Below are positions 1 through 64,000 of a stretch of 64,000 nt of DNA, piece by piece. This DNA comes from Hydrogenovibrio crunogenus (GTDB taxonomy: Bacteria; Pseudomonadota; Gammaproteobacteria; Thiomicrospirales; Thiomicrospiraceae), in NCBI RefSeq assembly GCF_004786015.1, contig NZ_CP032096.1, positions 62,001 to 126,000 of the forward strand, read 5' to 3'. How positions within the stretch are numbered: position 1 is the stretch's first letter; every line of letters starts with the position of its first letter. The notes below the pieces were generated by a model that was not told where the DNA came from, did no database searches, and saw nothing but the letters and a program-made list of their open reading frames with translations. The position numbers and the translations under genes were made by a program.

Positions 1-458
1 CTAATCAATAAGAATGAGGTGATGGATGTCAATTCCCAGAAAATCACCAGTTGTATCAGGTTTTCAGATAATACAATCCCTAACATTGATCCCATGAACA
101 TCAATAAGTAGGCGAAGAAACGCCCCATACAATCTTTTGATGCTAAATAATAACGGGCATAGAAAATGACCAAAAGCCCTATGACCAGAATTAATAAGGC
201 AAAGAGAAGGGCCAGTCCATCTAATCGGAAAGCGAACTGTAAGCCAATGGAATCAACCCATGACCAACTTTGAATTAAGGTTTCCCCTCCAAAGACCTGA
301 GGCATTGAAGGGACTAGAAATGCTAAAGATAATAAAGCAATTCCACCACTGGCCCACGCTGCCGCTAAACGATTTAATTTCGAAGACCAGGCCACTAAGA
401 TGGCGCCAAAAAACGGCAAAAGCACCACAATAGGAAGGTTAAAAGCCAATAAATTCAT
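1..458 (-). CDS. mrpA: Mrp-type Na+/H+ antiporter subunit A (5' part, runs off window)
   Basis: Reading the minus strand from ATG at 458 gives 152 residues with no stop before the window edge. The product is strongly hydrophobic, with several membrane segments. It contains FRLDGLALLFALLI, YARYYLASKDCMGRFFAYLL and FWELTSITSFLLI, which are hallmarks of the N-terminal part of MrpA/MnhA/PhaA subunits, relatives of NADH dehydrogenase NuoL. Mrp complexes are multi-subunit inner-membrane antiporters exchanging Na+ or K+ for H+. The partner subunits would lie to the left of the window on the same strand. NuoL/NdhF is the main alternative; the conserved segments read more like MrpA, but the proton-channel core is outside the window. 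Confidence 0.8.
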   Translation of the reverse strand, partial: MNLLAFNLPIVVLLPFFGAILVAWSSKLNRLAAAWASGGIALLSLAFLVPSMPQVFGGETLIQSWSWVDSIGLQFAFRLDGLALLFALLILVIGLLVIFYARYYLASKDCMGRFFAYLLMFMGSMLGIVLSENLIQLVIFWELTSITSFLLI

Positions 459-755
459 AGCAATCCTAGTTAATTATAAATGTAGTTTATAACTAAAGAA
501 GATTACCACAAACCAGTGCAGAGTCAATGTTTTAGCGGGTTATATCTAGTTCAAAGTCACTTTTTTTAGCCTGAAATTATGTTAAAAATGTGTGGCAGAA
601 TAAGTGGTTAGGAAAAAGTTTTAATTAAGAAACTTTAATGCGCTTTATAAGTTAGTTTACTTTGTCAAAATTTAAGATAGGATAAACGCTATAAAGTGCG
701 ATTAACCTGATTAAAAAGAGCATTGCGAATCTTAGAATAGGGCATGGCTTAAGTG
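459..755. other. Divergent intergenic region
   Basis: About 300 AT-rich bases separate the minus-strand antiporter gene from the plus-strand phosphate transporter, so promoters for both must lie here. I see no convincing -35/-10 pair with correct spacing and no RNA-like hairpin. Confidence 0.4.
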
Positions 756-2519
756 ATGACGAATTTAAAAACCATTTTTTTGGCGGCATTGACACTGATG
801 TTGATAGCTGGATGGGGCTTTGCCGCGGATGATTTTAACTATAAGTTAGATTGGCCCAAAATGATTATGGAATTATTGGGAGGGCTGGCTTTATTCCTAT
901 TCGGGTTGGATTTATTGATCAAAAGTTTGCTGGCGGTTGCAGGTGAAAAAATGAAGCACCTGTTGGAAAAACTGACTGTGAATCGGGTAACAGGAGCGAT
1001 TTCCGGAACTTTGGTCACGGCTGTAATCCAGTCTTCTTCTGTCACCACCGTATTGGTGGTCGGCTTTGTTTCAGCAGGCTTAATGACGGTAGCTCAAGCA
1101 GCCAGTGTCATTATGGGCGCCAATTTAGGGACGACCATTACGGCGCAAATCGTTGCCTTTAAGATTACCAATTTGGCCTTACTCATGATTGCGATTGGGT
1201 TTGTCATGCAGTTTGTTGGCCAACGCAGTCGAACCCGTAGTTTTGGGGAATTGATTCTTGGATTAGGGTTAATCTTTTTCGGCATGAATGTCATGAGCGA
1301 GGGGATGGCGCCATTAAAAAGTTATGAGCCTTTTCTCAATTTAATGGTGGAAATGCAAAACCCTTTTTATGGCATTTTAGTGGGGTTAATTTTTACCGCT
1401 TTGGTTCAATCTTCTTCCGCCACGATCGGGATTGTCATTGTGATGGCAAGTAATGGGTTTTTGACTTTACCCGCCGGGATTGCTCTTTCAATGGGAGCGG
1501 ATATTGGCACCTGCATCACGGCTGTGTTGGCCTCAATTGGTAAATCTCGAGATGCTATCCGATCGGCAATGATTCATGTCGGTTTCAATATTTTGGGCGT
1601 TTTGATCTGGTTGCCGTTTATTTCAGTATTGGCCTATTTATCGGTGTCTATTTCACCATCGGTTATGCCGGATATTATGACGATGGAAACTTTGGCAGAA
1701 AACACTCCTCGAGAAATCGCCAACGCCAACACCATTTTTAAGTTGTCTGCGTTGTTGCTCTTTTTGCCAATGATTCCTTTGTTCGTGTGGGCGGTTTACA
1801 AACTTTATCCGGTAATTGAAGACGAAAATAATCAGCGTGATATCAAACCTAAGTTTTTAGACAACAGTTTATTATCGGCTCCTTCAATGGCATTGGATGC
1901 CGTAGAAATGGAATTGGAAGCATTCCATCAAAAGTTCAGTACTTTTTTTAATCACGCCGTACAGAATGCCGATGCGATTACCCTAGATAAATTGACTTAT
2001 GAAGATAAATATACCGATCGTTTGAAAAGCTATCAGCATGAAATCTTGTTGTATTTGGGTAAGGTCAGTCAATCTGACTTAGATGAAACATTGCAAAAAA
2101 GGCATCTGAAACTGGTGACGGTAATGAATATCTTGGAATCCATGATTGAAACGGTCGATTCTGGAATTATTCAAGCAAAACATATGGCTTTTGAAAACAA
2201 ATTTAAACCCAGTGAAACCATGCTTAATTTATTGGGCAGCTTGGCAAAAGAAGTCGGAAAATCGGTCGATAATGCGATCGGTTCTTTAGTGGAATCGAAT
2301 AAAGATAAGGCATTATTGGTGATATCGGTCAAATCAACCATTGATCATCTAACTCAGGAAGCTCTACAACATCAAGCCCGCTATCTGAAATCGGATAACC
2401 AACGTATTATGATTTTTAGACTTGAAATGCAAATAGTCGATGCCTTAAAACGTATGCATACGTTGTCAAAGCGCATCGCACGTTTTCAATTAACGGAACA
2501 AGAAGGATCAGAGTCATGA
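756..2519 (+). CDS. Na/Pi cotransporter family protein with C-terminal PhoU-like domain
   Basis: The 587-residue protein has a hydrophobic N-terminal half with two inverted Na/Pi-cotransporter repeats, each carrying the QSSS signature (about residues 92 and 218 counted from ATG 756). The C-terminal part (about 370-580) is soluble and helical, as in the PhoU-like tails of YjbB/NptA proteins. The family moves phosphate with sodium across the inner membrane; E. coli YjbB has been linked to phosphate export. The ATG at 756 follows a GTG at 753 in the same frame, and I prefer the ATG. The stop overlaps the next ATG (ATGA), so the small lipoprotein gene is translationally coupled. Confidence 0.88.
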   Translation: MTNLKTIFLAALTLMLIAGWGFAADDFNYKLDWPKMIMELLGGLALFLFGLDLLIKSLLAVAGEKMKHLLEKLTVNRVTGAISGTLVTAVIQSSSVTTVLVVGFVSAGLMTVAQAASVIMGANLGTTITAQIVAFKITNLALLMIAIGFVMQFVGQRSRTRSFGELILGLGLIFFGMNVMSEGMAPLKSYEPFLNLMVEMQNPFYGILVGLIFTALVQSSSATIGIVIVMASNGFLTLPAGIALSMGADIGTCITAVLASIGKSRDAIRSAMIHVGFNILGVLIWLPFISVLAYLSVSISPSVMPDIMTMETLAENTPREIANANTIFKLSALLLFLPMIPLFVWAVYKLYPVIEDENNQRDIKPKFLDNSLLSAPSMALDAVEMELEAFHQKFSTFFNHAVQNADAITLDKLTYEDKYTDRLKSYQHEILLYLGKVSQSDLDETLQKRHLKLVTVMNILESMIETVDSGIIQAKHMAFENKFKPSETMLNLLGSLAKEVGKSVDNAIGSLVESNKDKALLVISVKSTIDHLTQEALQHQARYLKSDNQRIMIFRLEMQIVDALKRMHTLSKRIARFQLTEQEGSES

Positions 2520-2767
2520 AGAAGTCGCTATTAGTGATGGGTAGTTTGCTGATATTGGTCGGATGCAGCAGCAGTATAAAATTTGTTAAAAAAGCCAACC
2601 AGACAGATGAACAGTTTCGAAATGATATGATGTATTGTAAAGGTGAGGCATTAGGGCAATGGAACGACCGAAATGGCGTGTCTCAAGTGAATTTGAGAAG
2701 CCAGCAAATGGGCCCGATGTCTTATGAAGATTGTATGCTACAGATGGGGTATTCCCAGTCACAATAG
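2516..2767 (+). CDS. Small predicted lipoprotein
   Basis: The 83-residue protein begins with a charged start and hydrophobic stretch ending in a lipobox (LILVGC), so Cys16-17 should be lipidated and the mature protein of about 65 residues anchored in the envelope. The mature part is polar, with two further cysteines (YCKG and EDCML) that could form a disulfide in the periplasm. It overlaps the phosphate-transporter stop by 4 nt, indicating co-expression. I do not recognise the family; many gammaproteobacteria carry similar tiny lipoproteins of unknown role. Confidence 0.75.
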   Translation: MKKSLLVMGSLLILVGCSSSIKFVKKANQTDEQFRNDMMYCKGEALGQWNDRNGVSQVNLRSQQMGPMSYEDCMLQMGYSQSQ

Positions 2768-2779
2768 GAAAAGTTGTGA

Positions 2780-3007
2780 TTAATCAAATGTTGGATGGAG
2801 CAGATGCTCTGCTTGGGTCATTTCTTTATTAGCATGGTCACTGCGATGGATTTCATATTCTGTGAAATGGCCATCTTCCTGCGCAACCAGTTCTTCGCCT
2901 ACCTTTTTTAAATAATTCGGGTCATTATGTTTGGTTTTAAAAATCAGGTTGTGTTTACCTTTGACTTTTAAAACGAAATGAACCGGATCCAATGCTTCCT
3001 GAGTCAT
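2780..3007 (-). CDS. Small conserved-looking protein of unknown function
   Basis: This 75-residue, charged, histidine-rich soluble protein has no signal peptide or membrane segment. A clear ribosome-binding site (AAGGAG, about 8 nt before the ATG) supports the start. It begins 3 nt after the stop of the YjbQ-family gene, so the two are almost certainly co-transcribed. I cannot name a family or function. Confidence 0.65.
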   Translation of the reverse strand: MTQEALDPVHFVLKVKGKHNLIFKTKHNDPNYLKKVGEELVAQEDGHFTEYEIHRSDHANKEMTQAEHLLHPTFD

Positions 3008-3010
3008 TTG

Positions 3011-3430
3011 TTATTCTCCTTGGATGGTCACGATAACCTGACGATTAAAACGCCCTGTGCGATGTTCATATAAAAACAAGCCTTGCCATGTTCCCATATT
3101 CAATTCGCCGTTTGAAATGGGAAGGGTATGACTGGTTTCCGTCAAAAGTGTCCGAATATGGCCGGACATATCGTCATCTCCTTCATAATTATGACGATAG
3201 TTTCTATCCCCATCGATGATATGTTTTTGCATCCAATACTCAATATCCTGTCGGACAGTCGGATCGGCATTCTCAGTTATAATCAAAGAGGCTGAGGTGT
3301 GTTGGCAAAAGACATGACAAAGACCGACACTGATCTCCGATTCCGCTATGACTTCATCAATATCATCGGTAATATTAAATGTACCGCGGTTTGAAGTATG
3401 AAACGTTAAGGTGCTTTGATAGATTTTCAT
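3011..3430 (-). CDS. yjbQ: YjbQ/UPF0047 family protein
   Basis: The 139-residue protein is the usual length for the YjbQ (UPF0047) family of small beta-sandwich proteins. Family hallmarks are visible: GLCHVFCQHTSASLIITENADP and, near the C-terminus, the GTWQGLFLYEHR stretch, which hold the conserved histidines and acidic residues forming a putative metal/ligand site. Members are trimeric; E. coli YjbQ has weak thiamine-phosphate synthase activity, and the true role is unsettled. It heads a two-gene minus-strand unit with the small gene 2780-3007. Confidence 0.88.
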   Translation of the reverse strand: MKIYQSTLTFHTSNRGTFNITDDIDEVIAESEISVGLCHVFCQHTSASLIITENADPTVRQDIEYWMQKHIIDGDRNYRHNYEGDDDMSGHIRTLLTETSHTLPISNGELNMGTWQGLFLYEHRTGRFNRQVIVTIQGE

Positions 3431-3680
3431 TGAGTCTTCTAAACTTTGTAAATAAAATCAAAAGGTAATGGCTCTTAATATTACCTATTTTAAATTTGGA
3501 ATCCAAATATTGTTATGGGTTACTGCAAATTTGGTTCATTTTACTCAGGGTTACAGTTAAAGATTTTATCGAAACTTGAGGAATCAGAAGGCGGATTGTT
3601 TTTTTGAGTTAGAATCATGTTGAGCAATCAAAGGAATTTTATGGTTTTTTTCAGCGCTCCAAGGTTTAAAAGGGTTTTAC

Positions 3681-5858
3681 ATGTCTAATGTTCCACTTAA
3701 TCATGCCATTCAGCTGGACCAATTTAAATTGGTCATCAAAAACTCGACCGCCAGTAGTTTTGGCAATATCGCCGTCGCGATCTTTTTAACCTATTTAATT
3801 GTTGATGCCCTTTCCAATACGTTAGTTTTTTTCTGGCTTATGTATATGGTCTTAGTCAGTCTGTTGAGAACGGGGTATGGTCGTTATATCCGTGCAAATG
3901 TAGCTTTAAATAACTATAAACTTTATCAAAGACGCTATTTCATTTTGATTCTATTAACTGCGGTCGGTTGGGGGTATGCCAGTCTGGCGTTATTTGTTGA
4001 AAATGACACCACTCTTCAAAGCTTTCTGGTAATGAGCATTGCTGGAATCAGTTCCAGTAGCGTTTCTTCTCTTTCTCCGGTTAAATCGTATTTTTATAGT
4101 TTTATCATTATCGTCATTACGCCTTTATTGTTAAAGTTCGCAACCACTTACGAAGTCTATGGCATGGCTTTTTCATTGCTTCTTTTGTTGTTCTTAATCT
4201 TTATGATCAAATCCGCAAAACATTATCAGGAAGCGATTAATGACAGTTTAAGTTTGAATTATCAGAATTTGGGATTGATTAAAGAACTGAACCAGGCGAA
4301 ACAAGAAGCAGATGCTTCCAATCGATTGAAAAGTGAGTTTTTGGCTAATATGAGCCATGAAATTCGCACTCCGATGAATGGCATTATCGGGATGACAGGC
4401 TTGCTACTCGATACATCACTGAAAAAAGAACAACGAGATTTAACGCTAACGGTTAAGGAAAGTGCAGAATCGTTATTGGCCATTATTAATGACATTCTGG
4501 ACTTTTCTAAAATTGAAGCTGGAAAAATGGAATTGAACTATGAACCGGTTAAATTGGTGCCTTTTTTAGACAGTGTGATGGAAATGGTCGCTTCTTCAGC
4601 GCAATCTAAAGAGCTTAATTTAGCTTATTTTATTGACCCAAAATTGCCGGCCGAAATAGAAACCGATGGTGTTCGTTTGCGTCAGGTATTGATTAATCTT
4701 TTGAGTAATGGCATTAAGTTTACCGATCATGGGTATGTGTGCCTGACAGTCGGTGCGCTTGATTCGGGTTCTAGTCGGTTGCAGTTTAAAGTGACCGATA
4801 CCGGCATTGGTATTTCTGAAGAAGGTCAGGATAAATTATTTAATGCTTTTAGCCAGGTTGACGGTTCCAGTATGCGTGTGTTCGGTGGCACGGGATTAGG
4901 GTTGACCATTTCAAAACAGATTTTGAGTTTATTAGGCGGCCATATTTCGGTGAAAAGTGCACTGGGTAAAGGTGCCTGTTTTTGTTTTGATATTCCTTAT
5001 CAAGTAATTGATTCAAATAATTGTTTGGCGGCATTAGAGAAAGAAACCTCCCTGGTTTGGTTGATGCCTGACGATGCGCTCAAACCTAAAATGGTTGAGT
5101 TTTTCAAACAGCTCAATATTACAGTTGAGGGTGATACCCTTGATGAGTTGACAGAACAAAGTGTGGGAAATCCTCGTCCGATTTGGATTGATATGACTGA
5201 AGTGATGAAAAATAGCGAAAAACCATTTGAATTAATCCGCATGTTAAAAAACAAACACCCTTTTTTGACGTTACTGTTGACGCACCAGCAAGCTAATGAA
5301 TGGTATCAACAGATTCATGATTTAGCACTCAAAACACGTGTTAAGCCAATTAAATATAGTCATCTTCCGGATTGGTTGTTTTTTAAGAATGAAAAAGAAA
5401 TCCTTAAAGAAACACCAAATAATCAGTCTAATCCAATGTTGGATGCTCTGAATTTGAGCCACTTAAAACTGTTGCTGGCAGAAGATAATCTGGTCAATCA
5501 AAAGTTGGCAACGGCTCTACTAAAAAAACTCGGCATTACGCCTGATATTGCCAATAATGGAGAAGAAGCGTTGCAAAAGCTTGAAGACAATCATTATGAT
5601 CTAGTTTTAATGGACTGTCAGATGCCGACTAAAGATGGCTATCAGGCCACAAAAGAATTAAGAGAGTGGGCCAGACCTATCAAAGATGTAGTGGTTATTG
5701 CCTTAACGGCCAATGCGATGCAAGGTGATGAACAAAAATGTTATGCTGCCGGTATGAATGATTACATTACCAAGCCAGTTAGCCCCATAGTATTGCAAGA
5801 AAAACTGCAGAAATGGGCCGCTGTCATACAGGAAAAATCTCTTTCACAGCAAACGTGA
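3681..5858 (+). CDS. Membrane-bound hybrid sensor histidine kinase
   Basis: The 725-residue protein has about six N-terminal membrane segments (residues 25-180) with little periplasmic loop, then a short coiled linker. The HisKA domain has [10 protein letters not shown] with phospho-acceptor His226. The HATPase domain shows the N box [14 protein letters not shown]1 DTGIGI and G2 GTGLGL. Residues 460-570 look like a degraded receiver. The C-terminal receiver (about 595-715) has the acidic pair in LLAEDN and phospho-acceptor Asp645 in LMDCQMP. No HPt domain is visible, so phosphotransfer probably uses a separate HPt protein or another partner. The gene stands alone and no cognate regulator adjoins it; the stimulus is unknown. 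Confidence 0.9.
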
Positions 5859-5966
5859 CGACATAAAGGCTTTAACCGTCTAAATGACGCTTTTTTAAAG
5901 TCGGCTTCTTATTCGTTATAATTATCCTTATAAATCCTTATCGAACTTAACCATTGGAAAGAATGC

Positions 5967-8018
5967 ATGAACCCATTATTACAAACTGATCAATTGCCAA
6001 ATTTTGAAGCGTTTCACGTGGAACACATTGTTCCAGCAGTGGAGACCTTATTATCAGAAAATCTGGCAGAGATTGAAGCTCTGGTCAGCATCAAAGAGGC
6101 GCCGACTTGGAAGAGCTTTGTTGAACCTTTAGAACAGCTGAGCAATCGGTTAGAGCGTGCTTGGGGTCCGGTTGGGCATTTGGATGCGGTGAAAAACTCT
6201 GATGAGTGGCACCAAGCCTACAGCGATTGTTTAGAAAAAATCACAGATTTTTATACGCAAATGGGACAGCATCAAGGTTTGTTTAAAAAGTTTCAACAGA
6301 TTGCGGAATCAGCCGAGTTTGAACAGTATTCTTTGGCACAGAAAAAAGTGGTTGAAAATGCACTGCGTGATTTCCGTTTATCGGGCATTGATTTACCCAA
6401 AGACAAACAATCCGAGTATAAAGTGTTGTCACAGCAGCTGTCACAACTAGGCAGTCAGTTTGGTAACAATGTGCTGAAAAGTACCCAGGCCTGGTCAAAA
6501 TTCATTGAAAACGAAGAAATTCTGGCCGGTTTGCCTGATAGTGCTATGGGGTTGTTGGCACAGTTAGCCACACAAAAAGAGGCTTATCAAAATAAAAAAG
6601 GTTGGTTGGTCACTTTGGATTTCCCTTCTTATCTGGCAGTGATGACACATGCCGATAATCGTGACTTGCGAGAAGAAGTCTATCAAGCGTTTGCCACTCG
6701 TGCGTCTGAAATGGCGCAAGATCCGCAGTATGATAACTCCGAAAACATTGAAAAGATTTTAAAACTTCGTCATGAAAAAGCCCAATTACTTGGCTTTGAA
6801 CACTATGCGGAATTGTCGCTGGCCACCAAAATGGCGGATACGCCCGAACAGGTTATTGGATTTTTAAGGGATCTGGCAAAAAAATCCAAGCCACAAGCGG
6901 AAAAGGAGTTGGCCACTCTAACGGCGTTTGCCCAAAAAGAATTAGGGATCGACACCCTGCAACCTTGGGATGTCACCTATGCCTCTGAAAAATTTAAAAA
7001 TGCCACGTTGTCTTTATCACAAGAGAAATTACGGCCTTATTTCCCGGTTACCAAAGTATTGGAAGGGTTGTTTACTATTACCGAGACGTTATTTGAAGTG
7101 TCGGTCAAAGAAAAACAAGGTGTATCGGTTTGGCATGATGACGTGCGTTATTTTGAAATAATGGACGCGGCGGGTCAAAAAGTGGCAGCCTTCTACTTAG
7201 ATTTGTATGCCCGGGAAAATAAGCGCGGTGGAGCCTGGATGGATTCCGCCATCAGCCGTTGGCGTCATCCGGAGGGTGCTTTGCAATCTCCAGTGGCTTA
7301 TCTGGTGTGTAATTTTACGCCACCCATTGGCGACCAACCGGCTTGCTTAACGCATGATGAAGTGACGACTTTGTTCCATGAATTTGGTCATGGATTGCAT
7401 CACATGTTAACCGAAATGGAAAATTTTGATGTGTCTGGCATTAATGGCGTGCCGTGGGATGCGGTGGAATTACCGTCTCAATTTATGGAAAACTTTTGTT
7501 GGGAGCGGGAAGGCATTGACCAAATGACGGCGCATATTGAAACCGGGGATGTTTTGCCTGATGATTTATTTGAAGCCTTGCAACAAAGTCGAGGCTTCCA
7601 GTCGGCAATGATGATGGTGCGTCAGTTAGAATTTGGCTTGTTTGATTTTCTAGCGCATGCAACCTATAACCCGATTGCACCGCAACCGGTGCTGGAGTTA
7701 GTGAACCAAGTTCGCCAAGAAGTCGCTGTGATCATGCCGCCGGACTATAATCGCTTTGCGCAAAGTTTCAGTCATATCTTTGCAGGCGGTTATGCAGCGG
7801 GTTATTTCAGTTATAAATGGGCGGAAGTATTGTCTGCAGATGCCTTCAGTTTGTTTGAAGAAGAGGGCATTTTAAACCCAGAAATTGGAGTGAAATTTAA
7901 AAATACCATTTTAGCTGCTGGCGGCTCCGTTCACCCGATGACTTTGTTTAAAGCGTTTCGAGGACGTGAACCGGAAATTGATGCTTTATTACGTCATTCA
8001 GGTATTAAAGCGGCCTAA
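5967..8018 (+). CDS. prlC: Oligopeptidase A (M3 family zinc metallopeptidase)
   Basis: At 683 residues this matches E. coli PrlC (680) closely. The zinc-binding HEFGH motif is at residues 471-475, followed by GLHHMLTE and the downstream conserved glutamate region (VPWDAVELPSQFMENF). The cytosolic enzyme degrades signal peptides and other short oligopeptides. The start at ATG 5967 follows GGAAAG. The gene carries a parS-like palindrome near its 5' end, coding FHVEH, and one exact CCAGGCCTGG. A strong terminator lies 23 nt after the stop, so it is probably monocistronic. Confidence 0.94.
   Translation: MNPLLQTDQLPNFEAFHVEHIVPAVETLLSENLAEIEALVSIKEAPTWKSFVEPLEQLSNRLERAWGPVGHLDAVKNSDEWHQAYSDCLEKITDFYTQMGQHQGLFKKFQQIAESAEFEQYSLAQKKVVENALRDFRLSGIDLPKDKQSEYKVLSQQLSQLGSQFGNNVLKSTQAWSKFIENEEILAGLPDSAMGLLAQLATQKEAYQNKKGWLVTLDFPSYLAVMTHADNRDLREEVYQAFATRASEMAQDPQYDNSENIEKILKLRHEKAQLLGFEHYAELSLATKMADTPEQVIGFLRDLAKKSKPQAEKELATLTAFAQKELGIDTLQPWDVTYASEKFKNATLSLSQEKLRPYFPVTKVLEGLFTITETLFEVSVKEKQGVSVWHDDVRYFEIMDAAGQKVAAFYLDLYARENKRGGAWMDSAISRWRHPEGALQSPVAYLVCNFTPPIGDQPACLTHDEVTTLFHEFGHGLHHMLTEMENFDVSGINGVPWDAVELPSQFMENFCWEREGIDQMTAHIETGDVLPDDLFEALQQSRGFQSAMMMVRQLEFGLFDFLAHATYNPIAPQPVLELVNQVRQEVAVIMPPDYNRFAQSFSHIFAGGYAAGYFSYKWAEVLSADAFSLFEEEGILNPEIGVKFKNTILAAGGSVHPMTLFKAFRGREPEIDALLRHSGIKAA
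6010..6025. promoter_or_regulatory. parS: parS-like ParB-binding site
   Basis: CGTTTCACGTGGAACA matches 14 of 16 positions of the bacterial parS consensus TGTTTCACGTGAAACA. The right arm (GTGGAAC) is the form seen in Pseudomonas-type sites. It lies within prlC. Confidence 0.65.
6485..6494. repeat. CCAGGCCTGG palindrome
   Basis: Exact copy inside prlC, read as Gln-Ala-Trp. Confidence 0.8.
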
Positions 8019-8040
8019 TTTTCGCTGGTATCCATTTTCT

Positions 8041-8064
8041 AAAACGCCCAGGCCTGGGCGTTTT
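8041..8064 (+). terminator. Rho-independent terminator of prlC
   Basis: A perfect 24-nt palindrome (AAAACGCCCAGG / CCTGGGCGTTTT) is followed by further T residues. Its centre, 8048-8057, is an exact CCAGGCCTGG. Confidence 0.85.
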
Positions 8065-8153
8065 TATTTTGTTTTATCTCTTCATAATCATATTGAATGA
8101 CCTAAAAAAGCATGAATGTTACAATTCGGCAAATTGCAAAAAAGGATTTTACT

Positions 8154-9407
8154 ATGCGCCACGTACGAATTAACTCTTTAGTCGGCAGTTTGTCACTGTT
8201 GTCTTTTTCAGCCATGACACAGGCTTCTGGTTTTGCTCTCATCGAACAGTCTGCCAGTGGGCAAGGTCTTTCTTATGCTGGGGCGGCTGCATCAACAGAG
8301 GATGCCAGTGTCATGTGGTTTAACCCAGCTGGGTTGACCGAAGTGAAAGGGCATGAACTGATTTTGGGTGCACATCTTATTAACCCTAAGGCGAAGTTTA
8401 CCAATGAGGGTTCTTATTTATCGGTTGCGGCCAATAAGATTCAAGGATCAGATGATGATGGGGCAACAACCGGATTCGTGCCAAATTTTTATTGGAAAGG
8501 TCAGTACAAAGATTATCATTTAGGACTGGGAATTAACGTACCATTTGGCCAGCATATTTCTTACGATGATAAATGGGTGGGACGCTATCATGCGACCGAA
8601 ACGGATCTAAAAAGCTATAACATTAATCCCGCTATCTCCAGAAAATTAACGGATACCTTGTCTTTCGGGGTTGGGTTGAATGCTCAGTATGTCGATTTAA
8701 CGATGGAAAAGAAAGCTAATTTAGGGTCTTCTACCGGTTCTTCGGGCGACGGTAATGTTAAAATTCAAGCCGACAGCTGGGGTTATGGATATAATTTTGG
8801 ACTTTTATGGCAACCGGCCCAATCAACACATGTGGGGCTGTCTTATCGTTCTACAGTGACACAAAATGCGAAAGGAACCATTGATTACACACCAAACTTC
8901 AGAACAGACGGAGATATCTCTTCAACGGTTAACTTGCCTGCAATGGCGGTGTTAAGTGTTAAACAAAGTTATGGCCGCAAGTTTGAATTATTGGCAGGCG
9001 CCACTTGGACTAAGTGGAGTGATTATGGCTCTTTGGTGATTAAAGATGATGCTGGCCAGACGTTGACGGATACGCGTCAGGACTTTAAAGACAGTTGGCG
9101 TTATTCGTTGGGCGGTATCTATCAAGCAACGGATGCTCTGAAATTACGCACAGGACTGGCCATCGATTATACGCCTGTTTCAAATGAAACTCATCGTAGC
9201 CCTAGAACACCGGACTCGACTCGTAAATGGGTTTCTTTGGGGGCAGGCTACCAGTTTAATCAACGATTGAACCTGGATTTTGCTTACAGTCATTTGTTTG
9301 CGGATCGTTCTAAAGTAAACTACACCACAGATGATACACATTATTTGGTGGGTAGCTATGAATCTTCAGTCGATATTGTCAGTGCGCAATTGGTATGGAA
9401 ATACTAA
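8154..9407 (+). CDS. FadL/OmpP1/TodX family outer-membrane transport protein
   Basis: From ATG 8154 the 417-residue protein has a signal peptide ending near TQA-SGFALIEQ, followed by the family's N-terminal plug signature (QSASGQGLSYAGAAAS and MWFNPAGL). The rest alternates polar and aromatic residues typical of a 14-strand barrel and ends in WKY, an aromatic terminal residue expected for outer-membrane insertion. The family carries long-chain fatty acids or other hydrophobic compounds across the outer membrane. An upstream in-frame ATG at 8112 exists, but AAGGAT just before 8154 and the signal-peptide position favour the shorter form. The substrate cannot be deduced. Confidence 0.88.
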   Translation: MRHVRINSLVGSLSLLSFSAMTQASGFALIEQSASGQGLSYAGAAASTEDASVMWFNPAGLTEVKGHELILGAHLINPKAKFTNEGSYLSVAANKIQGSDDDGATTGFVPNFYWKGQYKDYHLGLGINVPFGQHISYDDKWVGRYHATETDLKSYNINPAISRKLTDTLSFGVGLNAQYVDLTMEKKANLGSSTGSSGDGNVKIQADSWGYGYNFGLLWQPAQSTHVGLSYRSTVTQNAKGTIDYTPNFRTDGDISSTVNLPAMAVLSVKQSYGRKFELLAGATWTKWSDYGSLVIKDDAGQTLTDTRQDFKDSWRYSLGGIYQATDALKLRTGLAIDYTPVSNETHRSPRTPDSTRKWVSLGAGYQFNQRLNLDFAYSHLFADRSKVNYTTDDTHYLVGSYESSVDIVSAQLVWKY

Positions 9408-9428
9408 TCTAAAGCCGAGTAATCGCTT

Positions 9429-10718
9429 ATGAAAGCGTCGGCTTTTTTTTCAAAGCGTTTTTTTCCGTTATTTTGGGTGCAATTTTTAGGTGCCTTTAAC
9501 GATAACCTTTTTAAAAACGCTTTGGTCATGTTGATCACCTTTCGATTGGCAGACACCGCAGAAGAGGCGGGGCTGCTAATTACTTTGGCTGCAGGCCTTT
9601 TCATTCTACCGTTTTTTTTATTTTCCGCTTTTGCCGGACAGTTGGCGGATAAATATGAAAAAACGACTCTCATTCGTAAAATCAAACTAAGCGAAATTCT
9701 TATTATGTTGTTGGGCGCCATGGCACTGGTTGCACAGGATATGATGTTTTTATTCGCGGTTTTATTTTTGATGGGCATTCAGTCAGCCTTTTTTGGCCCG
9801 ATTAAGTACGCTGTCTTGCCAGAACATCTGGAAGCCCATGAATTATTGGATGGGAATGGTTGGTTCAGTGCGTCAACATTTGTGGCGATTTTGCTAGGCA
9901 CCATCGTGGGTGGCTGGGTGGTGCTGACGGACGAGGGTGAAGTAGGCATGGCCATTGGCATTTTAGTTATTGCTTTGCTAGGGTATGTGGCCAGTCGTTT
10001 CGTACCGACCAGTGCATCGGGAGAGACAGCCTTACCATTACAATGGAATATTCTGACCAATACCTATCAGGAATTGGGGCTTCGAAAAGACTTCCCCCAG
10101 GCGTTTTTTGCCGTTTTATCTATTTCATGGTTTTGGTTTCTGGGTGCGACTTATTTAAGTCAGATGCCGGTGCTGGTATCAGATTACCTGTCTGGAAATG
10201 ACAAAGTGGTTTTATTGTTCCTAGCAGTCTTTTCTGTTGGTATTGCATTGGGCGCTTGGATCGCCAGTCAGCTTAAAACGCCTGTTAGAACCATTAAGAA
10301 TGTGCAATGGCTCGTGTTGTTATTGATTGGTATTTCATTGGTGATATTATTGGGTAATGGCTTGTTGAGTCAGGTTAATAAAACAGATCAGTTGATTGGG
10401 GTGGCGGCCTTTTTACAGCATTGGGAGTATGTGATCATTTTACTGAGCATGCTTGCGATTTCCACTCTGGGGGGATGGTTTATTGTTCCCTTGTACACCT
10501 TGCTTCAAGTACAGACGCAACCGCATTTTCGTTCTAGAATGGTCGCAGTCAACAATATTACCAATGCCATTTTTATGGTGCTTTCGGCTGTTTTTATTAT
10601 GGTGCTGTATGCATTTGAATTATCATTAATCACTATTTTGTATGGTGTCAGTTTATTGAATTTAGCGGCGGCTTATTGGTATTTGCGCCGCAGCCGAGTT
10701 ATTAAAGAGATGGTTTAG
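9429..10718 (+). CDS. lplT: LplT-like lysophospholipid transporter (MFS)
   Basis: This 429-residue protein has about 12 membrane segments and the start FLGAFNDNLFKNALVMLITF seen in the LplT-type MFS group. LplT flips lysophosphatidylethanolamine from the outer to the inner leaflet of the inner membrane for re-acylation. The next gene encodes the matching Aas acyltransferase/ligase, the same pairing as lplT-aas in E. coli, which strengthens the call. The gap between the genes is 50 nt with AAAGGAAATCG before aas, so one transcript is likely. Confidence 0.82.
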   Translation: MKASAFFSKRFFPLFWVQFLGAFNDNLFKNALVMLITFRLADTAEEAGLLITLAAGLFILPFFLFSAFAGQLADKYEKTTLIRKIKLSEILIMLLGAMALVAQDMMFLFAVLFLMGIQSAFFGPIKYAVLPEHLEAHELLDGNGWFSASTFVAILLGTIVGGWVVLTDEGEVGMAIGILVIALLGYVASRFVPTSASGETALPLQWNILTNTYQELGLRKDFPQAFFAVLSISWFWFLGATYLSQMPVLVSDYLSGNDKVVLLFLAVFSVGIALGAWIASQLKTPVRTIKNVQWLVLLLIGISLVILLGNGLLSQVNKTDQLIGVAAFLQHWEYVIILLSMLAISTLGGWFIVPLYTLLQVQTQPHFRSRMVAVNNITNAIFMVLSAVFIMVLYAFELSLITILYGVSLLNLAAAYWYLRRSRVIKEMV

Positions 10719-10768
10719 AGTCGTTGTTGCTTTAAAGCCTCCAGTGTTATGAAAGGAAATCGCTCCTC

Positions 10769-12922
10769 ATGAGATGGTTAGTCAAAATTTTATTGAAACT
10801 TTGTTACCGTGTTGAAATCAGCGGCCTAGAACATTATCACAAGCTGGATCTGTCCGGTGAGCCGATGTTGATTATCGCCAATCATACGTCTTTGTTAGAT
10901 GGGTTATTGATTGGAAGTTTTTTACCCGGCCAAACCGCTTTTATGATTGATGAAACTCATACCCGTAAATGGTATGAAAAGTTTTTATTGAGCTTTGTCG
11001 ATCATTTTAAAGTGGAGTTCCACAACCCTTATGCAACCAAACGTGTCATTCAGGAACTGAAAAAAGGCAAACATTGCATGATTTTTCCGGAAGGTCGCAT
11101 CACGACGACTGGCAGTTTAATGAAGATTTACGAAGGGACCGGTATGGTTGCGCATAAAGCTAATGCCACACTTTTACCGATTCATATCCAAGGCGCGCAT
11201 AAGAGTAAGCTTTCCTATTTAAACGGGATGCGAATGGCTTTTTTAAAGCAGCAATGGTTTCCTAAAATTACTCTGAAAGTCTTATCGCCACGTAAGTTAG
11301 AGATGCCGGGACACCTTACAGGTCGCCAGAAACATACTTTTTTTAAGAATTCTATTTACCGAATTATGCGTGATACAGGCTTTGAGGCCTTAAATGAATC
11401 AAAATCGGTTTATAAGGCATTAGTCGACTCTTCGAAAGAATTTAATGCTAAAGATATCTGTGTTGAAGATATTAATGAGACCACGTTATCCCGTAAAAAA
11501 TTGTTGTTAGGTGCTTCGATTTTAGGCCGTAAACTACACCATTTATTACAAGATGAGCATCGTGTAGGGGTATTGTTGCCAAATGTCAGCGGATTGCCTG
11601 CTACCTTTTTCGCTTTGCAGGCATATGGCTATGTGCCCGCGATGATTAATTTTACAGCGGGTCTAGGACCGATGCGCTCAGCTTGTGAAACAGCCGAATT
11701 GAAAACCGTGATTACGTCCCGAAAGTTTGTCGAAGTGTATCAATTGGAATCGGTGGTTGAAGCGCTATCCAACAACGTTCGTTTTGTTTTCTTGGAAGAT
11801 GTTCGCGGTGAAATTGGTTTGGTTGATAAGTTGCGAGCACTCTTAGTGACGCAGCCCAAAAGCCTACCAGGCTATGATGTAGGGGATGATCACGAAGCAG
11901 TGGTGTTGTTTACGTCGGGTTCAGAAGGTGCCCCTAAAGGCGTCGTGCTGTCTCATAAGAATCTGAACAGTAATGTGAATCAAATTTCATCCATGTTGAC
12001 GTTATTACCGGGTGAACAATTATTTAATGCCTTACCGACATTCCATAGTTTCGGTTTGACGGCCGGTTTGTTATGGCCGATCTTAAAAGGTGCGAAAGTC
12101 TTTCTGTATCCATCCCCACTTCATTATGGCGTGATTCCAGAAATGATTTATCAGTTGAATGTGAAAATCCTGTTTGGAACCGATACTTTTTTCTCTGGTT
12201 ACGCCAAAAAAGCCGATCCTTATGATTTTTACAGTGTGCGTTATATGGTTGCGGGTGCGGAAAAACTGCGTCCGGAAACGCGGCGATTATATGCAGACCA
12301 ATTTCACAGCACCATTCTGGAGGGCTATGGTGTTACCGAAACCTCACCGGTTTTAGCGGTCAATGTTCCCTTGAGTTTTAAAAATGGTACGGTTGGACAA
12401 TTGGTGCCTGGTGTCACTCATAAGTTGCGCCCGATAGAAGGAATAAATGCTGGTGGCAGTTTGATGGTGAAAGGACCCAATATTATGCTGGGGTATTTGA
12501 TGCCGGATCAGCCAGGCATTTTACAGCCACCTAAAGATGGTTGGCATGACACAGGTGATGTGGTGGAAGTTGATTCGGAAGGCTTTATTTCCATTAAAGG
12601 GCGGGCAAAACGGTTTGCCAAAATCGGTGGTGAAATGATTTCTTTGACCGCGGTTGAAAGTTACATTAACAAAGCGAGTCCGGAAGGGCATCATGTGGTG
12701 GTGTCGGTCGCGGATGCCCGTAAAGGGGAACAACTGATTCTGGTCACTAATGACGAATCTTTGAGTCGCCACACAGTTAAAGAAGCGGCAAAAGCGGCTC
12801 AGGTTTCAGAAATCATGGTGCCCAAAACGGTGATTTTAGTGGAAGAAATTCCAGTATTGGGCACGGGTAAAACCAATTACCCTGAGGTGCAAAAAATTGC
12901 AGATGGTCATTTCGAAACTTAA
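10769..12922 (+). CDS. aas: Bifunctional acyl-ACP synthetase / 2-acylglycerophosphoethanolamine acyltransferase
   Basis: At 717 residues it matches the two-domain Aas architecture (about 719 in E. coli). The N-terminal PlsC-like acyltransferase (1-200) carries the NHTSLLDG HX4D box and FPEGR. The C-terminal AMP-forming ligase (about 220-715) shows FTSGSEGAPKGVVLSH (near 380-395), GYGVTETSP and HDTGDVV. The protein activates a free fatty acid onto bound ACP and transfers it to lysophosphatidylethanolamine at the inner membrane. It follows the lplT-like transporter, so together they form a lysophospholipid recycling pair. It converges with the Bat locus on the opposite strand with a gap of about 30 nt and no clear terminator. 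Confidence 0.93.
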   Translation: MRWLVKILLKLCYRVEISGLEHYHKLDLSGEPMLIIANHTSLLDGLLIGSFLPGQTAFMIDETHTRKWYEKFLLSFVDHFKVEFHNPYATKRVIQELKKGKHCMIFPEGRITTTGSLMKIYEGTGMVAHKANATLLPIHIQGAHKSKLSYLNGMRMAFLKQQWFPKITLKVLSPRKLEMPGHLTGRQKHTFFKNSIYRIMRDTGFEALNESKSVYKALVDSSKEFNAKDICVEDINETTLSRKKLLLGASILGRKLHHLLQDEHRVGVLLPNVSGLPATFFALQAYGYVPAMINFTAGLGPMRSACETAELKTVITSRKFVEVYQLESVVEALSNNVRFVFLEDVRGEIGLVDKLRALLVTQPKSLPGYDVGDDHEAVVLFTSGSEGAPKGVVLSHKNLNSNVNQISSMLTLLPGEQLFNALPTFHSFGLTAGLLWPILKGAKVFLYPSPLHYGVIPEMIYQLNVKILFGTDTFFSGYAKKADPYDFYSVRYMVAGAEKLRPETRRLYADQFHSTILEGYGVTETSPVLAVNVPLSFKNGTVGQLVPGVTHKLRPIEGINAGGSLMVKGPNIMLGYLMPDQPGILQPPKDGWHDTGDVVEVDSEGFISIKGRAKRFAKIGGEMISLTAVESYINKASPEGHHVVVSVADARKGEQLILVTNDESLSRHTVKEAAKAAQVSEIMVPKTVILVEEIPVLGTGKTNYPEVQKIADGHFET

Positions 12923-12952
12923 CTTACCGTATTCTTTAGCAAACACCATCGC

Positions 12953-14638
12953 TTAAGCATCGACTTCATTTGGATACAGAGGATCCAAATGTTTGCCGGG
13001 TTTCTTTGACGACTTGGATTGAGATTCATTCAATCGGGCGATATCATCACACAGAGCGCTTAGCGTATCGGCCGGTAAGTCTGCCTGGTGATACAAATGT
13101 GCTTTTAAAGTCTGTAAATGTGCTTTAAAAGTATCATTCCCTTTATCTGGATAGCGTTGTTGCCAAGCTAAAATGGCTCGATAAAGCATTCTGGCATCCT
13201 TCACCCCTTTTTTATTTGCTTCACATAGCTTTTCCAGTTCAAGGTCATTATCAGGCCAGGCCAGGCTGTTTTTGTGCGATTGTGAATCCATTTTAGCAAT
13301 AGCTGTTGGTTTTCTGTTTCGATAAAAGTGAACCGCCAGAGCACTGCTGATAAGCCATAACACAACAAATAGCCAGGTAGCGCTCTGCCAAAGCCCTATA
13401 TTATTTGACGAACCGACCTTTTGCGCCGTTTCAGGGATAGATTCCGGACGCATGGTGTCAAAAGGGTTCTGTTGTGTATTGACTGCTGGTAACACGGTAA
13501 TGGTTTTTTTGGCTAACGTCTGTGTTTCCAATTCATTGGTTTGTGTATTCCACCAGTTGACCGTGATGGCTGGTAAGGTTACTTTGCCGGCTCGTGTTGG
13601 AACAATGGCGATTTTCTGAAGTTTTTGGCTCAGCATGCCTTGTTCGGTTTTTTGGTTATTGTTGTTTGCCTTGTCTGGGTAAACGTGGAATCCTGCTTGG
13701 TCTTTAAATTGAAAGTCTGGAAGTTGCGAGGCGAGTAATCCTTCCGCTTTTAATGACAGCGTTCGTGTGATCGAATCCCCCACTCTGACTGGTGTCGTCG
13801 TTTGTAAATCATCCGTTAAGGTGACTTTTTTGGCAGGCAGCCAAGCTGAGTTGGTCGGGTAATGGTTTGGTTTTGGCAGAACCTTCAGTTCAATGGGTTG
13901 TGTCTGATCCTTAACGATTTTCAGCCGTCCTTGATATTGGATTCTGCCGTTGAAACTCTGCGGTGGAATGACCATCTGACCGCTTTTTTGTGGGTAAAAA
14001 GCCCAAGTCCATTCGTAAACATCATAAAGCCGACCGTTTACGTTTTTCTGGTAGTGGAATTGATTACGAATATTTTCTGAAATGGCTTGATGAAACGTTG
14101 GTGGACGAATGTTGCCATTAATGAATTGCCCTAAATGGTAAAACCGTAAAGTAAAAAGCACTTCTTGTTGCACATAGGGAGCCGTCAGATTGATGTTTGA
14201 TTCTAGAAAACTGCTTCCTTTCTCGGCACCGGGTACTATTTTATTTTCGGTGACTTTGATAATGTGGGGTTTACTCATCGCATCGCCGATTTTGATAGGC
14301 GGAATCACTAGGTCGCCAATTTGTTTGGGGCTGAGTCGCAAATCCCATCGTGAGTAGGATTGATAGTTACCATTGATGATTTCTATCTGACTGCTTCGTT
14401 GCGTTCCAAGAATATCGAATTGATCTTTTAACCCCGAAAAATCAGGGGTTTCGAACGTTTGAAAATCTGTTTTTATGACGACGGAAATAATATCGCCCAT
14501 CTCAACGCTTTGATGATCAACCTTCACTGTGACACTTTTTGCAAACACCTGTGTGCTCAAAAGCAAAATTAAAATAAGGGAGAGGGTAATCAAAATAAGT
14601 TTGGTTAGCCAGCGTTGTTGTTTACGGTTTTGAGCCAT
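12953..14638 (-). CDS. batD: BatD-family protein (oxygen tolerance), Bat locus 1
   Basis: From ATG 14638 the protein has 561 residues: a signal peptide (hydrophobic run ending STQVFA), a long periplasmic beta-rich region typical of BatD, a membrane segment near residue 445 (LWQSATWLFVVLWLISSALA), and a cytosolic C-terminal helical part. A longer frame back to TTG 14746 overlaps the previous gene, but it would place 36 charged residues ahead of the signal peptide and is unlikely. BatD works with vWA membrane proteins BatA/BatB and a MoxR ATPase in envelope stress tolerance; the molecular role is not established. It is the last gene of the six-gene unit starting with moxR at 20088. Confidence 0.82.
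   Translation of the reverse strand: MAQNRKQQRWLTKLILITLSLILILLLSTQVFAKSVTVKVDHQSVEMGDIISVVIKTDFQTFETPDFSGLKDQFDILGTQRSSQIEIINGNYQSYSRWDLRLSPKQIGDLVIPPIKIGDAMSKPHIIKVTENKIVPGAEKGSSFLESNINLTAPYVQQEVLFTLRFYHLGQFINGNIRPPTFHQAISENIRNQFHYQKNVNGRLYDVYEWTWAFYPQKSGQMVIPPQSFNGRIQYQGRLKIVKDQTQPIELKVLPKPNHYPTNSAWLPAKKVTLTDDLQTTTPVRVGDSITRTLSLKAEGLLASQLPDFQFKDQAGFHVYPDKANNNNQKTEQGMLSQKLQKIAIVPTRAGKVTLPAITVNWWNTQTNELETQTLAKKTITVLPAVNTQQNPFDTMRPESIPETAQKVGSSNNIGLWQSATWLFVVLWLISSALAVHFYRNRKPTAIAKMDSQSHKNSLAWPDNDLELEKLCEANKKGVKDARMLYRAILAWQQRYPDKGNDTFKAHLQTLKAHLYHQADLPADTLSALCDDIARLNESQSKSSKKPGKHLDPLYPNEVDA
13256..13265. repeat. One-mismatch variant of CCAGGCCTGG
   Basis: CCAGGCCAGG within a GGCCAGGCCAGG run, inside batD of locus 1. 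Confidence 0.4.
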
Positions 14639-14684
14639 AGTCTGATTCAACTTTTCGGTTAAAGGAACAAATTCAGTGTCATCG

Positions 14685-16652
14685 TTACCAGATTTTATCG
14701 GGTTCACGATCCGTTTTCGATTCTTGTTGCTGATATTGGTATTCAAATTTACGTTTTAAAAATAATCCAGGTTCATCCGGGATTTGGTTTAGCCAATTTT
14801 TTTGTGCTTGTTCGGTTTCGGCAGTTGACGTTTTTGGGTCGTTATTGGAATCGAACGATTTTGTTAATTTTTTTGGCGTTTGACGTCTGAGATTTGAATC
14901 CTTTTCTGCGCTTTCACGCTCTGGTATACCGGATTTAGACGGAGAGGTCTTTTTGTCAGCCATGTCCGAAGTTTTGTCGGATTTTTTATCTGATGGCGAT
15001 GCCGGTTTCGTTTCTTTGGTGTCGGGCTGATAAGGTTCTTTTAAATCATGGTTCTGATTGCCCGAACCGGTTTCGGGGGCGTTAGGGTCCTGACTTCCTT
15101 TCTGCCCAGATTGGTTGGCATTAGTGGACTTATTTTTAGGAGAGTCGCCATCCGAGTTCGCACTGCCGGGTGACTTGCCTTGTTTGGATTGTTTTTGACT
15201 GTTGGGATTGGATGATTCTTTCTGGGACGCTAGGATTTTATCCATCAGGCTTAAATTCTGTTTGGCAGATTGCATGTTCGGATTTTGTTTGAGGGCTTTT
15301 TGATATTGTTCCTTGGCTGCTTTAAAGTTGCCTTGTTTCGCCAGAGCATTACCTTGGTTATACCGTCCTTCGGCACTTTTATCTAAGCTGAATTGTTTAA
15401 CGGCTTCTTTATATTTTCCTTGTCGGTAAAGACTGGCGCCTTTCCAGAGCGGGTCTTCAAAGCGATCCGCTGCGGTTTGGTAATCTTGTTTTTGCCATTT
15501 TTCATAGCCTTGTTGGTCAGGCGATTTAAATACATCTAAAAAGGTGACACTGGAGTCTCCGTTGGCTTTGGATTCTTTGGCAAAACTGGAAGAAGGATTC
15601 AGCATTAAAGCTGGTAATAACAAGGTGGTAAGGCCTATCCCTACCCAGGAAAATGCCCAGCCGCGTCGGAATGCTAAAGCCGCCAGTGGCAGAATGACAA
15701 ACAGCAAATAAACGCCTGAATCTAGCCAGCTGGTTAAGGTCTTTTCTGGAGGCGTTTCTTTATCAACAGGCTTGGCTGTTTGCATCAGCATGTTTGGCAA
15801 AAGATCGGCCAGATCTGTTTCTTGCATCGTCAAGGTAGAGAGATTGGCTTGCGTTTGCTGAGAAAGGGCATAAAAGTCTTTAAAAGGGACTTTTGCCATC
15901 ACAATCCGGCCATCTTCTTTTTTGACTAAACCATAATCAGGCACTTTTATCGGGCCACCATCAGCGGTCCCCACCACTAAAATACTGAGAGACAGATGGT
16001 GTTGTGCTACAAATTGGGCAATGGTTTGGATTTCTGGTTTTTCGATATCATCCGTAATCCAAATGATGTGACCTTTTTGTACTTTCGCACCTTGAAGTAA
16101 GGTGTTGGCTTTTTTAAATCCAGCCATAGCGTCAGCGCCGAATCGAGGCATAATCAAGGGGCTTAAGGTTGGGACCAAAGACAGTAAGGTTTGGTTATCT
16201 TCCGATATGGGAGTAATGGTATGTGCTGTGCCAGCGTAAGCAACCATGCCCATATTGACTTCAGGATGAGCCTTGAGTAAATCGAGAATTTTATAGCGTA
16301 CTCGACTGAGTCGGTTCGGTTTTAGGTCATCAGAGAGCATGGATAAAGATAAATCCAATAGGATGACGCTGCCTTGACGGTTTTTTTCAGCTGGCAGTTC
16401 CACCTTTTGCCAAGTAGGGCCTGATAAAGCGATGATGATGATCGACCAAAGTATGGCGAGCCCTAGAGTTGCCCACGGAAAAAAGCTTTCTTCGGATTTT
16501 TTTCCGAGTAAAACCGACCTGAATTCAGGTGCAATAATGTTATTCCAAGCGCCTTTTTGACCAGTCATTTGCCAGAGTTTCCAAATGAGCCAAAATGCTG
16601 GAATAAAACTAATTAACCAAAATGGGCGCAGGAAATGTAAGGTCGTTTCCAT
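14685..16652 (-). CDS. batB: BatB/BatC fusion: membrane vWA domain plus TPR repeats, Bat locus 1
   Basis: This protein of about 655 residues starts with two membrane segments, then a von Willebrand A domain with intact MIDAS (DLSLSML, DxSxS) and WITDD. A third membrane segment lies near 305-350. It continues with TPR-like repeats (about 365-465; RYNQGNALAKQGNFKAAKEQ) and a long low-complexity, Ser/Lys/Asn-rich tail. BatB and BatC, separate in some bacteria, are thus fused. The start ATG at 16652 overlaps the BatA stop (TGATG; a GTG at 16655 is also possible). The vWA domain should face the periplasm and bind a metal-dependent partner. It probably forms a complex with BatA and BatD. Confidence 0.87.
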   Translation of the reverse strand: METTLHFLRPFWLISFIPAFWLIWKLWQMTGQKGAWNNIIAPEFRSVLLGKKSEESFFPWATLGLAILWSIIIIALSGPTWQKVELPAEKNRQGSVILLDLSLSMLSDDLKPNRLSRVRYKILDLLKAHPEVNMGMVAYAGTAHTITPISEDNQTLLSLVPTLSPLIMPRFGADAMAGFKKANTLLQGAKVQKGHIIWITDDIEKPEIQTIAQFVAQHHLSLSILVVGTADGGPIKVPDYGLVKKEDGRIVMAKVPFKDFYALSQQTQANLSTLTMQETDLADLLPNMLMQTAKPVDKETPPEKTLTSWLDSGVYLLFVILPLAALAFRRGWAFSWVGIGLTTLLLPALMLNPSSSFAKESKANGDSSVTFLDVFKSPDQQGYEKWQKQDYQTAADRFEDPLWKGASLYRQGKYKEAVKQFSLDKSAEGRYNQGNALAKQGNFKAAKEQYQKALKQNPNMQSAKQNLSLMDKILASQKESSNPNSQKQSKQGKSPGSANSDGDSPKNKSTNANQSGQKGSQDPNAPETGSGNQNHDLKEPYQPDTKETKPASPSDKKSDKTSDMADKKTSPSKSGIPERESAEKDSNLRRQTPKKLTKSFDSNNDPKTSTAETEQAQKNWLNQIPDEPGLFLKRKFEYQYQQQESKTDREPDKIW

Positions 16653-17701
16653 CACGTTTTCCCTTCAGAATCACTTTTAAAAGCTCGGGGAAGAGGGGTG
16701 AGTTTCAACCCCATCAGAAGCATGCTGAGAAGAAAAGCCAGCCCCAGAGGCCAAATGAAAAGTTCTTCCCGTAAACGGTAGTTATTAATATCGTGTGGCG
16801 TGGATTCCAATTGATCGATCAGTTCATAAATTTCATTGAGCTGATTGGTGTCTTTCGCCATAAAAAAACGCCCTTGAGTCAATTCAGCGATTTTTTGTAA
16901 GGTTGCGGTATCCATATTTCGATTGGATCCAAAAATAAACGCATTGATGCCGGTGGCCTGATTTTGGCCAATACCGATGGTGTAGATCTTAAGCCCCATT
17001 TGTTGCGCTTGTTTGGCAGCATCCAACGGCTGAACGGCACCTGCTGTGTTAGATCCGTCGGTAAGCAGGATCAATACGGCATTTTCTTCAGTATTCTGAT
17101 GTAAATGTTTTAAGGCGATGCCAATCGCGTCGCCAATAGCGGTATTGTTGCCCGCCATACCGATTTCAGTTTCATTTAATAGCGTTTCGACGGTATTGAG
17201 GTCATAGGTCAGTGGGCTTTGTAAAAAAGCTTGGCTGCCAAACACCACCAACCCCATACGGTCCCCTTGACGTTTTTGAATGAAGTTTTTCACCACCGAT
17301 TTCACTGCGGTGAGACGATCGACTTCCACACCATGTAGCGGCATGTCGGTTTTTTCCATGCTGCCAGACAAATCGACCGCCAACATCAAATCTTTTCCGC
17401 TGGCTTGAAAGGGTGTGGTATCCAAAAACCAAACCGGTCGCATTGCCGCTAACACCACAAGTGACCATAACAAAGTGGCAATCAGCGAGATATTGAAAGA
17501 TCGCTGGGGTGCTTGAATAAATTGGGGGCGTGGCGTGTGTTGCAATCGTTGCATTAAATGAGGTGCCAATAAAGGTGTTTGACGTTGAACCGCCGGCTTC
17601 AAGAGCATTCTGATGAGCCAAGGCAACGGCGCAAACGCAATCATCCACGGCCAAATAAACTCAAATTGTTGCCAAATTCCGGTTAGATCAGTCAGGTTCA
17701 T
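16652..17701 (-). CDS. batA: BatA-like membrane vWA protein, Bat locus 1
   Basis: The 349-residue protein has two N-terminal membrane segments, a vWA domain (about 95-290) with intact MIDAS (VDLSGSME; LLTDGSNTAG), and a C-terminal membrane segment (LFIWPLGLAFLLSMLLMG). This is the standard BatA layout. The ATG overlaps the DUF4381 stop by 4 nt (ATGA), and the stop overlaps the BatB start, so the genes are translationally coupled. The family supports stress or oxygen tolerance with a MoxR AAA+ partner; its direct substrate is unknown. Confidence 0.88.
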   Translation of the reverse strand: MNLTDLTGIWQQFEFIWPWMIAFAPLPWLIRMLLKPAVQRQTPLLAPHLMQRLQHTPRPQFIQAPQRSFNISLIATLLWSLVVLAAMRPVWFLDTTPFQASGKDLMLAVDLSGSMEKTDMPLHGVEVDRLTAVKSVVKNFIQKRQGDRMGLVVFGSQAFLQSPLTYDLNTVETLLNETEIGMAGNNTAIGDAIGIALKHLHQNTEENAVLILLTDGSNTAGAVQPLDAAKQAQQMGLKIYTIGIGQNQATGINAFIFGSNRNMDTATLQKIAELTQGRFFMAKDTNQLNEIYELIDQLESTPHDINNYRLREELFIWPLGLAFLLSMLLMGLKLTPLPRAFKSDSEGKT

Positions 17702-18177
17702 TTATGGTGTCCTTTGATCCATTGTTTTGCATAGTCTAATGTTTGTCTAGCCTCTGTTTCCGATAAAGAAGGGCTTGGACGATAAATCGATTCTAAACAA
17801 TGTTGTAACGAATCCGGCTGATCAATATACAGGGCGGTTTTATGCAGGAAATCCACCCAGGACTGGCCGCTTAAGTTTGCTACATTGGGTCGACCATAAT
17901 TGGTAATAGCGACTTGCTTAAGTAGTTGATTGGCTATTTGAAGCTTTTCTTGTGGATGGCTGGTTGAAGCCAAGGCTTTTTCAAATGCCATCAGTGCTTC
18001 TTGTCGATAACGGTTGTTTTTGCGTTGGGTTAAGTAATACCAGGTGAGTCCGATCAGAATGCCACCCAAACCGACAAACAAACCAATCAATGTTTGCGAC
18101 AAAGGCCACCAGCCGACCGGATCCGGCACTTGAATGTCATTGAGCTGTGATAGCAGTTGCGCCGCTTTCGGATCCAT
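17698..18177 (-). CDS. DUF4381 family membrane protein, Bat locus 1
   Basis: From ATG 18177 the protein has 159 residues: a short acidic N-terminus ending VPDPVGWWP, a single membrane segment (about 28-50), and a helical cytosolic domain of about 105 residues with WVDFLHKTALYID. This is the typical DUF4381 profile found between DUF58 and BatA genes. A longer frame upstream lies wholly within the DUF58 gene and is rejected; the TAATG overlap with the DUF58 stop supports the chosen start. Function is unknown beyond its constant place in MoxR/Bat loci. Confidence 0.83.
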   Translation of the reverse strand: MDPKAAQLLSQLNDIQVPDPVGWWPLSQTLIGLFVGLGGILIGLTWYYLTQRKNNRYRQEALMAFEKALASTSHPQEKLQIANQLLKQVAITNYGRPNVANLSGQSWVDFLHKTALYIDQPDSLQHCLESIYRPSPSLSETEARQTLDYAKQWIKGHHK

Positions 18178-19091
18178 TATCGAATCACTCCTTGTGACAT
18201 GAGTGCTTGGAGAGGGTCTTGTGAGGTTGCGATTTCCATTAGCGGTAAGTGCCAAGGCAAGAGCTGGTGTTTTAAGGTTTGCCAAGCCTGTTGGTAAGTG
18301 GCTTGATAGGCATTTTTAAAAGCCGTATCCAAAGTATTCAATCCCATCTCGGTATGTCCGTCTGTGATCTTTAAGGTTCCACTTGAGGGGAGTTTTTTTT
18401 CTAGCGGATCATAGATGTGAATCAGGTTGATGTCTGCATGCTTTTTCAATTGGGCCAGCTTTTTAATGAACGCTTCACTGCTGTTTAAAAAGTCACCGAT
18501 TAAAAACACTCGGCTACCGGGACGCAAGTGTTTTTGTAACCGGGTTAAATGTAATAGCCATAAATCCTGGGTTAAGGCCGCTGGCGATTTCAACTGCTGT
18601 TGTAGAGCCAGGCTTTGATGCAGCATTTGCATCATGGTTTTACCGTTGTGACGTGGTTCAATCCAATGTTGGTTTAAATGATTAAATGCAAACCCACCAA
18701 AACGATCGCCTTGTTGCAAGCTTATCCATCCGATAAGTGCCATGACATTGAGTGCCTGACTGCTTTTAAAACGGATTTGTGAACCAAAAAAAAGCGGGGG
18801 GGTTTGTTCCACCATACAAAGGACCGGCCTTTCCAACTCTTCGGTAAAAACCTTAGTGTGAGTGGTTTGTGTGCGGGCGCTCACTTTCCAGTCAATGTGG
18901 CGGACATCATCTCCGGCGGCATACTCACGCACTTCGTTGAATTCCATCCCTCGCCCTTTACGAACCGCTTGATGATAACCGCCTTTTTCTGAAATCAGCT
19001 TTTGTTGTGACACCAGATGACGTTGTTTCACGTGAAACCTAAACCCAATAAGTTCATCCAGTTGCGAATAAATGTCGGTTTGATCAGGCAT
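18177..19091 (-). CDS. DUF58 domain protein, Bat locus 1
   Basis: The 304-residue soluble protein contains the DUF58 signature (GRGMEFNEVREYAAGDDVRHIDW, about residues 42-64) and a vWA-like fold downstream. The start at ATG 19091 is preferred over a TTG six bases upstream. DUF58 proteins are regular partners of MoxR ATPases and may be its substrate adaptors. The gene follows moxR by about 25 nt and overlaps the DUF4381 start by one base. A parS palindrome with perfect 14-bp core sits in its first codons (RFHVKQ). Confidence 0.87.
   Translation of the reverse strand: MPDQTDIYSQLDELIGFRFHVKQRHLVSQQKLISEKGGYHQAVRKGRGMEFNEVREYAAGDDVRHIDWKVSARTQTTHTKVFTEELERPVLCMVEQTPPLFFGSQIRFKSSQALNVMALIGWISLQQGDRFGGFAFNHLNQHWIEPRHNGKTMMQMLHQSLALQQQLKSPAALTQDLWLLHLTRLQKHLRPGSRVFLIGDFLNSSEAFIKKLAQLKKHADINLIHIYDPLEKKLPSSGTLKITDGHTEMGLNTLDTAFKNAYQATYQQAWQTLKHQLLPWHLPLMEIATSQDPLQALMSQGVIR
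19024..19039. promoter_or_regulatory. parS: parS site (perfect 14-bp core)
   Basis: TGTTTCACGTGAAACC matches 15 of 16 positions of the parS consensus, with the inner GTTTCACGTGAAAC perfect. It lies at the 5' end of the DUF58 gene of Bat locus 1. Confidence 0.87.
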
Positions 19092-19116
19092 GAACAAAGT
19101 CCTGTGATACTTACGA

Positions 19117-20088
19117 TTAAATAACGGGAACGCGTTTCAAAAGTTGGTCAATAATAGCATCTGGGGTTAACCCATTCGCCTCCGCTTCAAAGCTGGTCAA
19201 TAAACGGTGACGGAAAACATCATGAATGACGGCTTGTACTTCCTCTGGAGAGACGAAGTCTTGTCCTTTCAGCCAAGCCAGAGTGCGCGCCGCTCTTGAT
19301 AATGCCACCGTGGCACGAGGGCTGACGCCGTATTCAATGGCACGGGACAGCGCCTCATCATATTTCTCTGCTTGTCGGGTTGCCATCACCAGTTCCACAA
19401 TGTAGGTTTTGGTTTCTTCTGACAAATATAGATTTAAGATTTCTTCTCGGGCACTGAAGAGTTCTTCTTGTGACAGTAATTCCGGTGTCGGTTCATTTCG
19501 ATCTCTGGCTTCGAGTTCGACCAAATCCAAAATGCGTTTCTCCGATTCCGAATTCGGGTAATCGATTTTAACATGCATCATGAACCGATCCAGCTGTGCT
19601 TCGGGAAGCGGATAAGTGCCTTCTTGCTCAATGGGATTTTGTGTCGCCATGACCATAAAAAGCCGATCCAGCGGCAAAGTATGTTTGCCGACGGTGACTT
19701 GCTCTTCGGCCATGGCTTCCAGTAAAGCTGACTGCACTTTAGCGGGCGCCCGGTTGATTTCATCGGCTAGAATCAGGTTGTGAAAAATCGGCCCTTTTTG
19801 TAATGCAAATTCACCGGTGGCCTGTTGATAGATTTCGGTCCCGGTGATGTCGGAAGGCAATAAATCGGGCGTAAACTGTATGCGATGGTAATTGCCTTCG
19901 ATCAATTCCGCCAAGGTCTTAATGGCTTTGGTTTTAGCGAGGCCAGGCGGACCTTCGACCAGCATATGCCCATCAGATAACAGTGCAATCAGCATGCGTT
20001 GTGTCAGATGGGGTTGACCAATAATCTGCTGATCCAAATAAGCCAACAATGTTTGAACTTTATTTTGTAACTCTGAAGGTGATGACAT
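19117..20088 (-). CDS. moxR: MoxR-family AAA+ ATPase, Bat locus 1
   Basis: From ATG 20088 the protein has 323 residues. It shows Walker A GPPGLAKT, Walker B LADEINR, the conserved MATQNPIEQEGTYPLPEAQLDRF sensor region and the C-terminal AAA lid. AGGA six bases before the ATG supports this start over one 15 codons upstream. MoxR ATPases act as chaperones that activate or insert metal into client complexes together with vWA proteins. It is the first gene of a tightly packed six-gene operon on the minus strand (moxR, DUF58, DUF4381, batA, batB/C, batD). A paralogue heads the second locus at 33432. Confidence 0.93.
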   Translation of the reverse strand: MSSPSELQNKVQTLLAYLDQQIIGQPHLTQRMLIALLSDGHMLVEGPPGLAKTKAIKTLAELIEGNYHRIQFTPDLLPSDITGTEIYQQATGEFALQKGPIFHNLILADEINRAPAKVQSALLEAMAEEQVTVGKHTLPLDRLFMVMATQNPIEQEGTYPLPEAQLDRFMMHVKIDYPNSESEKRILDLVELEARDRNEPTPELLSQEELFSAREEILNLYLSEETKTYIVELVMATRQAEKYDEALSRAIEYGVSPRATVALSRAARTLAWLKGQDFVSPEEVQAVIHDVFRHRLLTSFEAEANGLTPDAIIDQLLKRVPVI

Positions 20089-20213
20089 CGGTGTTCCTAT
20101 TTCGATAAGGCTGTTTTGATGAATTTTATTCAAACATTATAAGAGCTTTGAATTAATTCTCAATGAAGAAATCAGTAAAAGAAAGTGGAGAAAAATAGGC
20201 GGGAAAAGGTATC

Positions 20214-20239
20214 AAAAATGGCCAGGCCAGGCCATTTTT
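20214..20239 (-). terminator. Terminator of the chemoreceptor gene
   Basis: A perfect 10-bp stem (AAAAATGGCC / GGCCATTTTT) with a 6-nt loop ends in five T on the minus strand, 18 nt after the chemoreceptor stop. Its core contains CCAGGCCAGG, one base from the CCAGGCCTGG palindrome. Confidence 0.8.
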
Positions 20240-20256
20240 GAAAGTGAAAGTAGCTG

Positions 20257-23082
20257 TTAGTGGTGCGGTAGTGCCGCACTTTCTGACACGCTGGCTTCAG
20301 CATTTTCAAGCTGATTGATGGCTTCAATTAAGGCATCCGAAGCCTGTTCAATCTGAGAGACCTTTTCTGAAGGAAGTAATGGCATTTTATCAAGCATGTG
20401 AACCGCTTCTTCCAAGTGTTGGTGGAAGGCTTTATTCAAGCTAACCAGTTGCTGGTAAGCTGAATGTTGTTGGTATTGCTGCCCCGTTGTTGCGAGCCAT
20501 TTCCCAAGTTCGCTGTTGTCAGGATTGGTCACCATATTGTAATCAAAATCTTTTGACCCGGTGTGGAGCAATCCGCTGATGTGAGCACGGCAGGCTTTGA
20601 CTGCACGGCGTGCTTGAGCAAAATCAAAGTTCCCGGTTGAAACGGTTGTATTCAACGACAACTGCGGAATATCAATTTTGAAAATCTGTGTTAGCTCAAC
20701 CAAACGGGAAATTTTCTTGTCCATACTTTGGGTATCTTCAGCGACCGTTTCTACTAAGGCCGCATTTTGCTGCGTGATCTGATCCATTGAGGATACAGCC
20801 TGGTTGATTTGGCTGATACCTAAAGATTGTTCCTCAGCCGATTTGGTGATGGCATCGACCATTTCAGAAACCGAAGTGATACGTTGGTTGATCTGAGACA
20901 GCATGTTGGATGATTGTTCGGTGAGCTCGGTACCGTTCGCAATTTGTTCAGCTGTATCCTGAACCAACCGAGCGATGTCTTTTGCCGCATCGGCTGATTT
21001 TTGAGCCAGATTGCGTACCTCACCCGCGACGACGGCAAATCCTCGACCATGGTCTCCGGCACGCGCGGCTTCCACCGCTGCGTTCAACGCTAGCAGGTTG
21101 GTTTGGAAGGCAATGCTGTCAATCAAAGTGGTGATTTCTGAAATCTTACCACTGGCCTCTTCAATCCCACGCATTGCTGAGCGGGTTTGGTCCATAATCT
21201 GAGCGCCTTTATCAGCTTCGTCTTTCGCCTGTTGTGATAGCTGGTTGGCTTCTTTCGCGTTTGAAAGCGAGTTTTGTACGGTAGAAGTAATTTCTTCCAT
21301 TGACGCTGCAGTTTCTTCAATCGATGCTGCTTGGTTCTGTGTTCTTTCATTTAAGTCGATATTGCCTCGACTGACCTGAATGACATTTTGACTCGAACCA
21401 TCAGACATAAATTTGATTTCAGTAAGCATGCTTCCAATGTTGTTTAATGAGTTGTTGATGATGTCTTGTAATTTGGCAAGTTGTCCTGAAAATTCGCCTT
21501 CAACTCGAGTCGTCAGATCTCCTGAAGTTAATTGAGTCAAACTGTGAGTAAAGCCGTTAAAGCCGTTTTCTAAATCCACCAAGGTGTTATTGATATTGGT
21601 TTTGAGGTGATCCAAATCACCACTTAATGGGGTATGGATTGGTTGGGTAAAGTTGGCTTGAGACATCGCCATCATGGTTTGATTGATTTCAGCAATGGCC
21701 GACTTCAAGCTGGCGACGGTTTCATGAATGCTGTCGAGTGATTTCTTAAAGGCGCCTTCTGCTGGAATATCTTTCACATCAACGGAGAAGTTAGCCAATT
21801 GCATTTCGCCCAGTACGCGTTCGATTTCAGACATGGTGTTGTCCAGAATTTGAGCCGTTTGGTTGACAGAGTTTTTCAAATCGTCCAGTTCACCCACTGC
21901 ATCTGCGGTGACACGTGCCGATAACTTTCCTTTTTCAATCGATTGCATACTGTCAGTGATTGAGGCAATGACGTTTTGTAGCATTTGCAACAGCTCATTA
22001 AAATCTTTTGCCATCAAGTTAACTTCATTGCCATTATTATCGGTGCGGACTCGAACTGAAAAATCTCCTTGGGTCAGTACGGTTGAGATGGTATTTTGCA
22101 GCTCTTTGACGGGACGAATAACCAGTTTGTTTAGACTGACTAAAATCGCAATGACCATTAAGACCACTATCGCTAAGATCGATAAAATCTGTTTAATGGT
22201 TTCGTTTAAAATGCCCGCCATTTCGGCATCGAATTTTGTGGTTGGTTCTGCAATGACTTGGGTTCCGACCAGTTTGCCCCGCATATCTTTGACCGGAATT
22301 TGGGTGATGAGTCGGCCATCCTGAATCAACCAACCTTGTTCATTAAGTAGACGCCAGTCCATTTTTTGTGCCAGTTCAATGCTTTCAGGAGAAAACCATT
22401 TATTGTTGGCCAGCACATAATTGCCAACAGGCGTATTTTTGCTGGCTTTCACACTGATTTTTAATGCTTCTTGGTTAAGGAGCATTAGGTAATCCATATC
22501 ACGTTCCTGATAAGCTTTTGCCATGGATCTTAAACCTTGAATAAATTCAAGAGAACCGATGTACTCTCCATTGTGGAACAAAGGGGCAATACCTCGAACT
22601 GCCAGTCCGGCACGACCCAATTCTAGGACGCGAATCGGCTTTTTCTCATTGATGACTTTTTGCACCCCAAAACGGAAGGCTGATAAGTCATCTCCATTCT
22701 TATCGCGCCAGCTACGTAAAAAGGAACGGTTTTCTGGTGTGTGGATATGAATTTTGACGTTTTTATATTGAGTGTTTTCTTTATAGGTTTTGCTGATATT
22801 GCCTAAAATATCATTCACCAGTGGCTTGTCATTATCGACAATGGCTTGAATTAATTCACGGTTAGAGGCAAAGCTCACTGCGTTGGTGACCCCGATATCA
22901 AGTTTTTTATCGAGACTTCGTTCCACATCCTGCACCATTTCCTGTGCGGTGTTGTGTGCAATTTGCTTAAATTGTGTTTGGTATGTGATCCAGCCAATGA
23001 TTCCTAGTGCGATAATTACCAGTAAAGTAATAAAGAGCGATAGAAAAATAATTTTTGGCTGCAGGCCAAGTCGTTTAAACAT
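20257..23082 (-). CDS. Methyl-accepting chemotaxis protein with degenerate C-terminal CZB-like domain
   Basis: The 941-residue chemoreceptor has a membrane segment at 11-35, a large periplasmic Cache-type sensor region (36-290), a second membrane segment (293-316), and a HAMP domain followed by an extended HAMP-like coiled stretch (about 320-550). The signalling domain has the conserved hairpin [18 protein letters not shown] near 680-700. The C-terminal 100 residues align by eye with the CZB zinc-binding domain ([10 protein letters not shown] through SELGKW), but the usual first His and the Cys before LGKW are Val and Ser. No CheR-binding pentapeptide is present. It senses an unknown small ligand in the periplasm and should signal to CheA/CheW encoded elsewhere. 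Confidence 0.92.
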
Positions 23083-23214
23083 GATAGGTGTCCCTTTGAT
23101 TAATATCAGAGTTGTTTATAAGGGTATTCTATCGTATTGAATTGAAAATAAAAAACGATATTATGATTTGATTATCAGACAGGATGAATCATTTCATGAT
23201 TTTTTGAAAGTGTG

Positions 23215-24213
23215 CTAAGCAGGTTTGTTGGCAATCATGACAGCTCGCAATGGCGCTGAGTAACCTTCAATGGTTTTGTTGGCATCTTCAGGATCAAGAA
23301 AATCGGCTAATGAATTCCAGTTCATCCATTCCGTGGTGCGTTGTTCATCGGTGGAGGTTTGATCTAGATCGACGCAGCGAACATTTTTGAATCCACATTT
23401 TTCGAGCCAATGTCCAAGCTCTTTGACAGAAGGAATAAACCAAACATTATTCATTTGAGCATAGCGTTCTTTGGGTACCAGTAGTTGACCTTCCGTCTCA
23501 GGAATGACCAATGTCTCCAAAACCAGTTCTCCTCCCGGTTTCAGATAACGCTTTAAATCCATAATATGGTCAATTGGAGAGCGTCGGTGATATAACACAC
23601 CCATTGAAAAAACCGTGTCAAACACTTCTGACGGCTGGGTTTTCGGCAATTGCTCTAAGGTCAGTGGTAAAAAATAAGCTGGCAGAGATTCGCCAACGAA
23701 ATGTTTAATGGCTAAAAACTGGGTCATAAAGAGCAGACCCGGATCAACACCCAAAGCAAATTCGGCGCCGTCACCCAGCATGCGCCAAAGGTGATAACCG
23801 CTTCCGCAGCCGATGTCGAGCACCTTTCGGCCTTTTAGCGAGCTTAAGTGCGGTGAAATACGGTCCCATTTCCAGTCGGAATGCCATTCGGTATCAATGT
23901 AAACACCTTCAATATCAAATGGCCCTTTACGCCAAGGCATAAAAGCTTTCAACGCTTGGGTTAATTGCTCTCTATCGGCGCCCGAAAAATTTGGAGAGCA
24001 CGCTTTGATGGCCGATTGATTCAGCTGAGCGGTGTCTGAAGAAGGCAGCATCATGATGGTTTCCAGTGCCGGGAGCCATTTTGGCAAGTTGCCATTGGCG
24101 TCCGGGTCTAAAGCGGTTTCCAAAGTCGCTTCGAGTGCATTTTGCCAGTGTCCCAGGCGGGCTTCTTCCAGTTTGGGCCAAAAATGAGAGTAATGTTGGT
24201 GATAATGTTTCAC
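23215..24213 (-). CDS. cmoB: tRNA U34 carboxymethyltransferase
   Basis: The 332-residue protein matches CmoB in length and in motifs: FMPWRKGPFDIEG, IDTEWHSDWKWDR and the Rossmann motif VLDIGCGSGYH. CmoB uses carboxy-S-adenosylmethionine from CmoA to convert 5-hydroxyuridine at the tRNA wobble position to 5-carboxymethoxyuridine (cmo5U). The start is GTG at 24213, with AAGG upstream; the GTG is part of a parS-like sequence. cmoA lies 24 nt upstream on the same strand, so the pair is an operon. Confidence 0.95.
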   Translation of the reverse strand: MKHYHQHYSHFWPKLEEARLGHWQNALEATLETALDPDANGNLPKWLPALETIMMLPSSDTAQLNQSAIKACSPNFSGADREQLTQALKAFMPWRKGPFDIEGVYIDTEWHSDWKWDRISPHLSSLKGRKVLDIGCGSGYHLWRMLGDGAEFALGVDPGLLFMTQFLAIKHFVGESLPAYFLPLTLEQLPKTQPSEVFDTVFSMGVLYHRRSPIDHIMDLKRYLKPGGELVLETLVIPETEGQLLVPKERYAQMNNVWFIPSVKELGHWLEKCGFKNVRCVDLDQTSTDEQRTTEWMNWNSLADFLDPEDANKTIEGYSAPLRAVMIANKPA

Positions 24214-24221
24214 ATGGAACC
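24206..24221. promoter_or_regulatory. Weak parS-like site over the cmoB start
   Basis: TGTTTCACATGGAACC matches 13 of 16 consensus positions; the central CACGTG is CACATG. It spans the GTG start and leader of cmoB. Confidence 0.4.
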
Positions 24222-24237
24222 TTATAAGAATGTCGTT

Positions 24238-24960
24238 TTAAGCTTTAATGGCCAGAAAGGAGGCAAAATTATAGGCTTGAAACCAAATGTTAGCGGCCTT
24301 AAATCCGGCTTTCTGAAGGCGCTTAAGGTGAGTCGCTTCCGAGTCACTGATCAATACGTTTTCAAGTGAGGCGCGTTTTTGACTGATTTCAAGCTCTGAA
24401 TAGCCATTGGCACGTTTGAACTGAAGTTGTAGATGCTCAATGGCTTCCTGAAGTTCGGCGGATTCAAAATGGATCTTTTCCGATAAAATTAAAATCCCGC
24501 CTGGATTGAGACCTTGATAAATCTTCTCGATTAGTGCTTGTCGTGCCGAAGGCTCAATAAACTGTAAGGTAAAATTAATGACGACAACAGAAGCATTTTC
24601 AATGGGAATCTGAGTCATGTCTTCACACAACAAATTGACTGGAATATCTGAATGGAATCCCTCGATATGTTCTTTGGCACGCTCTATCATGGGTTGTGAG
24701 GTGTCGACGGCAATAATCTGACTTCCTTGAGGGGTTTTGCGACGCATGGTTAAGGTTGCAGCCCCTAAAGAGCAGCCTAAGTCATACAACTGGCTATCCG
24801 GTTGTGCATACTTTGCAGTGAGCTCACCGATGCCTGTCAGAATCGTTTGGTAGCCGGGTACAGAGCGCTGGATCATGTCCGGAAAAACGGCCACAACGGA
24901 GTCATCGAATTGAAATTCGCCAACCGCTTCATAAGGGTGTGCATACAGAGTGTCTTTCAA
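24238..24960 (-). CDS. cmoA: Carboxy-S-adenosyl-L-methionine synthase
   Basis: The 240-residue protein aligns with CmoA over its length: VFPDMIQRSVPGY, YDLGCSLGAATL, VVINFTLQFIEPSARQAL and KRANGYSELEISQKR. CmoA converts S-adenosylmethionine and prephenate to carboxy-SAM for CmoB. The start is apparently TTG at 24960: alignment with E. coli CmoA begins right there (KDTLYAHP), AGGA lies 8 nt upstream, and no in-frame ATG precedes it. The TTG may limit its expression relative to cmoB. Confidence 0.95.
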   Translation of the reverse strand: MKDTLYAHPYEAVGEFQFDDSVVAVFPDMIQRSVPGYQTILTGIGELTAKYAQPDSQLYDLGCSLGAATLTMRRKTPQGSQIIAVDTSQPMIERAKEHIEGFHSDIPVNLLCEDMTQIPIENASVVVINFTLQFIEPSARQALIEKIYQGLNPGGILILSEKIHFESAELQEAIEHLQLQFKRANGYSELEISQKRASLENVLISDSEATHLKRLQKAGFKAANIWFQAYNFASFLAIKA

Positions 24961-25107
24961 AATGGAGATCCTGTGTAACGCGAGATTAAAATAATCACTG
25001 GGCGCAAGGTGCCGGCATGATTTAAAGGTTTACTATGACAGGTATTATAAAATATCTGTTCGGGATAATCATGCTTTCTGAGGAAAGCTCAATGTCTGAG
25101 CTCCCTG

Positions 25108-26241
25108 CTAAACATAGGCACGTTTTTTTCGGGTGACTTTATAGAGGTAATGACGCGCTTCTTCATATTTCAGGTGTTTGCGTAAATGGCTATAAACCGA
25201 TGAAGCGCTGAGTGTATTGATTTTATCAAACGCTCGAGAACGATTGGAATCAAACGCTTTGAGTACATTGCCGCTGCCCGTGTTATAAGCCGCGATGCAG
25301 CAATACTCTCGAGCCTTGGGATTTTTCACTTTGGCCAAGTAGCGAGTGAATAGAATGTGCAGATAAGCCGTGCCCATTTCAATATTATTGTCGGCCTGAA
25401 ACAGGTAGTTTTTGGTTGGAATGCCATCTTTTTTGTATAGCAATCGGTGAGCATCGCGCCCAGCGGAAGACGGTACAATCTGCATTAGACCATATGCCGG
25501 AATATGGCTCATGGCATAAGGGTTAAAGGCGCTTTCGGTTTCAATAATCGCGTAAATCAAAGCTTGATCAATATTGAAACGTTTTCCTTGCCGACGCACT
25601 TGGGTGGCATAGTGTTTTTGTTGTGTTTGGTTGTGGTCTTTGACCATTGCAAAGGTCACATAATGGCGTGTTTTCTTGTTATACGAGTCCACTTTATAAG
25701 CGGTTTTCATCAGATATTCTGCATAACGGTTGGCTCGCCATTGGGTACCGACGGCTTTTTTGTCCTGGTCAATGACTAAGTCATGCAAAAAAGGTTTTTG
25801 ACCGGTTGTCACCGCTTCATCGGATAAAAGGTCGACCTTGGCAGGGTTCTCTGGCGTCAGAAGTGTGCTGATGATGGCGGCTTTTAACGCACTTTTGGGC
25901 GATTTTTGTTCAACCGTTTCCACACGAATCATCCCGGTTTTAAAATTGACGATGGCTCGGCTTTGATATTGGTCGGTGTACTTAACGTATTCTTTAGGGC
26001 TGGCCACCTTTTTATCGCCCCAGGTTTTTGCCAGCTCCTGGATTAAGGTTTTAAGTTGACGACGTACCAGTTGATCCACTTCTGCGATGCCGCTGGAAGG
26101 AAGTTGTGCGCTTACGGCGCCGGGAACATCCCCGTTCGAGAGCTGCTGTGCCGAGTTGATACCGCGCCGAACTTCGGTCACGGTACAGGCAGACACCAAT
26201 CCAGTACTGGACAATAGGGCAAGAAATTGACGACGTTTCAT
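25108..26241 (-). CDS. mltC: MltC-like lytic murein transglycosylase, lipoprotein
   Basis: The 377-residue protein begins MKRRQFLALLSSTGLVSAC, a lipoprotein signal with lipidated Cys at 19. The middle (about 50-190) resembles the MltC N-terminal DUF3393 region. The C-terminal half is an SLT lysozyme-like domain with catalytic Glu in IIETESAFNP and the family motifs AYGLMQIVP and AAYNTGSGNV. The enzyme cleaves peptidoglycan glycan strands, leaving 1,6-anhydro-muramyl ends. A strong AAAGGAG precedes the ATG. The nuclease gene stops 9 nt upstream, indicating a shared transcript. Confidence 0.9.
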   Translation of the reverse strand: MKRRQFLALLSSTGLVSACTVTEVRRGINSAQQLSNGDVPGAVSAQLPSSGIAEVDQLVRRQLKTLIQELAKTWGDKKVASPKEYVKYTDQYQSRAIVNFKTGMIRVETVEQKSPKSALKAAIISTLLTPENPAKVDLLSDEAVTTGQKPFLHDLVIDQDKKAVGTQWRANRYAEYLMKTAYKVDSYNKKTRHYVTFAMVKDHNQTQQKHYATQVRRQGKRFNIDQALIYAIIETESAFNPYAMSHIPAYGLMQIVPSSAGRDAHRLLYKKDGIPTKNYLFQADNNIEMGTAYLHILFTRYLAKVKNPKAREYCCIAAYNTGSGNVLKAFDSNRSRAFDKINTLSASSVYSHLRKHLKYEEARHYLYKVTRKKRAYV

Positions 26242-26250
26242 GTTTCTCCT

Positions 26251-27147
26251 TTAATAGCGGCTGGGTAAATTAGCCACTTTTTCTAAAGACCAGGCCTGGG
26301 GGTTTTTGCTTGCTTCAAGGACCGTTTCTAAGGTGTCTTCTAATTGCCAGAAAAAATCGATTCCCGTTTGTTGTTCAACTTGGTCGATGGTTGTGACGTA
26401 TTTTAGCAAGCTGTCCTTCGGTTTGGCAGTCTGCGGCAGAATAAACGCTAACGCGATAGTTGGCTTGCCGTCGATTTCAGGGCGAATAAAAATTTTATAA
26501 AAGGCTTTTGGGATGGCAATCGGTGCCTTTTTGAGAGTTTTAGGAGTCGCGTCGAAAATGGGACCGGTAACGACCCAAAAAGTGCCGACTTGTTTTGAAA
26601 AAAAATCGGCACTGACCTCCTCCAACCGTTGCCATATTTTCTGATTAAAACGAGGCTTTTGAGGGGTGATATTCGTCATCAAAAACGTTTCTTTTTGAGC
26701 TTGATAACCATAACGACTGGCAATCACATAGTTAGGAGCCATATGACCTCGGTCATAACCACTGCCGGTATAGTCTTCATGACGGATATGTGCCAGGGAA
26801 CGCCAGTCAGCTTCAAAACGAGGGCGTTTGCCGTACTTAACTGTGGTCGGAGTGACTTTATAGGTGACCCAAAGTGGGTTGGCGAGTTTTTCGGAATAGC
26901 CCAACATAAACCCTTTATTACGCAAGGTATGGGTTAAGTTTGACCAGTCCTGGTTAGTTTTGGGGACGCCCATATATGCCATCGCAGGGCGCGCGACTTC
27001 AGCTTCATAAACATACTTTAAACCACCTGCCAGCAGCACAAATCCAAATATGGCCGGAAGCCAGAAAAAACTGATTTGTAGCAACTTAGGCTGTTTAGCC
27101 AGTTCTTTGAATAACAGTCGAGTCAGGTGCGAGGTGTTTTTAGCCAT
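26251..27147 (-). CDS. Membrane-anchored DNA/RNA non-specific endonuclease
   Basis: The 298-residue protein has a short cytosolic start, a membrane segment at about 25-48 (FFWLPAIFGFVLLAGG), and a periplasmic beta-beta-alpha-metal nuclease domain. The catalytic DRGHMAPN motif and the downstream TNITPQKPRFNQKIW segment (Mg-binding Asn and following Glu) are intact. Relatives degrade single- and double-stranded DNA and RNA without specificity. The periplasmic anchor suggests nutrient DNA breakdown, defence against incoming DNA, or processing of extracellular DNA; which applies cannot be told. It lies between cmoM (24 nt upstream) and mltC (9 nt downstream). Confidence 0.9.
   Translation of the reverse strand: MAKNTSHLTRLLFKELAKQPKLLQISFFWLPAIFGFVLLAGGLKYVYEAEVARPAMAYMGVPKTNQDWSNLTHTLRNKGFMLGYSEKLANPLWVTYKVTPTTVKYGKRPRFEADWRSLAHIRHEDYTGSGYDRGHMAPNYVIASRYGYQAQKETFLMTNITPQKPRFNQKIWQRLEEVSADFFSKQVGTFWVVTGPIFDATPKTLKKAPIAIPKAFYKIFIRPEIDGKPTIALAFILPQTAKPKDSLLKYVTTIDQVEQQTGIDFFWQLEDTLETVLEASKNPQAWSLEKVANLPSRY
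26290..26299. repeat. CCAGGCCTGG palindrome
   Basis: Exact copy inside the endonuclease gene, read Pro-Gln-Ala-Trp on the minus strand. Confidence 0.8.
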
Positions 27148-27171
27148 AGAGTTTCTGGTTGTTCCATTGGT

Positions 27172-27999
27172 TTATGAAGTCGCCTTGCGAGCGAGAATAT
27201 GAATGTAACGCCCCATATCGCGATAAGTGGGACGCCGACAGTATTGGTATTCTAAATCAAGCAGTTCTTGTGTGTCACTGTGTTTTAGAACCTCGGGGGT
27301 TAAGTAGTCATGAAAGACCCGAATGCCGGTTTGTTGCTGAATCGAAAACCCAAGGTCTTTGAGTTGTTGAATGATGTCTTCGGGGTATTGCGGGTTGGGG
27401 GGCGTCAGTTTCTTGCCTTTCCCGATAAAGGCATTCGACAAAATATGTTGCCAGCGCCAACGCCCTTTTAAGACATTGGTGTAAACAAACGCATTACGGT
27501 TGTAAAACAATAAAGATAAGTGACCATTGGGTTTTACTTTTTCAGCTATGGCCGTCAGGCCGGCTTCTGGTTCGGCCAGCCATTCGATCACCGCATGGAA
27601 CAGCACCAGATCAAACTGTGGCAAGGTGGACGCCAGTGATTGTGCTGAACCATGTAAAAAGGTCGCTTCCAAGCGAGATTCGGCAAAGTTGTGTTGTGCT
27701 TTTTGTAACATTTTCTGGGATAAATCGCAGGCGACCACCTGATGTCCGGCTTCGGCAAACCATTGACTGATTTGAGCAAAGCCACAACCGGCGTCCCAAA
27801 TTGAAAGAGCATTTAAGCCGGCGGCAGCATCTTTTTCAGCCAGGCCTGGGAGTTTTTGGGGTGTGTTTCTAATGATATCCAAATCCTCTTTAAGCAATTT
27901 GAGTCGCCATTCGCCTTTGACGGTGTCATAGACACGTTTTTCAAACTGGTCGATTAAGGTATCGAAGTTGCGATCCTTTTTGTGAGAAGCTTTGGGCAT
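27172..27999 (-). CDS. cmoM: tRNA cmo5U methyltransferase CmoM
   Basis: The 275-residue protein is a class I methyltransferase with SAM motif IWDAGCGFAQIS. It resembles E. coli CmoM (formerly SmtA) in DRNFDTLIDQFEKRVYDTVKG, FHAVIEWLAEP, GVRVFHDYL-like GIRVFHDYLTPE, and a C-terminus RYIHILARK. CmoM methylates cmo5U34 to the methyl ester (mcmo5U) in certain tRNAs, extending wobble decoding. It lies within 3 kb of cmoA-cmoB on the same strand, so all three enzymes of this modification branch are clustered. About 10 residues longer than E. coli at the N-terminus. Confidence 0.9.
   Translation of the reverse strand: MPKASHKKDRNFDTLIDQFEKRVYDTVKGEWRLKLLKEDLDIIRNTPQKLPGLAEKDAAAGLNALSIWDAGCGFAQISQWFAEAGHQVVACDLSQKMLQKAQHNFAESRLEATFLHGSAQSLASTLPQFDLVLFHAVIEWLAEPEAGLTAIAEKVKPNGHLSLLFYNRNAFVYTNVLKGRWRWQHILSNAFIGKGKKLTPPNPQYPEDIIQQLKDLGFSIQQQTGIRVFHDYLTPEVLKHSDTQELLDLEYQYCRRPTYRDMGRYIHILARKATS
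27840..27849. repeat. CCAGGCCTGG palindrome
   Basis: Exact copy inside cmoM, read Leu-Pro-Gly-Leu-Ala on the minus strand. Confidence 0.8.
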
Positions 28000-28204
28000 G
28001 ATGAGGTCTTTAAAACAGTTTATACAAAAAAGAAATTATAGGCGATTTAGACAACTAAGACGCTGACTTGATGGTTTGGTATCCCAATTTGATTTTGGAA
28101 ATAAACTTTTCTTATTTCAGCTTAAAAACTTTCATTAAAAAAACCTACAAAAATTGGTATTTTTTTTTATGATGGCATGATTACTTAGAAATATAACAGA
28201 CAAT

Positions 28205-29455
28205 ATGAGAGTGTGGAATTTGCATCATAAAATACTGAATCTGATAAATGACAGCGAAACAATTGTTTTCTATTGCGAATACGCACCTAGATGGCCTGTC
28301 CTTTTTTTAAGTGAAAACTTCAGCGCTTTTGGGTATGCACCAGAAAAATTTTATGCGCAAGAGGTCTCCTATCAGGACCTTATCCACCCCAATGATTTAG
28401 CTGGACTGGAGCAAGCTGTTGCTGAGCAAGCGGATTCCGGCGCGCCATATCTTTCCAAGCGTGTCCGCTTAAGAAAATCTGACCAAACCTATGCTTGGAT
28501 TGACATTCGTCTAACCTTTGAGCGAGATGACGCCGATCGTGTCACGCATTTATTGGGCAAGATTATGGATATTACTGAGTCCGTGAAATCCGAAGAACAG
28601 GTCAACCTGTTCGCAAAAGTGATTCAGCAAACCGCAGATTTTGTCAAAATCACCGATAAAGCGGGTTATTTGGTGTTTGTGAATCAGGCATTAATGGATA
28701 AAACCGGTTATACCGAACAGGAACTAATCGGGAAAACCCCTGCGGTGTTGAAGTCGGAGATGCAGGATCAGGAAAAGGCCAAAACCCTATGGGAGACGAT
28801 TTTATCCGGTGAGGTGTATCACAACCGTATTATGAATCGTTGCAAAGACGGCTCTACTTATTATGAAGAAACCACCATCAGTCCGATTTTTAATCGGGAT
28901 GGAGAGATTGAGTATTTTGTTTCAACGGGAAAAGATGTTTCTGAACAGGTCAAAATGCAACAGGAATTGAATGATCTGGCAATGAAAGATGCTTTGACAG
29001 GGCTCTGGAATCGTCGCCATTTGACTGAAGTGATCGATGCGGAAATGAAACGCATTAATCGCTATGGTGGTCGTTTCGGCATGATCATGTTCGATGTTGA
29101 TTATTTTAAACAGATTAATGATGATTTTGGGCATGATATCGGTGATGAAACGCTTGTGCAGATTGCAAAAATTGTCCAAAAACTTGTGAGTGAAACCGAT
29201 TATATTGGTCGTTGGGGAGGAGAAGAGTTCTTGTTAATTGCTTTAGAGTTGGACGCTTCTTTGACCGCTAAATTGGCCGAAAAGATTCGAGAAGCGATTG
29301 AAGAATTTGTTTTCCCAAAAGTCGGTCAAGTGACAGTGAGTTTGGGTGCGACGGTCTATCATAAGAATGAAACAGAAGCCCAGTTGTTTAAACGGGCAGA
29401 TGAAGCGCTTTATTTGGCAAAACGTCATGGACGTAATCGAGTGGAAGTGTACTAA
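28205..29455 (+). CDS. PAS-PAS-GGDEF diguanylate cyclase
   Basis: The 416-residue cytosolic protein has two PAS folds (about 15-120 and 135-255; NQALMDKTGYTEQELIGK, DGSTYYEETTISPI) each ending in a PAC-like segment, then a GGDEF domain (256-416). The active-site motif is GGEEF at 338-342, compatible with activity. The inhibitory c-di-GMP site (RxxD) is missing: residues 329-332 are SETD. There is no membrane segment, so the signal is internal (redox, ligand or another PAS cue). It stands alone, divergent from cmoM, with no obvious ribosome-binding site. Its c-di-GMP could feed control of the giant adhesin at 42622. Confidence 0.9.
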   Translation: MRVWNLHHKILNLINDSETIVFYCEYAPRWPVLFLSENFSAFGYAPEKFYAQEVSYQDLIHPNDLAGLEQAVAEQADSGAPYLSKRVRLRKSDQTYAWIDIRLTFERDDADRVTHLLGKIMDITESVKSEEQVNLFAKVIQQTADFVKITDKAGYLVFVNQALMDKTGYTEQELIGKTPAVLKSEMQDQEKAKTLWETILSGEVYHNRIMNRCKDGSTYYEETTISPIFNRDGEIEYFVSTGKDVSEQVKMQQELNDLAMKDALTGLWNRRHLTEVIDAEMKRINRYGGRFGMIMFDVDYFKQINDDFGHDIGDETLVQIAKIVQKLVSETDYIGRWGGEEFLLIALELDASLTAKLAEKIREAIEEFVFPKVGQVTVSLGATVYHKNETEAQLFKRADEALYLAKRHGRNRVEVY

Positions 29456-29498
29456 CAAAATACTGAACGGCTGTTGCCGTCCAGTGACTTGAGAAAGG

Positions 29499-30410
29499 TT
29501 ATTGGTGCGCTTGAATAAAATCCACTGCTTGATCGGCTAGGTCTTCAGCAAAAAAGTCTCTGAAATGATGGTTTGCCCCTTCAATCTCAAAAACGCTCAC
29601 GTGTTTGTTTTTGACCGCTTCCATTTTTTCACTTAGGTCATCCACCACCTTATCTTCTGTACCAATAATGACCAACGTCGGCTTGATTGCCTTTTTCAAC
29701 AGCGTTGGTGTGTCCATTCTAGGTTCGTTTTTATAATAACTAACGATGGCGTTCGCGGTGGCATCCGTATGCTTGCAGTAGATAAAGTTAATATCTTTAA
29801 TTAACGTTTCACCTTTGCCTGCCTTGACCAGTTTTTCCGCTTTAGCGAAAATAGGGTCAATAGACTGGTTGTACTTTTTCTGGTAGCCCGCTTTTTCTGA
29901 TTGGTAGCTCCAGGTCTGTGGCGCAATGAGGATGACATCCTTAATCACGGGTTCATCTCTTTCTACACTGAACCAAGCGGTTTGATTTCCTCCGCGAGAA
30001 TGCCCCATCAGCGATAAGCTATCCGTTCCTTGTTTTTTCAGCCAACCGACCCAGAAACCGATTTCATCTAGGGCATCTTCGTGTAAGTGTCTGTGTGGTA
30101 CGCTACAGTCATACTCTCCATGGCGATCATTGACCCCTAGGCTTAAATTTGGGGCAATTGAGCTGATGCCGCGTTCCGCCAAGAGCTTTTGGATAGCGCT
30201 ATATGTGCTGCGTCCAGAATGCGTTAGGGTTCCATGGGTTAGCAGTACCATTCCGTCTTTGAAACTTTTGCCGTCTGCCATGACTAAGTTGGCATTTAAG
30301 GTGAGACCGTTAAACGTCTGTTTGATCTCTTTTGCGTGCACTAGCTGGGCAGAGAGAAGCAGGCCGAGCCCTAGTAAAAAGGGGTGTAAAATCTTCGATG
30401 ATTTTTTCAT
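29499..30410 (-). CDS. Exported alpha/beta-hydrolase
   Basis: The 303-residue protein has a signal peptide (HPFLLGLGLLLSAQLVHA). The alpha/beta-hydrolase fold shows nucleophile elbow GHSRGG, oxyanion region LTHGTLTHSG, acid in IIGTEDKVVDDL and catalytic His in GANHHFRDFF. AAAGGAG precedes ATG 30410. It probably acts in the periplasm as an esterase or lipase-like enzyme; the substrate is unknown. It follows the ArsR-rhodanese gene by 46 nt on the same strand and may be the third gene of that unit. Confidence 0.82.
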   Translation of the reverse strand: MKKSSKILHPFLLGLGLLLSAQLVHAKEIKQTFNGLTLNANLVMADGKSFKDGMVLLTHGTLTHSGRSTYSAIQKLLAERGISSIAPNLSLGVNDRHGEYDCSVPHRHLHEDALDEIGFWVGWLKKQGTDSLSLMGHSRGGNQTAWFSVERDEPVIKDVILIAPQTWSYQSEKAGYQKKYNQSIDPIFAKAEKLVKAGKGETLIKDINFIYCKHTDATANAIVSYYKNEPRMDTPTLLKKAIKPTLVIIGTEDKVVDDLSEKMEAVKNKHVSVFEIEGANHHFRDFFAEDLADQAVDFIQAHQ

Positions 30411-30456
30411 AAAGTTCTCCTTTAAGGATTGGGTAAATCGGGTTAGTTAAAGTTAG

Positions 30457-31122
30457 TTAATGAGTAAGTGTGGTTTCATAAGGCAAACCAGCCGCTTTCC
30501 ACTCTGGAAAACCTTCATCCAGCCGTAAAGCATCTCTGCCGTTTTCACGTAAGTGTTCCACCATTTGATAGGAATAGACGCAATAGGGCCCACGACAATA
30601 AGCCACAATGGTTTTGTCTTTCGGTAACTGTTCGATTGTTTCATCTATTTTTTCCGGAATCACATTCACGGCGCCTTTGATATGGCCTTGTTCAAACTCT
30701 TTGGCCGGTCGTACATCCAAGACGATAAGGGGAGTGTTTTGCATTTGATGTGCTAGAGCCTCACTGGTAATGGCTTGTGTTTCCTTTTTTTGAGGCATTA
30801 AAGAGGTCACGAGGCGATCTACTTCTGCCAGGTGGGATTCGGCGGTTTGGCGTAATTTTTTCACTAGGTTGACGACATCCTCTCCAGCTAATTGATAAAA
30901 ACGATTTTTACCTTGTTTTCGGGTTGAAACCAACCCAGCCTGTTTGAGCTGTTGTAAATGGCGAGAGGTATTGGCAACACTTAAACCAGTAAGCTGGCTG
31001 AGCTCTTCAACATGGCGTTCTGCTTGTGCAAGATAATCAATCAACTCAATGCGTTGGGGAGAGGAAAGACTTTGGCCAATTAAGGCAAGTTGTTCAAATA
31101 ATTGTTTTTTGACGGTGGACAC
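30457..31122 (-). CDS. ArsR-type regulator fused to rhodanese
   Basis: From GTG 31122 (AAGGA seven bases upstream) the protein has 221 residues. An ArsR winged helix (about 1-85; HVEELSQLTGLSVANTSRHL) is followed by a rhodanese domain (about 110-215) with active-site loop YCRGPYC. No classical metal-binding CxC of ArsR is apparent in the recognition region. Fusions like this probably sense persulfide or sulfide through the rhodanese cysteine and repress sulfur-detoxification genes. A longer start at TTG 31140 is possible. The MBL gene lies 58 nt upstream on the same strand. Confidence 0.9.
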   Translation of the reverse strand: MSTVKKQLFEQLALIGQSLSSPQRIELIDYLAQAERHVEELSQLTGLSVANTSRHLQQLKQAGLVSTRKQGKNRFYQLAGEDVVNLVKKLRQTAESHLAEVDRLVTSLMPQKKETQAITSEALAHQMQNTPLIVLDVRPAKEFEQGHIKGAVNVIPEKIDETIEQLPKDKTIVAYCRGPYCVYSYQMVEHLRENGRDALRLDEGFPEWKAAGLPYETTLTH

Positions 31123-31180
31123 GTTGTCTTCCTTGTTCAACCCATGTTATTCAATAATATAGGGCATTGACACATTCTGC

Positions 31181-31915
31181 TCAACTCTTTTCAATGTTGG
31201 CTTGAATAATTTCATCCATCTTATCTGGAAATGGCGGAAGCTCTTCCAGGACCTTTTCTATAAACGCCGTTCTGGACAATTTTAAGGTTGAGTTGTTGGC
31301 CTTTTCATACCCGATGGTGGAAACCGGTTTGGCCGATAAGCCAACGCCACAAACACTACCCGCTTTGGCTCCTGGTAGGATTTCTACATAATCTGGCAGT
31401 GTTAGGATTTTGCTGTGGATTGATTCATATAAATGCGCGGCCATTTCCTTTTCACGGCCTCTTAAATCTGGCCTTCCTACGCTACCAACAAATAAAATAT
31501 GTTGAGAAATTAAAAACCAAGGAGCCGGCCCGCGTGAAAGGTCCGTTACCAATAAACAAATTGAATCCATTGTGTGGCCAGGCGTGTGAAGTACTTCAAC
31601 GCTCACGTTTCCTGCTGTAAAGGTTTCTTGGTCTTTCAGGGGGTGAAAGTCAAACTGGGGAGCCGCTGATTCATGAAGACAATACATAGCCCCTGTGCGC
31701 TTAGCTAATTTTTTAGCACCGGAAACATGATCGGCATGAATATGGGTATCAATCACATAGTTAATTTCCACATCTTTTTGTTTAGCTTGCTCGATAAACC
31801 AGTCCACATCATCCTGGTGAACATCGATTGCTATACTCTTTCCTTGGCCTGCACACCCCATGAAATATGAGATGGAAGATGGATCACTGGGGACTTCTCG
31901 TTGAATTAAAAACAT
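31181..31915 (-). CDS. MBL-fold hydrolase, probable persulfide-dioxygenase-like
   Basis: From ATG 31915 (GGGAG upstream) the protein has 244 residues. The metallo-beta-lactamase motif THIHADHVSG and the second histidine HTPGHTMDS are intact, as is GRPDLRGRE. It resembles glyoxalase-II-like sulfur hydrolases and ETHE1-type persulfide dioxygenases, but the bridging region reads ISQHILFVG and the C-terminal PGH is PGA, so it belongs to a subgroup whose activity is less certain. Partnering with an ArsR-rhodanese regulator points to sulfane-sulfur metabolism. The true start is inside a longer frame from 31948 that would lie over the divergent promoter. Confidence 0.8.
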   Translation of the reverse strand: MFLIQREVPSDPSSISYFMGCAGQGKSIAIDVHQDDVDWFIEQAKQKDVEINYVIDTHIHADHVSGAKKLAKRTGAMYCLHESAAPQFDFHPLKDQETFTAGNVSVEVLHTPGHTMDSICLLVTDLSRGPAPWFLISQHILFVGSVGRPDLRGREKEMAAHLYESIHSKILTLPDYVEILPGAKAGSVCGVGLSAKPVSTIGYEKANNSTLKLSRTAFIEKVLEELPPFPDKMDEIIQANIEKS

Positions 31916-31938
31916 AATATGCTCCCTATCAGATTTAT

Positions 31939-31958
31939 ATTCAATCAATCAATTGAAT
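31939..31958. promoter_or_regulatory. Inverted repeat, candidate ArsR-family operator
   Basis: ATTCAAT-CAATCA-ATTGAAT is a perfect 7-bp inverted repeat with 6-bp spacer in the divergent MBL/MFS intergenic region. An ATTCAATAATAT half-like sequence also occurs just upstream of the regulator gene (31150-31161). AT-rich inverted repeats are usual ArsR-family targets. Confidence 0.45.
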
Positions 31959-32016
31959 GTTATTTCAAGCGCTGTTACAATGCAAGACAATTTTGAATTC
32001 TCAAGTCGAGATTACT

Positions 32017-33270
32017 ATGGCTCATCGATTACATTCCTCAGAAAATACCCTTATTCATGGTATTTCGGTGAATAAACACCAGTTTTTGTTACAGCTTTTG
32101 CAAATCTTTTTAGTGGGACTAACCATCGGGATGATTCGGGTGGTGGTGCCAGGCCTGGCTGAATCTGAGTTTGGTTTGGCCAATAAAGCCTTTTTTCTGC
32201 TGGCTTCTTTTGTGGTGGTTTTCGGAGTCATTAAAGCCGTGATGAACTTGTTTGCCGGAAAACTCAGTGAGCAGTATGGTCGAAAAACCGTCCTCATCTG
32301 GGGGTGGTTAGTGGCGTTGCCGGTACCTTTTATTTTGTTATATGCTCCGAATTGGAACTGGATTATCTTTGCCACGGTTCTGCTAGGATTTAATCAGGGA
32401 TTGGCTTGGTCCATGGCTTTGAACAGTAAATTGGACTTAGCCAAATCGACGCAAAAAGGGCTAGTGAACGGTGTGAATGAGTTCTCGGGGTATGCTGCCG
32501 TCGGGATCGCTGGGTTGGTGACCGCCTATTTTGTTGAGTGGTTTGGCGCAAAAGAAGGGCTGTTTATTTTCAGTTTAAGCGTGATTCTATTAGGATTAGT
32601 TTTAGCCAAATGGACCATTAAAGAAACCTTGCCTTGGGCAGCGTTACATCATGAAATGGCGAGCAAGGCAGGTGAAGAGCATGCTGAAAAATCATTAAAA
32701 CAACTCTTTAAAATGGCCAGCTGGGAAAATGGTTCTTTAGTGGCAATCAACCAAGCAGGTTTAATCGAGAAATTTACCGATGCGATTGTGTGGATTTTCT
32801 TACCGGTTTATTTTCTTTCTCAAGGGATTTCTCTGATAGAAGCCGGCGCCATTGTTGCAGTTTACGGTGTGGTTTGGGGAGGCAGTCAATTGGTAACAGG
32901 GCCTCTATCAGATAAAATTGGTCGAAAAGGGCTGATCGTTTGGGGCATGTGGTTGTGTGGTTTGGGGGTATTGTCCATCCCAATGACGCAGGGTGTGACT
33001 TTATGGTCGATAGAAGCCGCAGTCATTGGTTTGGGAATGGCGATGCTGTATCCAAACTTGGGAGCAGCCGTGGGAGATTATGCTCCGGTGGCGCATCGTG
33101 CGAGTCTAATTGGTATATATCGATTCTGGCGTGATTCCGGCTATGCGTTTGGTGCTTTGGCGATGGGAATTCTGGCACAATGGTCACAAGATCTGTCAAC
33201 TCCGTTCTGGCTGGTTGGGATTGCCATGCTGCTGTCAGGCGCTTGGGTGCAAATTAAAATTACCAAGTAA
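32017..33270 (+). CDS. Major facilitator superfamily transporter
   Basis: From ATG 32017 the protein has 417 residues and about 12 membrane segments. The MFS loop motif GKLSEQYGRKT follows helix 2 and GPLSDKIGRKG follows helix 8. A longer frame from 31957 would overlap the divergent promoter and lacks a ribosome-binding site. It is transcribed away from the MBL/ArsR-rhodanese genes and shares their control region, suggesting it moves a compound linked to that system, perhaps a sulfur or toxic anion; this is inference only. Confidence 0.82.
   Translation: MAHRLHSSENTLIHGISVNKHQFLLQLLQIFLVGLTIGMIRVVVPGLAESEFGLANKAFFLLASFVVVFGVIKAVMNLFAGKLSEQYGRKTVLIWGWLVALPVPFILLYAPNWNWIIFATVLLGFNQGLAWSMALNSKLDLAKSTQKGLVNGVNEFSGYAAVGIAGLVTAYFVEWFGAKEGLFIFSLSVILLGLVLAKWTIKETLPWAALHHEMASKAGEEHAEKSLKQLFKMASWENGSLVAINQAGLIEKFTDAIVWIFLPVYFLSQGISLIEAGAIVAVYGVVWGGSQLVTGPLSDKIGRKGLIVWGMWLCGLGVLSIPMTQGVTLWSIEAAVIGLGMAMLYPNLGAAVGDYAPVAHRASLIGIYRFWRDSGYAFGALAMGILAQWSQDLSTPFWLVGIAMLLSGAWVQIKITK
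32149..32158. repeat. CCAGGCCTGG palindrome
   Basis: Exact copy in the MFS gene, read Pro-Gly-Leu-Ala. Confidence 0.8.
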
Positions 33271-33431
33271 CGTTAGGATAAAATCTCTTATTACGTTATA
33301 AAATATTTAAAAGAGAATTCACAGGGATTGCATAGTTTGCGCTTATTTTTATTTTATACTGCATAAAAACAAAATTAGGCTTTACTGATATTAAAGCCAC
33401 ATTGACGGGATGGCCCGAAAAGGAAGAAAAC

Positions 33432-34421
33432 ATGTCAACACAAGCCGATTTCAAAGAACTGAAACAGCATTTGCAAAAAGTCATTGTAGGTCAGGAATCC
33501 TTGTTGGAAAGGATGATTATTGCCATGCTGACCGGGGGACATTTATTGCTAGAAGGGCCGCCAGGCCTGGCTAAAACGACCGCAGTTAAAACCCTTTCCG
33601 AAGCCATCAAATCTTCTTTTCAGCGCATTCAGTTCACACCGGATTTGATGCCGGGCGATGTGGTAGGCTCCGATATTTTAGACACCCAAACCGGTCAGCT
33701 GACGTTTGTGAAAGGCCCGATTTTCAATGAAATTGTATTGGCGGATGAAATTAACCGTGCTCCGCCAAAAGTTCAATCGGCGTTATTAGAAGCCATGGCG
33801 GAACAACAGGTCACCGCGGGCGGATTGACACGTGAACTGCCGGAATTGTTTATCGTGATGGCGACACAGAACCCATTGGAGCAAAGCGGTACTTACCCTC
33901 TACCTGAGGCCCAACTTGATCGCTTTATGTTGCATGTGGTGTTGGATTATCCAACGGAATCCGAAGAGTTGGAAATTCTACGTCGTGATCGTTCACATCA
34001 TTTTGGTGAAGATAAAGAGGTGCTTCATGCATTCCTAACCCCGCAAAAAGTTTTGCAGGCGCGTCATCAGATTTCAGAGCAATATGTTTCGGAAGCGGTT
34101 GAGCAATATATGGTGGCTCTGACGGGGGCAACGAGACGACTGGAACAGTGGGATGAGCGCCTCGCTGGTGTATTGGAAATTGGCGCCTCACCACGGGCAA
34201 CCTTGTCGTTATTGCACGCTGCCAGTGCAAAGGCCTGGCTTGAGGAGCGAGACTTTGTCACACCGGATGATGTGATTGCCATGTTACCGGATATTTTACG
34301 CCACCGAATTCGTGTGAGTTTTGCGGGACGCGCACAGCAATGGACAGAAGATTCGGTGATTGACAAAATTATTGAACTGGTGCCTGTTCCCGTTCTAGAT
34401 ACCGATACTCAAACTGTTTAA
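33432..34421 (+). CDS. moxR: MoxR-family AAA+ ATPase, Bat locus 2
   Basis: From ATG 33432 (AGGA seven bases upstream) the protein has 329 residues with Walker A GPPGLAKT, Walker B LADEINR and MATQNPLEQSGTYPLPEAQLDRF. It clearly resembles the MoxR of locus 1 but differs through most of its length, so it is an old paralogue or separately acquired rather than a recent copy. It opens a six-gene plus-strand operon with the same order as locus 1. A CCAGGCCTGG palindrome encodes the Pro-Gly-Leu of its P-loop, where locus 1 uses different codons. Confidence 0.93.
   Translation: MSTQADFKELKQHLQKVIVGQESLLERMIIAMLTGGHLLLEGPPGLAKTTAVKTLSEAIKSSFQRIQFTPDLMPGDVVGSDILDTQTGQLTFVKGPIFNEIVLADEINRAPPKVQSALLEAMAEQQVTAGGLTRELPELFIVMATQNPLEQSGTYPLPEAQLDRFMLHVVLDYPTESEELEILRRDRSHHFGEDKEVLHAFLTPQKVLQARHQISEQYVSEAVEQYMVALTGATRRLEQWDERLAGVLEIGASPRATLSLLHAASAKAWLEERDFVTPDDVIAMLPDILRHRIRVSFAGRAQQWTEDSVIDKIIELVPVPVLDTDTQTV
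33561..33570. repeat. CCAGGCCTGG palindrome
   Basis: Exact copy in moxR of locus 2, encoding part of the Walker A loop (Pro-Gly-Leu-Ala). Confidence 0.8.
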
Positions 34422-34427
34422 ATTATT

Positions 34428-35438
34428 ATGATGCGTAGCGCTGCCATGCGATTCTCTTCAATATGGAGCTTTGCTAAAAGCTGGTTCAGTCAGACTTCCG
34501 CAGATGGGTTGTCCCAGCAAGTGCAAGCGCCGATTCTTTCTGAACAGCAAATTCATGCGCTGGGCGATGAGGTGTCGCAAATAGTGACTAAGCCGATTGC
34601 CAATCCGAAGGCCAGTGAAGCCCGAAAACAAGGTGAGCAAGCCAGTCGTTATCTCGGGTCGGGCATGGAATATGAAGAAAGCCGTCGGTATCAGCCAGGT
34701 GATGAAGTGCGACGCATTAACTGGCGTTTAATGGCGCGGACCGGCCAGGCACATACCAAATTATTTCAGGAAGAGCGTCAGGAAAGCTGGACGTTGCTTT
34801 TAGACCAACGACAGTCGATGCGATTTGGAACTCGACAGTCTCTCAAAGTCGTCCAAGCGGCAAGAGCGGCGGGTTTTTTTGCTTGGCAAGCGCAGCAATC
34901 AGGACTACCGGTTGAAGGTATCGCTTTGTCTGAACAAGTTCGAAACTCAGCAACCTTTGAAGGTAATGGTACGTTTGAACGATTTATGGAATTTGCTTCA
35001 GTTCCCTGTCCCCCGTTGGCTGTGACACAGGAACCACGTTTGTATGATGAATTATTGGTCTGCCAACAACGATTACAGTCCGGTGATCGGTTGATTATTT
35101 TGAGTGACTTTAAAGACCTTGATGAGGCAACGTTGCAACTGTTAGCCGCATTGCAGGATAAAATCATGATAAAGGCGGTATTGGTTTATGATCCAGTTGA
35201 AAAGCAGTTGCCACCATTGCCTGGTTTGAAGTTGCAATCCTTAAATGGCGAGTTTGAAGTGTCTCAACTGTCGGCACAACAAGCAAAAGCGTATCAGCAA
35301 TGGTCAGCACAGTATTTTGATCATAAAATTCAACGTCTGAATCAAGTCGGGGTGACTGTTGTCAGTTTGTCTACCGTAGACTCTTTGCAAGTGTTGAATG
35401 ATCAACTCAATGTGGGAGGGGTATATGCCAGAGCCTAG
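34428..35438 (+). CDS. DUF58 domain protein, Bat locus 2
   Basis: The 336-residue protein has the DUF58 signature (GMEYEESRRYQPGDEVRRINW, about residues 81-101) and a vWA-like C-terminal fold (LIILSDFKDLDE). It is about 30 residues longer at the N-terminus than its locus 1 counterpart. The start could also be the ATG at 34446, and no strong ribosome-binding site decides. It follows moxR by 6 nt and overlaps the DUF4381 start by 14 nt. Likely a MoxR partner. Confidence 0.86.
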   Translation: MMRSAAMRFSSIWSFAKSWFSQTSADGLSQQVQAPILSEQQIHALGDEVSQIVTKPIANPKASEARKQGEQASRYLGSGMEYEESRRYQPGDEVRRINWRLMARTGQAHTKLFQEERQESWTLLLDQRQSMRFGTRQSLKVVQAARAAGFFAWQAQQSGLPVEGIALSEQVRNSATFEGNGTFERFMEFASVPCPPLAVTQEPRLYDELLVCQQRLQSGDRLIILSDFKDLDEATLQLLAALQDKIMIKAVLVYDPVEKQLPPLPGLKLQSLNGEFEVSQLSAQQAKAYQQWSAQYFDHKIQRLNQVGVTVVSLSTVDSLQVLNDQLNVGGVYARA

Positions 35439-35955
35439 TACCACAGAAATAGAGCGTCAAATTGCTGAAAATAAGCTGATGGATATTGAATTGCCAACGG
35501 CTCCCGGAATCGACTGGTTGGCTTGGCTGCAAATATTAGGAGCATTGTTGCTGACGGTAGCGGTTATTTTGATTATAGCGGCATTGATGGCGCATTTTTG
35601 GCAACGGGTTCGGTTGAATATTCGTCTTAAAAAAGCCCAAAAACAATTAAAACAAATATCGCAGGTATCAGACCTTAGACGCACGGCTACACAGAGCTAT
35701 CAATGGTTTCAAGTTGCCTTAAAGCAGGCGCTGCTGACAGAGCATGATCATATGCGCTTGCAGATCAAAATTGACCAGGCCTGCTTTTCAAAAGAACCCG
35801 TTTCACGTGAAACCTTAGAGGATATTTTGTCGGATTTTGAAAATGCCTTAATGGTAACGCAGCCAACCCTTAACACGATGTTGAAACAGGTTTTTACGCA
35901 AGGTTTAAACCTGATTAAGCAATTGTTTTCGGTTTTGAAAAGGGAAAAACCATGA
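35425..35955 (+). CDS. DUF4381 family membrane protein, Bat locus 2
   Basis: From ATG 35425, preceded by GGGAGGGG, the protein has 176 residues: an acidic N-terminus with LPTAPGIDWLAW, one membrane segment (about 33-58) and a helical cytosolic domain. The longer frame from 35398 lies in the DUF58 gene and lacks a ribosome-binding site. It corresponds to the DUF4381 gene of locus 1 in place and layout. A parS site with perfect core lies in its second half, coding VSRET. Confidence 0.8.
   Translation: MPEPSTTEIERQIAENKLMDIELPTAPGIDWLAWLQILGALLLTVAVILIIAALMAHFWQRVRLNIRLKKAQKQLKQISQVSDLRRTATQSYQWFQVALKQALLTEHDHMRLQIKIDQACFSKEPVSRETLEDILSDFENALMVTQPTLNTMLKQVFTQGLNLIKQLFSVLKREKP
35775..35784. repeat. 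One-mismatch variant of CCAGGCCTGG
   Basis: CCAGGCCTGC in the DUF4381 gene, only about 15 bases before the parS site. Confidence 0.4.
35799..35814. promoter_or_regulatory. parS: parS site (perfect 14-bp core)
   Basis: CGTTTCACGTGAAACC matches 14 of 16 consensus positions, with GTTTCACGTGAAAC perfect. It lies in the DUF4381 gene of Bat locus 2. Confidence 0.85.
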
Positions 35956-37046
35956 TGGCATTTCAAGAATTGATTCAGGTTTTTCAAAACTGGCACCAGG
36001 TTCAGTTTGTTCATCCGGAATGGTTTTATTTGCTCGGATTGATTCCGTTCTTAGGACTGTTGTATTGGGTGAGAGCCGGCTCATCGGATTGGGAGCAGAC
36101 CGCAAATGCAAAATCACTTTTATTCCGCCATCCATTAATCGATCAGTTGGGGTTTAATGCCCATGTTCCGAGTTCTTCTAAAGGCATTAAATGGCTCTTG
36201 AATGTGATACGGTTGTTGTTGTTGCTAGGTATTGTGACGGCGCTAGCAACGCCTATTAAAAAGATTCCTTTGCCACCGGAACCGCAAACCAAAAATGTCC
36301 GGGATATTGTATTTGTGGTCGAAACGTCGGTGAGCATGGTATTAGAGGACTATCAGATTGATGGTAAGCCACAAAGCCGGGTAAAAGTCATTCAAACGGT
36401 GTTGGATCAATTTATTTCAGGGTTGGCAGGCAATCGTTTCGGATTTATTCTGTACGCAGATGACGCATATACCTTAATGCCATTGACGTCGGATGCCACT
36501 ACAGCACGACTGATGTTGAAGCGCCTAAAACCTTACCTGGCAGGACGCACCGATGAGGCGACGGGTGAAGCATTAGGGTTGGCCTTGCAACAGGCTGAAA
36601 AAAGCACGGATTCAACAGAAAATAGAATTGTGGTCTTGATCTCTGATGGTTCGACTCGAGATAGCCGGTTACCGATTGCTGAAGCGATTAACTATGCGCA
36701 AGGGTTAAATATTCCCATCTATACCATTGGGGTTGGTGCAAACTCTAAAGAGGCGGATCAAAGAGAGTTTCGTGGACTTTTATATGAAGCACTGGAATCC
36801 AACTCGTTAAAACAAATTGCTGAACAGACCAATGGCCGCTATTACCAAATTGGCAGTGGGCAGGATTTACAGAATGTTTTACAGTCCATTGATCAAACCG
36901 AAGGCGTTGCAATGGAAGTGCCCAGAAAGAAATTTCAGCAAGTGGCGCTGTATCCCTATCTTGTTGCCCTGAGTGTGATGTTATTTGTGCTGTATTTTGC
37001 GCTGGTGCAATTACTGAGTAACCGATTACAACAGGAGGCCGCGTGA
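35952..37046 (+). CDS. batA: BatA-like membrane vWA protein, Bat locus 2
   Basis: The 364-residue protein has two N-terminal membrane segments, a vWA domain (about 115-315) and a C-terminal membrane segment (LYPYLVALSVMLFVLYFALVQ). The first MIDAS motif is altered: VETSVSM has Glu124 where locus 1 and the family have Asp (DxSxS). The later LISDGSTRD is normal. Metal binding may thus be weakened or changed. It overlaps the DUF4381 stop by 4 nt (ATGA) and the BatB start by 4 nt. Confidence 0.87.
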   Translation: MMAFQELIQVFQNWHQVQFVHPEWFYLLGLIPFLGLLYWVRAGSSDWEQTANAKSLLFRHPLIDQLGFNAHVPSSSKGIKWLLNVIRLLLLLGIVTALATPIKKIPLPPEPQTKNVRDIVFVVETSVSMVLEDYQIDGKPQSRVKVIQTVLDQFISGLAGNRFGFILYADDAYTLMPLTSDATTARLMLKRLKPYLAGRTDEATGEALGLALQQAEKSTDSTENRIVVLISDGSTRDSRLPIAEAINYAQGLNIPIYTIGVGANSKEADQREFRGLLYEALESNSLKQIAEQTNGRYYQIGSGQDLQNVLQSIDQTEGVAMEVPRKKFQQVALYPYLVALSVMLFVLYFALVQLLSNRLQQEAA

Positions 37047-38998
37047 TAGAGATCCTGCTGAATTGGGAGTGGCGTGATGCGACGACTCTATGGTTTGTAT
37101 TGGCTCCGGTTGTTTGGGGAGCGGTGTCTTTCTGGCTACGCCGTCGGCAAAGCAGTCAATATGCAGAAAGTCATTTATTGCCTTGGGCAAAAGTCACCGA
37201 GCAATCTCTTTTGACCAGCACTCAAGACACGATGTCTTTGACACAAAAAAAGACTTCTAAAATAGCCAGGCCTGGGCGTTTCTTTCTGCGCCAATGGAAT
37301 CGTTTGTTTCAACCTAAGTGGTTATTAACGGTGGCATGGGTATGTTTGATTGTTGCGTTGGCGGGGCCAAGAACCTTGGTGCCGGCGCCACAAGAATCAA
37401 CGCGTGCGGGTGTCGATATCTTGGTGGCATTGGACACTTCGCGCTCTATGTTGGTACAAGATGTGGCACCCAATCGATTTTTATTGGCCAAATCGTTGGT
37501 GGAATCCCTCGCCAATCGTTTGGAGCCAAATGATCGACTAGGGTTAATGGTATATGCCGGGCGCCCACATCTGGTATCCCCTTTATCGTTTGATCGAGGA
37601 CTATTTCAGCATTATCTGGATTTGATGCGCCCGGGTATTTTACCGACGCTGGGATCACAGTTGGATCGTGCAATTATCTTTGGTGCAGACCATTTGCAGC
37701 AAACGGCTGGAAAATCACAAGTGTTGTTGGTGTTAACCAATGGCACCCCTGAGCCGGATCAGATTGTTGCTGTTCCGGAGGCGTTAAAGGCGGTGGCGAA
37801 TACTTCGACTAAGGTGATTCTTGCTGGAGTCGGGAACTTACAAGCCAGCAGAATTCCAAGTATGACGCATCCAAGTGGCGCATTGCATGCCAGTGGCTTG
37901 TTGGTGACGTCGCGTTTGGAGCAGATTGCGTTACAAAAATTAGCGACCCAACTGGGCGGTGTCTATTTAAGAGCCAATAATGATGAGGCTTTCTTGAATC
38001 AGTTGGTGGAAGAGGTCAGTGTATTGGCAAAAAAACGTTCATTTCAATCGGCACTACCTATTTGGCAAGACCATGCCATGCCCTTTATTTGGGTGGCCTT
38101 CTTTGCGTTGCTGTGGGCATTTTTTCCAGTTCGAATCGGGCGTTCTGTTCACTCTGGCAGCCTTGCTTTATTAGGCGTGGCTGTTTTGTCGGGCGTGTTG
38201 TTTTATACACCCAGTTCCTGGGCACTTGACGAGACAGTTGGTCAAGAAATTCAGGCGTACAAAGCTTTCAATGCAAAAGACTATGATGCCTCTCAACAAG
38301 CTTATGATGGGTTGCACAATTATCGAGGTTGGTTTGGTGCGGGCGCGGCTGCTTACAAGGCCGAAGATTATGAATCTTCAGTATTTTATTTTAGAGAGGC
38401 CGCCTTGAATGGGGTGACCGATAAACAACGTGCCCAAGCACTGTTCAATTTGGGAAATAGTTTTTATCAAGCGAATCTAACGCGTCAAGCCATTGAGGCT
38501 TATGAACAAGCGTTGGTGTACTGGCCTAACTATGAAAAAGCCGAGCATAACTTGGCTTTGGCCAAACGTAAACGCCAAAAACAAAAGGGTCAGCAACAAG
38601 ATCAAGAACAAGGTGACGGACAGGGTGAAGGCAACACCAGCCGTGATGCAGATGGCGCATTTTATGGGGGACAGAAACCTAACCAGGACGAAGCCGGTGA
38701 AGGGGTTTCTGGAGATGCACCTGAAGGCGAAAAGGATGGCAAAGAGTTTGTGTTGCCGGATGAACCGGAAGAAACGGATTTTTCGTTATCGACGGCGAAT
38801 TCACTACAGCTAAATGATACGGCGAACGCCATATTGGATCAGCAGAAAAGAATTTACAGAATGGAAAAATTTGAGCATGAGATGCAACGTGTGGAAGACA
38901 ATCAGGCTCGGTTGTTACAAAACATTTTTGAGCGGGAAGAAGGGTTTCAAGCCACACAGGATCAATCTCATCCTTTACCGGGGGTGAAGCCATGGTAA
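37043..38998 (+). CDS. batB: BatB/BatC fusion: membrane vWA plus TPR protein, Bat locus 2
   Basis: The 651-residue protein starts with GTG overlapping the BatA stop. It has two membrane segments, a vWA domain with intact MIDAS (LDTSRSML) at about 128-330, another membrane region (345-390), TPR repeats (about 400-510; FNLGNSFYQANLTRQAIEAYEQ) and a Gln/Gly/Asp-rich low-complexity tail. The order matches locus 1, including BatB-BatC fusion. It overlaps BatD's start by 7 nt. Confidence 0.88.
   Translation: MIEILLNWEWRDATTLWFVLAPVVWGAVSFWLRRRQSSQYAESHLLPWAKVTEQSLLTSTQDTMSLTQKKTSKIARPGRFFLRQWNRLFQPKWLLTVAWVCLIVALAGPRTLVPAPQESTRAGVDILVALDTSRSMLVQDVAPNRFLLAKSLVESLANRLEPNDRLGLMVYAGRPHLVSPLSFDRGLFQHYLDLMRPGILPTLGSQLDRAIIFGADHLQQTAGKSQVLLVLTNGTPEPDQIVAVPEALKAVANTSTKVILAGVGNLQASRIPSMTHPSGALHASGLLVTSRLEQIALQKLATQLGGVYLRANNDEAFLNQLVEEVSVLAKKRSFQSALPIWQDHAMPFIWVAFFALLWAFFPVRIGRSVHSGSLALLGVAVLSGVLFYTPSSWALDETVGQEIQAYKAFNAKDYDASQQAYDGLHNYRGWFGAGAAAYKAEDYESSVFYFREAALNGVTDKQRAQALFNLGNSFYQANLTRQAIEAYEQALVYWPNYEKAEHNLALAKRKRQKQKGQQQDQEQGDGQGEGNTSRDADGAFYGGQKPNQDEAGEGVSGDAPEGEKDGKEFVLPDEPEETDFSLSTANSLQLNDTANAILDQQKRIYRMEKFEHEMQRVEDNQARLLQNIFEREEGFQATQDQSHPLPGVKPW
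37266..37275. repeat. CCAGGCCTGG palindrome
   Basis: Exact copy in batB of locus 2, here in a third frame (Ala-Arg-Pro-Gly). Confidence 0.8.
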
Positions 38999-40476
38999 AG
39001 AAGATGCATACCATATTAATGTCCCTGTTGACCGTTTTACTGTTTGTCGGTGTCGCTCAAGCGGAGAGTAAAATTTATCCGAAAGAAGTGATATTGGGAA
39101 ATCCGGTTACTTGGATTTTATCTGGGTATGAAGTTGAAAAGGATTATGAAAAGCTCGACTTGACCGAATTGCAAAAGCAGTTTGTGATTTATGACATTGA
39201 TGGCCACTCTGATCGTTTACGAATTAAATTGTATCCGGTTAAGACAGGTAATTTAATTATTCCTGAATTGAAAGCTGGAAGGCTTCACGTGAAACCTACC
39301 ACGATTAAAGTTCTTAAAAATCCCGAAGTAAGCGTATCTTGGCAAGAGCCGAAAAAGACGGTTTATCCGAATGAAACGGTGCTATGGTCCGCTAGCGTGA
39401 AAGCGGATAGTGCTGCTATTTTGGTTGAAAATGTGTTGCCTGAAAATACGCCAGATTTGCCATATGAATGGATTGGTCAGGCGGATCCTCAAATACAAGA
39501 AGGCACTTTTTTTGGTAAAAAAACGGTTTTAGCATCCGCTGTGACAATGAATCAAACCGGCCATATTGCATTAAAATCCCCCATCATTCGGATACAAAAT
39601 GAAACCAATAAACGCTGGGTTTTTGGCGCACCACCTGCTTCCATTCAGGTGCGTCCCTTGCCGAGCTACTTACCTGCCGTGATCCCGCTTGGTAAAGTTT
39701 CCGTTCAAAACGCTTTTTCGTCCCAGTTAATCGTCAAAGGGCGTTTATATAATTGGTATTTAGATTTAAACGGTGAGAATGTTGCCGTTTCAGACTTGCC
39801 CAATATCACCAATCAATTAGGTCGGGATGCGTCTATCGAGTGGTTAACGCCGAATCTTGAGAAACAAACCACTCTGACCTCTGATGGTTTATCGAGCAAG
39901 GTAAAAATTGACCAACCTTTCCGTGTGAATCATTTTGGGCTGACGCATTTACCAGCGTTGCGGTTAACGTATTTTGATGTTAATACAGGCAAGTTAGAAG
40001 ACCAATTTACTTCGGCACAAACGCTTGTCGTCATACCTTTATGGCTGATGATTGTTTTTCAAGCGGTGGTTGCGATCATTGCCGTATTAATTGTCTTGGC
40101 TCTTGGTATTTTATTGAAAGCGAGCTGGACAAAATACCAGTTGGTGACCGCCTTGAAAAAAGCGGACTCTGCAACGGCTGTTTGGGGTGCGATTATGCGC
40201 TGGTCTCATAAACAGTTAAAGCCTATTAGAAACGGCCAGGCCTGGGTGTTTTTTCAACCAGAAAGTTCGGCTGAAAGTGAGCTGTCAGAACAAAGTTTGG
40301 GGCAGTGGTTGGAGCGGTTTGAATCTCAGTATGGACACAGTGATGAAGCCAGAGTAATGATTGAACTCTTAAATGAACAGTTTTACAGTCTGCAATATGA
40401 GCCGATGCGAGAACAAGCTTTGAATTGGGCTCAGTCCTTGCCTAGGCTTGACTGGACACGTTTTCAAAGCCGATAA
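38992..40476 (+). CDS. batD: BatD-like protein, Bat locus 2
   Basis: The 494-residue protein has a signal peptide (ILMSLLTVLLFVGVAQA), a periplasmic beta-rich region, a membrane segment near 345-375 (MIVFQAVVAIIAVLIVLALGILL) and a helical cytosolic tail. It matches the BatD profile but is about 65 residues shorter than locus 1 BatD and diverged in sequence. The start is ATG 38992 or ATG 39004. It is the last gene of locus 2 and converges with the small gene 40479 with only 2 nt between stops. Confidence 0.78.
   Translation: MVKKMHTILMSLLTVLLFVGVAQAESKIYPKEVILGNPVTWILSGYEVEKDYEKLDLTELQKQFVIYDIDGHSDRLRIKLYPVKTGNLIIPELKAGRLHVKPTTIKVLKNPEVSVSWQEPKKTVYPNETVLWSASVKADSAAILVENVLPENTPDLPYEWIGQADPQIQEGTFFGKKTVLASAVTMNQTGHIALKSPIIRIQNETNKRWVFGAPPASIQVRPLPSYLPAVIPLGKVSVQNAFSSQLIVKGRLYNWYLDLNGENVAVSDLPNITNQLGRDASIEWLTPNLEKQTTLTSDGLSSKVKIDQPFRVNHFGLTHLPALRLTYFDVNTGKLEDQFTSAQTLVVIPLWLMIVFQAVVAIIAVLIVLALGILLKASWTKYQLVTALKKADSATAVWGAIMRWSHKQLKPIRNGQAWVFFQPESSAESELSEQSLGQWLERFESQYGHSDEARVMIELLNEQFYSLQYEPMREQALNWAQSLPRLDWTRFQSR
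39281..39296. promoter_or_regulatory. Weak parS-like site
   Basis: GGCTTCACGTGAAACC matches 13 of 16 consensus positions; TTCACGTGAA is intact at the centre. It lies in batD of locus 2 (LHVKPT). Confidence 0.5.
40236..40245. repeat. CCAGGCCTGG palindrome
   Basis: Exact copy in batD of locus 2, read Gln-Ala-Trp. Confidence 0.8.
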
Positions 40477-40478
40477 AG

Positions 40479-40724
40479 TTACGTATCCAGTGAGCCGATG
40501 GTTTTGCGATACTTCTTAATAGCAATCACCAAGCTGTAGATAAAAGAAATCAGGATAATGCTCTGTCCTGCATAGGACAGACCAGTGGAGAAGGTGTTTT
40601 CACGAATGATTCTGGGAAATATCAGCATCAATCCAATGATGACACCTAGCGAGGCCGTTTTTAAAGCGGTTCTCAAAATGCCTTTCATGAGAAGATGTCT
40701 GTGAAGCGGTGAACCGATTTCCAT
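40479..40724 (-). CDS. Small two-helix membrane protein, unknown
   Basis: The 81-residue protein has two predicted membrane segments (about 20-37 and 50-70), separated by a short polar loop, with a basic C-terminus. AAGG before ATG 40724 supports the start. It resembles no family I can name. It is convergent with Bat locus 2 and upstream of nothing obvious on its strand, with trxC about 55 nt before its start on the same strand, so trxC and this gene may share a transcript. Confidence 0.6.
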   Translation of the reverse strand: MEIGSPLHRHLLMKGILRTALKTASLGVIIGLMLIFPRIIRENTFSTGLSYAGQSIILISFIYSLVIAIKKYRKTIGSLDT

Positions 40725-40780
40725 AGGATAGCCTTTTTAGATTAAGTTAAATTTCAGACTTTAAGTCTAGCACACGCACA

Positions 40781-41203
40781 TTAAATTGTGCTTTTTACCC
40801 AGTTTGTGAAACTTCCTAAATCCATCGCACCTGATTGGCGTGCGACTTCTTGTCCCTCTTTAAAAATCGCCAGCGTCGGGATGGAACGAATATTAAACTG
40901 CGTAGCGATTTGCTGCTCGGTTTCCGTGTTTATTTTGATGAATTTTGCGTGCGGTTCCAGTTGGGCTGCTGCTTGAGAAAAGGTCGGCGCAAACATCTTG
41001 CATGGACCGCACCAAGATGCCCAAAAGTCGACGACTAAAGGCTGGTCAGTTTTATGTAAAGCACGCAAAAATTGTTCTGAATTCATTTCAATCGGCTGAC
41101 CCGTAAAAAGCGCTGATCGGCATTTACCGCAGCTTGGATGGTCATTCAACTTTTCATCAGGGATGCGGTTTAATCCACCGCAGTGTGGGCACATAATAAT
41201 CAT
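40781..41203 (-). CDS. trxC: Thioredoxin 2 (zinc-binding)
   Basis: The 140-residue protein has the N-terminal zinc ribbon (CPHCGG and CGKC; four cysteines) and a thioredoxin fold with redox motif WASWCGPCK, which define thioredoxin 2. It reduces disulfides in the cytosol and is linked to oxidative stress responses. The conserved cis-proline region (FNIRSIPTLAIF) is present. An AAGGAAG precedes the ATG. No partner gene is adjacent. Confidence 0.94.
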   Translation of the reverse strand: MIIMCPHCGGLNRIPDEKLNDHPSCGKCRSALFTGQPIEMNSEQFLRALHKTDQPLVVDFWASWCGPCKMFAPTFSQAAAQLEPHAKFIKINTETEQQIATQFNIRSIPTLAIFKEGQEVARQSGAMDLGSFTNWVKSTI

Positions 41204-41279
41204 TTGATTGCTTCCTTTCGTCTCTAATAATGGCTATATAAGTACGGGAAGTTGGATATTCAAGTATAAAATTTGAATA

Positions 41280-41735
41280 TTATTCAAGCCAATCTGGTTT
41301 CGGGCTTTCACGCTTTCCAGCTTCAAATCCTTCTTCAACAAAACCGTGCAAAGTTTGATCGTGCGCATGGATGAGCTCAATCAATTTCGGATCTTCTGCT
41401 GTAATAATCGCCTCAACCCCATTTTCAATAAAATGATATGTCATTTGAATGTCATCTTTATATTCAAACAGTGCTGCAAATAATGGGTCCCAAGACCGGA
41501 TTGCCTTTCCCATGCCAAAGCGTTTTTCCATTCCTGCGACATGCTCTTGTAATACGGTGGCCAAATGAGGGTCTTCTGAGAAAGTACGCGCGCGAATGCC
41601 ATTCTCAATAAGGGTGGTTTCACGAGACAGGGATTGGTGGTGTTCCAACAATTGAGAGAAAAGAGCCTGGTCTTGTTTATGCTGTTCATCCGAACCATGT
41701 CCGTGACGATAAGCTTTACCATTAACGGTTTTCAT
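41280..41735 (-). CDS. Unknown protein with two internal repeats
   Basis: The 151-residue soluble protein is histidine- and glutamate-rich with no signal. Two halves share a pattern: IENGIRARTFSEDPHLATVL...H (about 41-67) and IENGVEAIITAEDPKLIELI...H (about 101-127), i.e. IENG-x-x-A-x4-EDP-x-L-x3-L/I-x2-H. This suggests a helical tandem duplication, perhaps a metal or haem-binding four-helix type, but I do not recognise a family. It is transcribed alone, upstream of trxC on the same strand with a gap of about 75 nt. Confidence 0.7.
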   Translation of the reverse strand: MKTVNGKAYRHGHGSDEQHKQDQALFSQLLEHHQSLSRETTLIENGIRARTFSEDPHLATVLQEHVAGMEKRFGMGKAIRSWDPLFAALFEYKDDIQMTYHFIENGVEAIITAEDPKLIELIHAHDQTLHGFVEEGFEAGKRESPKPDWLE

Positions 41736-42033
41736 AAGAGTGATTCCGTTTTTTAATCATAAGGAGGGATATTTTAAGCAAAAAAAAACACGATATTGGC
41801 CGTATCGTGTTTAATTTTTTCTGAGGAGCTGATTCAAAGAGCTGAGGAGGCCAGTTTGAATCAAGTTAAACTTTGAGGTTTAAGGAGTAAACCTAACCTA
41901 ATACCATCCATTGCATTAAGTGTTAACTAAATTTTAATGACTTCAACAAGATAGTGCAATTTAATAAGATTGAAGAAGTATGAAGAATTTCTAAAGCACT
42001 TATTTAACTGGTCAAGTGCTTTAGAGTAAAGCG
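41736..42033. other. Intergenic region with one terminator
   Basis: About 300 AT-rich bases between two minus-strand genes. It holds the hairpin at 41786-41812 and, near 41761, AAGGAGGG without a frame behind it on the plus strand. No small gene or RNA gene was found; the promoter of the 41280-41735 gene should lie here. Confidence 0.4.
41786..41812 (-). terminator. Rho-independent terminator
   Basis: A 10-bp perfect stem (AAACACGATA / TATCGTGTTT) with a 7-nt loop ends in nine T on the minus strand, and in a T-rich run on the plus strand. It most likely ends the transcript of the 42034-42369 gene. Confidence 0.75.
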
Positions 42034-42369
42034 TTACACGATACCGTTTTCTTTTGACGTCATGTAGTTTGATTCTGCTTGCAATTGAGCGGTGTTGGTC
42101 ACTGTATTGGTTGTCTGGTTAGAGTCAACAGGTGAATCTTCTACAGACGCTTTTGAATTAACCGTTTGGCTGTTGGCTAAATCCTGATAATCAACGGACT
42201 GCGCTTTTGATTGATCCGATAAAGTAACGGTCGTATTTTGAGCAGAAGACGTTTCCGGTGTCGTTTTATCTGTTAGCTTTGGTTCTTTAGATAGCGTATC
42301 TGATAACCCGTTTGCTTGGGTATAAAGAGCCTGTGCTGCCGAAGCTAGTGATGGACTGACTGTATTCAT
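42034..42369 (-). CDS. Small Ser/Thr/Gln/Asn-rich protein, unknown
   Basis: From ATG 42369 (GAGGAG nine bases upstream) the protein has 111 residues: a short helical start (SPSLASAAQALYTQANGLSDTL) and a long polar tail of Thr, Ser, Asn and Gln without hydrophobic stretches, so it is probably disordered. There is no signal peptide. It is divergent from the giant adhesin gene and shares a 250-bp upstream region, suggesting joint control. I cannot assign a function. A frame 22 codons longer lacks a ribosome-binding site. Confidence 0.6.
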   Translation of the reverse strand: MNTVSPSLASAAQALYTQANGLSDTLSKEPKLTDKTTPETSSAQNTTVTLSDQSKAQSVDYQDLANSQTVNSKASVEDSPVDSNQTTNTVTNTAQLQAESNYMTSKENGIV

Positions 42370-42621
42370 TTTGACGCTCTCCTCAAGAATGGTTCTTGAA
42401 AAATTAATGAGTTTGTTTAATTTAATTATACTCATATTTATAAAAAAGTATAGTCATGTCATAGACTTAAAGAAAATCCATCCGTTTCTGTTTTCAGAAA
42501 ACATATCTATTTTAGGCTTAAAAGAGGCTACCTGACCCTAAGTACAATAGTTTTTAGCAGAAACATTTTCTAGAATGCAATTAATCACAAAAATTCCTAC
42601 TTATTGCAAGGACTGTACATC

Positions 42622-45600
42622 ATGGCGGAACAAAATATCTCAACAAGTGTCGGAAAGGTCATCCTAATTGAAGGGAACGTCTATATTAAAGAAGTGACTG
42701 GCGAACTGATTCCTTTAATTGAAGGGATGAATGTCTATGCTGGGCAACTGATTCAGACAGGGCCACAGAGTTCCATTTTAGTTGAGCTAAGCAATGGTGA
42801 AGTACTTTCATTAGGTCGAAATACACTGGTTCGGTTGGATGAAGATTTGATTGGTTCAACAGACATAGACGAAAACCAAACTACCGAAGCCGAGATTCAG
42901 AAAGCCATTGAAGCCGTTCAAGAAGGAAATTTTGATGCATTGGAAGCCACTGCTGCCGGTCAGCAAAATGATTTGAGTTCTGCTGCACAGGCGGCTGATT
43001 TTATTCCACCGCCACGTTCAGAAGGTGAAGTGACCAGTGGTTATGACACAGGTACATTTAACACCTCTCGTCAAACACCAAGTAATAGAGTTTTTGATAC
43101 GACACGAGTTGAGCCAATTGATCCACAGAATGACAACCCTGTGCCAGCGGTGACAACCATTATTGGTGAAACCCGCTTGACGCTGGACAATGTCAATGTG
43201 AGCGAAGGTAGCGGTACCGCTACCCTAAATGCGGCACTAAATAATGCACCGACCGATGCTCCATTGGTGATAGCGCTGGATAATGGCGCGACTCTGACCT
43301 TCGAAATTGGACAAGCCAGCGCGACCTCAACGCCATTCAAAATCCAAGGTGACGATGTTTATAAAGATGGTGAAGTCATTACGGTTAACGCCACAGTACA
43401 AAGTGGGGGAGATGAGTTTCAAAGTCTTAATGTTGACGACACCGCGAAGGTAACTATCACCGACACCACGGATGACACGACGGTTAGCCTAAGTGCGACC
43501 TCAAGCATCACAGAAGCCGGTGCGGATGTTGTTTACACAGCGACACTGACAAATGCATCAGAAGGCGTGACCACGGTTACGCTCAGTAATGGTGAAACGA
43601 TCAGCATCGCAGATGGGGCAACCTCAGGAACAGCAACGGTGACGGTCGCAGCAGACGAAGATGTCTACCTAGATGAAGAAACCATCTCCGCGAAAATCGA
43701 GACAGCCACAGGCGGGAACTTCGAAAACCTCGTTATCGATAGCACCCCAGCAACCACCAAGATCACCGACACCACGGATGACACGACGGTTAGCCTAAGT
43801 GCGACCTCAAGCATCACAGAAGCCGGTGCGGATGTTGTTTACACAGCGACACTGACAAATGCATCAGAAGGCGTGACCACGGTTACGCTCAGTAATGGTG
43901 AAACGATCAGCATCGCAGATGGGGCAACCTCAGGAACAGCAACGGTGACGGTCGCAGCAGACGAAGATGTCTACCTAGATGAAGAAACCATCTCCGCGAA
44001 AATCGAGACAGCCACAGGCGGGAACTTCGAAAACCTCGTTATCGATAGCACCCCAGCAACCACCAAGATCACCGACACCACGGATGACACGACGGTTAGC
44101 CTAAGTGCGACCTCAAGCATCACAGAAGCCGGTGCGGATGTTGTTTACACAGCGACACTGACAAATGCATCAGAAGGCGTGACCACGGTTACGCTCAGTA
44201 ATGGTGAAACGATCAGCATCGCAGATGGGGCAACCTCAGGAACAGCAACGGTGACGGTCGCAGCAGACGAAGATGTCTACCTAGATGAAGAAACCATCTC
44301 CGCGAAAATCGAGACAGCCACAGGCGGGAACTTCGAAAACCTCGTTATCGATAGCACCCCAGCAACCACCAAGATCACCGACACCACGGATGACACGACG
44401 GTTAGCCTAAGTGCGACCTCAAGCATCACAGAAGCCGGTGCGGATGTTGTTTACACAGCGACACTGACAAATGCATCAGAAGGCGTGACCACGGTTACGC
44501 TCAGTAATGGTGAAACGATCAGCATCGCAGATGGGGCAACCTCAGGAACAGCAACGGTGACGGTCGCAGCAGACGAAGATGTCTACCTAGATGAAGAAAC
44601 CATCTCCGCGAAAATCGAGACAGCCACAGGCGGGAACTTCGAAAACCTCGTTATCGATAGCACCCCAGCAACCACCAAGATCACCGACACCACGGATGAC
44701 ACGACGGTTAGCCTAAGTGCGACCTCAAGCATCACAGAAGCCGGTGCGGATGTTGTTTACACAGCGACACTGACAAATGCATCAGAAGGCGTGACCACGG
44801 TTACGCTCAGTAATGGTGAAACGATCAGCATCGCAGATGGGGCAACCTCAGGAACAGCAACGGTGACGGTCGCAGCAGACGAAGATGTCTACCTAGATGA
44901 AGAAACCATCTCCGCGAAAATCGAGACAGCCACAGGCGGGAACTTCGAAAACCTCGTTATCGATAGCACCCCAGCAACCACCAAGATCACCGACACCACG
45001 GATGACACGACGGTTAGCCTAAGTGCGACCTCAAGCATCACAGAAGCCGGTGCGGATGTTGTTTACACAGCGACACTGACAAATGCATCAGAAGGCGTGA
45101 CCACGGTTACGCTCAGTAATGGTGAAACGATCAGCATCGCAGATGGGGCAACCTCAGGAACAGCAACGGTGACGGTCGCAGCAGACGAAGATGTCTACCT
45201 AGATGAAGAAACCATCTCCGCGAAAATCGAGACAGCCACAGGCGGGAACTTCGAAAACCTCGTTATCGATAGCACCCCAGCAACCACCAAGATCACCGAC
45301 ACCACGGATGACACGACGGTTAGCCTAAGTGCGACCTCAAGCATCACAGAAGCCGGTGCGGATGTTGTTTACACAGCGACACTGACAAATGCATCAGAAG
45401 GCGTGACCACGGTTACGCTCAGTAATGGTGAAACGATCAGCATCGCAGATGGGGCAACCTCAGGAACAGCAACGGTGACGGTCGCAGCAGACGAAGATGT
45501 CTACCTAGATGAAGAAACCATCTCCGCGAAAATCGAGACAGCCACAGGCGGGAACTTCGAAAACCTCGTTATCGATAGCACCCCAGCAACCACCAAGATC

Positions 45601-48600
45601 ACCGACACCACGGATGACACGACGGTTAGCCTAAGTGCGACCTCAAGCATCACAGAAGCCGGTGCGGATGTTGTTTACACAGCGACACTGACAAATGCAT
45701 CAGAAGGCGTGACCACGGTTACGCTCAGTAATGGTGAAACGATCAGCATCGCAGATGGGGCAACCTCAGGAACAGCAACGGTGACGGTCGCAGCAGACGA
45801 AGATGTCTACCTAGATGAAGAAACCATCTCCGCGAAAATCGAGACAGCCACAGGCGGGAACTTCGAAAACCTCGTTATCGATAGCACCCCAGCAACCACC
45901 AAGATCACCGACACCACGGATGACACGACGGTTAGCCTAAGTGCGACCTCAAGCATCACAGAAGCCGGTGCGGATGTTGTTTACACAGCGACACTGACAA
46001 ATGCATCAGAAGGCGTGACCACGGTTACGCTCAGTAATGGTGAAACGATCAGCATCGCAGATGGGGCAACCTCAGGAACAGCAACGGTGACGGTCGCAGC
46101 AGACGAAGATGTCTACCTAGATGAAGAAACCATCTCCGCGAAAATCGAGACAGCCACAGGCGGGAACTTCGAAAACCTCGTTATCGATAGCACCCCAGCA
46201 ACCACCAAGATCACCGACACCACGGATGACACGACGGTTAGCCTAAGTGCGACCTCAAGCATCACAGAAGCCGGTGCGGATGTTGTTTACACAGCGACAC
46301 TGACAAATGCATCAGAAGGCGTGACCACGGTTACGCTCAGTAATGGTGAAACGATCAGCATCGCAGATGGGGCAACCTCAGGAACAGCAACGGTGACGGT
46401 CGCAGCAGACGAAGATGTCTACCTAGATGAAGAAACCATCTCCGCGAAAATCGAGACAGCCACAGGCGGGAACTTCGAAAACCTCGTTATCGATAGCACC
46501 CCAGCAACCACCAAGATCACCGACACCACGGATGACACGACGGTTAGCCTAAGTGCGACCTCAAGCATCACAGAAGCCGGTGCGGATGTTGTTTACACAG
46601 CGACACTGACAAATGCATCAGAAGGCGTGACCACGGTTACGCTCAGTAATGGTGAAACGATCAGCATCGCAGATGGGGCAACCTCAGGAACAGCAACGGT
46701 GACGGTCGCAGCAGACGAAGATGTCTACCTAGATGAAGAAACCATCTCCGCGAAAATCGAGACAGCCACAGGCGGGAACTTCGAAAACCTCGTTATCGAT
46801 AGCACCCCAGCAACCACCAAGATCACCGACACCACGGATGACACGACGGTTAGCCTAAGTGCGACCTCAAGCATCACAGAAGCCGGTGCGGATGTTGTTT
46901 ACACAGCGACACTGACAAATGCATCAGAAGGCGTGACCACGGTTACGCTCAGTAATGGTGAAACGATCAGCATCGCAGATGGGGCAACCTCAGGAACAGC
47001 AACGGTGACGGTCGCAGCAGACGAAGATGTCTACCTAGATGAAGAAACCATCTCCGCGAAAATCGAGACAGCCACAGGCGGGAACTTCGAAAACCTCGTT
47101 ATCGATAGCACCCCAGCAACCACCAAGATCACCGACACCACGGATGACACGACGGTTAGCCTAAGTGCGACCTCAAGCATCACAGAAGCCGGTGCGGATG
47201 TTGTTTACACAGCGACACTGACAAATGCATCAGAAGGCGTGACCACGGTTACGCTCAGTAATGGTGAAACGATCAGCATCGCAGATGGGGCAACCTCAGG
47301 AACAGCAACGGTGACGGTCGCAGCAGACGAAGATGTCTACCTAGATGAAGAAACCATCTCCGCGAAAATCGAGACAGCCACAGGCGGGAACTTCGAAAAC
47401 CTCGTTATCGATAGCACCCCAGCAACCACCAAGATCACCGACACCACGGATGACACGACGGTTAGCCTAAGTGCGACCTCAAGCATCACAGAAGCCGGTG
47501 CGGATGTTGTTTACACAGCGACACTGACAAATGCATCAGAAGGCGTGACCACGGTTACGCTCAGTAATGGTGAAACGATCAGCATCGCAGATGGGGCAAC
47601 CTCAGGAACAGCAACGGTGACGGTCGCAGCAGACGAAGATGTCTACCTAGATGAAGAAACCATCTCCGCGAAAATCGAGACAGCCACAGGCGGGAACTTC
47701 GAAAACCTCGTTATCGATAGCACCCCAGCAACCACCAAGATCACCGACACCACGGATGACACGACGGTTAGCCTAAGTGCGACCTCAAGCATCACAGAAG
47801 CCGGTGCGGATGTTGTTTACACAGCGACACTGACAAATGCATCAGAAGGCGTGACCACGGTTACGCTCAGTAATGGTGAAACGATCAGCATCGCAGATGG
47901 GGCAACCTCAGGAACAGCAACGGTGACGGTCGCAGCAGACGAAGATGTCTACCTAGATGAAGAAACCATCTCCGCGAAAATCGAGACAGCCACAGGCGGG
48001 AACTTCGAAAACCTCGTTATCGATAGCACCCCAGCAACCACCAAGATCACCGACACCACGGATGACACGACGGTTAGCCTAAGTGCGACCTCAAGCATCA
48101 CAGAAGCCGGTGCGGATGTTGTTTACACAGCGACACTGACAAATGCATCAGAAGGCGTGACCACGGTTACGCTCAGTAATGGTGAAACGATCAGCATCGC
48201 AGATGGGGCAACCTCAGGAACAGCAACGGTGACGGTCGCAGCAGACGAAGATGTCTACCTAGATGAAGAAACCATCTCCGCGAAAATCGAGACAGCCACA
48301 GGCGGGAACTTCGAAAACCTCGTTATCGATAGCACCCCAGCAACCACCAAGATCACCGACACCACGGATGACACGACGGTTAGCCTAAGTGCGACCTCAA
48401 GCATCACAGAAGCCGGTGCGGATGTTGTTTACACAGCGACACTGACAAATGCATCAGAAGGCGTGACCACGGTTACGCTCAGTAATGGTGAAACGATCAG
48501 CATCGCAGATGGGGCAACCTCAGGAACAGCAACGGTGACGGTCGCAGCAGACGAAGATGTCTACCTAGATGAAGAAACCATCTCCGCGAAAATCGAGACA

Positions 48601-51600
48601 GCCACAGGCGGGAACTTCGAAAACCTCGTTATCGATAGCACCCCAGCAACCACCAAGATCACCGACACCACGGATGACACGACGGTTAGCCTAAGTGCGA
48701 CCTCAAGCATCACAGAAGCCGGTGCGGATGTTGTTTACACAGCGACACTGACAAATGCATCAGAAGGCGTGACCACGGTTACGCTCAGTAATGGTGAAAC
48801 GATCAGCATCGCAGATGGGGCAACCTCAGGAACAGCAACGGTGACGGTCGCAGCAGACGAAGATGTCTACCTAGATGAAGAAACCATCTCCGCGAAAATC
48901 GAGACAGCCACAGGCGGGAACTTCGAAAACCTCGTTATCGATAGCACCCCAGCAACCACCAAGATCACCGACACCACGGATGACACGACGGTTAGCCTAA
49001 GTGGTGCTGACTCAGTCAGTGAAGGAGCAATCGCAAGCTATACAGTGAGTATTAACAATCCGGTTGCTGCGGGTGAAAGTATTACAATACCGGTAACCTA
49101 CAGCTATGTTTCGGCGCAAACAGGCGACGTTGTGACCAGTACCACAGCAGTTGTGTTGGAGGAAAATAATCAAAGCGTAACATTCAATATTGCTGCGGTA
49201 GATGATAATTTTGCTGAATCTGATGAGGTTTATAGCGTAAACATCGCTATGCCTGAAGATACAGGAAGTTTTGAAAATCTTGTTCTTGGCAATAGTACGG
49301 TAGGAACAACGATTACAGATAATGATACAACGCCAATAGCTCATGATGATCCAAGCGGTTCAGACTATTCAGTAACGCTCGGCAACATTGATTTAGAAGG
49401 CTCTAAGGCCAACTGGAATAATGAAGATAGTACAGGTAATTTGGTTACGATTACTGGTTATGACAATGATGGTTCTGCTGGCACAATTTCTTATTCAGAA
49501 AATGTTGAAGGTGTCAGTGGTCAGGAAGAAGGTCGTAATGACAATTATGAATTAGGGGTATCAGGTAGTCCTCGTGAAGATCAAGAATGGCCATCTCAGC
49601 AGATTGAGTATGATGCTAAGACAGAGTCATCAGAAGCGATTTCTTTGAAATTCAATGGTTTATTGAACCAGGCAACAGTGGGTGTTCAGCACTTGGTTGG
49701 AAATGAGAGTGGTGGTGAAGTTGGCAAATGGGTAGCTTTGTATGAAGGTTCAGAAGTTGCTTCAGGGGAGTTTAATACCAGTTCATTTAACATTGATACA
49801 GGTGATAAAGTCTTTGATGAAGTCCGTTTTGAAGCTCTTGAGTACACCCAACAAGGTGAATCAACAGGAGACAGTTCCGATTACTTTCTTGATTCATTTG
49901 AAGGTACTGGGCCTGCCAGTGCCAACACCACTTATAGAACGTCTGAGGATGAGATGCTATCCGTCAATGTCTCGCACGGCGTACTCGCTAATGATGTAGA
50001 CCAAGAAAATGATGCCTTGCATGTATTCCGCATCAATGGCACGGAAGTGAGTTCTGGTGACACGGTCACACTTACAAGTGGGGCATTGTTGACAGTTAAC
50101 AGTGAAGGGTCTTTTGACTATGATCCGAACGGTGCCTTTGATGATTTGGATGCCGGAGAAGTGGCCACAGATAACTTCACCTATGCGATTAAGGATGTGC
50201 ATGGTAACTGGTTAGAAACAACTGGTGGAGAAGGGCCGAATGATGATTCGGACAGCGTTGCTACAGCGACCATTACGATTATCGGTAAAGGCGATGAATA
50301 TGTGCCAAATACACCATTACCAACTGCTACAGATGATGTGGTAACCACCAATGAAGATACTGCCTATGCCTTCAGCGTGACTGATTTTGGCGACAGTACC
50401 AGCGCGGACTCTATCCAGGCAATTAAATTGTTGTCTTTGCCAGACAATGGCACGCTTGAATTGAATGGCACGCCGGTGACACAAAATCAGGTCATTGATA
50501 CCGCCGATATTGGATCACTGATATTTACGCCTAACGAGAATACAGATGTAGACTCTTCTTTGACCTTCCAAGTACAAGACACTAATGGTAACTGGTCGAA
50601 CCCGGATATTGTTTATACAACGGATATTTATGTTGATGCGGTTGCGGATGCGCCTTCTGTTTCGATTGATCTGGGAGTTCCTTCGGAGGTGTATCGTGAG
50701 ATTTCTCACGATGGACAGACGATTGAGTTTACCGAGTTGCTTGGTGAAGAGCGTGGTGACAATAACATTGAAGGTACGCTGAACTATGATTACAGTGAGG
50801 CTTCCACTCAAACTTTCGACTTTGGATCAGAGTTTGCAGGTCAGACAGTGACCATTGAGATGCCAGTTCACATTGAAGGTAGCTGGAACAGTGGTGATGG
50901 CGTATTTGATGACCGATGGGTGGTTAAAGCCAATGGGGAAGAACATACGTTTTCTGACTATGGCTCGCCATCCAATGACAATCTTGATAAAGAGTATACG
51001 GAAACCATTACCGCGACTTTGAATGATCAAGGTAAGGTCGTTCTAGAGTTTAGTGCGGCGACGACTCAGAAGAGTGAAACCGTGACCATTAAAGGGGCAA
51101 CGGCAACGGTGGGCACTGTGTTTACCAATGAAGTTGTTGGTTTTGAATATCCGGTCGATCTGGATGCCGCGCTGGCCGATACTGATCGCAGTGAAAGCCT
51201 GAATATCACGCTCACTGGTGTCCCGGCGAACGCTGAATTGAGTGATGGCGTGAAAAATGATGATGGCTCTTGGACCATTGCGGTTGATGGAAACAGCTAT
51301 CAGAATGATGCCCTTACTATAACGGTACCTGGCAGTGATCAAGCGAGCAATTTCCAGCTGACTGCTGAAGCAATGGCGACTGAAAGCGCGCCAGGATCAG
51401 ACGATAAAACCGTATCAGTAGAGACCGCAACGACATCAGATTCGACTGATACAGTTACTGTACCTGTGGTTGATCAAATACCTGAGGCTGAAAGTGAAAC
51501 CCAGGTGATGGACTTTGCAGCCAAAGCGCCTGAGCAAGTGGACACCAATATTGTGGTGACACTGGATGTTTCAGGAAGCATGGTCAAAGAAGAATTCGGC

Positions 51601-53652
51601 GGCGTGGTGACTTTGCCCGATGGAACTGAAACGACCCGCCTGCAACTGGCCAAAGACGCGATTGCCAAGATGATTGATAGCTATGATGCGATGGGTAATG
51701 TTAGTGTCAAACTGGTTACGTTTTCTGCTAGTGCAACGGATCACGGTTGGTTGTCAGCATCGGATGCCAAATCGACGATTAATGGTCTTTCAGCGGGCGG
51801 TAACACCAATTATGAAGCAGCAGTAGATAAAACCACGGATGGTTACGCCGATGAAATCGATGGTGCGAGAACCGTTGCCTACTTTATTTCTGATGGTGAG
51901 CCAACCACTGAAAACCAAGATTACTGGGGTGATGGAAGCTGGTTAGACTCTAATCCTTTTGATTCAAGTTATCAACAAAGTTGGAATAGCTTTGTTAGCA
52001 GTCATGTTGATGCCCTTAACGTTGTGGCTTTGGGTGGTGATATTGATGACACCAGTTATTTGGATTTATTGGCAGCGGCAGGCAGCAATGTGTCTGAAAC
52101 CTTGCATGTGGAAGATGAAACGGAATTGATGAAAGCTATTGATCCGATCATCTTGAGCGTCAGCGGCGACTTGAACGATAACGTGACTGGTGGTGATGGA
52201 GACATCAGTTTTGATTCCATCACTATTGACGGCACTCGCTATACAGCTTCTGACTTTGATGGTGGTAATACGGTATCTTTTAATGGCAAAGGTGAGTTAA
52301 GTGTCGATTTTGATGCTGGTACTTATGAATATAGCGCTAAATCCTTAGAATTTGATTCGGATGAGACCAAAACTTTTATCGTTAACGCTCAGGATGAAGA
52401 TGGCGATGCTGTGAGTTTTAATGTCAACATTCATGTGAATGTTGATAATGAAGCTTCAATGCCTGAAATTGAGCTAAACATTGGTGAGATGATCGCTGTG
52501 ACACAGGAAGGCTACCAGTATGATGGTGATGAGGCACGGAATGCGAACGGTCATGGGCATCATACGTTATCGTATGATTCCTATGCCGAAGCGCTCGACG
52601 CGCAAAATGGTTCGAACCATGACAATGGAAGTTTGGTCTATAAAAATGTGAATAATGCGGTTTGGAACTTAAATGATTCAAACGATAAGTTATTTGTCAT
52701 CACTCAGAATGCAAATGATGCGGTGATTAATTTAACGCAAGGCAACAATACGATTATTTTTGAAAGGGAGCCGGGTAAAAACATTGTTATCAATGTGGGA
52801 AATGGTAAAGACACTTTGGTCTTGAACGGTCAGCAAAATGACTACAACTTGGCGGCATTGAATGATAATAATGGCATATTGAGTGGCCTGATTACCGGTC
52901 CTAATAACATGAGTATGACCATTAATAACATTGATTGTATTGCCTTTGACGATGGTTCAACGATTGGAGATAGTAGCTTATACCAAGGAGCTGTCAGTAC
53001 AGCTTACTTCTATCCTTTGGAGATTGAAGCGGAGCTGGAAGATACCGATGGTTCAGAAACCCTGTCCAATATTCAATTAACCGGCTTGCCAGATGATGGT
53101 TCTGTTTCAGTGACAGGAACCGGGGTGACCGCGAATCAAGATGGTAGCTATACGATAGAACCACAGGAAGATGGTTCCATTTCGGAAGATGTGAAATTGG
53201 CTTCTAACCGGGAACTGGCGGAGGATGAGTTATCAGATATCCATGCTTCTGTAACAGCGATCGAAGCTAATGGCGGTGACACGGCTACGACTGAAGTGAA
53301 TGAAGAAGGTGATCACTTCTTATATGGCTTGGACAATGAAGATGATGTGTTTATTATCGAGAATGAAGATGATGAACAGGATAGCTATATTGAGAACTTT
53401 GACATTGAACATGATGTGCTCGATATCAGTGATGTCATCAGTTCTGAAGCGTCAGAAGAAAGTTTATCTAATTACTTGAACCTCTCTTTGGTGGATTCAG
53501 ATGAAGATGGTCAGGTTGATGATACGAAAATTTCTATTGATCAAGATGGCAAACCTGAAACACAAGACGATGTCAGTACGGTTTATATTCAAGACAGTCA
53601 ATTTACCGATAACGATCTGGATGATATGAATATTGATTTTCAGAATGATTAA
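42622..53652 (+). CDS. Giant LapA-type repetitive surface adhesin (type I secretion substrate)
   Basis: From ATG 42622 the protein has 3676 residues. Residues 1-75 form the N-terminal retention module of LapA-like adhesins (GKVILIEGNVYIKE, GEVLSLGRNTLVRLDED), followed by a TAAG site at 110-113, the type of di-alanine motif cut by LapG proteases. Residues 281-2116 are 18 identical 102-residue Ig-like extender domains, then a divergent nineteenth. A domain of about 190 residues (2245-2435) may bind a ligand; VCBS/cadherin-like domains follow (2440-2690), and a vWA domain with MIDAS DVSGS at 2982. The acidic C-terminus resembles T1SS target sequences; classical RTX nonapeptides are scarce. It likely tethers cells to surfaces under c-di-GMP control. 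No LapD, LapG or transporter genes are in the window. Confidence 0.92.
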   Translation: MAEQNISTSVGKVILIEGNVYIKEVTGELIPLIEGMNVYAGQLIQTGPQSSILVELSNGEVLSLGRNTLVRLDEDLIGSTDIDENQTTEAEIQKAIEAVQEGNFDALEATAAGQQNDLSSAAQAADFIPPPRSEGEVTSGYDTGTFNTSRQTPSNRVFDTTRVEPIDPQNDNPVPAVTTIIGETRLTLDNVNVSEGSGTATLNAALNNAPTDAPLVIALDNGATLTFEIGQASATSTPFKIQGDDVYKDGEVITVNATVQSGGDEFQSLNVDDTAKVTITDTTDDTTVSLSATSSITEAGADVVYTATLTNASEGVTTVTLSNGETISIADGATSGTATVTVAADEDVYLDEETISAKIETATGGNFENLVIDSTPATTKITDTTDDTTVSLSATSSITEAGADVVYTATLTNASEGVTTVTLSNGETISIADGATSGTATVTVAADEDVYLDEETISAKIETATGGNFENLVIDSTPATTKITDTTDDTTVSLSATSSITEAGADVVYTATLTNASEGVTTVTLSNGETISIADGATSGTATVTVAADEDVYLDEETISAKIETATGGNFENLVIDSTPATTKITDTTDDTTVSLSATSSITEAGADVVYTATLTNASEGVTTVTLSNGETISIADGATSGTATVTVAADEDVYLDEETISAKIETATGGNFENLVIDSTPATTKITDTTDDTTVSLSATSSITEAGADVVYTATLTNASEGVTTVTLSNGETISIADGATSGTATVTVAADEDVYLDEETISAKIETATGGNFENLVIDSTPATTKITDTTDDTTVSLSATSSITEAGADVVYTATLTNASEGVTTVTLSNGETISIADGATSGTATVTVAADEDVYLDEETISAKIETATGGNFENLVIDSTPATTKITDTTDDTTVSLSATSSITEAGADVVYTATLTNASEGVTTVTLSNGETISIADGATSGTATVTVAADEDVYLDEETISAKIETATGGNFENLVIDSTPATTKITDTTDDTTVSLSATSSITEAGADVVYTATLTNASEGVTTVTLSNGETISIADGATSGTATVTVAADEDVYLDEETISAKIETATGGNFENLVIDSTPATTKITDTTDDTTVSLSATSSITEAGADVVYTATLTNASEGVTTVTLSNGETISIADGATSGTATVTVAADEDVYLDEETISAKIETATGGNFENLVIDSTPATTKITDTTDDTTVSLSATSSITEAGADVVYTATLTNASEGVTTVTLSNGETISIADGATSGTATVTVAADEDVYLDEETISAKIETATGGNFENLVIDSTPATTKITDTTDDTTVSLSATSSITEAGADVVYTATLTNASEGVTTVTLSNGETISIADGATSGTATVTVAADEDVYLDEETISAKIETATGGNFENLVIDSTPATTKITDTTDDTTVSLSATSSITEAGADVVYTATLTNASEGVTTVTLSNGETISIADGATSGTATVTVAADEDVYLDEETISAKIETATGGNFENLVIDSTPATTKITDTTDDTTVSLSATSSITEAGADVVYTATLTNASEGVTTVTLSNGETISIADGATSGTATVTVAADEDVYLDEETISAKIETATGGNFENLVIDSTPATTKITDTTDDTTVSLSATSSITEAGADVVYTATLTNASEGVTTVTLSNGETISIADGATSGTATVTVAADEDVYLDEETISAKIETATGGNFENLVIDSTPATTKITDTTDDTTVSLSATSSITEAGADVVYTATLTNASEGVTTVTLSNGETISIADGATSGTATVTVAADEDVYLDEETISAKIETATGGNFENLVIDSTPATTKITDTTDDTTVSLSATSSITEAGADVVYTATLTNASEGVTTVTLSNGETISIADGATSGTATVTVAADEDVYLDEETISAKIETATGGNFENLVIDSTPATTKITDTTDDTTVSLSATSSITEAGADVVYTATLTNASEGVTTVTLSNGETISIADGATSGTATVTVAADEDVYLDEETISAKIETATGGNFENLVIDSTPATTKITDTTDDTTVSLSATSSITEAGADVVYTATLTNASEGVTTVTLSNGETISIADGATSGTATVTVAADEDVYLDEETISAKIETATGGNFENLVIDSTPATTKITDTTDDTTVSLSGADSVSEGAIASYTVSINNPVAAGESITIPVTYSYVSAQTGDVVTSTTAVVLEENNQSVTFNIAAVDDNFAESDEVYSVNIAMPEDTGSFENLVLGNSTVGTTITDNDTTPIAHDDPSGSDYSVTLGNIDLEGSKANWNNEDSTGNLVTITGYDNDGSAGTISYSENVEGVSGQEEGRNDNYELGVSGSPREDQEWPSQQIEYDAKTESSEAISLKFNGLLNQATVGVQHLVGNESGGEVGKWVALYEGSEVASGEFNTSSFNIDTGDKVFDEVRFEALEYTQQGESTGDSSDYFLDSFEGTGPASANTTYRTSEDEMLSVNVSHGVLANDVDQENDALHVFRINGTEVSSGDTVTLTSGALLTVNSEGSFDYDPNGAFDDLDAGEVATDNFTYAIKDVHGNWLETTGGEGPNDDSDSVATATITIIGKGDEYVPNTPLPTATDDVVTTNEDTAYAFSVTDFGDSTSADSIQAIKLLSLPDNGTLELNGTPVTQNQVIDTADIGSLIFTPNENTDVDSSLTFQVQDTNGNWSNPDIVYTTDIYVDAVADAPSVSIDLGVPSEVYREISHDGQTIEFTELLGEERGDNNIEGTLNYDYSEASTQTFDFGSEFAGQTVTIEMPVHIEGSWNSGDGVFDDRWVVKANGEEHTFSDYGSPSNDNLDKEYTETITATLNDQGKVVLEFSAATTQKSETVTIKGATATVGTVFTNEVVGFEYPVDLDAALADTDRSESLNITLTGVPANAELSDGVKNDDGSWTIAVDGNSYQNDALTITVPGSDQASNFQLTAEAMATESAPGSDDKTVSVETATTSDSTDTVTVPVVDQIPEAESETQVMDFAAKAPEQVDTNIVVTLDVSGSMVKEEFGGVVTLPDGTETTRLQLAKDAIAKMIDSYDAMGNVSVKLVTFSASATDHGWLSASDAKSTINGLSAGGNTNYEAAVDKTTDGYADEIDGARTVAYFISDGEPTTENQDYWGDGSWLDSNPFDSSYQQSWNSFVSSHVDALNVVALGGDIDDTSYLDLLAAAGSNVSETLHVEDETELMKAIDPIILSVSGDLNDNVTGGDGDISFDSITIDGTRYTASDFDGGNTVSFNGKGELSVDFDAGTYEYSAKSLEFDSDETKTFIVNAQDEDGDAVSFNVNIHVNVDNEASMPEIELNIGEMIAVTQEGYQYDGDEARNANGHGHHTLSYDSYAEALDAQNGSNHDNGSLVYKNVNNAVWNLNDSNDKLFVITQNANDAVINLTQGNNTIIFEREPGKNIVINVGNGKDTLVLNGQQNDYNLAALNDNNGILSGLITGPNNMSMTINNIDCIAFDDGSTIGDSSLYQGAVSTAYFYPLEIEAELEDTDGSETLSNIQLTGLPDDGSVSVTGTGVTANQDGSYTIEPQEDGSISEDVKLASNRELAEDELSDIHASVTAIEANGGDTATTEVNEEGDHFLYGLDNEDDVFIIENEDDEQDSYIENFDIEHDVLDISDVISSEASEESLSNYLNLSLVDSDEDGQVDDTKISIDQDGKPETQDDVSTVYIQDSQFTDNDLDDMNIDFQND
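42949..42960 (+). other. Codons for TAAG, candidate LapG-type cleavage site
   Basis: These codons give Thr110-Ala-Ala-Gly113 (context LEATAAGQQ) at nearly the place where P. fluorescens LapA is cut between two alanines of TAAG by its periplasmic LapG protease. Confidence 0.65.
43462..48969 (+). repeat. 18 tandem copies of a 306-bp unit
   Basis: The period is 306 bp (102 codons) and 18 full units fit exactly (5508 bp). A partial unit of about 34 bp follows at 48970, then the sequence diverges. By eye every unit is identical base for base, including synonymous positions. Units encode Ig-like domains starting near TTDDTTVSLSATSS and ending near DSTPATTKITD. Confidence 0.95.
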
Positions 53653-53677
53653 TCTTGAATAAAAGGCTGGCCTTGGG

Positions 53678-53710
53678 GTGCTCAAGTTTTGTTTGAGCAC
53701 TTTTAATTTT
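53678..53710 (+). terminator. Terminator of the adhesin gene
   Basis: GTGCTCAA and TTGAGCAC form an 8-bp stem with a 7-nt loop, followed by TTTTAATTTT, 25 nt after the adhesin stop. Confidence 0.75.
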
Positions 53711-53750
53711 GTTAATATAGTCTTTCTACTTTCTTAGGTTGGTTTATAAG

Positions 53751-55115
53751 ATGTCTCAATCCGATATGGGTAAAAACTTGATTGAACAGTCTGACTTGTC
53801 GCGCGTTAAACTTGTAAGCGATAGTCCACCGATATGGACTTTTCAAGCAATTCAGACGATTGAAGGCTATCAAAAAAAACAACTGATACGGGTCAATACG
53901 GATATTCGTAATCACTTTGCCAGACAAAGAGAAAAAGATTTACTCCATTATCTGAACCAATTTGAAGAAGACTTCCCACGATTTAATGAAATTCGCAAAC
54001 AGGGGTTCGCTTATTTAACGTTTTTTGATTATGTAGGAAAGAAGACGTTAAAACAAAAAGTTAAAAAATCCGGCACCTTGTCGCTGAAGAAAGCGAAACA
54101 CTTCTTGTCGAATCTGATTTCAACATTAGAACATGCCCATAATGTTGGGTTTGTTCACACTCAACTGAATCCCAACAATGTTATTGTTGGCAAAAGCCGT
54201 TTTTATTTGGTGGGTTGGAACAATGCGATCCCTTCCTTGTCTTCTTTTGAAAGTGAGTTACTGTTAGGCGATCAACAATATTGTCCGCCAGAGAGGTTGA
54301 ATGGCGAGTATGGTGACGCGGGGGACATTTATAACCTAGGGTGTACACTCTATTTTGCGTTAACAGGTAAGCATATTTATCGCCTAAATAAAGTGGAACA
54401 TTTGTTTGATCAACTTTATGCACATGCCTTTCATACCCCTCGAAAATTAAACACCTTACCGATTTTTTGGCGCCAGCTGATTGTTTGGATGACCCAGAAA
54501 AATCCGGAAAAACGCCCAGGCCTGGCTGATTTAAAACAGTGGTTGTTAGATGAAAGCGTCCCTAAATTCATTCGAGAGCAACCCTTGGAACCGAATAAGA
54601 CTTTTCCGAAAGACAGTTTAACGGCGTTAGCGGATTCTCACTTTTTATATGCTTTATTTAAAAAAGCCAGTTTGTATGAATCCTCTGGTGATACTGAGCG
54701 CGCGTTTAACTTATATGAAAGCTGTGCTTTCCGCGAATATACCCGCGCGGAAAATAATCTCGGACTCATGTATGAAAAAGGAACGGTGATTCATCAATCC
54801 TATCTTAAGGCGATGAATATGTATCATCATGCGTTTAAAAAGGGCAATCCTTTTGCCGCATACAACTTAGCCCGTTTATTTGAAAATGGACTTGGTACGG
54901 AGCAAAACTTAACTCAAGCGTTTAAATTGTATCAATTCTCTGCGAAACGAGGCCATTTGGCGGCTCAAAATAAACTGGGTGAGCTTTACCGTGAAGGAAA
55001 AGGGGTGGATAGGGACGTGGTTCAAGCTCGTTTTTGGTTTGGGATGTCTGCACATTATGGCAACCCGGCTGCACGTTTGAACATTAAAAAGTCACTGACA
55101 AGTTCCCATGGTTGA
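53751..55115 (+). CDS. Kinase-fold protein lacking catalytic residues, with Sel1 repeats
   Basis: From ATG 53751 the protein has 454 residues. Residues 30-280 read as a protein-kinase fold (catalytic-loop-like FVHTQLNPNNVIV; GDIYNLGCTLYFALTGK as in the alphaF region; RPGLADLKQWL near the lobe end). The HRD catalytic Asp is Gln138 (HTQ), the usual Lys of KPEN is Asn, and the DFG Asp is Gly155 (LVGWN), so it is probably a pseudokinase. Residues 300-450 hold about four Sel1/TPR-like repeats (AENNLGLMYEKGTV, AAYNLARLFENGLGTE, AQNKLGELYREGKGVD). No signal or membrane segment is present. It directly follows the giant adhesin, separated by the terminator. Function is unknown; a scaffold or regulatory role is likely. 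Confidence 0.85.
   Translation: MSQSDMGKNLIEQSDLSRVKLVSDSPPIWTFQAIQTIEGYQKKQLIRVNTDIRNHFARQREKDLLHYLNQFEEDFPRFNEIRKQGFAYLTFFDYVGKKTLKQKVKKSGTLSLKKAKHFLSNLISTLEHAHNVGFVHTQLNPNNVIVGKSRFYLVGWNNAIPSLSSFESELLLGDQQYCPPERLNGEYGDAGDIYNLGCTLYFALTGKHIYRLNKVEHLFDQLYAHAFHTPRKLNTLPIFWRQLIVWMTQKNPEKRPGLADLKQWLLDESVPKFIREQPLEPNKTFPKDSLTALADSHFLYALFKKASLYESSGDTERAFNLYESCAFREYTRAENNLGLMYEKGTVIHQSYLKAMNMYHHAFKKGNPFAAYNLARLFENGLGTEQNLTQAFKLYQFSAKRGHLAAQNKLGELYREGKGVDRDVVQARFWFGMSAHYGNPAARLNIKKSLTSSHG
54516..54525. repeat. CCAGGCCTGG palindrome
   Basis: Exact copy in the pseudokinase gene, read Arg-Pro-Gly-Leu-Ala. Confidence 0.8.
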
Positions 55116-55150
55116 TCCCAACTAAAGGGGCGCCACTTCGATTTAACAGA

Positions 55151-55561
55151 TCAAGCACGCTTTTCTTGTAAGTTTTTGGTCAATTGCAGTAACCATCGGT
55201 GAAAAACCGGCATATCTTCTTCGGTCAGCTCTATGATTTCTGCTAGGGAATGTTCTGGTAGCGGGTAACCTGAACTCATACAAGCCGCTTTAATTAAAAA
55301 TAGTATTTCTTCTTGAGATAATTCGGAGTTGGGTAAAAAATACGTCGTCTTGGCGAGTAACGCAGCTCTTAAAATGGGTTCCCATAAAGAGGCAGGCACT
55401 TTTTTGACGGACAATAATTCTTTATCGACCTGGTTTTCATCTAGCATCACCAATAGTTCGCCTAAAGACCGGGTACTGACTAAGTCCAAGCCGATATCCC
55501 GTGCATGAGGCGGGAGTTCATGGAGCAATTTTTGCTCAAATTCATTTTCGATTAAATGCAT
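55151..55561 (-). CDS. Conserved-looking soluble protein, unknown
   Basis: From ATG 55561 the protein has 136 residues, acidic and mainly helical, with no signal or membrane segment. Visible stretches include LPPHARDIGLDLVSTRSLGELLVML and PVFHRWLLQLTKNL. TTG 55567 is an alternative start, and neither has a clear ribosome-binding site. It is convergent with the pseudokinase gene (stops 35 nt apart) and divergent from apt. I do not recognise the family. Confidence 0.6.
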   Translation of the reverse strand: MHLIENEFEQKLLHELPPHARDIGLDLVSTRSLGELLVMLDENQVDKELLSVKKVPASLWEPILRAALLAKTTYFLPNSELSQEEILFLIKAACMSSGYPLPEHSLAEIIELTEEDMPVFHRWLLQLTKNLQEKRA

Positions 55562-55666
55562 AGGCAAATTAACTTATATATTTGTAATGGTTAGATAAAT
55601 AATTTTCATTGTACCAATTCAGAACCATGTAAGATAATGCTTTGCCACAAATATAAGAAATTAATT

Positions 55667-56185
55667 ATGAAGCAACATCCATTAGCGCAGTACCTTGATG
55701 CCGTTCCAGATTTTCCAAAAGAAGGCATTCTGTTTCAAGATATTTCACCGTTACTACGAGATCATTTTGTAGCAACGATTGATGCCATGTCACTGCTTTT
55801 CAGTGCCAAGGAATGGACTGAGGTCGATTATCTCGTAGGCGTGGAATCGCGAGGGTTTATTTTTGCCTCTGCCTTGGCATTAAAGCACGACAAAGGCTTT
55901 GTAAAAGTCCGTAAAACGGGTAAATTGCCTAATGTGCATGCCTCTATGGAATATGGCTTGGAATACGGCACAGACAAGCTTGAAATGCAAAAAGGGGATG
56001 GTAAAAAAGTCATTATTTGTGATGATTTGATTGCCACAGGAGGTTCCATGCAAGCTGCCGCAAAGCTCTGCAATGAAGTAGGGTATGAGGTTGTGGGAAT
56101 GGCTTGTCTTGTAGATTTGAAAGCGCTTAATAGCTTTAGTCACGATGGAATGGCCGTCCGATCCGTCATTCAATTTGATGACTAA
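55667..56185 (+). CDS. apt: Adenine phosphoribosyltransferase
   Basis: From ATG 55667 the protein has 172 residues, the usual Apt length. The PRPP-binding motif VIICDDLIATGGSM and the N-terminal VPDFPKEGILFQDISPLL are intact, along with VGVESRGFIFASALA. The cytosolic enzyme converts adenine and PRPP to AMP (purine salvage). A frame starting 10 codons upstream at 55637 is less likely by alignment. A diguanylate cyclase gene follows 30 nt later. Confidence 0.95.
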   Translation: MKQHPLAQYLDAVPDFPKEGILFQDISPLLRDHFVATIDAMSLLFSAKEWTEVDYLVGVESRGFIFASALALKHDKGFVKVRKTGKLPNVHASMEYGLEYGTDKLEMQKGDGKKVIICDDLIATGGSMQAAAKLCNEVGYEVVGMACLVDLKALNSFSHDGMAVRSVIQFDD

Positions 56186-56215
56186 CCTTCGAAACCAATA
56201 AAGGATAATTTTCTA

Positions 56216-57601
56216 ATGAGGTTACCTCGTTTAACCCGCAGTATTTTTCTAGATCAATTCATTTTCATGCAGCTGGTTGGGGTTCTTATTGGGTTGGCCT
56301 TTCCCCATTTTTTAGTTTGGTATGGGTTTCATGCAGAAGAGGTCATGACGGTTGATTTCTACATCGTCTCCCAAATTGCCGGGCAAATGGTCGGTCTGAT
56401 CAGTTTTATCTTAATCTCCATGGTCATACGTCCTCACTTGAAGTTGCTTTCGCACAAAATGCACGAAATTGCGGAAGGTCTTCAGCAAAAAACATTTCAT
56501 GAACAAACCAGTCGATGTGAAGAAGAACTGTGTCAAATTGACGTGGTTTCGGATGATGAGATTGGAGTGAGTGCAAAAGCTTACAACAAAATGTTAGAAG
56601 CCTTGATTCAGGCGCATGAAGTGGAAAGAGTGTTTAATCGTTTTTCTAAGGTCATGTCCGAGAATCTGGAACTCTCTCGCTTAGCGGATGAGACGTTGGC
56701 GTTGCTGATTCAATCTACCAATATTGAAGCAGGTGCCGTGTTGGTGACGAAAAATGGTGTGCTTGAAGTCGGCGCATCACGGGGTATTCTTGATGCCGAA
56801 AGTTTGGTAAAACACGATGTCATCAATAAAGCGATTAAAGATGGTCAGCAAGTGCGAATTGAATTACCGAAAAACATCGATTTGGATGGGGTTCTGGCAC
56901 AATTTAAACCGTCAGAAGTGTTTATTGAACCATTGGAGTTTAAAGGTACCAATCTAGGCGTTTTAATTGCGGCCACCGGTGCGATGGTGGCAGATGAAAG
57001 AACCGATCAGCTGGTGCAATTGTTCAGCCGCAGTATCGGGTTGGCAATCAATAATGCCATGATCCATTCAAAATTCCAGAAAATGGCAGCGATTGACAGT
57101 TTAACCGCAATTTATAATCGTCGTTTTGGGATGGATCGCTTACGAGAAGACTTCTCGCGCGCGGTGCGTGAACAATCCAGTTTGAGTTTGGCGATGGTCG
57201 ACATCGATCACTTTAAGTCCGTTAACGATACCTATGGCCATTTAGTGGGAGATAAAGCCATTAAACTGATTGCGACCATTATCAAAAAGACCCTTCGAGA
57301 AGGAGATATCGTGGTGCGTTACGGCGGGGAAGAGTTCTTGATGATCTTGCACGGCGCATCTTCGACCAATGCGCGGAACGTGTGCGAACGCATCCGTCAT
57401 CAAGTGAAAGACACTTTCTTTAAAGAAGGGAATCAACAAATTCAATTGACGGTCAGTATCGGGATTGCAGCTTACCCTGAACAGCAGGCCGGTGATGAAA
57501 TGGCCTTGATTCATATGGCCGACCAAGCACTATATTATGCCAAAGAAGGCGGGCGTAACCGAGTGGTGCCTTTCCGAAAAGTGAATGAAGAAGTGGCTTG
57601 A
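56216..57601 (+). CDS. Membrane GAF-GGDEF diguanylate cyclase
   Basis: The 461-residue protein has two membrane segments (about 11-35 and 52-72), a HAMP-like stretch (75-130), a GAF-like domain (about 135-290) and a GGDEF domain (295-455). The active-site motif is GGEEF beginning at Gly370, and the inhibitory RxxD site is present (REGD, Arg361-Asp364), so it should be an active, product-inhibited cyclase. AAAGGAT precedes the ATG. It follows apt by 30 nt. Its c-di-GMP could reach the adhesin-control pathway 3 kb away, but nothing shows this directly. Confidence 0.9.
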   Translation: MRLPRLTRSIFLDQFIFMQLVGVLIGLAFPHFLVWYGFHAEEVMTVDFYIVSQIAGQMVGLISFILISMVIRPHLKLLSHKMHEIAEGLQQKTFHEQTSRCEEELCQIDVVSDDEIGVSAKAYNKMLEALIQAHEVERVFNRFSKVMSENLELSRLADETLALLIQSTNIEAGAVLVTKNGVLEVGASRGILDAESLVKHDVINKAIKDGQQVRIELPKNIDLDGVLAQFKPSEVFIEPLEFKGTNLGVLIAATGAMVADERTDQLVQLFSRSIGLAINNAMIHSKFQKMAAIDSLTAIYNRRFGMDRLREDFSRAVREQSSLSLAMVDIDHFKSVNDTYGHLVGDKAIKLIATIIKKTLREGDIVVRYGGEEFLMILHGASSTNARNVCERIRHQVKDTFFKEGNQQIQLTVSIGIAAYPEQQAGDEMALIHMADQALYYAKEGGRNRVVPFRKVNEEVA

Positions 57602-57628
57602 ACCAGACTATATTCACTCATAAATATA

Positions 57629-57656
57629 AAAAAACCGCCAGGCCTGGCGGTTTTTT
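57629..57656. terminator. Bidirectional terminator between the cyclase and argH
   Basis: A perfect palindrome (14-bp arms, AAAAAACCGCCAGG / CCTGGCGGTTTTTT) lies between convergent genes; 57638-57647 is an exact CCAGGCCTGG. A-rich and T-rich flanks allow function on both strands. Confidence 0.88.
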
Positions 57657-57684
57657 ATGGGTCAGTCATCAGCTCAAACGTCCG

Positions 57685-59073
57685 TTATAAGCGATCTTTA
57701 GCACGTTTGATCGCAGCTTTGACTTGTTGTGGTGCTGTGCCACCTAAATGGTTACGTGCAGCCACTGAACCTTCCAATGTTAGGACTTCAAACACATCGT
57801 CGGTAATGCTGCTATGAAAAGCTTGCAGTGTTTCTAAAGGCATTTCAGATAAGTCTTGACCCGTTTGGATTCCATGAGCGACCGCCAGTCCAACCACTTC
57901 ATGCGCATCACGGAAAGGCAGCCCTTTGTTGACTAAGTAATCCGCTAAATCGGTCGCTGTGGAAAACCCTTGTTTCGCAGCGGCATAGGTTGCTTCTCGG
58001 TTCACAATGATGGCTGGCACCATGTCTGCAAACGCTCTCAAACTGCCTTTGACCGTATCCACCGTATCAAATAACGGTTCTTTGTCTTCCTGGTTGTCTT
58101 TGTTATAGGCCAGAGGCTGGGATTTCATTAACGTCAACAAGCTCATCAGATGCCCATAAACGCGACCGGTTTTGCCCCGCACCAACTCCGGCACATCCGG
58201 GTTTTTCTTTTGTGGCATGATCGACGAACCGGTACAGAAACGATCCGGTAAATCAATAAAGTTAAACTGTGCGGATGACCAAAGTACCAACTCTTCTGAA
58301 AAACGAGACAGATGCATTAAAAAGGTTGCGGCAAAAGCTGTAAACTCAATCGCGAAATCTCGATCTGAAACGCCATCTAAGGAGTTTTCCGAGATACGGT
58401 CAAACTGCAGTAATTCAGCTGTGTATTCTCGTTGGATAGGGTAGGTTGTGCCTGCCAAAGCGGCAGAGCCTAATGGCATGGTGTTGACTCGTTTACGGCA
58501 ATCTTCCAAACGTTCTACGTCGCGCTTAATCATTTCAAACCAAGCCATCATATGGTGCCCAAAGGTGACGGGTTGTGCTGTCTGAAGATGGGTGAAGCCA
58601 GGCATAATGGTCTCGGCCTCTTTTTCAGCCAATAATAAAATGCCATGTTGCAGACGGGTCATTTCCGGCAGGATGGCATCAATTTCATCTCGCAAATACA
58701 AGCGGATATCGGTCGCTACCTGATCGTTACGGGAACGTCCGGTATGTAGTTTCTTACCCGTGATGCCAATCAATTCAGTCAGTTTGGCTTCGATATTCAT
58801 ATGAATATCTTCTTGCTTAATGGACCAGTTCATTTTCCCGGCTTCAATGTCGGATTGAACCTTTTCCAAGCCGTCAATAATGTCTTTTAATTCTTGTTTG
58901 TCCAAAATGCCGACTTTATGTAACATTTTAGCATGGGCAACAGACCCCTGGATGTCTTGACGATACATGCGTTTATCAAACTGGATAGAGGCGGTAAATT
59001 CTTCTACAAACGCATCGGTTGCTTCGCTGAAACGCGCGCTGGAAAGTTTTTCTTGATTGTGTTGATTGCTCAT
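57685..59073 (-). CDS. argH: Argininosuccinate lyase
   Basis: From ATG 59073 the protein has 462 residues (E. coli 457). The fumarase-superfamily signature [12 protein letters not shown] is present, with [13 protein letters not shown] and [16 protein letters not shown]. It splits argininosuccinate into arginine and fumarate, the last step of arginine biosynthesis. The frame extends 18 codons upstream to 59127, but alignment favours the internal ATG. It lies next to hemCD on the opposite strand, a common neighbourhood in gammaproteobacteria. Confidence 0.96.
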
Positions 59074-59197
59074 AAACGGTCTTTTTATTAAACGGACTTG
59101 TGTCCTGAATGAATTGAATAATGTCACTATTATAAAGGCTTAGCGTGTTTTATAGGCAAGAGATTTAAACTCTTGGTCGCTTTCACGCCCAAGCGCA

Positions 59198-59734
59198 TTA
59201 TGGTTCACTGATCGAAGTTGGCATCGCATCGATTCTAAGTGGGTTATTCATATTTTGATACGCTTGATTTAAGCGCTTATGAATCAACGTGGTGTACAAC
59301 TCAATATTGGCAATGCCAATGATTTTATCGGCTACCTCATTACCATGTCCATCAATGAAAACCACTGTCGGGGTGAGGTCCGCATTTAAGCGGTAAGCCA
59401 ATTTATTTTTGATTATCGGCGCGCCATTGACGCCTGGAATTGGCGTGTGATCATCAATACTCAAGTAACGCATGAACATATAGCGCCCTTCATAATCACC
59501 ACCCAACGCCATCGGATCCAGCACTTCTTCACGTAGTTGATGACAAAAATCGCACCATTCAGCGCCCACTGTCAGCATAATGGGAAGGTTCTGCTCTCGA
59601 GATTGCTGGGCCAAGGTTTGTAGGTTGGTAAGCTCTTTCAGTTTGGACGGTTGGTATGAATCCGCATTCGCAAGTTGTTCACACCCTCCTAATAGCATCA
59701 AAGAGGCTAGAAGAAGGCTCAGCAGTTGTCGCAT
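59198..59734 (-). CDS. Thioredoxin-like lipoprotein
   Basis: The 178-residue protein has a lipoprotein signal (LLASLMLLGGC, lipidated Cys18) and a thioredoxin fold with redox pair WCDFCH and conserved TPTVVFIDG (cis-Pro region). It resembles SoxW/DsbD-gamma-like periplasmic thioredoxins, so it may reduce or protect envelope thiols, possibly in sulfur metabolism. It is upstream of argH on the same strand but 120 nt away. The ATG at 59734 follows AAGGAAAC. Confidence 0.85.
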   Translation of the reverse strand: MRQLLSLLLASLMLLGGCEQLANADSYQPSKLKELTNLQTLAQQSREQNLPIMLTVGAEWCDFCHQLREEVLDPMALGGDYEGRYMFMRYLSIDDHTPIPGVNGAPIIKNKLAYRLNADLTPTVVFIDGHGNEVADKIIGIANIELYTTLIHKRLNQAYQNMNNPLRIDAMPTSISEP

Positions 59735-59987
59735 TACAGTTTCCTTATTTAAAAGTCATGATTGAATGAGGTTTTGACCTTTGTTCTCTGACTGAACAAT
59801 ACATTCGACTTGATTTCATCAAGTTTCATGCGTTATTCATTATTTTATCGAAAAAAAACGCGTTAATTTCAGTAAAATGGCTTTATTCATTTAAGAAACT
59901 TTAGCCTTGCATAAAGGGTGGCATAAGCTGGCCTTTTTCATTCGCTTAGAGCTTTGAAAACTTAATAACACAACATCGGAAGGATTG

Positions 59988-60920
59988 ATGAAGAAAACTC
60001 TTAGAATCGCAACACGTAAAAGCCCTTTAGCCATGTGGCAAGCTGAATTTGTCAAAGCAGAGCTTGAAAAGCATCACGAAGGATTAACGGTAGAACTTCT
60101 ACCGATGTCAACGAAAGGGGACAAGATTTTAGATGTGCCGTTAGCCAAAATCGGTGGTAAGGGTCTGTTTACCAAAGAGCTTGAAGATCGTATGCTTGCT
60201 GGTGAAGCCGATATCGCGGTTCACTCGATGAAAGATGTGCCGATGGTGTTACCAGAAGGGTTTGCCTTAGGTGCCATTTTGGAGCGCCATGAGCCGACAG
60301 ATGCTTTTGTTTCCAATGACTATGCCCATTTTGAAGAGTTGCCAAAAGGCGCGGTACTGGGCACGTCAAGCTTAAGACGGAAAGCTCAGTTGATGGCTGC
60401 ACGTCCAGATTTAGTGGTGAAAGATTTGCGCGGGAATGTCGGCACGCGTTTAGGGAAATTGGATGCCGGAGATTATGATGCCATTGTGTTGGCGACATCC
60501 GGACTGAAGCGATTGGAGCTGGATGAACGTATCCGCCATGAACTCTCGCCTGAAACTTGTTTACCTGCGGTATCTCAAGGGACGTTAGGCATTGAATATT
60601 TTGAAAAAGATCCAGAAGTATTAGCGCTTATTCAGGTATTGAACCATCGGGATACGGAAATTCGCACCAAGGCCGAAAGAGCAATGAACCACCGTTTGGA
60701 AGGGGGTTGCCAGGTACCCATCGGTGTTTATGCGGAATTAGAAGATGATGACCAAATTTATGTACGAGGACTGGTCGGGGCTTTGGATGGGTCTGAAATT
60801 TTACGATCTGAAACCAGAGGGCTCCAAAAGGATGCGGAAAAACTTGGGGTTTATGTCGCTGAACAGCTATTGGAACAAGGTGCAGGCGAGATTTTAAAAG
60901 AAGTGTATGACCAAGCCTGA
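59988..60920 (+). CDS. hemC: Porphobilinogen deaminase (hydroxymethylbilane synthase)
   Basis: From ATG 59988, preceded by GGAAGGA, the protein has 310 residues (E. coli 313). The dipyrromethane cofactor cysteine is Cys241 in GGCQVPIG; other signatures are [21 protein letters not shown] and SLRRKAQL. It polymerises four porphobilinogens to hydroxymethylbilane in haem and sirohaem synthesis. TTG 59985 is an unneeded alternative. The stop overlaps hemD by 14 nt. Confidence 0.97.
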
Positions 60921-61701
60921 TTCGGTTTTGACGTTTTTAAATACCCGCCCGGTTGAGCAGGCAGCGACCTTGACACAATCGGTTCGGGAAAAAGGGCACC
61001 AGGTGTTGACCTGCCCGACATTAAAAATCAGTCCACAGGCATTGCCTCAACAAGCACAAATTACCTTATCGACCTTCGACAAGGTGTTTTTTATCAGCCA
61101 GAATGCGGTAAAACAATTTGTAGAAAGGTGGCAAGAAGCTTATCAAACGGGTCCGGTTTTCACAGAAAAAACAGCGTGTTTTGCTATTGGCCAAAGCACC
61201 TATAATGCGATGAAAGCACTTGATTGGCCTGTTGTTAAAGTAGAATCGAATCAATATGTGACTGAAGCTTTGCTGCAATCGGAAATTTTGCAAAACCTAA
61301 CCGGTCAACAATGCTTAATTGTCAAAGGTAAAGGTGGGCGACCCACCTTGGCAGAAGGCTTAAAAGCAGCGGGAGCCACGGTGGCTGAATGGGCTGTTTA
61401 TGAAAGAGTCCCTGCAGCGTTTTGTGAATCGGAGTGGCGAGCGTTTCGGTCCGCGCATCACCCAGTATTGCTCGTCAGTAGTTTGGATGCTTGGTATGGT
61501 TTGGAAAAAATGTTAAAAACCACTGAGTATGGACATGACAAAGACCAGGCCTGGCTCTTTTCACAAGATGTGATTGTGTTTAGTGAACGCATTAAGCATG
61601 CGTTGCAGCAGCAGGGATGGCAAGGACGTTTATTTGTGGTACCACAGCAAAGTAACGCAGGGATATTAATCTCGCTGGAGCAAATCTCAATTGAACGCTG
61701 A
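60907..61701 (+). CDS. hemD: Uroporphyrinogen-III synthase
   Basis: The 264-residue protein has the two-lobed, poorly conserved HemD fold, with [29 protein letters not shown] and a C-terminal FSERIKHAL. It cyclises hydroxymethylbilane to uroporphyrinogen III. It overlaps hemC's end, so the two are coupled in the hemCDXY operon. A CCAGGCCTGG palindrome lies in its second half. Confidence 0.92.
61545..61554. repeat. CCAGGCCTGG palindrome
   Basis: Exact copy in hemD, read Asp-Gln-Ala-Trp. Confidence 0.8.
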
Positions 61702-61728
61702 AGAGCGTCGATTTAAAAGGAAAATCAG

Positions 61729-63093
61729 ATGATGGATTCGGATGAACCAATAACGCCTAAGGCAGATCAAAGAGTGATTGATGGTGAAGTCGTCGGTGAA
61801 TCGCAACGTAAAAAACACGCCCATTCGGCCAAAGATCAGGAAAAACCGTTGAAAGCTAAAACGGATTGGTCCGGCTGGCTGCCCCAAACCTTTACTCAGA
61901 AACTGATTTTACTGGTCACGATTTTATTGGTGAGTTTAATCGCTTATTTGGGCGTCAAATCCACCGAGCAAGATTGGCAAGTGGAACGCATTAACCAACT
62001 TCAAGCCGAGCTGGTCAAGTTGAAAGCCGCCTCCAAAACACTTAAATCAGAACAAAATACACTTCAGGCGGAGTTAAAATCGTTGGCTGATAACCCTGGC
62101 AATCAACCGGTTATCAGCCAAGCGGATGTGGATGCGGTCAAAGAAGATTTAGCGGCATTGAAAAATACCGTGCAAACGGAACTGGATGATTATGCTGAAC
62201 AACTGCAAACCCTTGCACAATCCACTACCGAAAAAACACAAACCATGACGGAGACACTGGCACCTTCAGCGGAAACGCAGGAAAAAATGGCAAAAGTGGA
62301 ACAAAACCTTAAAGCCAAGCTAGAACAAATGGGGCAACAGGTATCAGAATTGTTTAGTTTTAAAGAAGCTCAGCAGGAACGAAATGAGTGGCAAAAACAA
62401 AAGGATACCAACTTGAGTACGGCTTCTATATCGGCAACACCCTTATCTGAAATGCGATTGAAGCAATGGATCATTGAAATTAACACCCAATGGATGTTGG
62501 TTGGAAATGTGAATCAGACACGACGTCAGCTGGAAGCGTTAGAGAAAGCCGTTTCAATGAGTGATTATGTGCATAAAACGCAACTGGCTAAGCGTATTGG
62601 GCAGGATTTAAGTCGATTGGAAACGTATGTTTCGGTTGAGAACGCGCCTGATCGCACACTGATTGCTCAATTGCGAGAAGCCCTTCAAAGGCTTCCTGAA
62701 GAAAAAAGTAGCGGCAATGTTTCACATGAAACCTCGGCATCATCCCCTCAACTTGATTCGAATGCCTCAACGTCTGGATGGGATCGATTCCTAGACAAAG
62801 CTGAGAAGGTTTTTAATGTTCGTAAAAGAGAGTCTGATACCGATTTAAGTGATGTTGAAAGTATGATGATGCACGATGTGTTGGCTCAACGAGGCTTGTT
62901 ACTTGTAGACCGAATTCAATGGGCACTGGATTCGCAGTCTAATGCTCTATTGAAGAGCAGTCAGGTAGCATTGAATCAATTTATGGTAAAGCATTTTCCA
63001 GAGCAAGCTGAAAAAATTGCACGCTTATTGGCACCTTTGAAACAATTGCAATTTAAAGCCCGTAGCCCGCTTAAGATTGCGGAGGTTGAGTAA
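61729..63093 (+). CDS. hemX: HemX-like membrane protein
   Basis: The 454-residue protein has a charged cytosolic start, one membrane segment (about 58-80; KLILLVTILLVSLIAYLG) and a long periplasmic part with extensive coiled coil (85-220), then a helical domain with conserved MRLKQWIIEINTQW. This is the HemX profile of gammaproteobacterial hemCDXY operons. Despite old annotation as a uroporphyrinogen C-methyltransferase, it lacks a methyltransferase fold; its role is unknown. AAAAGG lies upstream of ATG 61729 (ATG 61732 also possible). A weak parS site is in its second half. Confidence 0.88.
   Translation: MMDSDEPITPKADQRVIDGEVVGESQRKKHAHSAKDQEKPLKAKTDWSGWLPQTFTQKLILLVTILLVSLIAYLGVKSTEQDWQVERINQLQAELVKLKAASKTLKSEQNTLQAELKSLADNPGNQPVISQADVDAVKEDLAALKNTVQTELDDYAEQLQTLAQSTTEKTQTMTETLAPSAETQEKMAKVEQNLKAKLEQMGQQVSELFSFKEAQQERNEWQKQKDTNLSTASISATPLSEMRLKQWIIEINTQWMLVGNVNQTRRQLEALEKAVSMSDYVHKTQLAKRIGQDLSRLETYVSVENAPDRTLIAQLREALQRLPEEKSSGNVSHETSASSPQLDSNASTSGWDRFLDKAEKVFNVRKRESDTDLSDVESMMMHDVLAQRGLLLVDRIQWALDSQSNALLKSSQVALNQFMVKHFPEQAEKIARLLAPLKQLQFKARSPLKIAEVE
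62718..62733. promoter_or_regulatory. parS-like site
   Basis: TGTTTCACATGAAACC matches 14 of 16 consensus positions; the centre is CACATG instead of CACGTG. It lies in hemX (NVSHET). Confidence 0.55.
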
Positions 63094-63098
63094 AGATT

Positions 63099-64000
63099 AT
63101 GTCTAAAATCCTAAAGTGGTCTTTTTTTCTACTGATTGCGACAGGACTGACAACACTCGCATTGTATGATAATGGGCAGGTATCAATGGTCTGGAATGAC
63201 TGGGTAATAGAGACCAGTCTCAGCTTTGCCTTGGCAGCGGTATTGGTGGTTTTCGGTTCGGTGTATTTGCTGATGCGCTTGCTGATTAATATTTGGCATT
63301 TTCCGGCTTATTGGCGGAATCGACAACAACTGAAACGTTATAACAAAGCAGAAACCTCGATTTCAAAGGGGTTGATAGCATTGGAGTATGGCGATTGGCA
63401 AATGGCTGAAAAGCATTTGATTAAGATGGCCAAAAAATCAGATGCCGGCTTGATTCATTATTTAACTGCAGCAAAGATGGCGCATAACCAAGGCGCTTTG
63501 ATGCGACGGGAGCAATATTTGAATGAAGCCAGAAAGCGCTTCCCCCAAGATTATGTCACCATTGGTTTGGTCGAATCCCGTTTATTGGCAAACGAACAGC
63601 CGGATATGGCACTGGTGATTTTGGCTGAACTGCATCAGCAAAACCCCAAAAATAGACCGATTTTGTCCGAGTATGTGCAATTGCTGGAAAAGCAGAAACA
63701 ATGGCAAACACTGGAAGGCTTATTGGGTCAAATTAAAAAAATCCGGGCTATGGACAAAGCGGCCCTTCAGGCGTTGGAAATTCGTCTGATAGCTGGCAAA
63801 GTGGCTAAAGCTGAAAATTTAGATGCGTTAGATACCTTATGGAGAAGCTTGAGTGCGAAACAGCAACTGATGCCAGCGATTTTAGCTGAATTTGTTGAGC
63901 AGCGAATGGGCTGGGGCAAAGAACAAGGCTTGGCGGAGCTGATTGTGAAAAGTGTTTCTAAACAATGGGATGATCGTTTGGTTTATCAGTATGGGCGTAT
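63099..64000 (+). CDS. hemY: HemY-like TPR membrane protein (runs off window)
   Basis: From ATG 63099, five bases after the hemX stop, 300 residues are visible before the window edge. Two membrane segments (about 5-24 and 45-70) are followed by TPR-like helices (ALEYGDWQMAEKHLIKMAKK, NEARKRFPQDYVTIGLVESRLL). This matches the HemY protein that ends hemCDXY operons (not the oxygen-dependent oxidase also called HemY). Its role in haem synthesis is unclear. The C-terminal part lies outside. Confidence 0.88.
   Translation, partial: MSKILKWSFFLLIATGLTTLALYDNGQVSMVWNDWVIETSLSFALAAVLVVFGSVYLLMRLLINIWHFPAYWRNRQQLKRYNKAETSISKGLIALEYGDWQMAEKHLIKMAKKSDAGLIHYLTAAKMAHNQGALMRREQYLNEARKRFPQDYVTIGLVESRLLANEQPDMALVILAELHQQNPKNRPILSEYVQLLEKQKQWQTLEGLLGQIKKIRAMDKAALQALEIRLIAGKVAKAENLDALDTLWRSLSAKQQLMPAILAEFVEQRMGWGKEQGLAELIVKSVSKQWDDRLVYQYGR

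Follow-up and report, generated by a model that had tools for sequence, protein, structure and literature searches.

The window analysed here is a 64,000-nucleotide stretch of the Hydrogenovibrio crunogenus chromosome, located to the right of dnaA, which occupies base 1 of the contig. Six parS-like sites had been proposed in this stretch by the initial annotation, and a motif scan of the window bears them out at the claimed positions: exact copies of the core GTTTCACGTGAAAC were recovered at 19025 and 35800, as described, and the scores of 14 or 13 out of 16 assigned to the other four agree with the flanking letters. The sites are listed below, together with two landmarks of the origin region (window coordinates unless stated otherwise).

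6011-6024, no strand assigned: parS site GTTTCACGTGGAAC, within an oligopeptidase A (prlC-like) gene (5967-8018, + strand)
19025-19038, no strand assigned: parS site GTTTCACGTGAAAC, perfect core, within a DUF58 gene (Pfam; 18177-19097, - strand)
24207-24220, no strand assigned: parS site GTTTCACATGGAAC, overlapping the 5' end of cmoB (23215-24213, - strand)
35800-35813, no strand assigned: parS site GTTTCACGTGAAAC, perfect core, within a gene matching DUF4381 below threshold (Pfam; 35398-35955, + strand)
39282-39295, no strand assigned: parS site GCTTCACGTGAAAC, within a gene with no Pfam match (38992-40476, + strand)
62719-62732, no strand assigned: parS site GTTTCACATGAAAC, within a gene with no Pfam match (61729-63093, + strand)
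513-514 (genome 62514), no strand assigned: cumulative GC-skew minimum, from the skew computation, 62.5 kb to the right of dnaA
Genome 54614-54867, outside the window: proposed oriC, 7.1-7.4 kb to the left of window base 1

The oligopeptidase A gene scores 906.8 bits, slightly below the model cut-off of 927, and the gene at 38992-40476 comes after a Bat-like cluster. Relative to GTTTCACGTGAAAC, the sites at 6011, 39282 and 62719 carry one mismatch each, and the site at 24207 carries two. Another two-mismatch match, at 9177, was absent from the earlier list and has been rejected as a parS site; it is kept in none of the three aligned relatives and probably arose by chance. When up to three mismatches to GTTTCACGTGAAAC are allowed, the window contains 10 matches compared with 4.06 expected, a modest excess, and at least 10 such matches were reached in 1 of 100 shuffles. 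The case for parS rests on the close matches and not on this count.

Scanning of the complete 2,453,259-base (2.45-Mb) chromosome, with the reversed pattern as the control, identified seven sites that differ from GTTTCACGTGAAAC at no more than one position, all located at 14.5-124.7 kb and five of them inside the window; the control yielded none. At up to two mismatches, there are 23 sites versus 7 for the control, with 11 of the 23 at 14.5-156 kb and 12 scattered elsewhere. The seven close sites all lie on the same side of dnaA, occupy a 110-kb stretch (4.5% of the genome) and are each at most 71 kb from the proposed oriC. Under random placement, the probability that all seven would be this near to oriC is about 2e-9, calculated post hoc and indicative only. 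Even the nearest parS site in this genome is at least 11 kb away from the proposed oriC. The earlier reading of the region as an origin-proximal centromere is supported by the clustering of the close matches, which are not evenly spread around the chromosome, and by the location of the window, with dnaA 62 kb and the best-supported oriC 7.1 kb to its left. The identification of the sites as parS, in itself ordinary, is well supported.

The genome encodes a ParA-ParB operon in which parB follows a ParA-like gene. The ParB protein contains a GERRWRAA motif and a nearly invariant helix-turn-helix and scores above the cut-off of the parB_part model; its best-scoring NCBIfam model is the nucleoid occlusion protein Noc, at 228 bits, below the cut-off of 315. 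For the ParA partner, the best model is ParA_partition, whose cut-off is likewise missed (126 versus 180). The accessible part of PMC7053999 describes the GERRxR motif of ParB as CTP-binding.

Conservation of the sites was assessed by counting a site as retaining the parS form if it had at most two mismatches to the consensus. By this measure, three of the six window sites (6011, 19025 and 24207) are retained in all seven other genus genomes aligned, as is one site outside the window, and the flanks of these sites are 62-76% identical. At 19025, two of the seven genomes have the perfect site and five have a CACATG centre, and at 6011, in-phase flanking 14-mers are equally conserved in 1-6 of 154-184 cases per genome. 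The site at 35800 is identical in both aligned genus genomes, with flanks merely 58-59% identical. The sites at 39282 (parS form in two of four aligned genus genomes) and 62719 (identical in one of four) are poorly conserved; the 14-mer of the latter is present nearby in G010, outside the alignment column. Where the conserved sites are identical or differ by one letter, they exceed most in-phase flanking 14-mers, and comparisons in which a site differs by two letters add little because 13-30% of the flanking windows are equally conserved.

Such sites and a ParB are found together in all 11 genus genomes, and eight genus genome stretches contain 65 close sites (one mismatch or none) versus 1 for the reversed pattern. 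Genomes G002, G003 and G008 have a few sites to the left of dnaA and no perfect site. Changed ParB specificity was rejected as an account of these three genomes, in which the helix-turn-helix hardly differs, and so was avoidance of CACGTG in their clade, where CACGTG occurs no less often than a Markov model predicts. A directional flanking base was also sought, with no clear signal: on either side of oriC, the base following the core tends to be C.

Several features read from the sequence (the clustered and conserved sites themselves, the presence of parAB, the switch in skew and an array of DnaA boxes conserved in the order) together make it highly probable that these are the parS sites of a ParA-ParB-parS system arranged around the true oriC, and that this oriC is in the nitroreductase-oxyR spacer at ~54.6-54.87 kb rather than at dnaA. 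The sites would span 14.5-125 kb (156 kb with the weaker ones) because they surround the true origin of replication. ParB is predicted to load with CTP at each 14-bp palindrome, by the mechanism known for the family, and to spread from parS and build a complex, which ParA would move, making the freshly replicated origin region the first to separate; initiation is likewise predicted at the proposed oriC.

A centromere placed on one side of dnaA had been considered and was dropped after the skew minimum turned up at 62.5 kb. Mapped against dnaA and the skew minimum, as the initial annotation had suggested, the sites surround an oriC that appears, from sequence features, to be shifted ~55 kb from dnaA; this displacement is proposed because the skew minimum tracks oxyR, DnaA boxes are conserved there and, outside the order, a model of this array matches the dnaA-dnaN spacer in 16 of 28 loci. 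The proposed oriC is flanked by nitroreductase and OxyR-like (LysR) genes, with dnaA ~54.6 kb away, and it lacks adjacency to dnaA or mnmG, the usual but not required neighbours of oriC.

The principal alternative, which we consider improbable, accepts the sites as parS but keeps oriC at dnaA, ascribing the skew shift to rearrangement or transcription and assigning the boxes upstream of oxyR to the regulation of oxyR only. Consistent with this alternative, most genes to the right of dnaA point the way a fork starting at dnaA would travel (the + strand fraction between dnaA and oriC is 0.65-0.75 in five genomes), same-direction DnaA boxes precede dnaA in seven of eight genus stretches, and an AT-rich tract lies before dnaA in this genome. 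The skew argues against it. In all 15 genomes tested, this one included, the GC-skew minimum is closer to the oxyR-like gene (median 1.2 kb) than to dnaA (35-112 kb), with the proviso that in five of them a lower point to the left of dnaA would be invisible because their stretches start at dnaA. This holds even where oxyR is 57-64 kb to the left of dnaA (G055 and G059). Less favourable to a displaced oriC are the larger distances between the minimum and oxyR seen here (7.6 kb), in G027 (10.7 kb) and in G001 (22 kb). Between dnaA and oriC, the skew at fourfold sites has the negative sign of leftward replication in 15 of 16 genome-by-strand classes, for genes of both strands; to the right of oriC it is positive in all 16.

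The DnaA boxes also favour the oxyR spacer. The proposed oriC includes inverted DnaA boxes 36 bases apart and an AT-rich tract, the GC content over the last 350 bases before oxyR being 0.26 in this genome. At least two DnaA boxes within 400 bases are present in 47 of 55 oxyR upstream regions, and the 36-base pair in 38 of the 55, being absent in G001 and G004. An array model built from oxyR spacers was applied to 13 genomes outside g2 that had not entered its construction, and in 11 of them its top match is the region upstream of oxyR. The model fits the oxyR spacer better than the front of dnaA wherever both are among the matches listed.

For comparison outside the order, a class sample was used because searching the order yielded no genomes beyond the 62 of the family, with no sister family. 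In 241 of the 274 genomes of this sample there is no match at E values up to 1e-5, and the model therefore detects only some origins. Of the 31 class genomes outside the order with a match, 28 gave loci; among these, sorted by reading the output, 16 are in the dnaA-dnaN spacer, 5 upstream of dnaA and 1 beside dnaN, with 6 unassigned.

Firing at the dnaA front as well as at the oxyR spacer, as two origins or in alternation, would agree with the DnaA boxes conserved at both places in the genus; we regard it as very unlikely in view of the skew, which does not switch at dnaA, the flanking 10-kb bins being negative on both sides in all eight genus genomes, although G005 has a positive bin at 10-20 kb. 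Slightly less probable still is that another regulator, of CACGTG or GTTTCAC type, binds the motifs or that they are a by-product of coding constraint. All six sites are inside or overlap genes, and the accessible part of PMC7022226 reports bound GTTTCAC half-sites in Pseudomonas aeruginosa, but the host proteins are unrelated and the reading frames differ, the sites cluster near the origin and co-occur with ParA-ParB, and the best of them are conserved above most in-phase flanking windows. Chance, to which the modest excess at three mismatches (10 versus 4.06) might be put down, is likely for 9177 and of negligible probability otherwise, being already refuted for the close sites by the counts of 7 versus 0 genome-wide and 65 versus 1 in the eight stretches.

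Several known systems resemble the proposed one in part. The dnaA-dnaN intergenic region is a usual place of oriC in bacteria, and the model built from oxyR spacers matches there in other bacteria, whereas this stretch contains no DnaA box in any of the eight genus genomes examined. Bacillus subtilis, a member of a different phylum with oriC beside dnaA, has in its Spo0J-parS system a similar set of multiple degenerate sites around the origin, many of them within genes. In Escherichia coli, which is not known to have a chromosomal ParABS, oriC is distant from dnaA, providing a gammaproteobacterial parallel at a locus other than the nitroreductase-oxyR spacer. The E. coli oriC is placed between gidA (mnmG) and mioC (accessible part of PMC10225481). 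Pseudomonas aeruginosa shares a gammaproteobacterial parA-parB and palindromic parS near oriC; according to the accessible parts of the respective papers, its parS sites are close to oriC (PMC4368675), four are strongly bound in vivo, and parS serves segregation only in a zone of ~650 kb around oriC (PMC5098823). Unlike in that species, 7-11 sites are spread here over 110-140 kb, none of them less than 11 kb from the proposed oriC.

A broader joint reading, which we offer as doubtful, is that OxyR, a redox-sensing regulator, when bound at its own promoter within oriC, may couple oxidative stress to initiation in these sulfur-oxidising bacteria and DnaA at oriC may control oxyR, and that the 50-110 kb between dnaA and oriC are a remnant of the former replichore, where the skew would have adapted and gene orientation, including the dnaA-dnaN-recF-gyrB block, would still be head-on; parS would then stay with the origin and not with dnaA or parAB.

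No account of this origin in Hydrogenovibrio, Thiomicrospira or Thiomicrorhabdus was found in the accessible literature, a coverage that leaves outside most subscription papers and DoriC; the accessible parts of PMC6042203 and PMC2731167 (Thiomicrospira) are silent on it, and that of PMC7174414 does not mention the group. Combined with the origin data, the parS cluster would represent a natural case of an oriC that appears to have left the vicinity of dnaA throughout the sampled order, with outgroups revealing its likely ancestral position and parS seen keeping with oriC. Such a case bears on whether parS must remain near oriC and on the time that gene orientation needs to follow a new direction of replication. 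If it is true, records for genomes of this group in which dnaA comes first do not begin at the origin.

The chromosome is a single contig of 2,453,259 bases, of which the window covers 62001-126000; it starts with dnaA, followed by dnaN and recF, with gyrB at 14.8 kb. The cumulative GC skew, calculated from -60 to +186 kb, declines to 62,514 and rises thereafter. In 2.5-kb samples round the rest of the genome, all 10 positions at 360-1302 kb have positive skew and nine of the 10 at 1360-2322 kb have negative skew; three of four further loci, at 238-524 kb, are positive. On this evidence, the genome-wide skew switch appears to be the one near 55-62 kb, with its counterpart at 1.30-1.36 Mb. In all eight genus genomes compared, the skew minimum is located 51-112 kb right of dnaA. 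Same-direction DnaA boxes precede dnaA in seven of the eight genus stretches, at offsets of -488 to -146 (-275 to -221 in the genus genome G000), and perhaps serve autoregulation or represent a remnant of an old origin; no such cluster was called in front of dnaA in G004, and no DnaA box was found in the dnaA-dnaN stretch of any of the eight. Separately, both GC skew and AT skew show a shift at window 44-48 kb, within the region of the following gene:

Window 42604-53652 (+): giant protein of 3682 aa with 20 LapA stretches and Ig-like and VWA domains

In six of the eight genus genomes, a pair of DnaA boxes, one per strand and spaced by 36 bases, occurs at a distance of 0.3-8 kb from the skew minimum and is unique within stretches of 160-273 kb; the exact pair is absent from the remaining two, G001 and G004, where DnaA boxes are present. 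The pair sits between a nitroreductase gene and an OxyR-like LysR gene, for which the OxyR model scores best but below its cut-off (225.7 vs 329 bits), and the proposed oriC is in this spacer (genome 54614-54867).

OxyR relatives were detected in 55 of 62 family genomes (E up to 1e-60), with the 36-base pair upstream in 38 of the 55 and at least two DnaA boxes within 400 bases in 47; in a set of four family genomes (g2), no boxes were found upstream of the LysR relative, which is only 41-43% identical. The skew minimum is closer to oxyR (0.003-22.5 kb, median 1.2 kb) than to dnaA (35-112 kb) in all 15 genomes tested, in five of which the stretch started at dnaA. The strongest cases for the minimum tracking oxyR are the family genomes G055 and G059: there, oxyR is found 57-64 kb away on the opposite side of dnaA, and the skew minimum moves with it; their stretches (143 and 140 kb) each carry two close parS sites (at most one mismatch to the 14-bp core), flanking oxyR. 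A sequence-only model built from the 38 arrays matches 56 of 62 family genomes (E up to 0.01). Among 13 oxyR-matched genomes outside g2 that were not used in model building, the best match is just upstream of oxyR in 11, at a contig edge in G024 and absent at this threshold in G018. Three of the four g2 matches are beside a nitroreductase gene, and none was detected near the match in G014. Of the seven genomes lacking an oxyR match, two gave a weak array match and five gave none.

Among 274 genomes sampled from the class, 33 have a match to the model at E up to 1e-5 (31 belong to other orders), and the remaining 241 have none. Of 28 loci obtained outside the order, 16 are between dnaA and dnaN, five upstream of dnaA, one beside dnaN and six unassigned. 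This distribution supports reading the array as a replication origin and suggests an ancestral position at dnaA.

A sceptic can read the origin as still located at dnaA, pointing to the boxes before that gene in seven of eight genus genomes and to gene orientation: in five genomes counted, with mechanically called ORFs no shorter than 150 codons, 65-75% of the genes between dnaA and the proposed oriC are on the + strand, the pattern expected of forks still moving rightwards out of dnaA. Skew at fourfold-degenerate sites points the other way: in this interval, 15 of the 16 genome-by-strand classes have negative values (the exception being G008 minus-strand genes, +0.02). All 16 classes are also negative left of dnaA, and all 16 are positive within 80 kb to the right of oriC. 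On the simplest reading, mutation bias has already adjusted to the new origin and gene order has not. With oriC at oxyR, the dnaA-dnaN-recF-gyrB block (genome 0-54 kb, outside the window) would be replicated head-on.

The initial annotation had taken six parS-like sites as a probable origin-proximal centromere region, and all six are present at the positions it gave. Genome-wide, seven sites with at most one mismatch were found, all right of dnaA at 14.5-124.7 kb and five of them inside the window, with no match for the reversed control pattern; this bears out the proposed clustering. Sites with at most two mismatches number 23 (vs seven for the control), 11 of them at 14.5-156 kb and the other 12 scattered elsewhere. 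The origin-side stretches of eight of the 11 genus genomes contain 65 close sites, 20 left and 45 right of the proposed oriC, vs one for the reversed pattern. For the conservation test, 450 bases on each side of 11 sites were aligned to seven other genus genomes, "parS form" denoting at most two mismatches:

Window 6011, 19025 and 24207, and genome 42722 outside the window: parS form kept in 7/7, flanks 62-76% identical
Window 35800: identical in 2/2 aligned
Window 39282: parS form kept in 2/4 aligned
Window 62719: identical in 1/4 aligned, the same 14-mer nearby in a second genome
Window 9177: kept in 0/3 aligned

As a control, applied to nine of the 11 sites, in-phase flanking 14-mers conserved at least as well as the site were counted. 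These number 1-6 of 154-184 per genome for site 6011 and 0-1 of 255 for site 35800; for sites with two letters changed, 13-30% of flanking 14-mers are at least as conserved, so such comparisons are weak evidence. The site-bearing genes indeed encode unrelated proteins, as originally stated: oligopeptidase A, a DUF58 protein, CmoB, a protein matching DUF4381 below threshold, and two proteins with no Pfam match. Two Bat-like clusters in opposite orientation, both with DUF58 and VWA genes, one also including BatD and the other a MoxR-type ATPase, each hold one perfect parS core, in different genes:

Window 12953-19097 (-): Bat-like cluster
Window 33402-40476 (+): Bat-like cluster

A single ParB of 293 aa is encoded at 2.421 Mb, 32 kb left of dnaA and away from the parS sites, immediately following a ParA-like gene and an rsmG-like ORF. 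It exceeds the parB_part cut-off, and its top-scoring NCBIfam model is Noc, below the Noc cut-off. The protein carries GERRWRAA, the arginine-rich motif associated with CTP binding (PMC7053999). The helix-turn-helix hardly varies among all 11 genus ParBs, including those of G002, G003 and G008, genomes whose origin regions (loci L129-L138, L154-L158, L172-L177, L180-L188) contain no perfect parS site and most of whose close sites are centred on CACATG or CATGTG, the others being CACGTG with a mismatch elsewhere. The same protein therefore probably tolerates both CACGTG and CACATG/CATGTG centres.

In Escherichia coli, oriC is located between gidA (mnmG) and mioC (PMC10225481). An oxyR-linked oriC across this order was not found in the open-access papers searched. 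Replication would initiate at the nitroreductase-oxyR spacer, and forks would then reach parS sites at 12 and 40 kb leftward and at 13, 26, 32, 43, 47 and 70 kb rightward; ParB would load at the copied sites and ParA would pull the complexes apart. The sequence anatomy is observed, and segregation probably proceeds as outlined, with ParB binding, loading and movement taken from the behaviour of the family. In Pseudomonas aeruginosa, parS separates before any other region and has to be located within about 650 kb around oriC (PMC5098823); all sites described here would fall within such a zone.
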